24,201 nt of DNA from Baffinella frigidus. Taxonomy: Eukaryota; Cryptophyceae; Cryptomonadales; Baffinellaceae. Positions 1 to 24,201 of this stretch are shown here, piece after piece. The translations under genes and the position numbers were made by a program. The stretch's first letter is position 1. Each line of letters opens with the position of its first letter. The stretch covers positions 38,205-62,405 of the forward strand of contig MU646596.1 of assembly GCA_026770585.1 (NCBI GenBank). The letters are read 5' to 3'. Below the pieces are notes generated by a model, which did not search any database, had not been told where the DNA came from, and saw nothing but the letters and a program-made list of their open reading frames with translations.

Positions 1-40
1 GGGTTTTGGGGTTTGGGGTTTGGGGTTTGGGGTCAGGGTT
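1..40. repeat. G-rich telomere-like block (GGGTTTGG variants)
   Basis: Five tandem units of TTTGGGG type open the window. They resemble the degenerate TTTAGGG blocks seen elsewhere here, so they are interstitial repeat rather than a true chromosome end. Confidence 0.7.
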
Positions 41-185
41 TACAGTTGGGGGTTGTGTGCCACGGGCACTGTCAGTCGAGACAAAATCTCTGGATTGGCA
101 GTGAAATAGGGTGTCCATCCTTAAAAAACCTGACTGGAGAGAGCAGGACATGGAGGAAAAGATCCGACTGGCCAGAGGAAAGCGT

Positions 186-230
186 CTGCCCCTGATACCT
201 GATCTCGCACCCACGGCTGGCTGAGGGGGG
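186..230 (-). CDS. Possible exon fragment, copy of 389-434
   Basis: Minus-strand segment after CCTCAG that can read PWVRDQVSGAD. It shares the stretch CCGTGGGTGCGAG and TATCAGGGGCAGA with 389-434, which makes two tandem copies. The CT-rich tract upstream in the minus sense (236-385 on the plus strand) would be a long polypyrimidine tract. The reading frame and the 3' end are uncertain. Confidence 0.3.
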
Positions 231-235
231 GTGGG

Positions 236-385
236 GGTGGGGGTGGGGGGAGGGAGGGGTAGGGAGAGAGAGAGAGACGGGGAGAGGGGAGAGTGAGGGG
301 AAGGAGAGAGGGAGAGAGAGAGAGAGGAGAGAGAGGAGAGAGAGAGCGAGGGAGCGAGAGAGGAGAAGGAGGGAGAGAGAGAGAT
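236..385. repeat. G- and GA-rich simple repeat
   Basis: GGGGGTGGGGGTGGG followed by interrupted (GA)n. The open frames on the minus strand that are rich in S, L and P are only its translation. Confidence 0.85.
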
Positions 386-388
386 GCA

Positions 389-434
389 CATAACATCTGC
401 CCCTGATACCCGAACTCGCACCCACGGCCGGGCC
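389..434 (-). CDS. Possible exon, paired with 186-230
   Basis: The minus strand has acceptor CTCCGCAG, then a segment that can read MARPWVRVRVSGAD if joined to the single A left by the 1.7-2.1 kb exon (phase 1 into phase 1). The acceptor CGCGCTCCGCAG recurs at 928-942 with a different continuation. Function unknown. Confidence 0.3.
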
Positions 435-519
435 ACTGCGGAGCGCGTGTACCCAATCTAATTTCGGACCAAGACAGAATCTGTCCCGCTGTCTCACGCT
501 CCCCACGCAGAAGGTAAGG

Positions 520-980
520 GTGTAGATGCTATTTTAGGTATCAAATGATGCTATCTTACGCCTTTTAATCAGGACAGATTCTGGTATGGTCCGAGATGAA
601 ATCACCACGACGAAAGCTCCAGGGGATAGGGTGGGCGGTGTGCGGTGTGGGATGTGTGGTGGAAATTATACCCTCTAGCCAGAAGTAAACTTTTAGGGGA
701 TAGGATGTAGCCACGCGAGGATGGCCTGTGTATCAAACAGGCGTATTTTTGTTGAGTCTTTCTATTATTCCTGCACTCCTAAAAGTATTTTATTCCGGAA
801 TCCGGATACGTCGACAGATTTGTGGGCGATTGAAGGCGAGTTGACTTTGAAAACAAAGGGATTTGATGCACAGGTCAGCGTTGCGTGGAGGGTTTGGGGT
901 TTGGGGGATTCATAACCTGGCATCCACTGCGGAGCGCGTTAACCAATCACCAGGACTAGAGGTCGAGGGTAACGGATGCA
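520..980. other. Stretch without a confident gene
   Basis: Mixed-composition sequence with a 64-codon plus-strand open frame (721-915) and a copy of the 'ccactgcggagcgcgt' motif at 927-942 shared with 431-446. I see no convincing exon, RNA gene or element ends. Confidence 0.5.
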
Positions 981-989
981 GGGGCTGGG

Positions 990-1128
990 GCCCTGCACCC
1001 TGAACCCTGCACCCTGAACCCTGCACCCTAAACCCTGAGCCCGAAACCCCTGCACCCTAAACCCTGAACCCTGAACCCTGAACCCTAAACCCCGAACCCT
1101 AAACCCTGAACCCTGAGCCCTCGAACCC
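990..1128. repeat. C-strand telomere-like array (CCCTAAACCCTGAACC)
   Basis: Degenerate units CCCTGAA, CCCTGCA and CCCTAAA occur about 18 times. This is the opposite strand orientation to the blocks at 13-19 kb and 23 kb. Confidence 0.85.
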
Positions 1129-1201
1129 ACACCCAGTCCGTTGCTTCGGGTGAGACGCCGTTCGCCATGACTACAGCGTCAGGGTAAAGGGTGTAGGGTT
1201 T

Positions 1202-1381
1202 CCACACGAGGCTATCCATGCGAACAGAATAAAAGGACTTTTGAAATTTTGTGGGAAATGATCACGTTTCCTCCTGCTTTTTCCGGGGAAAACGTGACAA
1301 ATTGCTGACTATTGGCGTGTTTCCTGCGCAATAATCCAATAACTGACTTATGAATCTGTTCGCATGGATAGCCTCGTGTGG
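1202..1381. mobile_element. MITE-like element N, copy 1
   Basis: 180 bp with perfect 27-bp terminal inverted repeats that begin CCACACGAGGCTATCCATGC. It has no coding capacity. A second copy with the same ends lies at 10355-10525 but shares little of the interior, as expected of a non-autonomous DNA element family. Confidence 0.85.
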
Positions 1382-1390
1382 TTGGGCTTT

Positions 1391-1537
1391 GGGGTTCCTA
1401 ACCTGGCTTCTTGGGGGGTTGCGTGGGTTGGGTCGAGGAGCTAATCCGCACATTGTTCCCATCCCCGCAAGAGTGAGGTGCGCGCGGTTTTCGATGTGAG
1501 TGCAATAAAAAGCACCAAAACACCATTGTAAAAAGCA
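1391..1537. repeat. Dispersed repeat R, copy 1 (inverted copy at 21389-21531)
   Basis: About 145 bp matching the reverse complement of 21389-21531. Both contain the GGGGGGTTGCGTGGG segment, GATGGGAACAATGT and AAGCACCAAAACACC-type ends. I see no clear inverted termini. Confidence 0.75.
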
Positions 1538-1553
1538 CCAAAGCACCAAAGGA

Positions 1554-1631
1554 CTCACAACCTGGCCTCGTTGTGAGTTGGGCTCACAACCTGGCCTCTT
1601 TGTGGGTTGGGCTCATAACCTGGCCCTGTGC
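1554..1631. repeat. 29-bp tandem repeat, about 2.7 copies
   Basis: Units beginning CTCACAACCTGGCCTC start at 1554, 1583 and 1612, exactly 29 bp apart. In the minus direction each unit carries CCAGGTTGTGAG, which looks like a splice donor context. Confidence 0.8.
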
Positions 1632-1708
1632 CGCGCACGCGCGCGCCCAGTACGCATCCTCCTCCGGGTCCGCGTGTGTCCGCGCCCCGCGCCCACGCCC
1701 GGACTCAC

Positions 1709-2079
1709 TAGCGTCCGCCAGACATTTCTGGAAGTACGGCTGGTTTGGGGGTAAGGGGTTAAGGGGTAAGGGTTTAGGGGTTAGAATGCGTTCGGGATAA
1801 GCAACCGCGCCCGGACTCACTAGCGTCCGCCAGGCACCACTGGAAGTACGGCTGCAAAGGTTTTTTCATTATTAAAAAAGGGGTTAGGGGGTGATGGGGT
1901 TAGGGGTTAGAGTGCGTCCGCGCCCCGAGACCGCGCCCGGACTCACTAGCGTCCGCCAGACATCGAAGGGTTTTGGTTGTAAGGTGTTAGGGGTTAAGGG
2001 TTGAGGTGTTAAATTGCTTTTGGGATCTGGGACCGCGCCCGGACTCACTAGCGTCCGCCAACCATTTCTGGAAGTACGG
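1709..2079 (-). CDS. Tandem array of a 31-nt exon (PYFQKCLADA), four copies
   Basis: Minus-strand copies lie at 2049-2079 (PYFQKWLADA), 1947-1963 (truncated), 1821-1851 (PYFQWCLADA) and 1709-1739 (PYFQKCLADA). All four keep the same strong donor, GCTA followed by GTGAGTCC. Three keep an acceptor (TTCGCAG, TTGCAG, AACCAG). The exon enters in phase 0 and leaves 1 nt, so it fits after the phase-0 block 3148-3243. Telomere-like GGGGTTAGGG blocks separate the copies. It is unclear which copy is spliced, or whether more than one is. Family not recognised. Confidence 0.55.
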
Positions 2080-2150
2080 CTGCGAAGGGTTTGAGGTTTG
2101 GGGTGTAGGGTGTAGGGTGTAGGGTGTAGGGTCTGGTTTTAGAGTTTGGG
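1745..2150. repeat. Telomere-like spacer blocks between exon copies
   Basis: Units such as GGGGTTAGGG, GGGTTTGG and TAGGGTG fill the gaps of the 1.7-2.1 kb exon array at about 1742-1792, 1880-1912, 1968-2015 and 2085-2150. Confidence 0.7.
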
Positions 2151-2264
2151 GTTATGTGCCTCGGGCACTGTACACAGTGTATCACGGTTTCCATAACCAG
2201 TGTGGTGTACCGTACTGTACGGGTCGGACGCAGTCTACCCCCTACAGTCCCTTACAGTCCCGTA

Positions 2265-2450
2265 CACAACACACCACACACCACACACCACACACCACGC
2301 CCTGCACCCCACACCCCACACCCCACGCCCTGCACCCGAACCCCTACACCCAAACCCCTACACCCAAACCCCTACACCCGAACCCCTACACCCGAAACCC
2401 TACACCCGAAACCCTACACCCAAACCCCCACACCCGAAACCCGAAACCCG
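2265..2450. repeat. C-rich tandem repeats (CACACCACACAC, CCCTACACCCAAACC)
   Basis: A CACAC-rich run followed by about ten CCCNTACACCC(A/G)AACC units, probably degenerate telomere-like sequence. All long open frames here are low-complexity translations of it. Confidence 0.8.
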
Positions 2451-2474
2451 GGAACGAAAGTATCTGCACTACGA

Positions 2475-2617
2475 GCCAGAACATTTCACCTAAGTCAACT
2501 CCCCCTGAAAGCCAGTGCCCTAAGTCAAATGCCTGCTCCCAGAGTATGCCCATCTAAACAAAATGGCAACTTACTGCTGCGGATCAGCTTTGTTGACTTA
2601 CGGTAAAATATCCTGGG
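2475..2617. mobile_element. MITE-like element H, copy 1
   Basis: About 143 bp with imperfect 25-bp inverted ends (GCCAGAACATTTCACCTAAG against CCAGGATATTTTACCGTAAG). It is highly similar along its length to 20331-20477, including the shared interior GAAAGCCAGTGCC and AAATGGCAACTTACTG. Confidence 0.8.
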
Positions 2618-2627
2618 TAGCGATGAC

Positions 2628-3060
2628 CTGCTGGTGCCAGGGCATCTACGCTTGCCCGAAGGGGCCCGGGTCGTTGGCTAAATCTTTCAGGCAACCACAA
2701 ATGGCTCCAAAGGTAGAATGACTCCAACTCATTATCCACAGGTAGAATGGCTCCAACTCACTCCACAACTTGAATGGCTCCAACTCATTATATCCTGAGA
2801 AAGCACCTGCTGGAACCATGGCATCCAAGCTTGCCCGAAGGGAGCCGGGTCGCCAAACCCCTACACTCTACCCCCTACAGTCCCTTACAATCCCGTACAT
2901 TCCCGTACTGTTCCGCACAGTCTCGTACAGTCCCGTACCCTACCCCCGAACCCCTACACCCGAAAGCCGGGCACGAACGCACCTGCTGGCGCCATGGCAT
3001 GCCCGAAGGGGCCCGGGTCGTTGGCTAAATCTTTCAAGCAACCAAGAATGGCTACAAAGG
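2628..3060 (-). pseudogene. Three partial copies of the 3148-3243 exon end
   Basis: Exon 3' ends next to GT lie at 2628, 2807 and 2983. The 2628 copy has an in-frame TAG where the main exon has TGG (GQA-stop-MPWHQQ). The 2983 copy has lost bases and shifts frame. The 2807 copy stays open (DPAPFGQAWMPWFQQ) with the same GTGCTTTC donor as the main exon. Runs of about 30-bp units containing GGCTCCAACTCATTATCC lie between copies, in the would-be introns. Confidence 0.6.
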
Positions 3061-3140
3061 TAGAACGGCTCCAACTCATTATCCAAAGGAAGAATGGCTC
3101 CAACTCGTTATCCGAAGGTAGAATGGCTCCAACTCTTGAG
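2695..3140. repeat. Short tandem units (GGTAGAATGGCTCCAACTC)
   Basis: Imperfect units of about 28-32 bp recur in two clusters (about 2695-2790 and 3045-3140), each just before an exon-end copy. They are part of the larger tandem unit. Confidence 0.7.
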
Positions 3141-3147
3141 AAAGCAC

Positions 3148-3243
3148 CTGCTGGCGCCAGGACATCCAAGCTTGCCCGAAGGGGCCCGGGTCCCCGCGCG
3201 TCCGATTCCGGTGCTGGTCCATCATCACGTCGGCCTTCGCAAC
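3148..3243 (-). CDS. Internal exon, 32 codons, unidentified product
   Basis: The minus strand has acceptor TTCTTTCGCAG with a pyrimidine-rich run, then an open block of exactly 96 nt, then donor CAG followed by GTGCTT. It is phase 0 at both ends. The peptide begins VAKADVMMDQHRNRTRGDPG and ends FGQAWMSWRQQ. It is the full-length member of a set whose 3' part is repeated three more times between 2628 and 3020. It joins in phase to the PYFQKCLADA exon downstream and the 4180-4281 exon upstream. No family recognised. Confidence 0.65.
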
Positions 3244-3269
3244 CTGCGAAAGAACACAGGTTCGACGAA

Positions 3270-3342
3270 ATCGTATCTCGAGGCAGTGAATTCACTGCAA
3301 AATCGGTGAATTCACGCCAAAACGAGGCCTGGTCAAATTGCC
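3270..3342. repeat. Dispersed repeat G, copy 1
   Basis: Matches the reverse complement of 22231-22305, sharing CTCGAGGCAGTGAATTCACT and the motif CCTGGTCAAAT. Both copies lie close to an F element, but on opposite sides of it. Confidence 0.65.
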
Positions 3343-3348
3343 CAGACG

Positions 3349-3453
3349 TATCCCTTAAGTGGCGAGGCCGTCAAAATTGACGGCCAGGAGGTCCTAGGCA
3401 GGTCTTAGGGCCCTACGGTAGGGCGTATGAGCCTACTCGCCACTTACGGGATA
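3349..3453. mobile_element. Foldback element F, copy 1
   Basis: Inverted ends TATCCCTTAAGTGGCGAG and CTCGCCACTTACGGGATA, with a TA on each side that may be the target duplication. The interior has a GGCCGTCAAAATTGACGGCC palindrome and CCTACGGTAGGG-like motifs shared with elements C and E. A second copy is at 22029. Confidence 0.8.
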
Positions 3454-3576
3454 TTCATTGGAAGACATCATATATTTGGCATCATGTAGTGATTGGAGCA
3501 TTCATTGGTGAAACACGCAGCGTCCTGGGTGTGGCGGAACAGCGTCCAGCCTAGCGACGTGCGGGCGCGTTACTTG

Positions 3577-3685
3577 AGCTTCTTCTTCTTCTTTACCAAT
3601 CTCGATACAGGTCCTAAATGAGGCCCTTGAGCCTTGAGTTGAGTGATACAAAAGTCTATGAGCCTTAAGAAACGGGCCCACCTCA
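3577..3685. repeat. Dispersed repeat T, copy 1
   Basis: Matches the reverse complement of 20624-20727 nearly throughout, sharing TCCTAAATGAGGCCCTTGAG and GATACAAAAGTCTATGAGCC. Ends lie near AAGAAGAAG and GGGCCC. Confidence 0.75.
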
Positions 3686-3733
3686 GAGACAGGAGCTACC
3701 TGTGCCCACCGCGGAATGGTTCAGATGACAATC

Positions 3734-3874
3734 TCATAGGAAAACGGTTTTGATTTAAGACCATTGGATTCAATGAAAATTACTACACGAATGCTTTACT
3801 ATTACTAGTAAAACTCATTGTGTATAGTAAATTTCATTGCCAGAAAGTTTTAAATTAGAACCGTTTTCCTATGA
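3734..3874. mobile_element. MITE-like element X, copy 1, with M-type core
   Basis: Inverted ends TCATAGGAAAACGGTT and AACCGTTTTCCTATGA enclose a second palindrome, CAATGAAAATTACTACACG ... AGTAAATTTCATTG. That inner core resembles the M elements at 20-21 kb and the core of X2 (16766-16911). Confidence 0.8.
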
Positions 3875-4179
3875 AATCCAGCGTTTCCAGGCGGCGTTCT
3901 AGTGCGAGAGCGGTCCTTCAAAATTAGGTGATCCGATGAGTTTCAATTGTACGACTCACTTTTGGGGGAAATGATTTTACTACACGCAAAAGTGAGTGCT
4001 CCGTGATGAATTTGGTTGATCACGTCCTGAAAAATGGTCCGTGCCAGGTGTGCATAGAAAATTCTGGAGGGTAAAATGTTATCTCATGTGAGTCTAAGAA
4101 GCACAATCTCAAAATGGAACCGTCATTTTTTTTTCGGTGTCGTTTTCAGAAAGCTGGTCAAAAACTGATGGTGCCGGAC

Positions 4180-4281
4180 CTCCCATGGCGGGATGAATCG
4201 CGCATCGATGCAGTCGGCGAATGGGGAGGGGTTGTAGGGGTAGTGTCCGTCGCCGTAGATGTACTCCCGATCCTTGCACAT
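4180..4281 (-). CDS. Internal exon, 34 codons, unidentified product
   Basis: The minus strand has acceptor GGCAATGCAG, a 102-nt block in phase 0 at both ends, and donor GAG followed by GTCCGG. The peptide starts MCKDREYIYGDGHYPYNPSP and ends CIDARFIPPWE. It is rich in Y, P, G and D, with no motif I recognise. Two further partial copies of its 5' half lie just upstream at 4302-4340 and 4393-4451, each after its own AG. Any of the three acceptors might be used. The copies differ mostly at a few bases (IYGDGHYPY, VYGDGHLHT), so they are fairly recent or constrained. Confidence 0.7.
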
Positions 4282-4301
4282 CTGCATTGCCAGGTGTGTA
4301 A

Positions 4302-4451
4302 GTGTCCGTCGCCGTAGACATACTCCCGATTCTTACACATCTGTTTCAGCTGGTCAAACGTTTCAGCTGGTCAAACGTTCATGGTCAAAAACGGGGAGGG
4401 GCTGTAGGGGTAGTGTCCGTCGCCGTAGATGTACTCCCGATCCTTGCACAT
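4302..4451 (-). pseudogene. Two partial copies of the 4180-4281 exon 5' half
   Basis: 4393-4451 follows GGCAATGCAG and reads MCKDREYIYGDGHYPYSPSP. 4302-4340 follows CTGAAACAG and reads MCKNREYVYGDGH before diverging. Neither reaches a donor like that of the main copy. Between them lie two TTTCAGCTGGTCAAACGTT units, also found at 9366-9400. Confidence 0.6.
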
Positions 4452-4492
4452 CTGCATTGCCAGGTCACAAGTGAGAATGACATTTTCAAGCC

Positions 4493-4579
4493 CATCTAGA
4501 ATCTTATCCATTGCCCTGGTATTCTAACCGTGTTTCCCCGGAGAATCCGGGGGGAAATATCTTCGGTCGCTGCTAAGTG
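4493..4579. mobile_element. Element A, copy 1 (5' truncated)
   Basis: Contains the A-family right half: TCTAGAATCTTATCC, ATTCTAACCG, the CCCCGGAGAATCCGGGG palindrome and the end CGGTCGCTGCTAAGTG. The left end with CACTTAGCAGC is missing. Confidence 0.75.
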
Positions 4580-4647
4580 GATGATCTGGCCGTTATGTCC
4601 AGTCCCCGAGAATTTAATCTAAAAAACTTTCGGAATTAAATCGGGAC

Positions 4648-4665
4648 TTCTTCAAGCGACGGCAT
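4648..4665 (-). pseudogene. Copy of the MPSLEE exon end with donor
   Basis: The minus strand reads MPSLEE and then GTCCCGAT, identical in layout to the 3' end of the exon at 5734-5808. A similar copy, VPSLKE then GTCTCGAT, is at 5004-5021. The rest of the exon is absent in both. Confidence 0.55.
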
Positions 4666-4785
4666 CGGTACTTTTTATGCTACGTTAGGCTTTTATTTAT
4701 CGCAATTTAGGGTGAACGATGCTATCTTAGCAAGGGTTGTATGTTCACCCTGTATAGCGTGAAAATGCGTGAAAACCAAACATTC

Positions 4786-4946
4786 ATAGGCTAACGGCCT
4801 GAAAATGGGGTAGTTAGGCATGCGGCATTGCCTATGACCTCCTACCGTAGGCCGAGGGATCCTAGAACCAAAAAGTCGCGGCCTACGGTAGGAGGTCCTA
4901 GGCAATGCCGTAGGCCTAACTACCCCATTTTCAAGCCGTTACCCTA
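4786..4946. mobile_element. Long foldback element E, copy 1
   Basis: Almost the whole 160 bp is one inverted repeat: TAGGCTAACGGCCTG / GGGGTAGTTAGGC ... GCCTAACTACCCC / CCGTTACCCTA, with a loop near AACCAAAAAGTC. It carries the CTACCGTAGG palindrome. Copies are at 9737-9899 and 15379-15541. Such a molecule would form a very stable hairpin. Confidence 0.85.
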
Positions 4947-5003
4947 TTAACATAGCGTAAACGTGCAACTGGATCAGTGATCTCCCGAACTTAGAATCGA
5001 GAC

Positions 5004-5021
5004 TTCTTTGAGCGACGGTAC
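5004..5021 (-). pseudogene. Second copy of the PSLxE exon end
   Basis: Reads VPSLKE followed by GTCTCGAT on the minus strand. See 5734-5808. Confidence 0.5.
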
Positions 5022-5061
5022 AGGTGCACTTGCCACCCACTTTCCACCACCCTCCACCAAC

Positions 5062-5209
5062 CCACACGGTGGACTACGGACCTTTTAAAAAAAGTCAACT
5101 TGCCCAGAAATAAACAACTTAAGGATTTTGTGGTGTAAATTTGGTCACGTGACACCCCATAATCCGCCCCCAAATTCAGATCCGAAACCCTCGAAGCCGA
5201 CAGAATGGC
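5062..5209. mobile_element. MITE-like element D, copy 3
   Basis: Starts CCACACGGTGGACTACGGAC and aligns with the reverse complement of 11909-12043, including AAAGTCAACTT, AAATTTGGTCACGT and the end CCGAAACCCTCGAAGCC. It is flanked by copies of one sequence (CCACC(A/C)CCCTCCACC at 5042-5058 and 5221-5238), so it sits inside a duplicated exon end. Confidence 0.7.
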
Positions 5210-5220
5210 TTCCCACTCAC

Positions 5221-5270
5221 CTCCCACTACCCTCCACCGGGTCGTTTGCACCGTCCAGTCCAGCGTCCAT
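5221..5270 (-). CDS. Possible exon MDAGLDGANDPVEGSGR
   Basis: The minus strand has acceptor AAACCACAG, a 50-nt open block, then a strong donor (GAG followed by GTGAGTGGG). A donor ten bases earlier (GTAGTG) is also possible. A degraded copy of its 3' end lies beyond element D at about 5037-5058. Phase 0 in, 2 nt out, which does not fit the next confident exon, so a small exon may be missing or another donor used. Confidence 0.4.
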
Positions 5271-5433
5271 CTGTGGTTTTATCCCTATGGTATGCATGGG
5301 TTTTATGACACGATAGCAGCCCCCACCCATAACATGTCACAAAATGGCCCAAGTGTCTCGTCTTGTCCTTCCCCGGTCCCCCGACCCGACCTCGAAAACA
5401 TTCAAGCCAACCCGAAATCTACAATATCACCCC

Positions 5434-5569
5434 CACTTAGCAGCCACCGGGGTCTACACGGATGCAGTCCATCTAAACTATTGGTACTAGAATCTGATCC
5501 ATTTGCATTGGATTCTAACCGCAATTCCCCTGAGAGTTCGGGGGAAAATATCTTCGGTTGCTGCTAAGT
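5434..5569. mobile_element. MITE-like element A, copy 2
   Basis: About 136 bp, ends CACTTAGCAGCCACCG and CGGTTGCTGCTAAGT. The interior has ACAGTCCATCTAAA-type sequence, ATTCTAACCG and the TTCCCCTGAGAGTTCGGGGG palindrome. It directly abuts element B1, as does copy 3 with B2. Confidence 0.85.
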
Positions 5570-5714
5570 TCATCTCGAAAGATAACTGATTCAGTTCCCT
5601 AATTAGAATTCTCATGTAATTAGGAGGGATAATTGAATTTACTATTCCCTAACTAATTTCTCCTATCCAACTTGCTATTGAGAAGGAACTGGTCCAGTTA
5701 TCTTCCGAGATGAA
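5570..5714. mobile_element. MITE-like element B, copy 1
   Basis: Inverted ends TCATCTCGAAAGATAACTGA and AGTTATCTTCCGAGATGA. AT-rich interior with CCTAATTAG and CCCTAACTAATTTCTCCTAT. In the minus sense it lies just after the donor of the 5734-5808 exon, so it would be intronic. Confidence 0.85.
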
Positions 5715-5733
5715 AGTGGTTGAGGATCGGGAC

Positions 5734-5808
5734 CTCTTCGAGCGACGGCATAGGCGCGTAGAAGTCGTGTGTCCCGTCAATTTCAGCTTCTGACGGAGCC
5801 GGCCCACC
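5734..5808 (-). CDS. Internal exon, 25 codons, unidentified product
   Basis: The minus strand has acceptor GGCACACTGCAG, a 75-nt block in phase 0 at both ends, and donor GAAGAG followed by GTCCCG. The peptide starts GGPAPSEAEIDGTHDFYAPM and ends PSLEE. The first half is repeated at about 6045-6091 (GGPAQLEAEIDGTHD) and the last six codons at 4648 and 5004. Differences between the copies are partly synonymous. The upstream intron holds K1 and a CT microsatellite; the downstream intron begins with B1. Acidic, no known motif. Confidence 0.65.
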
Positions 5809-5829
5809 CTGCAGTGTGCCGCGCCAGCG

Positions 5830-5905
5830 CGCCAGGGCATGAGTGGGGGTTTCAAACGCAACGTTTCGCGCTAAAAGTGTTTCGTGGTACAGATGAAACA
5901 TTGTT
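5830..5905. mobile_element. Element K fragment
   Basis: Shares GCGCCAGGGCATGA, CGTTTCGCGCTAAAAGTGTT and TCGTGGTACAGAT with K2 (15591-15791) and K4 (18470-18549). Only one end is recognisable. Confidence 0.55.
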
Positions 5906-5934
5906 GCACCCATCAACGGCTCCACGTCTCAGAC

Positions 5935-6021
5935 TTCTTTCTCTCTCTCTCTCTCTCTCGCTCTCGCTCTCTCGCTCTCTCTCGCTCTCTCTCTCCCTCT
6001 CTCTCTCTCCCTCTCTCTCTA
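5935..6021. repeat. CT/CTCG microsatellite
   Basis: Interrupted (CT)n with CTCG units. All frames give serine/leucine/arginine-rich low-complexity peptides. Confidence 0.9.
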
Positions 6022-6044
6022 ACTTTGGGCGTGTTTCCCAGGCG

Positions 6045-6091
6045 AGGTCGTGTGTTCCGTCAATTTCAGCTTCCAACTGCGCCGGCCCACC
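6045..6091 (-). pseudogene. Partial copy of the GGPAPSEAEIDGTHD exon
   Basis: Reads GGPAQLEAEIDGTHD and then diverges before any donor. Its first base directly abuts the terminal CCGCTGTGTGG of element C1, so the normal acceptor is replaced by the element end. Confidence 0.55.
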
Positions 6092-6253
6092 CCACACAGC
6101 GGGCTACGAAGGAATTTTCGGCCAATTTTGGGCCGAGTTTCCGTTACCTTATCCGTAAGAGCTCCCCTATGCACCTACAGGTTTCCTACCGTAGGGTCGT
6201 AGGTCTTAACGCTTAAGGGTTATTCAGAAATCCCTTCGAAGTCCGCTGTGTGG
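6092..6253. mobile_element. MITE-like element C, copy 1
   Basis: 162 bp, ends CCACACAGCGGGCTACGAAG and CTTCGAAGTCCGCTGTGTGG. The interior has GCCGAGTTTCCGTTACCTTA and the CCTACCGTAGG motif. Full copies at 7774, 14917 and 16585; an internal fragment at 10694. Confidence 0.9.
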
Positions 6254-6330
6254 CTGAAGGGTGGACGCTGAAATTAGGGAGTGTGCCCTTGAAAAGGTTT
6301 CCAGATCTGGTGGCCACGAAAACAGAAGGG

Positions 6331-6396
6331 TGGTGGCAAAAGTTGACGATGGTGATAGTAAATGTTGACGGAGGTGATGGCTAAGGTTGACGATGG
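6331..6396. repeat. GTTGACGRWGGTGATGG units, inverted copy at 21548-21602
   Basis: Three imperfect units of about 25 bp. The same set appears in reverse orientation at 21548-21602. Confidence 0.6.
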
Positions 6397-6402
6397 AATA
6401 AC

Positions 6403-6458
6403 CGGAATTTCGATGCATCCAGGATGCAGACCGGCCGACCGGTAGAGGATATGGACCA
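6403..6458 (-). CDS. Possible exon VHILYRSAGLHPGCIEIP
   Basis: The minus strand has acceptor GGACCTGCAG, 56 nt open, donor CCG followed by GTTATT. It needs one upstream base (2 nt before the first full codon) and ends in phase 0. It does not match the phase of the preceding confident exon (7145-7198), so it is tentative. Confidence 0.35.
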
Positions 6459-6496
6459 CTGCAGGTCCATAAACCATAAACCATAAACCATAAACC

Positions 6497-6632
6497 CACT
6501 TAGCAGCCACCGAGGGCTTCACGGAAACAGTCCATCTAAACGGTATGTACTAGAATCTTATCTATTTGCATTGGATTCTAACCGCATTTCCCCCGGATAT
6601 CCGGGGGGGAAGGAACTCGGCCGCTGCTAAGT
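6497..6632. mobile_element. MITE-like element A, copy 3
   Basis: Ends CACTTAGCAGCCACCGAGG and CTCGGCCGCTGCTAAGT around TTCCCCCGGATATCCGGGGG. Followed without spacer by B2, the same A-B junction as at 5569/5570. Confidence 0.85.
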
Positions 6633-6776
6633 TCATCTCGGAAGATAACTGAATCAGTTCCTTTTCAATAGGAGCTTGCATAGGAGAAATTAGTTAGGGC
6701 ATAGTTAATTCAATTAGGCCTCCTAATCGAATGAAAACGCTACTTAGGGAACTGATTCAGTTATCTTTCGAGATGA
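6633..6776. mobile_element. MITE-like element B, copy 2 (inverted relative to B1)
   Basis: Ends TCATCTCGGAAGATAACTGA and AGTTATCTTTCGAGATGA. Its interior is the reverse complement of that of B1 and B3. Its right end continues into the 171-bp tandem repeat. Confidence 0.8.
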
Positions 6777-7165
6777 AAGTGGTGGGTGGGAGGGAAACGG
6801 ACTTGCGTGAGGGTACGGCGCCGCAAGATCTCCTAATTAGAGTTTTCATTCAATTAGGAGGCATAATTGAATTTACTATGCCCGAACTAATTTCTCCTAT
6901 TCAACCTCCTATTGAAAAGGAACTGATTCAGTTATCTTTCGAGATGAAAGTGGTGGGTGGGAGGGGGACGGACTTGCGTGAGGGTGCGGCGCCGCAAGAT
7001 CTCCTAATTAGAGTTTTCATTCAATTAGGAGGCATAATTGAATTTACTATGCCCTAACTAATTTCTCCTATTCAACCTCCTATTAAAAAGGAACTGATTC
7101 AGTTATCTTTCGAGATGAAAGTGGTGGGTGGGAGGGGGACGGACTTGCGTGAGGGTGCGACGCCG
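6749..7165. repeat. 171-bp tandem repeat, about 2.4 copies
   Basis: GAACTGATTCAGTTATCTTT starts at 6749, 6920 and 7091, exactly 171 bp apart, with near-identical units. Each unit joins a B-element interior to the 3' end of the 7145-7198 exon and its donor. The plus-strand 108-codon frame here is open only because 171 is a multiple of three. Confidence 0.9.
6803..7004 (-). pseudogene. Two extra copies of the ILRRRTLTQ exon end
   Basis: Minus-strand ends at 6803 and 6974 read ILRRRTLTQ followed by GTCCGT, as in the complete exon ending at 7145. Upstream of each is AT-rich B-element sequence (CTAATTAGGAG) rather than an acceptor. Confidence 0.65.
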
Positions 7166-7198
7166 CAGGATTTCGGGGATCTCCTCCATGTTCTCCTC
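7145..7198 (-). CDS. Internal exon EENMEEIPEILRRRTLTQ
   Basis: The minus strand has acceptor ACAAATGACAG, 54 nt, donor CAA followed by GTCCGT, phase 0 at both ends. Charged and probably helical. Its last nine codons, donor and the first part of the intron, including a B element, are repeated twice more downstream in the 171-bp tandem array. In the copies ending at 6803, 6974 and 7145 the encoded ILRRRTLTQ is unchanged. Product unknown. Confidence 0.65.
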
Positions 7199-7255
7199 CT
7201 GTCATTTGTACTACTTTAGACGTGACCGGGAGCAATCATAAGTTGACACAAGAGA

Positions 7256-7281
7256 AGAATGTACAGGATCCTGTACATTCT
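7256..7281. repeat. Perfect 26-bp palindrome
   Basis: AGAATGTACAGGA followed by its exact complement TCCTGTACATTCT, centred on GGATCC. Flanked by AAGTTGAC motifs. Likely the core of a small foldback element. Confidence 0.85.
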
Positions 7282-7518
7282 ACCAAAAGTTGACTCATGC
7301 CTCGTGATGAGTTGACTTTTGCAATTGACCACCCTCAGGTCCAGCGTAGGCGATAGACGCAGGGGTGGTTGGCTCAACGAATTTTCATGAGAGCAGAAAG
7401 ATGCTCTAGAGAGTCACCTACCCAGAGTCATATATCACCGAGTATACAACGTGTACGAAGAAAAAACACGAGGTTGATCGGTTCGCAGAAAAACGTGAGG
7501 TAAATCGGATCGCCACTA
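7282..7518. other. Stretch without a confident gene
   Basis: Holds an imperfect inverted pair (TTGACCACCCTCAGG ... CGCAGGGGTGGTTGGCTCAA, 7325-7376) and three GAGGTNNATCGG(A/T)TCGC-type units around 7470-7515, the last repeated after O2 at 7725-7740. No exon seen. Confidence 0.5.
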
Positions 7519-7711
7519 TCCACACGAGAACGATAGAAGGGCCTGTCTAAAACTGCTTTCTTTTACAAGTGGACATTTGTGTAGTAACGTTCGTGAGGTT
7601 GGTCACGTAACGCTGCAAAATTAGCACAGTCACGAGGTTGGTTACATTATCCTGGTGCGAATATTCACAACCCCGCATGTAAATAGGATCCTCCAGCATT
7701 CTCGTGTGGAT
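7519..7711. mobile_element. MITE-like element O, copy 2
   Basis: Imperfect inverted ends CCACACGAGAACGATAG and CCAGCATTCTCGTGTGG, itself inside a TATCC/GGATA pair. It contains GTAGTAACGTTCGTGAGG, related to the M core. Confidence 0.75.
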
Positions 7712-7773
7712 AGAAAAACAGGGGTTAGACGGATCGCCACGAATAGCTCTTGAATGTGAGATGCCCTTGCGTG

Positions 7774-7935
7774 CCACACAGCGGGCTACAAAGGGATTTT
7801 CTACTCAAATTTAAGCCATTTCCCGTAACCTTATCCGTGGGAACCCCTCCTATGTCCCTACGGATTGCCTACCGTAGGGTTGTAGGTCTTATCGCTCAAG
7901 GGGTATTCAAAATCCCTTCGAAGTCCGCTGTGTGG
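7774..7935. mobile_element. MITE-like element C, copy 2
   Basis: Ends CCACACAGCGGGCTACAAAG and CTTCGAAGTCCGCTGTGTGG, same length as C1. Confidence 0.9.
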
Positions 7936-8025
7936 ACTCTCTCCCTGTCTGCGTTTGAAACGCAGGGAAGAGGGGGGGTTGCGTGTGGGGGGGTTGAGAG
8001 GACTCTCTTTCTAGCTCTGCCTGAC

Positions 8026-8166
8026 TCAATCTGGGCCCCTCATCAAATGATCCCGCTGCTCTTTGTACTGGTGCGTTTGTACGGAGTCCTGATCGAAAGG
8101 CGTGTCTCGAGGACCGCCTCGGAAATGACGTAAAATGGGCCCGCCTCGGTAGAGCGGTTTCATCAT
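8026..8166 (-). CDS. Exon-like block, up to 46 codons then TGA
   Basis: The minus strand has acceptor CCGTGGCCAACAG, then an open block that begins MMKPLYRGGPILRHFRGGPR and continues DTPFDQDSVQTHQYKEQRDH to a TGA at 8026-8028. A donor inside the block (TCC followed by GTACAA, after 8083) keeps phase 0 and would join to 7145-7198. Without it this would be a terminal exon. Basic, with two RGGP repeats. Not recognised. Confidence 0.5.
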   Translation of the reverse strand: MMKPLYRGGPILRHFRGGPRDTPFDQDSVQTHQYKEQRDHLMRGPD

Positions 8167-8193
8167 CTGTTGGCCACGGAAAAGAATGGAACC

Positions 8194-8328
8194 CACTTAG
8201 CAGCGGCCGAGTTCTTTTTCGCCTTGAATTCAAGGTAAAATTCCGGGTTGGTTTCAGGGCAAAGGATAAGATTCTAGTAAAAATCGTTTAGATGGACTGT
8301 ATCTGTAAAGCCCCCGGTCCTGCTAAGT
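8194..8328. mobile_element. Element A, copy 4 (reverse orientation, diverged centre)
   Basis: Ends CACTTAGCAGC and CTGCTAAGT with the inner ATAAGATTCTAG and TTTAGATGGACTGTAT in reverse orientation to copies 2, 3 and 5. Confidence 0.8.
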
Positions 8329-8370
8329 TGAGTAGCAAACGTTGACGGTGCTGGTACTAAACTGTCAACG

Positions 8371-8416
8371 TTTGATAAAGTTTGGGTGTTTTCGTAGCCG
8401 GTAGATGCAAAAACCG
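8371..8416 (-). CDS. Exon beginning RFLHLPATKTPKLYQ
   Basis: Begins right after the acceptor TGGTACAG at the end of the O1-filled intron, in phase 0 with the preceding block. The 3' end is uncertain: possible donors are GTTGAC (after CAAAC) and GTTTAG (after TTGACA); the latter keeps phase 0. The CAAACGTTGAC ... GTCAACGTTTG hairpin (8336-8374) overlaps the donor region. Confidence 0.5.
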
Positions 8417-8421
8417 CTGTA

Positions 8422-8613
8422 CCACTCGAGAATGCAAGAGGATCCTATTTACATGTGGGGTGGTACATATTTGTACCAGGACAAGGTGTTCCAACCTCGT
8501 GACTGGCTAATATATGGCTAGTTACGTGACCAATCAACGAAAGTTACTACCCGAATGCCCACTTTTAAAAGCCCATCGGTTTTAAATAGGCCCCTCTAGC
8601 ATTCTGGTGTGGC
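8422..8613. mobile_element. MITE-like element O, copy 1, filling an intron
   Basis: Ends CCACTCGAGAATGC and GCATTCTGGTGTGG, with inner AGGATCCTATTTA against TTTAAATAGGCCCCTC. In the minus sense the intron runs from GTG at 8615 to TACAG at 8417, so the element makes up about 192 of 199 intron bases. The exon blocks on both sides stay open in one frame when the intron is removed. Confidence 0.75.
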
Positions 8614-8615
8614 AC

Positions 8616-8688
8616 CTGAGCTTTGTCGTAGGCAGCGTCGCTGAAATGCTCCCGCTCGAATTTGCGCATCTGCCGCCCGTGATCTCCA
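8616..8688 (-). CDS. Internal exon ending MRKFEREHFSDAAYDKAQ
   Basis: The minus strand ends at donor CAG followed by GTGCCA. Two acceptors are possible: AGTAACAG before 8688 (adds GDHGRQ, 1 nt in) or GGCGGCAG before 8673 (starts MRKFERE, phase 0). The second fits the neighbouring phase-0 exons. Charged and helical. The downstream intron is element O1. Confidence 0.6.
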
Positions 8689-8832
8689 CTGTTACTAAAG
8701 TTGACGGTTACCTAAAGTTGACAGAGGTTCCACTTTTGCTTTGAGACGTCTCACTCTCGACTTTCGTCTCGGTGAGCAGCGCTCTTACATCAGTCTAGCC
8801 CTGCCTAAAAAAACTGGGCTCGCCATACAATC

Positions 8833-8901
8833 ATTGAAGTTGCCCTTTTGTACCAATTGAAGTTGCTCTTTTGTACCAAATGAAGTTGCCCTTTTGTACC
8901 A
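8833..8901. repeat. 23-bp tandem repeat, three copies
   Basis: Units ATTGAAGTTGCCCTTTTGTA at 8833, 8856 and 8879, exactly 23 bp apart with single-base changes. Confidence 0.9.
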
Positions 8902-9012
8902 GATTTCCTGTACGGAATAAACTTTGTGGCGAGCACCGTTTTACCCATGCAGAGCTAGTCATCCCCAAACTCTTTTCCACCCCCGAAAAGCTCATGTTGG
9001 TCAACTACTCAG

Positions 9013-9047
9013 AGTTGACTAAATCAAACCGTTTGATTTAGTCAACT
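9013..9047. repeat. 35-bp hairpin plus third direct copy
   Basis: AGTTGACTAAATCAAAC, one C, then its exact complement. GTTGACTAAATCAAACG is repeated once more at 9050-9066, giving three copies, two of them inverted. Confidence 0.85.
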
Positions 9048-9168
9048 GCGTTGACTAAATCAAACGGGGTTGTCAACATACGGGGTGTCGCACGGTGCCT
9101 AGACGACCCCCACACCTGCTGACTACAGTCCACATACCCTAACACAGGCTACCGTAACACATACTTAC

Positions 9169-9207
9169 CCTCCACACATACTCTTTCGGTCGGCCCCCGA
9201 TTTCCGC
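9169..9207 (-). CDS. Internal exon AEIGGRPKEYVWR
   Basis: The minus strand has acceptor CTTCCTTGCAG, 39 nt, donor AGG followed by GTAAGTATG (near-consensus), phase 0 at both ends. The 3' half with donor is repeated at 9255-9290 (IEYVWR then GTAGGTATG). Short, so confidence is limited, but the splice signals are strong. Confidence 0.5.
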
Positions 9208-9254
9208 CTGCAAGGAAGTATGCCTGAAGGGTGGACACCATAACGCATACCTAC

Positions 9255-9290
9255 CCTCCACACATACTCAATCAGTCCGGCTCCGACGGG
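9255..9290 (-). pseudogene. Copy of the EYVWR exon end
   Basis: Reads PVGAGLIEYVWR and then GTAGGT. The frame is closed upstream by TAA and there is no acceptor. Confidence 0.45.
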
Positions 9291-9436
9291 TATGTGTTAG
9301 GGTAGGTCCACTGTAATCAGAGGTTCCCAGCTACGAATCCACCTTTTGTCGGTTCGCAAACCACGTTTCAGCTGGTCAAACATTCATGGTCAAACATTCA
9401 GCAACTTTTTCAAGGAGGAAGATCCTTGTTAAAAAA

Positions 9437-9548
9437 AAAGGTTGAGAGGGTCAACACCGCCCCCCCCTGCGATGGGCTACGGTCCTAACAAAATGCTTGA
9501 GAATCCACAGTCCTGCGGAGGACGCGGTGTTCACCCTTCTCAACCTTT
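9437..9548. mobile_element. Foldback element Q
   Basis: Imperfect inverted ends AAGGTTGAGAGGGTCAACACC and GGTGTTCACCCTTCTCAACCTT around a 60-bp centre. One copy seen. Confidence 0.65.
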
Positions 9549-9598
9549 GACCTCAAAGGGCCTGAACCTTGTAGGGTGAGTAAACGCGGAGGCGCCTG

Positions 9599-9928
9599 AG
9601 GGCCTGAACCTTTTAGGGTGAGTGCGGGAGAAATGGAGCTGCAGCGCCAGCGCCGGTTGTGATGTCAGCTCCCGGAGTCATCAGTGCTAAACGCAGAGGA
9701 GCTGGCGCTGGCGCTCCATTTCTCCCGCACTCTAATAGGGTAACGTCCTGAAAGCCGGGTAGTTCGGCCTACGGTATTGCCTACGGTAGGCCGTAAGGCT
9801 CCTAGGGACCTAATGTTTCGTAGGACCCCCCCTTGGCCCCTACGGCCTACCGTAGGTAGACCGTAGGCTTAACTACCCGAGTTTCAGGACGTTAGCCTAC
9901 GAACTCACCCTAAAGAGTTCAGGCCCTC
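9599..9928. mobile_element. Nested foldback V holding W (9621-9731) and E2 (9737-9899)
   Basis: Outer ends GGGCCTGAACCTTTTAGGG and CCCTAAAGAGTTCAGGCCC. Inside, W has arms AGTGCGGGAGAAATGGAG ... CTCCATTTCTCCCGCACT, and E2 has arms TAGGGTAACGTCCTG ... CAGGACGTTAGCCTA. The left outer end is also duplicated in direct orientation at 9559-9581. Confidence 0.75.
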
Positions 9929-9980
9929 AACCGGGGGTCTGGCCTCGCTCATAGGTTATCAGGGGCAGAGCCGATAAGCT

Positions 9981-10107
9981 GTCAGTGTATGGGCTACACG
10001 GGTGGTCAGCTGGATTGTCCGCGTTGTCAGTATACATACACCATACAGTCAGTGTACATACACTATACAGTCAGTGTACATACACTATACAGTCAGTGTA
10101 CATACAC

Positions 10108-10205
<98 letters not shown>

Positions 10206-10330
10206 CTGTCAGTGTACATACGCTGTCAGTGTATAGTGTATGTACACTGACACCCGTGTAGCTACACGGGTGGTCAGCTTCATTGTCCGCGTTGAGCCCA
10301 TACACTGATGACTCCGGGAGCTGATATCAC
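9981..10330. repeat. Inverted and direct repeats around CA/TA microsatellites
   Basis: Outer pair GTCAGTGTATGGGC and GCCCATACACTGATGAC. Direct pair CTACACGGGTGGTCAGCT with TCCGCGTTG at about 9994 and 10262. Between them lie a 22-bp tandem unit (CAGTCAGTGTACATACACTA, from 10046), (AC)n about 10109-10154 and (AT)n about 10152-10205. GATGACTCCGGGAGCTGAT at its right edge is the inverse of 9662-9682 in the W loop. Confidence 0.8.
10251..10272. repeat. Perfect 22-bp palindrome
   Basis: CACCCGTGTAG followed by CTACACGGGTG. It joins an inverted to a direct copy of the ACACGGGTG motif. Confidence 0.8.
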
Positions 10331-10354
10331 AACCTTGAAGGTTGACAGGGGTGA

Positions 10355-10525
10355 CCACACGAGGCTATCTGTGCGGACAGATTCCCAAGTCAATTACTGG
10401 AATATTGCCCAGAAAACACGCAAAAAGTCAGCAATTGGTCACGTACTTGCACGCTTTCCGAACAGGCTTTCCCACAAACCCCTAAAACGTCCATTTATTC
10501 TGTTCGCATGGGTAGTCTCGTGTGG
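10355..10525. mobile_element. MITE-like element N, copy 2
   Basis: Ends CCACACGAGGCTATCTGTGC and CGCATGGGTAGTCTCGTGTGG. About 171 bp with an interior different from N1. Confidence 0.8.
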
Positions 10526-10693
10526 TTGTGGGCATTCCTGGCAACGTTTGCCGATTTCGAGGGGAAATAATATAAATCCTGAGGGCGTAAAATGACATTT
10601 TCATAGGCGATACCACTCAAATTTAAACCGTGTTTTTGCTATCTTGGGATGGGTTCGTGTGGGAATACCGCGCCCTGCCCTGCAATGCGCTGG
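10526..10693. other. Stretch without a confident gene
   Basis: AT-rich, then a copy of GAATACCGCGCCCTGCCCTGCAATGCGCTGGCG, which recurs after the C fragment at 10772-10805. A minus-strand acceptor GCATTGCAG occurs in both copies. Confidence 0.45.
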
Positions 10694-10764
10694 CGCCGAG
10701 TTTCCGTTACCTTATCCGTAGGAACCCCCCTACGTCCCTACGGGTTGCCTACCGTAGGGTCCTG
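10694..10764. mobile_element. Internal fragment of element C between 35-bp direct repeats
   Basis: GCCGAGTTTCCGTTACCTTA to CTACCGTAGGGTCCT only, without either C terminus. Both sides carry the same 35-bp sequence (GGGAATACCGCG... and GTGAATACCGCG...). Confidence 0.7.
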
Positions 10765-10808
10765 AGAGGGGTGAATACCGCGTCCTCCCCTGCAATGCGC
10801 TGGCGTCC

Positions 10809-10865
10809 GAGCGACTCCATTTCAGTAGCGCTCACGATCCTCGACCCGTTCCCTTCTCGCGCCCT
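10809..10865 (-). CDS. Exon-like block RAREGNGSRIVSATEMESL
   Basis: The minus strand has acceptor GCTCGGCAG, 57 open nt in phase 0. The position matching the donor in the sister copy (CTC followed by GTAAAA at 11157) is GGACG here, so the donor has been lost. GTGAGC inside the block (after SRI) could serve instead. Sister copy at 11157-11237. Product unknown. Confidence 0.5.
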
Positions 10866-11156
10866 CTGCCGAGCGAGGATGCGATTCAATTTTAAAGGAT
10901 TTAAAAAAAACTTCACCTGCATTCTAAGGGAAATGGACTTTTAAAATGAAGAAGCTGGGGCCGGATTTCCGGTCCTGGCTTTTAAATGAACCCCGTGTTG
11001 CCTCGATAGCGGCTCTGCTCATTCAACCCTTGGTCAGCGAATCCAACCCTTGACTGGCGAATTGCTGTATTTTATGGCGAGCCCCGTAGTGGCGATTTCT
11101 CTGAAATGGAGGCGCGTGCCAGCGCATCACAGGGGAGCCCCAAGTGGCGATTTTAC

Positions 11157-11237
11157 GAGCGACTCCATTTCAGTAGCGTTCACGATCCTCCTATATTACT
11201 ACTAATTTAAACTAATCCCGTTCCCTTCCCGCACCCT
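11157..11237 (-). pseudogene. Second copy of RAREGNGSRI block with AT-rich insertion
   Basis: Acceptor CTGAGCAG and donor GTAAAATC are present, but a 24-nt AT-rich insert after REGNG brings in three in-frame stops (TAG, TAG, TAA). Without the insert it would read on through RIVNATEMESL. The insert resembles the AATTTAAATTAG island just downstream on the plus strand. Confidence 0.6.
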
Positions 11238-11410
11238 CTGCTCAGAGAGGTAATTTAAATTAGAGAGAGAAGTGGATATTTAAATTAGCAAGAGAGTGGT
11301 AATTTAAATTAGATTTCAATTTAAGTTGGAAAGAGCGTGGTAATTTACATGAGTGGTAATTTGAATTAGTAGTAATTCAAATTACTTTAAATTAGTAATT
11401 TAAATTTAAA
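11190..11410. repeat. AT-rich island of AATTTAAATTAG units
   Basis: About ten imperfect copies of GTGGTAATTTAAATTAG in otherwise GC-rich surroundings. No coding frame. Confidence 0.8.
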
Positions 11411-11566
11411 GCAAAGTGGAGTCGCGGGTACCGTGGAGCAATGAATTACCAATCTCTCTCCTGAAGCACCCCCTGCTCCCTGCCAAAACAACCATTCCTG
11501 GACATTTCTGGATTTACATAGAGAGGTTTCGCCATTATTGGCACACCCGTGCCGTCACGAAAATAC

Positions 11567-11621
11567 CTGTCGAAGACTGCTCACGATGGAGCCCGGCCGC
11601 AACCCGTCGTACCACGCAGGG
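11567..11621 (-). CDS. Internal exon PAWYDGLRPGSIVSSLRQ
   Basis: The minus strand has acceptor CCCCCCTCCAG after a pyrimidine run, 55 nt, donor CAG followed by GTATTT. It takes 2 nt from the previous exon and leaves phase 0, which fits the RAREGNG block. The GLRPGSIV stretch could suggest a PDZ-like turn, but the segment is too short to assign. Confidence 0.55.
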
Positions 11622-11761
11622 CTGGAGGGGGGAATATTCAAAAGTCCTTTTTGATGGCAAAAAAATCTCAAAAGTCGATTTTTAGCACAAAAATGGCTCC
11701 AAGAACGAGCAAACGTCTCTAAGAACGAGCACGGAATACCCCACCCAAGGGCCTGGAGTGG

Positions 11762-11801
11762 ACTAGCGTCAGCGCCGCACATGCCTTCCGCATTGTGCTA
11801 C
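11762..11801 (-). other. Conserved segment STMRKACAALTLV, second copy at 23524-23563
   Basis: Thirty-six of 40 bases match 23524-23563 (minus-strand STMRKACAAVTLV). Differences are few. No clean acceptor is seen at either site. It could be an exon copy or a dispersed repeat. Confidence 0.4.
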
Positions 11802-11814
11802 GTACTGCCCACTG

Positions 11815-11895
11815 CGCATTCAACCCTTGATCAGCGAATCGAACCCTTGATTGGCGAATTGAACCCGTGGTCAGCGAATTGAACCCTCGATTAGA
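11815..11895. repeat. 20-bp tandem units (CAGCGAATTGAACCC), also at 11029-11062
   Basis: Four units AACCCTTGATCAGCGAATCG and variants; two more at 11029-11062. Confidence 0.8.
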
Positions 11896-11908
11896 AAAAT
11901 AATGCACA

Positions 11909-12043
11909 CCACACAGTGGGCTTCGAGGGTTTCGGGACCCCTAGATTTAGCGGTAACGTGACCAAATTTGAACTAGAAAATACTTAAAGTTAACTACCCA
12001 GGTAAGTTGACTTTTGATGAAAGGTCCGTAGTCCACCGTGTGG
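11909..12043. mobile_element. MITE-like element D, copy 1
   Basis: Ends CCACACAGTGGGCTTCGAGG and GTAGTCCACCGTGTGG. The interior GGTAAGTTGACTTTTGATGA is shared with copy 2 (21842-21982) and, inverted, copy 3. Confidence 0.85.
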
Positions 12044-12102
12044 CGTCTTGCGGCTCGCGCGCACCCTGCTGAAGAGCCTCCAAGCCACGCCAGAGGGCTC
12101 AA

Positions 12103-12170
12103 AACATCCACTTTTGACATCTTTCAGGGGAAATCCCCTTGAATACTTAAGTTAACAACGTCAGATCTGA
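12103..12170. repeat. Element L, copy 1 (inverted copy at 12826-12906)
   Basis: AACATCCACTTTTGACATCT, GGGGAAATCCCCTTGAAT and GTCAGATCTGACG recur inverted at 12826-12906. Both copies are preceded by CCACGCCAGNNNGCTCAAAAC, so the element flipped inside a shared context. Confidence 0.75.
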
Positions 12171-12222
12171 CGTGGATAAGGCGTCGGTTTCCCTCGAGCC
12201 CTCTTGCGTGGTTCCCGGGGGG

Positions 12223-12512
12223 NNNNNNNNNNNNNNNNNNNNNNNNNNNNNNNNNNNNNNNNNNNNNNNNNNNNNNNNNNNNNNNNNNNNNNNNNNNNNN
12301 NNNNNNNNNNNNNNNNNNNNNNNNNNNNNNNNNNNNNNNNNNNNNNNNNNNNNNNNNNNNNNNNNNNNNNNNNNNNNNNNNNNNNNNNNNNNNNNNNNNN
12401 NNNNNNNNNNNNNNNNNNNNNNNNNNNNNNNNNNNNNNNNNNNNNNNNNNNNNNNNNNNNNNNNNNNNNNNNNNNNNNNNNNNNNNNNNNNNNNNNNNNN
12501 NNNNNNNNNNNN
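12223..12512. other. Assembly gap (290 N)
   Basis: Run of N. Its right edge cuts the left end of A5. The missing exon needed by the phase break between 13109-13186 and 11567-11621 could lie here. Confidence 1.
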
Positions 12513-12643
12513 GCAGCCACCGGGGCCTTCACGGATACAGTCCATCTAAACGATGTGTACTAGAATCTTATCCATTGCCCTGGAATTCTAACCGCGTTTC
12601 CCCCGGATATCCGGGAGGAAAGATACTCGGCCACTGCTAAGTG
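12513..12643. mobile_element. Element A, copy 5 (left end in gap)
   Basis: Begins GCAGCCACCGGGGCCTTCAC and ends CGGCCACTGCTAAGTG, with the TTTCCCCCGGATATCCGGGA palindrome. Confidence 0.8.
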
Positions 12644-12662
12644 GAACTCGGCGGTGATGAAG

Positions 12663-12695
12663 ACGATTTGCCCCCACTTTGAGGGCAAATCGTCG
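12663..12695. repeat. Hairpin GACGATTTGCCC
   Basis: GACGATTTGCCC, 9-nt loop, GGGCAAATCGTC. It lies between A5 and L2; no gene seen from 12700 to 12825. Confidence 0.75.
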
Positions 12696-12825
12696 TTTTC
12701 AATCCCCTTGATTTGTACTGGGGTCGTCGGAATGTGACGTAATCAAGGGACGCGAACACGACGCCTGCTGGTCTCTGTGGTGTTCTCGGAGAGACGGAGA
12801 TAGATCATTCCCTTCCACGCCAGGA

Positions 12826-12906
12826 TGCTCAAAACAAGATCTGACGCGGTTGACTTAAGGATTCAAGGGATTTCCCTTGAAAGATGTCAAAAGTGGATGT
12901 TTTGCC
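12826..12906. repeat. Element L, copy 2
   Basis: Reverse complement of 12103-12170 with minor changes; contains GGGATTTCCC. Confidence 0.75.
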
Positions 12907-12950
12907 CACTAAGTGGGGAGGCAGACCTGCCCTGGTCAATCAACAGCCGT

Positions 12951-13025
12951 GCGGTATGTTGTTAACACATACACGTTTGCACGGGGGAGCGGCCATGCAT
13001 ACATGTATGTGCTAACAACGTACAC
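12951..13025. mobile_element. Small foldback Z
   Basis: Inverted arms TATGTTGTTAACACATACACG and CATGTATGTGCTAACAACGTA, about 75 bp. Confidence 0.7.
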
Positions 13026-13108
13026 GCCCATCACTCCCAGTCAAAAGTCACTTTTTTAAAAAGTCAACAAATTACTTTGGATCAAAATGACTTTTGAGGG
13101 CTCGCAAC

Positions 13109-13186
13109 CTGTTCTTCTTCTTCAACAAGCGCAGTAAGGCGCGTTGCGTCCGCCCGGTACCCGCGGTTCCACTTCTCTTTCTCCTC
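13109..13186 (-). CDS. Internal exon, 26 codons, coiled-coil-like
   Basis: The minus strand has acceptor CCCGAAACCGCAG (the C-strand telomere-like repeat runs into it), 78 nt, donor CAG followed by GTTGCG, phase 0 at both ends. The peptide begins EEKEKWNRGYRADATRLTAL and ends VEEEEQ. It joins in phase to the exon at 13516-13600. Strongly charged and helical. No family recognised. Confidence 0.7.
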
Positions 13187-13191
13187 CTGCG

Positions 13192-13515
13192 GTTTCGGGT
13201 TTCAAATTTCGGGTTTCGGGGTTTCGGGTTTCGGGTTTCGGGCTTCGGGTTTCGGTTTACGCGTTTCGGTTTTCGGGTTTCGGGTTTTGGGTTTCGGGTT
13301 TCGGGTTTCGGGTTTCAGATGTAGGGTGTAGGGTTTCAGATGTAGGGTGTAGGGTGCAGGGCAGCTGGCGCACCTCCCAAATGTGGTGCTGCTGGGTGTC
13401 GAACTCTGTCGAGGAGCCATGAAGGGTGTAGGGTGTAGGGTGTAGGGTGTAGGGCGCAGGGTGTAGAATGCAGGGTGTAGGGTGCAGGGTGCAGGGTTCA
13501 GGGTGTATGGTGTAC
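13192..13515. repeat. Telomere-like arrays (GGGTTTC, TAGGGTG)
   Basis: About 16 GGGTTTC(G) units at 13192-13318 and TAGGGTG/CAGGGTG units at 13320-13515, interrupted by the exon-end copy at 13374-13412. Confidence 0.85.
13374..13412 (-). pseudogene. Copy of the EFDTQQHHIWE exon end
   Basis: Reads STEFDTQQHHIWE followed by GTGCGC. It lacks the 5' part and acceptor of 13516-13600. Confidence 0.55.
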
Positions 13516-13600
13516 CTCCCAGATGTGGTGCTGCTGGGTGTCGTACTCTGTCGGGTAGCCCAGCTCTATCCGCGCATCCACCGGCACCACCTCCTCCAGC
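13516..13600 (-). CDS. Internal exon, 28 codons, unidentified product
   Basis: The minus strand has acceptor CCCCGGGCCAG, 85 nt (1 nt plus 28 codons), donor GAG followed by GTACAC. The first base completes the CG left by 14017-14067 to give an arginine. The peptide begins LEEVVPVDARIELGYPTEYD and ends TQQHHIWE. Its 5' part is repeated at 13780-13839 and its 3' part at 13374-13412, one copy on each side. The start RLEEVVPVDA resembles RLEEELGVDA of the exon at 19497-19541. Confidence 0.7.
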
Positions 13601-13645
13601 CTGGCCCGGGGTTTTATCTCAAAACCCGAAACCCGTGGTAATTTA

Positions 13646-13757
13646 AACCCGATAAGTCGTTTTCTTAAGTCAATTCCTCTACAAATTCGTCAACCTATTC
13701 TTTTCTCTACGCATAAGTCGACAAATTTATAGGGGGGTTGACTTACGAAAACGACTT
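13646..13757. mobile_element. MITE-like element Y in the intron
   Basis: Ends AAGTCGTTTTCTTAAGTCAA and TTGACTTACGAAAACGACTT, about 112 bp. One copy seen. Confidence 0.8.
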
Positions 13758-13779
13758 CTAAAAAGGCTATCCTGAGATA

Positions 13780-13839
13780 GTGTCGAACTCCGTCGGGCCC
13801 AGCTCGATCCGCGCATCCACCGGCACCACCTCCTCCAGC
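13780..13839 (-). pseudogene. Copy of the LEEVVPVDARIELG exon start
   Basis: After acceptor CCAAAACCAG it reads LEEVVPVDARIELG, then PTEFDTISG and a stop. Three bases (the Y codon) are missing relative to the full exon and there is no donor. Confidence 0.6.
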
Positions 13840-14010
13840 CTGGTTTTGGGGTTTGGGGTTTGTGGTTTGGGGTTTCTGGCGAGTCTTCCTCAAGTCTGGT
13901 TTGGGGTTTGGGGTTTAGGGTTTAGGGTTTAGGGTTCAGAATTTAGGGTTTAGGGTTTAGGGTTTGGTATTTAGAGTTTGGTGTTTGGTGTTTGGTGTTT
14001 GGGGTTTGGG
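13840..14010. repeat. Telomere-like array (GGGTTTA / GGGTTTG)
   Basis: More than 15 seven-base units, some exact TTTAGGG. Broken at about 13876-13898 by a short non-repeat segment. Confidence 0.9.
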
Positions 14011-14016
14011 GTTTAC

Positions 14017-14067
14017 CGCAGCCTCGTATGGTTGAAGGGGTCCGGCCGTTTCTCAGGAGCGAGCCGC
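14017..14067 (-). CDS. Internal exon RLAPEKRPDPFNHTRL
   Basis: The minus strand has acceptor CCCAAAACGCGCAG directly after telomere-like repeat, 51 nt, donor CG followed by GTAAAC. One base in, two bases out. The outgoing CG joins G of 13516-13600 to make arginine. The incoming G can join the GG left by the possible donor at 15194 to make glycine. These phase matches argue that it is a real exon. Confidence 0.6.
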
Positions 14068-14074
14068 CTGCGCG

Positions 14075-14290
14075 TTTTGGGTTTGGGGGTTTGGGGTTTA
14101 AGGGTGCGGGGTTAAGGGTGTGGGGGTTGGGGGTTGGGATGAGGGTGATCTTCGGTTACGTTGCGACCTCGGTGATAACTGTCTCTGGATAGGTTTAGGG
14201 TTTCAGGGTTTAGGGTTTGGGGTTTGGGGTTTAGGGTTCAGGGTTTAGGGTTTAGGGTTTAGGGCTTAGGGTTTAGTGTTTATGGTTTAT
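14075..14290. repeat. Telomere-like arrays
   Basis: GGGTTTGG, GGGTTAAGGGTG and TTTAGGG units on both sides of a unique 60-bp stretch (14135-14190). Confidence 0.85.
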
Positions 14291-14365
14291 GTCGAGAGCA
14301 TCTTCTGCTCGTGAGTCGCCTCCCCATAATAATAACCAGATCGGATAACAACCCAAAACGCCAAC

Positions 14366-14518
14366 AGATCTCATCTCGAAAGTAACTGAATCAGTTTCCT
14401 AATTAGCGTTTTCATTTAATTAGGAGGCCTAATTCAATTGACTATGCCCTAACTAATTTCTCCTATGCAACCTCCTATTGAAAAGGAACTGATTCAGTTA
14501 TCTTCCGAGATGAGATCT
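14366..14518. mobile_element. MITE-like element B, copy 3
   Basis: Inverted ends AGATCTCATCTCGAAAGTAA and TTATCTTCCGAGATGAGATCT. Shares CCTAATTAGCGTTTTCATTT and CCCTAACTAATTTCTCCTAT with B1 and B2. Confidence 0.85.
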
Positions 14519-14635
14519 GCTGCCGACCCAAGCGATCGCCCAAACGTCGGGCCAGCGGCCTATTCAATCGACGCATCCGCCTATTCGATCAACTCGAAAG
14601 TTCAATGCCGGCTTCTGCGTTGTCCTGAGTTTGAA

Positions 14636-14831
14636 CCATCCAGGGCAGGTCATTACTCGGAATTTCAGGACGCAACGGTTTGTTTTCGTGGTACATATGG
14701 TACGTAGCCACCCCACCAAGTCGCGACGGTTCGTCATTTCCACGTCCGGTCCGAACATAAAATTTCCGGACCCGGGTACAAATGTTTAAAAAGACTTGTA
14801 CGAGCAAATTCCGACTTATGACCTGGCGTGG
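14636..14831. mobile_element. MITE-like element K, copy 3
   Basis: Ends CCATCCAGGGCAGGTCAT and TATGACCTGGCGTGG; inside, TTTTCGTGGTACATATGGTA is shared with K1 and K2. Confidence 0.75.
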
Positions 14832-14916
14832 ACTGTAAACGTGTAGGGTTGATGCCCATACCCGTTTTGAACACACCCGATACCAAACCACACCGTGAAT
14901 GCGCAGGGTTTGCACC

Positions 14917-15077
14917 CCACACAGCGGGCTGCGAAGGAATTTTCGGGCGCTGAGAGCCCGAGTTTCCGTTACTTTATCGGTAGGAACCCCCCTATGTCCC
15001 TACGGGTTTCCTACCGTAGGGTCCTAGTTCTTATCGCTTAGGGGTTATTCAAAATCCCTTCGAAGTCCGCTGTGTGG
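14917..15077. mobile_element. MITE-like element C, copy 3
   Basis: Ends CCACACAGCGGGCTGCGAAG and CTTCGAAGTCCGCTGTGTGG. Confidence 0.9.
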
Positions 15078-15183
15078 CACTCCGCACCCGGACACCGAAA
15101 GGTCCACGATCCACCAAGGGTTTCGTGAAACCTTTCGTGTTTTCACATAAAGAAACAACATTTGAGATTGTTGTCCGAAACTG

Positions 15184-15300
15184 TCAGAAAACATCGAAAT
15201 CGGCGTACCCGTTTTCGATGCGGAAGCGGAAGCGCGTGTAGTTGCGCGCCTCCCTCTCGAGCAGTAGGTCCAGGTTCTTGTTGCTATACGCCTTAGTTTC
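15184..15300 (-). CDS. Exon ETKAYSNKNLDLLLEREARN..., terminal or internal
   Basis: The minus strand has acceptor CTCTCCCCACAG, 38 codons, then TGA at 15184-15186. It begins ETKAYSNKNLDLLLEREARN and continues YTRFRFRIENGYADFDVF. A donor GG followed by GTACGC after RIEN would leave 2 nt that fit the next exon (14017-14067), so it may not be terminal. The first third is repeated at 15553-15582 and 15873-15923. The flank 15309-15377, upstream in the minus sense, is repeated at 15790-15861. It is the longest of the copies. Family not recognised. Confidence 0.65.
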   Translation of the reverse strand, partial: ETKAYSNKNLDLLLEREARNYTRFRFRIENGYADFDVF

Positions 15301-15378
15301 CTGTGGGGAGAGACGTTGAACAAGAAATACACTGAGCTGGGACTGCAGAACCCCCCAAACCTGTAGCCCGTACATTTC

Positions 15379-15541
15379 AATAGGGACGGCCTGAAAATGG
15401 GGTAGTTAGGCCTACGGCATTGCCTAGGACCTCCTACCGTATGCCGAGACTTTTTGGTCCTAGGATCCCTCGGCCTACGGTAGGAGGTCCTAGGCAATGC
15501 CGTATGCCTAACTACCCCAATTTCAGGCCGTTAGCCTATGA
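15379..15541. mobile_element. Long foldback element E, copy 3
   Basis: Arms TAGGGACGGCCTGAAAATGG and CCAATTTCAGGCCGTTAGCCTA with GGTAGTTAGGCCTACGGCAT inside. Almost wholly palindromic, loop near GACTTTTTGGTC. Confidence 0.85.
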
Positions 15542-15552
15542 ATTTGGGAGTT

Positions 15553-15582
15553 GAGGTTCTTGTTGCCGCACGCCTTGGTTTC
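15553..15582 (-). pseudogene. Copy of the ETKAYGNKNL exon start
   Basis: After GGCCTCACAG it reads ETKACGNKNLN and then runs into E3-flanking sequence. The intron side is element K2. Confidence 0.6.
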
Positions 15583-15590
15583 CTGTGAGG

Positions 15591-15791
15591 CCACGCCAGG
15601 TCATAAGTTCCTTTTTCACACACACTCGTTCGCGCTCAAGGTGTTTAGATGGCTTATCGTGGTACAGATTTTTAAAACTCCGGCGGCAAAGAGCTCCAAT
15701 TTCCACCACTTTTGGCGTGTTTCCCGGGTGGAAACAACTCGACTCGAACATCGTGTAGTAAAATGAAAATTGGACTTCTGACCTGGCGTGG
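15591..15791. mobile_element. MITE-like element K, copy 2
   Basis: Ends CCACGCCAGGTCATAAGT and ACTTCTGACCTGGCGTGG, 201 bp. It splits a duplicated acceptor region: the sequence on its far side (15790-15861) matches that upstream of the intact exon at 15309-15377. Confidence 0.85.
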
Positions 15792-15872
15792 AGAGAAATT
15801 GAATGAGAAATACACTAAGCTGGGACTGCAGACCCCCCCCAACCTGTAGCCCGTATATTTGGGGGTTCGGGT

Positions 15873-15923
15873 TTAGCACTCGAGCTTGAGGTTCAGGCAC
15901 TGGTTGCCATACGCCTTTGTCTC
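15873..15923 (-). CDS. Third copy of the exon start, ETKAYGNQCLNLKLEC then stop
   Basis: The minus strand has acceptor AAACCCCACAG, 16 codons and TAA. The frame is also open back through telomere-like sequence to the block at 16022-16115. It could be an alternative last exon or a dead copy. Confidence 0.4.
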   Translation of the reverse strand, partial: ETKAYGNQCLNLKLEC

Positions 15924-15927
15924 CTGT

Positions 15928-16015
15928 GGGGTTTCGGGGTTTGGGTTTTGGGTGGAGGGTTTCGGGTTTTGGGGTTTGGGTGGAGGGTGGAGGGTTGCAG
16001 GTTGAGGGTCGAGGG
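15928..16015. repeat. Telomere-like array (GGGTTTTGGG, GGGTGGAGGG)
   Basis: Degenerate seven- to ten-base G-rich units between two coding-like blocks. Confidence 0.8.
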
Positions 16016-16021
16016 TTTGGA

Positions 16022-16115
16022 GTTTAGGGAAGAGGCCCATATCCCTCATCCCCCGGTTCAGGCCGGGATGGGGGTCTAGCTCTGTCCGAGTAAAGTTGGG
16101 CACGTAGATATTTCG
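16022..16115 (-). CDS. Coding-like block NIYVPNFTRTELDPHPGLNR...
   Basis: The minus frame reads NIYVPNFTRTELDPHPGLNR and then GMRDMGLFPKL. Composition looks protein-like, but neither a clear acceptor (it starts after a G-run) nor a GT donor is seen. It is in frame with ETKAYGNQC 100 nt further on. Confidence 0.4.
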
Positions 16116-16117
16116 CC

Positions 16118-16185
16118 CCCCCCCCCATTTCACAGGTAAATTTTGACCCCCCCCCCCATGAAATTTACCTGTAAAATTTCGCCCC
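16118..16185. repeat. Inverted repeat with C-runs
   Basis: CATTTCACAGGTAAATTTT and ATGAAATTTACCTGTAAAATTT flank a 13-base C-run, with another C-run on each side. Confidence 0.7.
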
Positions 16186-16262
16186 CAGATCTAGGGGGTG
16201 AGTACTTAACGGCTTGATTCAAGGAGGCAGAGGGTTGCATTCGAAAACTTGGGATGTCGGAG

Positions 16263-16420
16263 CACCCTAAACCCTAAACCCTGAACCCTAAAACCCTAAA
16301 CCCTCTGCATCCACGGAGGTAGCCGCTGCCAGAAGCCAGACGGAGTTTGAGGTTCAGGGTTTAGGGTGTAGGGTTTAGGGTGTTGGGTGAAGGGTGCAGG
16401 GTTGAGAATGTTGGGTTCAG
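16263..16420. repeat. Head-to-head telomere-like repeats
   Basis: CCCTAAACCC units at 16263-16306, then 45 bp of other sequence, then GGGTTTAGGG/TAGGGTG units at 16348-16425, so the two blocks point in opposite directions. Confidence 0.8.
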
Positions 16421-16584
16421 GGTTTTGACTCTCGAGCTTGACGGTGCGAGAAGGAGCTGCAAAGTCTGGGCAAACTATATAAGTAATTGCCGTACTGAGC
16501 AAAAGATAAAGGTAATTGCAGTAACTAAGTGCTTGGCTTTTGTAACTTGAGCGTAGGAGCGTTTTCGTCCCGTGAGGAGCTTAG

Positions 16585-16741
16585 CCACACAGCTACGAAG
16601 AGATTTTCGGCCCAAATCGGGCCGAGTTTCCATTACGTTGTCCGAAGGAGCCCCCCCATGTCCCTACGTGTTGCGTTCCATAGGGTCCTAGGTCTTATCG
16701 CTTAGGTGTTATTCAAGATCTCTTCGAAGTCGGCTGTGTGG
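16585..16741. mobile_element. MITE-like element C, copy 4
   Basis: Ends CCACACAGCTACGAAGAGAT and ATCTCTTCGAAGTCGGCTGTGTGG (imperfect); more diverged than the other copies. Confidence 0.85.
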
Positions 16742-16746
16742 GTTGT

Positions 16747-16958
16747 GTTGTGTACCTGGACAGAGAGATCTCATGTAGAAAAACTTAGAAGTTATAAACC
16801 TGGTTCCAATGAAAATTACTACACGTTTTTAACATCACTATTAAGGATTGTTCTGTGCAGTAAATTTCATTGAACCAAGTTTATCAATTATAAGAGTTTC
16901 CACATGAGATCTTCAGACTCTCTGAGAGGCCTTGACCTCCAGACGACGCACCATCATT
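16747..16958 (-). pseudogene. Exon copy split by element X2 (16766-16911)
   Basis: The minus strand reads RMMVRRLEVKASQRV then a stop (16913-16958). The X2 foldback follows (ends AGATCTCATGTAGAAAAACT and AGAGTTTCCACATGAGATCT, M-type core). After it comes CTCTGTCCAG with GTACAC, matching the end of the LEVEAE exon family. So X2 lies inside an exon copy, with GATCTC at both borders. Confidence 0.55.
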
Positions 16959-17058
16959 CGTGGGAGCTTGTTAGTACCTTAGGAGCGTGTCAGCTTTTTA
17001 CTAGGGAGCTTTAGCGTTTTGACTTGGGAGCGTTTCAAACGTAGGCGCCTTTCTGTAC

Positions 17059-17441
17059 CTTGACAGGGAGCTCCTCGGCCTCGACCTCGAGAGATCTTCA
17101 GACTCTCTCGCGCGTTTGGGGTTCAGGGATTAGAGATTAGGGTTCCGAGGGGATGGTCCGCATCATGGCGGTTGTACCTCGACGGGCAGCTCCTCAGCCT
17201 CTCTCTCGGCCTCGATTCCCAGGCGCCGCATCATCGCCTGCATCCGGTTGCCTACGGATTGCCTACGGTAGGAGCTCCCCTCCCTACGACTTTTAAAAGA
17301 TTTTTAAAAAAACGTCGTAGGAGGAGGGGGGGGGTTCCTACCATAGGCTAAGGGGTCCGCTGAGGGGTCCGATTCTACCTCCACCTCCTACGGTGGTACC
17401 TCGACAGGGCGCTCGGCCTCGACTTCCAGCCTCCACACCAT
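17059..17441 (-). pseudogene. Three partial copies of the RRLEVEAE exon end
   Basis: 17059-17091 reads LEVEAEELPVK then GTACAG. 17178-17249 reads NRMQAMMRRLGIEAEREAEE then LPVE and GTACAA. 17400-17441 reads MVWRLEVEAERPVE then GTACC. The 17178 copy is cut at its 5' side by a foldback at 17261-17348 that carries CCTACGGTAGG. Confidence 0.6.
17261..17348. mobile_element. Small foldback with CCTACGGTAGG
   Basis: Arms GCCTACGGTAGGAGCTCCCC/TCCCTACGAC and GTCGTAGGAGGAGGGG/TTCCTACCATAGGC around an AT-rich loop. Related in motif to elements C, E and F. Confidence 0.7.
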
Positions 17442-17594
17442 TTCCCCATCCTCCCATCTTAGTGTGCGGGTCGACTCAATCTAAACCGCCTTCTATGCGA
17501 TCTTAAGGGTGGTGCCTCTCCTATTTTGCTATATTGGCTTCGACACAGCTTCAATATATAAGAAAACCCATCCCAAGATGGCAAAAATCGGTAC

Positions 17595-17675
17595 CTCGAC
17601 AGGGCGCTCGTCCGCCTCTTTCTCGGCCTCGACTTCCAGACGCCGCATCATCGACTGCATCCGATTCGACGCTGC
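17595..17675 (-). CDS. Internal exon, 27 codons, coiled-coil-like
   Basis: The minus strand has acceptor TCTGCTGCAG, 81 nt, donor GAG followed by GTACCG, phase 0 at both ends. The peptide begins AASNRMQSMMRRLEVEAEKE and ends ADERPVE. The pattern of L, M, V and charged residues suggests a helix or coiled coil. It is the only complete member of a set with at least five partial 3'-end copies (16.75-18.45 kb) and about five 5'-end copies (17.8-18.3 kb). Joins in phase to 19008-19070 upstream. Confidence 0.7.
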
Positions 17676-17699
17676 CTGCAGCAGATATTCAGGGGTTTA

Positions 17700-18300
17700 A
17701 GGTGAAATGAACCCTACAGTATGAACCCTACAGTATGTAGGGTTTATTTAGGGTTAGATCAGCGGTTATTTGGGGTCGAGGGTTAAATGAACCCTACAGT
17801 ATGTAGGGTTTGTTTGGGGTTAAATGAACCCTGCAGTCTCATCGCCTGCATCCGGTTCGACGCTGCCTGCCGCGGTTATCCAGGGTTTAGGTTATTTAGG
17901 GTTTAGGGTCCCAAATGAACCCGACAGTATGTAGGGTCTGTTTGGGGTTCATGGCCTGCATCCGGTTCGACGCTGCCTGCAGCAGATATTCAGGGTTTAG
18001 GGTTAATTCAGCGTTTTTTTAGGGTTTAGGGTTAGATTAACCCTGCAGTATGTAGGGTATATTTAGACAGCGCTGCCACCAGCGGTTATTCAGGGTTTAG
18101 GGTCAGATAAACTCTACAGTATGTAGGGTTTATTGGGGGTTTAATGAACCCTGCAGTCTCATCGACTGCATCCGGTTCAGCGCTTCCTGCAGCGGTCATT
18201 CAGGGTTCAGGGTTAGATGAACCCTACAGTATGTAGGGTTCATTTGGGGTTCATCGACTGCATCCGGTTTAGCGCTGCCTGCAGTGGTTGTTCAGGGTTC
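17700..18300. repeat. Exon-start/telomere-like tandem array, about 100-bp units
   Basis: Units combine an acceptor (CTGCAG) with the first 20-30 nt of the NRMQSM exon (seen near 17845-17872, 17950-17983, 18160-18187, 18252-18284) and a hairpin AACCCTACAGTATGTAGGGTT (about eight times) within GGGTTTAGGGTT repeats. Extra units occur at 18590-18675. A reader gene model would see many competing acceptors. Confidence 0.75.
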
Positions 18301-18407
18301 CACTTAGCAGCAACCGAAGATATTTCCCCCCGGATTCTCGGGGGAAACGCGGTTGGAATTCCAGGGCAATGGATAAGATTCTAGTGCAAATCATTTAGAT
18401 GGACTGT
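18301..18407. mobile_element. Element A, copy 6, truncated at the exon fragment
   Basis: Reverse-oriented A from CACTTAGCAGCAACCGAAG to TTTAGATGGACTGT. The last 30 bases of the family, including the second terminus, are missing, and exon-like sequence starts at once. Confidence 0.8.
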
Positions 18408-18449
18408 CGCTCGGCCTCGACTTCCAGACGCCGCATCATCGTCTGCATC
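18408..18449 (-). pseudogene. Exon copy MQTMMRRLEVEAER, cut by A6
   Basis: Acceptor CCGTGTGCAG, then one base and MQTMMRRLEVEAER, where A6 begins. No donor. Confidence 0.55.
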
Positions 18450-18469
18450 CTGCACACGGGAAAGCCGTA

Positions 18470-18549
18470 TGCTACAATGTTTTTTGTACCAGGAAATATT
18501 TTTAGCGCGAAACGTTGCGTGTGAAATTCTCATTTATGTCCTGGCGTGG
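18470..18549. mobile_element. Element K fragment, copy 4
   Basis: Reverse-oriented end CCTGGCGTGG with TTTAGCGCGAAACGTTGCGT, as in K1. Confidence 0.6.
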
Positions 18550-18776
18550 AACCGCCAAACAATCGACTAATTCCAAAGCGGTTATTCAGGATTTAGGATT
18601 AAATGAACCCTACAGTATGCAGGGTTTATTTAGGGTTAAATGACGCCTGCAGTCTGTGGGGTTTATTTAGGGGTGAAATTTAGAGGTGGAAGAACATGCA
18701 TCATGAACTGAACCGCCAAGCAATTGACTAATTCCAAAGTTGACGCAAATAATGTGTGTCCAACCCGTTGAGTACC

Positions 18777-18903
18777 CCTAATTTAGAACCAAAAACGTCT
18801 CTCCCTACACCCTCAACACTAACCCCTCCCTACACCCTCAACACTAACCCTCAACCTCTGAACCCTATACCCCAAAACCCTGAACCCTAAAACCTAAACC
18901 CTA
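18777..18903. repeat. C-strand telomere-like block (CCCTCAACACTAACC, CCCTAAA)
   Basis: CCCTACACCCTCAACACTAA twice, then CCCTGAACCCTAAA units. CCCTAATTTAGA(A/C)CC at 18777 recurs at 18971, so the block is part of a duplicated unit of about 195 bp. Confidence 0.75.
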
Positions 18904-18905
18904 AG

Positions 18906-18955
18906 GTAGCTCTGGATTTTGTCGGGGCCAGAACCGGGATTCTCCGCCGAAGCAA
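18906..18955 (-). pseudogene. Copy of the ASAENPGSGPDKIQ exon with donor deleted
   Basis: Reads ASAENPGSGPDKIQ then AGCTACC, where the intact copy has GTGAGCTACC: exactly the three bases GTG are missing, which removes the splice donor. Confidence 0.6.
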
Positions 18956-19007
18956 AACCTAAACCCTCAACCCTAATTTAGACCCACAAACGTCTCGGGT
19001 AGCTCAC

Positions 19008-19070
19008 CTGGATTTTGTCAGGGCCACAGCTGGGATTCTCCGCCGAAGCCAGGAAGAACCGTAGCATGTC
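19008..19070 (-). CDS. Internal exon, 21 codons, unidentified product
   Basis: The minus strand has acceptor CCCTAAACCCAG, where the telomere-like array itself ends in AG. Then 63 nt and donor CAG followed by GTGAGC (consensus-like), phase 0 at both ends. The peptide begins DMLRFFLASAENPSCGPDKI and ends Q. Its 3' part is repeated at 18906-18955. One of the clearest exons of the window. Confidence 0.75.
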
Positions 19071-19146
19071 CTGGGTTTAGGGTTTAGGGTTTAGGTTTTA
19101 GGGTTTAGGGTTTAGGGTTTAGGGTTTAGGGTTTAGGGTTTAGGGT
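19071..19146. repeat. Near-perfect TTTAGGG array
   Basis: About ten consecutive TTTAGGG units with one TTTTAGGG variant, the most regular telomere-type block here. Degenerate GGGTT(G/T) units continue to about 19275. Confidence 0.95.
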
Positions 19147-19309
19147 TGCGCGGGAGATGCGGGTTGAGGGTTTGCGGGGTGGTTGGGGTTCGGGATTTGG
19201 GGTTGGTGGTTTGGGGGTTGGGGGTTGGGGGTTGGGGTTTGAGGCTTGGGGTTTTGGGTTCAGGGATTAGGGATTAGGGTTCCGAGTGGATGGTCCGGAG
19301 GGCGTACAC

Positions 19310-19345
19310 CTCACAGCCACACGGATGGAAGTAGAAGTTGATCAC
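19310..19345 (-). CDS. Possible exon VINFYFHPCGCE
   Basis: Ends CGCE followed by GTGTAC, like 19497-19541. The 5' side has only a weak AG (GTGAAAG). Probably a rearranged copy of the same exon end. Confidence 0.35.
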
Positions 19346-19496
19346 CTTTCACACGGGTGATAGTCCGATGCCTAAATCATCGTTGGCAAATGCCGGAAGC
19401 TGTTTTCGACCAGAAGAATGCGGTTCGGTAAAAGTGTTATATAAGCTACGTCCCAGGGCAATAAAGAAGAAGAAGGGGTTCGGAGGGCGTAGACAC

Positions 19497-19541
19497 CTCA
19501 CAGCCACACGCATCAACCCCCAACTCCTCCTCCAGCCGTTC
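19497..19541 (-). CDS. Internal exon ERLEEELGVDACGCE
   Basis: The minus strand has acceptor CGACTGTTCAG, 45 nt, donor GAG followed by GTGTCT, phase 0 at both ends. The last four codons and donor recur at 19310. RLEE..GVDA resembles the start of the 13516-13600 exon. Fits in phase between 21221-21295 and 19008-19070. Confidence 0.55.
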
Positions 19542-19666
19542 CTGAACAGTCGAATCAGACGCTTAGGTAGGTCCGTTTGTACATTTAGTATCGTAGAGTT
19601 TAAGAAGCACTTAGTTCGAGCCCTCCCAGGACGCCTTAAGTTTATGGTCCGATGTCATAAGTTCAA

Positions 19667-19873
19667 TAGAGCCATTCTGGTAGGACTTGGCCAAATCGAA
19701 CTTCGAACTTTCAAGATGCGAACTTCTAGATGGACCGTAATTATTAGTAAACACCATGATTTGTACTGCAAAATTTGAATTTAAAACTCTACATGTCCAA
19801 AAGAGTCCATCTAGAAGTTGGCATCTTCGCAACTTCGAAGTTCGCTTTGGCCAAGTCCTACCAGATTGGCTCT
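19667..19873. mobile_element. Long-armed foldback S
   Basis: Arms of about 70 bp: AGAGCCATTCTGGTAGGACT ... CTTCTAGATGGAC against GTCCATCTAGAAG ... AGTCCTACCAGATTGGCTCT. The open frames at 19338-19832 are mostly its translation. One copy seen. Confidence 0.85.
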
Positions 19874-20330
19874 AAAAGCCTCTTCTCTCGAACGGTTGAA
19901 GGTATTGATTAATTGCCGTCGACAACCAAAACAAAACTACACACGCCCTTTACTTGTTACTAGTATCAGCCAATTGTGTATTATTTATCATTCTCGTCGA
20001 CCAAAAGCAATAAATCAATCCTTTTGCGGAGATTAACCTGCAGCGCACGCACACTCTTGCGGTCCACCTAATAAATTCAATTTCGCGAGGTGTTCATCTA
20101 AACGATTCCTGGTACAAAAACAGGTATTTTGAAACCCCTAAAAGTACGAAATGGCTCCAGCGCCGCAAGCCAACTCTGAAACAAAATCTATTCAGGACCG
20201 CATAGAGAGTGTGTAGGCGCATCCGCAGCGCATGCGTGACCTAAAGCCTAAACCTAAAACCTTGACCCTAAACCCTCAACGGCGTTGGAGCCATTTCAGC
20301 GTTGGAGCCATTTCGCACACTCCACTCTGA
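19874..20330. other. Intron-like sequence with one exon-end copy
   Basis: Contains an M-like core (about 19923-20010), the exon-end copy VDRKSVRALQ then GTTAAT (minus, 20038-20068), and GGCTCCA/TGGAGCC motifs at 20150-20310. No other gene seen. Confidence 0.5.
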
Positions 20331-20477
20331 GCCAGAACGTTTCACCTGAGTCAACTCCCCCTGAAAGCCAGTGCCTCAAGTCAAATGCTTGCTCCCAGAG
20401 CAGGTCCATCTAAACGAAATGGCAACTTACTGTCGAGGATCAGCTTTGTTGACTTAAGGTAAAATATCCTGGCTGGC
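20331..20477. mobile_element. MITE-like element H, copy 2
   Basis: Ends GCCAGAACGTTTCACCTGAG and CTTAAGGTAAAATATCCTGGCTGGC. Closely similar to H1 at 2475-2617. Confidence 0.85.
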
Positions 20478-20479
20478 GG

Positions 20480-20623
20480 TGCACTCGCGCGGTCCACCAC
20501 AGCCTTCATCCCCGCAAAGACATTGATTAATTGCCTCTGGCAAAAAATAATACTACAAAAACGCTTCACTATCACTAGAATGGTTGATCAATAATTGTAC
20601 GGAGAGGAATCTGCAGCGTTTCC
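20480..20623. other. Remnants of the VVDSASVRALQ exon and M core
   Basis: The minus strand reads MKAVVDRASA at 20480-20512, next to H2, and ETLQ at 20603-20620. An M-like core (ACTATCACTAGAATGGTTGA) lies between. Both fragments lack proper donors. Confidence 0.45.
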
Positions 20624-20727
20624 GAGGCGGGCCCGTTTCTTAAGGCTCATAGACTTTTGTATCACTCAACTCCAGGCTCAAGGGCCTCATTTAGGACCTA
20701 TATCGAGAGTAATAAAGAAGAAGTAAT
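20624..20727. repeat. Dispersed repeat T, copy 2
   Basis: Inverted copy of 3577-3685. Confidence 0.75.
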
Positions 20728-20739
20728 GAGTAGAGTTGC

Positions 20740-21220
20740 TTTTGGCAACAAAAGCTGCTACACAAAACTCTTTACTATGACTCTGATCCAATTGTGTAGT
20801 AATTATCGTTATTTTTTAGTAACGGTCGTTACGGAGGTGCACCTGCAGTGCGCGCACACTTGCGGGGTCCAGAAAAGTACTACACAAACGTTTTACTATC
20901 ACTAGTATGATTGATCGCTTCACTATCACTTATATTATTGATGACTATCACTAGTATGATTGATTACTATCACTAGTATGACTGACCCTAACCTGCAGCG
21001 CGCGCACGCTCGCAAAAGTACCTACCCAGATTCTTTACAATTGCTAGCATGATCCAATTGTGTAGTAATTTTCGTTGCTTTTACAGAGGTGCACCTGCAG
21101 CGCGCGCACGCTCGCGGAGTCCACCACGGCCAGCCGCAGTTGCGTTTGGCAACGAAAGTTACTACACAAACTCTTTACAATGACTAGTATGGCCCAATCG
21201 TGTAGTAATTTTCGTTGCAC
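20740..21220. repeat. Tandem array: exon end VDSASVRALQ plus M-type MITE
   Basis: Exon-end copies with donors (minus) end at 20843 (DPASVRALQ, GTGCAC), 20993 (ASVRALQ, GTTAGG) and 21095 (RLAVVDSASVRALQ, GTGCAC), besides the full exon at 21221. M elements follow each one in the minus sense: about 20745-20830, 20876-20990, 21010-21080 and 21149-21218. The last has ends GCAACGAAAGTTACTACACA and GTGTAGTAATTTTCGTTGC. Confidence 0.7.
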
Positions 21221-21295
21221 CTGCAGCGCGCGCACGCTCGCGGAGTCCACCACGGCCAGCCGCTGCCTGAACCGCGTCGCGCCGTCCATGTCCAC
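21221..21295 (-). CDS. Internal exon, 25 codons, unidentified product
   Basis: The minus strand has acceptor CGGAACGCAG, 75 nt, donor CAG followed by GTGCAA, phase 0 at both ends. The peptide begins VDMDGATRFRQRLAVVDSAS and ends VRALQ. The downstream intron starts directly with an M element. The 3' half is repeated at least four times between 20038 and 21136, and the 5' half at 22436-22475. Basic and amphipathic; no family recognised. Confidence 0.7.
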
Positions 21296-21388
21296 CTGCG
21301 TTCCGTACAATTATCGATCAATCAGCGGTCGAATAAATGGCTCCAATCAAAGTGATTATTTCACTATTAAACCGCGCTGCGTCACTTG

Positions 21389-21531
21389 CTTTACAATGGT
21401 GTTCTGGTGCTTTGTATTACACTCACATCGAAGGCCACGCCCACCTCACTCTTGAGGGGATGGGAACAATCTACGGGTGAGCTCCCCGACCCACCCCACG
21501 CAACCCCCCAAGAGGCCAGGTTATGAACCCC
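21389..21531. repeat. Dispersed repeat R, copy 2
   Basis: Inverted copy of 1391-1537. From here to 21841 there are CTTCGCTGTCCCC-type pyrimidine repeats and the GTTGACG units (21548-21602), but no exon. Confidence 0.7.
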
Positions 21532-21841
21532 ATGAAGGCCTGGATGAGCCATCGTCAACCTTTGCCATCACGTCCGTCAACATTTGCCATCACCGTCGTT
21601 AATTTGCTCCCCGACCCGACTCACTGGGATCCGACCGAGTCCCCTTTCTCCCCACCCACCCCCCAGCACCAAAAACCACAATGGGTTAGTCGCTTTACAA
21701 TGATCTTAGTTGCTTCACGATAAAGTCTTCGCTGTCCCCTTCTCCCCCCCTTCTCTCCCAATTCTTCGCTGTCCCCTCCTCTCCCTCTATGCAGGTACAA
21801 TAAAGTCATGCCCGTACCCTAGACCGTCGCATGTCGACACT

Positions 21842-21982
21842 CCACTCGGTGGGCTACGAGAGGTTCGTTGACCCCGGATTCCGGGTAGTTACGTGACCGA
21901 TTTGCATTAAAACAAAAACCTTGAACTTAATTGTCTTCAGGTAAGTTGACTTTTGATGAAAGGTTCGTAGTCCACCGTGTGG
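21842..21982. mobile_element. MITE-like element D, copy 2
   Basis: Ends CCACTCGGTGGGCTACGAG and CGTAGTCCACCGTGTGG, with GGTAAGTTGACTTTTGATGA as in D1. Confidence 0.85.
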
Positions 21983-21984
21983 CT

Positions 21985-22205
21985 ATGGTGTATTTATTAA
22001 GACCGTAAACACAAACCCCACGGCCGTATCCCTCAAGTGGCGAGGCGGTCAAAATCGACCGCCAAGAGTCCTAGGCAGGTCCTAGGGTGCTACGGTAGGG
22101 CGTATGGGCCTACTCGCCACTCAAGGGCCACTTAAGGGTCGCCACTTAAAGGATGGATTTCCCCGTCCCTCCCCCTTCTATCCCAAGTCTTCGCTTTGCC
22201 CCTCT
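21985..22205. repeat. Repeat U copy 1, interrupted by element F2 (22029-22154)
   Basis: U1 left (21985-22028, ...CACGGCCGTA) and right (22155-22205, TTTCCCCGTCCCTCCCCCTT...) together match the uninterrupted U2 at 22318-22440. F2 (ends TATCCCTCAAGTGGCGAG and GTCGCCACTTAAAGGA) sits exactly after CGGCCGTA. Confidence 0.75.
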
Positions 22206-22230
22206 CTCCCTCCAGTGGCTTTACGTCTGC

Positions 22231-22305
22231 GGCATTTGACCAGGTATGAATTTGGAGTGAATTCATTGATTTGACAGTGAATTCACTGCCTCGAGACGTA
22301 TACCC
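22231..22305. repeat. Dispersed repeat G, copy 2
   Basis: Inverted copy of 3270-3342 (AGTGAATTCACTGCCTCGAG). Confidence 0.65.
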
Positions 22306-22317
22306 ACTAGGTAGCCA

Positions 22318-22435
22318 GCCGCCCTATGATGCATTTGGTAAGGCCGTATAAGCAAACCCTACGGCCGTAAAGCTTTCCCCTTCCCTCCCCCTTATATCCC
22401 AAGTCTTCGCGTTGCTTTTATCTCCCTCTAGGTAG
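22318..22435. repeat. Repeat U copy 2 (empty site for F)
   Basis: Continuous ...CTACGGCCGTAAAGCTTTCC... to TATCTCCCTCTA. Flanked on both sides by T(A/C)GGTAGCCAGC, the end of the QLA/RLA exon fragment, so it lies in a duplicated exon end. Confidence 0.7.
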
Positions 22436-22475
22436 CCAGCTGCTGTCTGAAGCGCGCTGCGCCGTCCATATCTAC
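22436..22475 (-). pseudogene. Copy of the VDMDGATRFRQ exon start
   Basis: Acceptor TCCTTGTAG, then VDMDGAARFRQQLA and immediately TACCTAG (stop). A shorter fragment, GRLA then TACCTAG, is at 22304-22320. Confidence 0.6.
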
Positions 22476-22771
22476 CTACAAGGAGGTACAGAAGGGAGGG
22501 GCAAAGATTTATTGTAAAGCAACTAGTGCAGCACGATAGCACACGGTTGCAGAAGGTCACAACCAGAAAAAGCGACCACGAACTAGTGCAAGGCCTAGTT
22601 CACTACCCAGTATTACTATTTCACCGCCTAGTTTTCGAACAAGTTCACGAGAGTTTTCGCGAGGCCCTGGAAATAGATGTTTCTGTCGCTTTGGCCACGT
22701 AACACCCCAGAAATAGATGTTTCTGTCGCTTTGGAAATAGATGTTTCTGTCGCTCAGGGCCTGACACAGTC

Positions 22772-22887
22772 CATTCGAGAACGCTGGAGCTCCCTACCCG
22801 ATGATTTGAACAAAAGTTAATACACCAATGCTCACGTGTGAAGAAACCCCGGGTTTCAATTGGGTGCTCCAGCATTCTCGAGTGGTA
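22772..22887. mobile_element. MITE-like element O, copy 3
   Basis: Ends CCATTCGAGAACGCTGGAGC and GCTCCAGCATTCTCGAGTGG; interior TTAATACACCAATGCTCACG. Preceded (22665-22755) by three AAATAGATGTTTCTGTCGCT units. Confidence 0.8.
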
Positions 22888-22960
22888 GTTGACCTACACC
22901 CCCAAACACGCCAGACCCCCAGACCCAAACGCTACACCCTACAACCTACACCCTCATGAC

Positions 22961-23012
22961 CTGCATGTGCATCCCGAGCATTCGCCGCAGCACTTGCTCG
23001 CGCGTCAAGTCT
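22961..23012 (-). CDS. Internal exon DLTREQVLRRMLGMHMQ
   Basis: The minus strand has acceptor AAACCCTGGCAG out of a telomere-like block, 52 nt (1 nt plus 17 codons), donor CAG followed by GTCATG. Ends in phase 0, as needed for VDMDGATRF. The incoming A completes AAA if the previous exon ends at 23363. A copy of its start (DLTREQLLS) with acceptor CCCTGACAG is at 23170-23191. Confidence 0.65.
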
Positions 23013-23020
23013 CTGCCAGG

Positions 23021-23360
23021 GTTTAGGGTTTAGGATTCAGGCATTAGGGTTTAGGATTTAGGGTTTCGGATGTGGGGTTTAGGGTTTCGGGTTTAGGGTT
23101 TAGGTTTTAGGGTTTCAGGATCCGGGTTTCGGGTTTGGGGTTTAAGTTTTTAGGGTTTAGGGTTGATAGCAGTTGCTCGCGCGTCAAGTCCCTGTCAGGG
23201 TTTAGGGTTCAGGGTTTAGGTCTTAGGATTTCGGGTTTGGGGTTTGGGGTTTGGGGTTTGGGGTTTCGGGTTCAGGGTTTAGGGTTTCGGGTTTATGGTT
23301 TAGGGTTCAGGGTTCAGGGTTTCGGGTTTAGGGTGTATGGTTTAGGGTTTAGGGTTGCAT
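23021..23360. repeat. Telomere-like arrays (GGGTTTA, GGGTTTC, GGGTTTG)
   Basis: About 35 seven-base units in two blocks (23021-23165, 23198-23357), split by the DLTREQ copy at 23170-23191. In the minus sense they are CCCTAAA-type and run into both acceptors. Confidence 0.9.
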
Positions 23361-23362
23361 GC

Positions 23363-23431
23363 TTGAACTCGTCGGCCTCGATCATGTCCTGCAGCTCGTC
23401 TTTCCGGGACGCGATCACCTCCTCCACAAAC
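23363..23431 (-). CDS. Internal exon FVEEVIASRKDELQDMIEAD...
   Basis: The minus strand has acceptor CCTCTTCGCAG, 1 nt plus 22 codons (FVEEVIASRKDELQDMIEAD, EF) plus 2 nt. There is no GT at the 3' end; a GC donor (AA followed by GCATGC) would give the right phase for 22961-23012. The incoming G completes CGG with the exon ending at 24135. Helical and acidic. A decayed copy is at 23593-23633. Confidence 0.6.
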
Positions 23432-23523
23432 CTGCGAAGAGGGATTGGTAAAGAGATTGGAATCATAGATTGGGAGATTGGTAACGATCATAGATTGAGA
23501 GATTGGTAATTTATTGCCAAACA

Positions 23524-23633
23524 ACCAGCGTCACCGCCGCACATGCCTTACGCATTGTGCTACTTCCTGTACCCCGTGTCGGCCGCTCTTACGAGCTTTT
23601 TCCGGATGGATTCTATCTCAACCTCCTACAAAC
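23524..23633 (-). pseudogene. Decayed copy of the FVEEV exon and second STMRKACAA segment
   Basis: 23593-23633: acceptor GTTCGCAG, then TTTGTAGGAGGTTGAGATAG, which matches the FVEEVIASR start but is frameshifted with stops, and a GTAAGAG donor. 23524-23563 is the partner of 11762-11801. Confidence 0.5.
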
Positions 23634-23758
23634 CTGCGAACAATGAGAGTTGACCGAGAGGTTGGGAGAGACCCCCGACAGTTTTACTGGACATAAACGG
23701 CTCCAATTTCCCAAAATTCCCATTTTCCAGTTGCTAACTTCTCTGCACAGCGCTCTAC

Positions 23759-23968
23759 CACTCGAGGCTAGAAATTGGACCATTTTAAAACAGGGATTCG
23801 TTTACAAGTGAAGGGAGGGGGAAGGTGTGTAGTAATTTTCACACAAATGGGGGCGTTTGGTCACGTTGCGGGCGGAATTCCGCCCGCAACGTGACCACGC
23901 CTGCCCGTGACTGGTACTAAATTTAACAACCCCACATTTAAAATAGTCCCATTTCCAGCCTCAAGTGG
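23759..23968. mobile_element. MITE-like element O, copy 4, with perfect 38-bp palindrome
   Basis: Ends CCACTCGAGGCTAGAAATTG and CCATTTCCAGCCTCAAGTGG. At 23859-23896 it carries a perfect palindrome, GGTCACGTTGCGGGCGGAA plus its exact complement. It has no counterpart in O1-O3, apart from GGTCACGTAACG in O2. Confidence 0.85.
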
Positions 23969-24134
23969 TACATTTGCCCGTTGCTTGAACCAGGAGGAAG
24001 CACGGTGAAAAAACAATCGCAAGCAGATTAGTGCTGAGAGAGAGGGGGGGGGAGAATTTCAGTGGATGCCCATAAAGTCACTAGCTCTTGAGTGTTACAG
24101 AGCGGCATCCAGCAGATTAGTGCAGAACCCTCAC

Positions 24135-24180
24135 CGGCTGAGCGCTTGCATCCGCGCATCCCCCTCACCCCGCAGACGCA
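24135..24180 (-). CDS. Exon ending RLRGEGDARMQALS, 5' side at window edge
   Basis: The minus-strand frame reads RLRGEGDARMQALS then CG and donor GTGAGG. The 2 nt left over fit 23431 (CG plus G gives arginine). The upstream limit is unclear because G-runs follow and the window ends. Most 5' block of the gene model. Confidence 0.5.
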
Positions 24181-24201
24181 CCACCCCCCCCGCCCCCCCC
24201 C
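24170..24201. repeat. C-homopolymer at the window end
   Basis: CACCCCCCCCGCCCCCCCCCC. A typical place for assembly to stop. Confidence 0.8.

Follow-up and report, generated by a model that had tools for sequence, protein, structure and literature searches.

Tandem duplications with filler in plants, the subject of work by Vaughn and Bennetzen in 2014 and by Schiml et al. in 2016, are said to arise from paired nicks; they are not known to favour splice junctions or to strike one edge repeatedly. The tandem genomic duplication model of intron gain is traced to Rogers 1989 as cited in an article that also presents a potato RdRp case (PMC4974935). In mammals, telomeric repeats have been inserted at double-strand breaks, at times with a target duplication, and a table in one article assigns a duplication to 6/130 rodent and 4/25 primate telomeric insertions (PMC2246262). 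Introner elements of Amoebophrya come with direct repeats of 3-5 nt (PMC7789003; Aureococcus as cited there), and Rogers and Bendich (2025; PMC11782384) interpret direct repeats near intron borders as remnants of insertions and of the repair of breaks. The first-pass annotation of the window, the whole 24,201-nucleotide stretch analysed here, knew of no described process that targets exon-intron junctions as seen in this DNA. The ingredients themselves have precedents: tandem genomic duplications that span junctions have been described, and so have duplications mediated by repair and telomeric repeats inserted at breaks. A literature search found no description of their combination on such a scale.

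Edge arrays along the window gene

The window gene is made up of short exons and belongs to a eukaryotic genome of 382 Mb; it lies on the minus strand, as do all named arrays. A distant homologue, P0001, backs the exons of its 3' half (E 1.5e-8, homologue search and alignment), and P0002 was the only addition from a second search with alignment; comparison of the gene with Pfam and PDB gave no match. The Rpb2_6 family, sought in the whole genome, returned 0 candidates, probably owing to exons too short for that first-pass search, and a dinoflagellate spliced-leader core, with 1 mismatch allowed, gave 0 matches, so that nothing points to a core dinoflagellate.

The arrays were recovered by self-BLAST and from the anatomy of the printed sequence. 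The counts annotated earlier were obtained again for ILRRRTLTQ x3, QQ-GTGCTT x4, HHIWE x2, PDKIQ x2, ETKAY x3, MCKDREY x3, DLTREQ x2 and NRMQSM x5, the last with one partial copy in addition, and VRALQ, given as x4-7, resolves into 5 clear copies and weak remnants. RLEEV x2, VDMDG x2, CGCE x2 and PYFQKW x4 extend that list, and FVEEV x2, which shares about 14 bp, fell below the recovery threshold used.

From the 5' end of the gene, a DLTREQ acceptor-edge copy (23197-23168) lies upstream of the presumed working exon (23012-22962), with a 74% telomere-like insert between them (23165-23024; region 22962..23202, self-BLAST). For VDMDG (22477/21297), an upstream copy of the acceptor AG and exon start, at 84%, occupies 22435..22477. 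The presumed working VRALQ exon VDMDGATRFRQRLAVVDSASVRALQ (21221..21295; donor CAG|GTGCA), assigned by reading frame and splice signals, has an acceptor-edge copy upstream and donor-edge copies downstream by self-BLAST. A MITE-like insert at 21138..21215, also present at further sampled loci, separates two identical donor-edge copies of 48 bp (21263-21216 and 21137-21090, 48/48); since it matches the next insert at 51/62 positions, the unit was not duplicated whole. Further donor-edge copies follow at 21137-21090, 21013-20991, 20871-20838 and 20068-20036, separated within 20036..21137 by MITE-like and other inserts.

The CGCE donor edge occurs twice (19513-19477 and 19326-19292; region 19292..19513), and its copy is on the unexpected side provided that 19344-19305 is the working exon. 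The PDKIQ exon (19071-19008) is followed by a 44-bp insert (18997-18954) and a downstream donor-edge copy that has lost its GT (18953-18905; region 18905..19071). One exon carries arrays at both edges: NRMQSM acceptor-edge copies, separated by small palindromic elements, stand upstream of the presumed working exon at 17675-17595 (array region 17595..18450), and EAERPVE donor-edge copies stand downstream at 17441-17391, 17249-17169 and 17092-17050 (region 16928..17441). The EAERPVE count of x5-6 is reduced to four donor-bearing copies, with the degenerate stretch 16955-16928 repeating the exon body alone. ETKAY acceptor-edge copies (15928-15879 and 15590-15550) precede a working exon with P0001 support (15300-15219; region 15219..15928). 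The P0001-supported exon RLEEV...HHIWE (13600-13516) is likewise flanked on both sides, by an acceptor-edge copy (RLEEV, 13843/13604; 13843-13780) beyond an insert with a palindromic element (13779-13605), and by a donor-edge copy (13418-13366) that makes a 53-bp duplicate around an 89-bp, 90% telomere-like insert (13507-13419; whole region 13366..13843).

The ILRRRTLTQ exon (7196-7145) comes with 171-bp tandem units (97%; region 6748..7196) in which a truncated MITE accompanies the donor edge; the edge is 45/46 and the MITE part 114/116 identical, so that duplication took in the whole unit. The PSLEE repeats, annotated as x3 (5757-5723, 5027-4993 and 4668-4640; region 4640..5757), are real, as are those of YVWR x2, but the exon status of both is unsupported; for PSLEE no acceptor was seen by eye and no clear P0001 counterpart was found between LTQ and YGDGHYP. 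MCKDREY acceptor-edge copies (4465-4390 and 4343-4301; region 4170..4465) precede a working exon starting at 4286, with P0001 support, and the outer copy is 74/76 and the inner copy 39/43 identical, an order that misfits one simple target duplication. The WRQQ exon (about 3245-3148, from reading frame only) is followed by three donor-edge copies (region 2626..3245). The acceptor edge of PYFQKWLADAS is present four times (2082-1696; region 1600..2092), with inserts that are partly telomere-like, and its last copy, from 1739, leads into a long frame.

Edge copies and inserts in six genes

The same edge copying is found in five more genes of the genome, SF3B3, three of HSP70 type and one HSP110; the junction-spanning copies reported from the window are real and not confined to it. 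The exons of these five genes were mapped by homology to human proteins. The SF3B3 locus came to notice via its duplicated peptides and is therefore ascertained, whereas the HSP loci are four of the contigs listed with split matches in an HMM search and were not chosen for duplications. Local edge copies occur at 28/56 homology-mapped exons of the six genes, several boundaries of this set having been placed by eye. All 63 copies are direct and 0 are inverted; 55/63 contain a single exon edge and 5/63 are whole exons. The side rule is obeyed by 54/55 partial copies, with pieces of acceptor and exon start upstream in 26/27 and pieces of exon end and donor downstream in 28/28, and edge copies are present in all six genes examined. 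At the four HSP70-family loci, copies are found at 10/32 exons, with 21/21 partial copies placed as the side rule expects; in the HSP70 gene at L029, 2/18 exons have copies. The exon part of the copies measures 19-91 bp. Their identity to the exon ranges from 76 to 100% over the six genes, and this divergence of 0-24% means that they are no simple assembly echoes. The window has 75 such pairs, whereas a single first-order Markov shuffle of each of 14 loci yielded 0. Nucleosome-like copy spacing was considered and dropped, as the spacing is broad by eye. Splice dinucleotides are kept in 32/36 spare copies against 29.9 expected, and in 24/28 against 23.0; this retention is about as expected, which led us to reject selection preserving the splice sites of spare copies, and it neither helps nor hurts the model proposed below.

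Among pairs at least 94% identical, 52/57 are separated by more than 30 bp, 3/57 abut and 0/57 have a gap of 1-5 bp. The separators had been described as MITE or telomere-like blocks; both are found, and other sequence as well. The telomere-like share is 52-91% in some inserts and 0% in many. Telomere heptamers number 215 in the splice-silent orientation (CCCTAAA, without AG or GT) against 14 in the gene sense, a bias expected if splicing filters what persists; in the GT/AG counts made beside this tally, some exon boundaries are off by at least one base. Many of the inserts are MITE-like and have inverted repeats. For the abundant MITE at 4772-4956, inspection by eye of 6 fetched and 3 window copies showed no long duplicate on their flanks; its own transposition therefore does not make long duplicates, and these were rejected as its signature.

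Junctions are over-represented among duplications overall, which supports the earlier claim that they are preferentially hit. Near-identical duplication families including an exon are 16/34 against 3.6 expected with homology-mapped exons, on a map somewhat different from the 48-exon one, with L033 added and with the HSP110 exon 6936-6988 (later backed by homology) and three SF3B3 exons (resting on reading of the sequence) added by eye. In a stricter test, in which the exon map was shifted rigidly, 24/48 exons were scored against 15.3 expected (P 0.0008, 5 loci), with single-locus P from 0.03 to 0.73; at L031, duplication coverage is lower in exons than in introns. Families with AGGT or ACCT are 17/32 against 9.9 expected at 6 loci not chosen for genes. 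The intronic overhang is at most 11 nt in 31/40 copies against 14.4 expected, and in 10/13 copies at least 95% identical against 6.4 (P 0.017). In 26/71 partial copies the shared intronic part exceeds 35 nt. Copies from the same array lack independence, and the P values computed for the geometry of the VRALQ, ILRRRTLTQ and MCKDREY copies should therefore not be read literally. Local duplications span 22% of eligible window positions, intron interiors included, and duplication restricted to junctions was rejected, introns being full of local duplications as well.

Candidate origins of the exon-edge copies

We propose, as the explanation that we judge rather probable from the sequence, that the exon-edge copies are the products of splice-rescued insertions. 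New DNA, be it telomere-like repeats, MITEs or other filler, would enter genes at breaks with offset strands, and we infer that fill-in would leave the insert flanked on both sides by direct copies some 25-90 bp long, as in staggered-break repair with captured filler. Where the duplicate straddles an exon edge, the copy adjoining the intact exon would carry the splice site, and the spliceosome would then excise both the insert and the redundant stretch of exon, skipping the spare copies. Such insertions may survive in coding sequence because the splice-site-bearing duplicate lets splicing remove the insert; the insertion would thus be neutral, and the same edge could be struck again. Some arrays, such as ILRRRTLTQ, are instead ordinary tandem duplications of a whole unit. 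The insertions seem to end hidden within introns, with the gene not broken. Among the candidates named in the first-pass annotation, staggered-break repair is the best supported, by copy geometry. Against splice rescue stand the non-random placement of copies across the junction (the overhang of at most 11 nt in 31/40), the 26/71 partial copies with longer intronic parts, the whole-unit array, the order of the MCKDREY copies, the lack of long duplicates around the abundant MITE and the 2/18 exons with copies at L029.

Survivorship alone predicts no exon-edge excess over introns, and the 16/34 families against 3.6 expected therefore count against it; in its simple form it fails to account for the junction excess and for the many copies that end no more than 11 nt from the splice site. 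The unexplained excess keeps in play a splice-site-anchored breakage, in which one strand is cut at most about 10 nt from the splice site and its partner roughly 40 nt into the exon; this would make exon edges true targets beyond mere survivors. The exon-family excess, the shift test, the short overhangs, also at high identity, and the AGGT or ACCT families favour this breakage, but selection on one exon copy would leave exon copies recognisable for longer, faster turnover of intron flanks would shorten overhangs, and the exon maps of five genes depend on human proteins; we regard it as unlikely, although not negligible. We know of no enzyme or process that cuts DNA at splice-site sequences. 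The wider and still doubtful supposition, to which we give slightly more weight, is that breakage in this lineage is truly aimed at exon edges, with one strand opened at the splice site and the other roughly 40 nt into the exon, with new intron material captured and the result concealed by splicing; introns would then grow over exon edges, with telomeric DNA in splice-silent orientation as one building material.

Ordinary tandem duplication by slippage or unequal exchange, with MITEs or telomere-like repeats landing later or travelling in the unit, agrees with the near-identical edge and MITE parts of ILRRRTLTQ and with the long shared intron of 26/71 partial copies, and slippage, also an earlier candidate, or whole-unit tandem duplication holds for a subset that includes ILRRRTLTQ. 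Young pairs would be expected to abut often, however, and 3/57 do, while the VRALQ inserts are less similar than the copies that flank them; the gap distribution already speaks against this process as the sole cause, and we hold it to be improbable as the general explanation. Templated filler synthesis, a repair-mediated duplication of SDSA or polymerase-theta type that copies nearby exon pieces into breaks, would suit the local nature of the copies and the way they alternate with other sequence, and such duplication is documented in vertebrates, splice sites included (PMC2671141). It would be expected to yield inverted copies and copies on either side, whereas inverted ones are seen at 0/56 exons and the side rule holds in 54/55; both observations already weigh against this synthesis as the principal route, and its probability appears very small. 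Equally remote is an origin in an introner-type transposon making introns, in duplicated exons for alternative splicing or in assembly artefact, to which the abundance of MITE-like inserts with inverted repeats and the 5/63 whole exons would lend some credit. The duplicates are too long and variable (19-91 bp of exon) and the inserts of too many unrelated kinds for an introner, 55/63 copies have one exon edge only, and an identity range of 76-100% over six genes is not expected from artefacts.

The gain and enlargement of introns are as a rule deduced from a handful of cases in any one genome. In the present genes, directional traces of insertion, apparently made harmless by splicing, are borne by half of the conserved exons analysed, and it becomes possible to test how coding sequence absorbs insertions, whether junctions break preferentially, how duplicated splice sites compete and how telomere-like DNA enters introns mostly in one orientation. 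For annotation, homology searches in such genomes will also pick up pieces of exon that do not themselves function as exons.

Relation to described systems

The copies resemble the plant products of offset nicks, where filler likewise accompanies direct duplicates measured in tens of bp; what is visible here is the product alone, an insert with such duplicates on its two sides. As in the introner elements, intron material has inverted repeats and direct repeats lie at splice sites, but in place of a short target duplication and one family spanning the intron there are duplicates of roughly 25-90 bp and unrelated inserts (PMC7789003). The repeats of Rogers and Bendich 2025 are also near intron borders; they pair the two ends of one intron over 4-30 bp, whereas here a single edge is repeated beside itself (PMC11782384). 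With mammalian telomeric insertions our genes may share the capture of telomere-like DNA at a break, sometimes with target duplication, and they differ in that long duplicates are frequent and at exon edges, with many inserts not telomere-like (PMC2246262). In the tandem genomic duplication model, duplication crosses the intron-exon boundary and splicing removes part of it, and the direct duplicates found here cross the junction with the extra copy intron-side; however, most of them flank inserted DNA in place of lying head-to-tail, an existing intron is enlarged and none newly made, and the event recurs at one edge and in all six genes examined (PMC4974935). Vertebrate repair-mediated duplications are likewise short and local, include some splice sites and have filler at breakpoints, but where that mechanism would be expected to give both orientations and both sides we find direct copies only and a strict side rule, which suit target duplication and not templated copying (PMC2671141).

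Exon-edge copies in six genes

The tandem arrays of exon edges that the first-pass annotation had described in the window are real: they were recovered when the minus strand, after masking of its telomere-like and simple repeats, was compared with itself on the same strand, and their anatomy was checked. The same comparison revealed four arrays beyond those listed, and it missed the claimed pair at FVEEV, which measures just ~14 bp. At PSLEE and YVWR the repetition holds, but the reading of these stretches as exons is unsupported, whereas the array of EAERPVE with its donor stands at four copies instead of the five to six proposed. The gene concerned lies on the minus strand of the window (C292:38205-62405) and is divided among very short exons; Pfam and PDB searches with it returned no matches, and its 3' half is matched by P0001, an unnamed metagenome protein (E 1.5e-8), and by a further homologue, P0002. 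A search for the dinoflagellate spliced-leader core, with one mismatch allowed, gave 0 matches.

The gene for the splicing factor SF3B3 was encountered in an arbitrarily picked 10-kb stretch (L026), where its peptides were recognised among duplicated stretches; it runs on into L030, and its identity was confirmed by matches to PDB chains (best E 7.4e-34). This choice is biased, because the gene was spotted through its own copies, and four loci from a search for the HSP70 family were therefore added: a cytosolic-type HSP70 ending in IEEVD (L029), two HSP70-type genes (L031 and L033) and an HSP110 (L032). Outside the window, exons were placed by tblastn searches that used human proteins as queries. 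Two full-length intronless HSP70 matches with equal scores lie on opposite strands of C709 (130108-131931 and 132798-134621); this inverted pair perhaps belongs to an organelle or to another organism's contig.

Over the six genes, 28 of 56 exons have at least one local edge copy: 14/18 in SF3B3, 2/18 in L029, 2/4 in L031, 1/3 in L033, 5/7 in the HSP110 gene and 4/6 in the window, where homology-supported exons only were counted. The rarity of copies in L029 and their very common occurrence in SF3B3 might have to do with how strongly the genes are expressed or with the demand for splicing. All 63 copies at mapped exons are direct, and inverted copies at equal threshold were found at 0 of 56 exons. 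Pieces comprising an acceptor and exon start lie upstream of their exon in 26/27 cases and those comprising an exon end and donor downstream in 28/28, while three of the 63 copies are internal and five are whole exons. With the addition of eight window exons known from the reading frame only, these counts become 34/35 and 39/40; in the four HSP loci, where 10/32 exons have copies, the side rule is kept by 21/21 partial copies. A rule of this kind follows from tandem or target duplication across the junction, and would not be expected from templated copying.

Inserts and the proposed mechanism

Among 57 pairs of copies with an identity of 94% or more, a length of 24 bp or more and a distance of no more than 700 bp, some of them non-neighbouring members of an array, three abut or overlap, none is separated by 1-5 bp, two are separated by 6-30 bp and 52 by more than 30 bp. 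Between nearest copies, 43 of 47 inserts measure 44-280 bp; some are telomere-like, some are dispersed repeats and some are found only locally. At HHIWE, a 53-bp edge duplicate (47 identical) flanks 89 bp of inserted DNA, 90% of it telomere-like. In the VRALQ array, edge copies 1 and 2 match at 48/48 bp and the MITE-like inserts behind them at 51/62 aligned positions; since the inserts are less alike than the edges, the second copy did not arise by duplication of a copy with its MITE. The ILRRRTLTQ units were duplicated whole (edge 45/46, MITE part 114/116 identical).

A palindromic MITE (core TAGTTAGGC...GCCTAACTA) lies at window positions 4772-4956, 9725-9898 and 15373-15546; it is very abundant genome-wide and dominates the places listed by a genome search that had 10,312 first-look candidates, 40 of them scored. 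In SF3B3, the introns between exon-edge copies are filled by minisatellite-like arrays of TAGTGCTGACTAA units and of CACACTCGGCTGCTT units (L030:2310-2700 and 7489-8032; L030:3848-4217).

We propose that insertion at offset breaks, rescued by splicing, is the most likely origin of a pattern in which direct duplicates, the side rule and inserts are observed in six genes. When the offset ends are filled in and sealed with captured DNA between them, direct duplicates tens of bp in length would be left. Within coding sequence the exon would as a rule be disrupted, except where the duplicate includes a splice site: the edge adjoining the intact exon would then work, all between would be spliced away, and the exon edge would stay a possible site for the next round. 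The break chemistry, the use of the nearest copy and neutrality are steps that we infer. Spare copies keep the splice dinucleotide in 32/36 against 29.9, and in 24/28 against 23.0, predicted from overall identity; being kept only as predicted, the dinucleotides give no sign of selection on these copies. In gene sense, the six gene loci hold 215 exact CCCTAAA heptamers versus 14 of TTTAGGG; the former contains neither AG nor GT and the latter brings an AG in each unit, a bias that fits the retention of splice-silent inserts.

Telomere-like repeats in the introns of these loci (in the window, for example, 13191-14289, 19073-19260 and 23018-23356) almost always have the C-rich strand as sense, and in L029 such sequence adjoins several exons.

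Junctions and genome-wide local duplication

Local duplication is a property of this genome (382,457,362 bases in 1,364 contigs): duplications occur in 11 of 14 loci, where they span 11 to 48% of eligible bases, with none in three 3-kb loci and no duplicate pairs in a control of one shuffled sequence per locus for all 14. In the window they are spread over 22% of eligible positions, so intron interiors are duplicated too. The suggested preference for junctions is nevertheless supported overall, as 16/34 duplication families of at least 94% identity include a mapped exon versus 3.6 expected from exon extent (30/67 versus 7.3 at 85%; 34/73 versus 9.1 at 75%). Under a stricter null, in which the exon map is displaced rigidly as a whole, the count is 24/48 exons versus 15.3 expected (P 0.0008; P 0.03 to 0.73 by single locus), but in L031 the covered fraction of exon bases (0.17) is below the coverage of introns by intron-only duplications (0.23).

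By a reasoned estimate, the longer recognisability of exon copies compared with intron copies could explain a factor of less than two. The junction excess is left unexplained by the splice-rescue model. The stretch of intron included in partial copies has a bimodal length, being either long (more than 35 nt in 26/71) or short: 31 of the 40 with 2-35 intronic nt have at most 11 nt, versus 14.4 if footprints were evenly placed, as do 10/13 versus 6.4 expected (P 0.017) in the subset at least 95% identical. AGGT or ACCT occurs in 17/32 families, versus 9.9 expected, in six loci selected without regard to genes. Together with the family excess, these counts suggest that the splice-site sequence itself may mark one end of the event.

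Among mapped exons, GT directly follows the acceptor at 10/23 starts and AG is present at 16/26 ends, a few of the boundaries being inexact; this is the AG|GT context posited by the proto-splice-site idea.

Comparison with known systems

Among the titles and abstracts listed by literature searches covering few subscription journals, none described recurrent genome-wide exon-edge duplication around inserts. Paired-nick duplications occur in plants. Among related cases, a report on a potato gene describes a duplication across an exon-intron boundary (PMC4974935), and a vertebrate study presents repair-mediated local duplications, some with splice sites (PMC2671141). For mammals, another account describes telomeric DNA inserted at breaks, now and then with duplication of the target (PMC2246262), and two further papers document short direct repeats at the borders of introners and introns (PMC7789003; PMC11782384).
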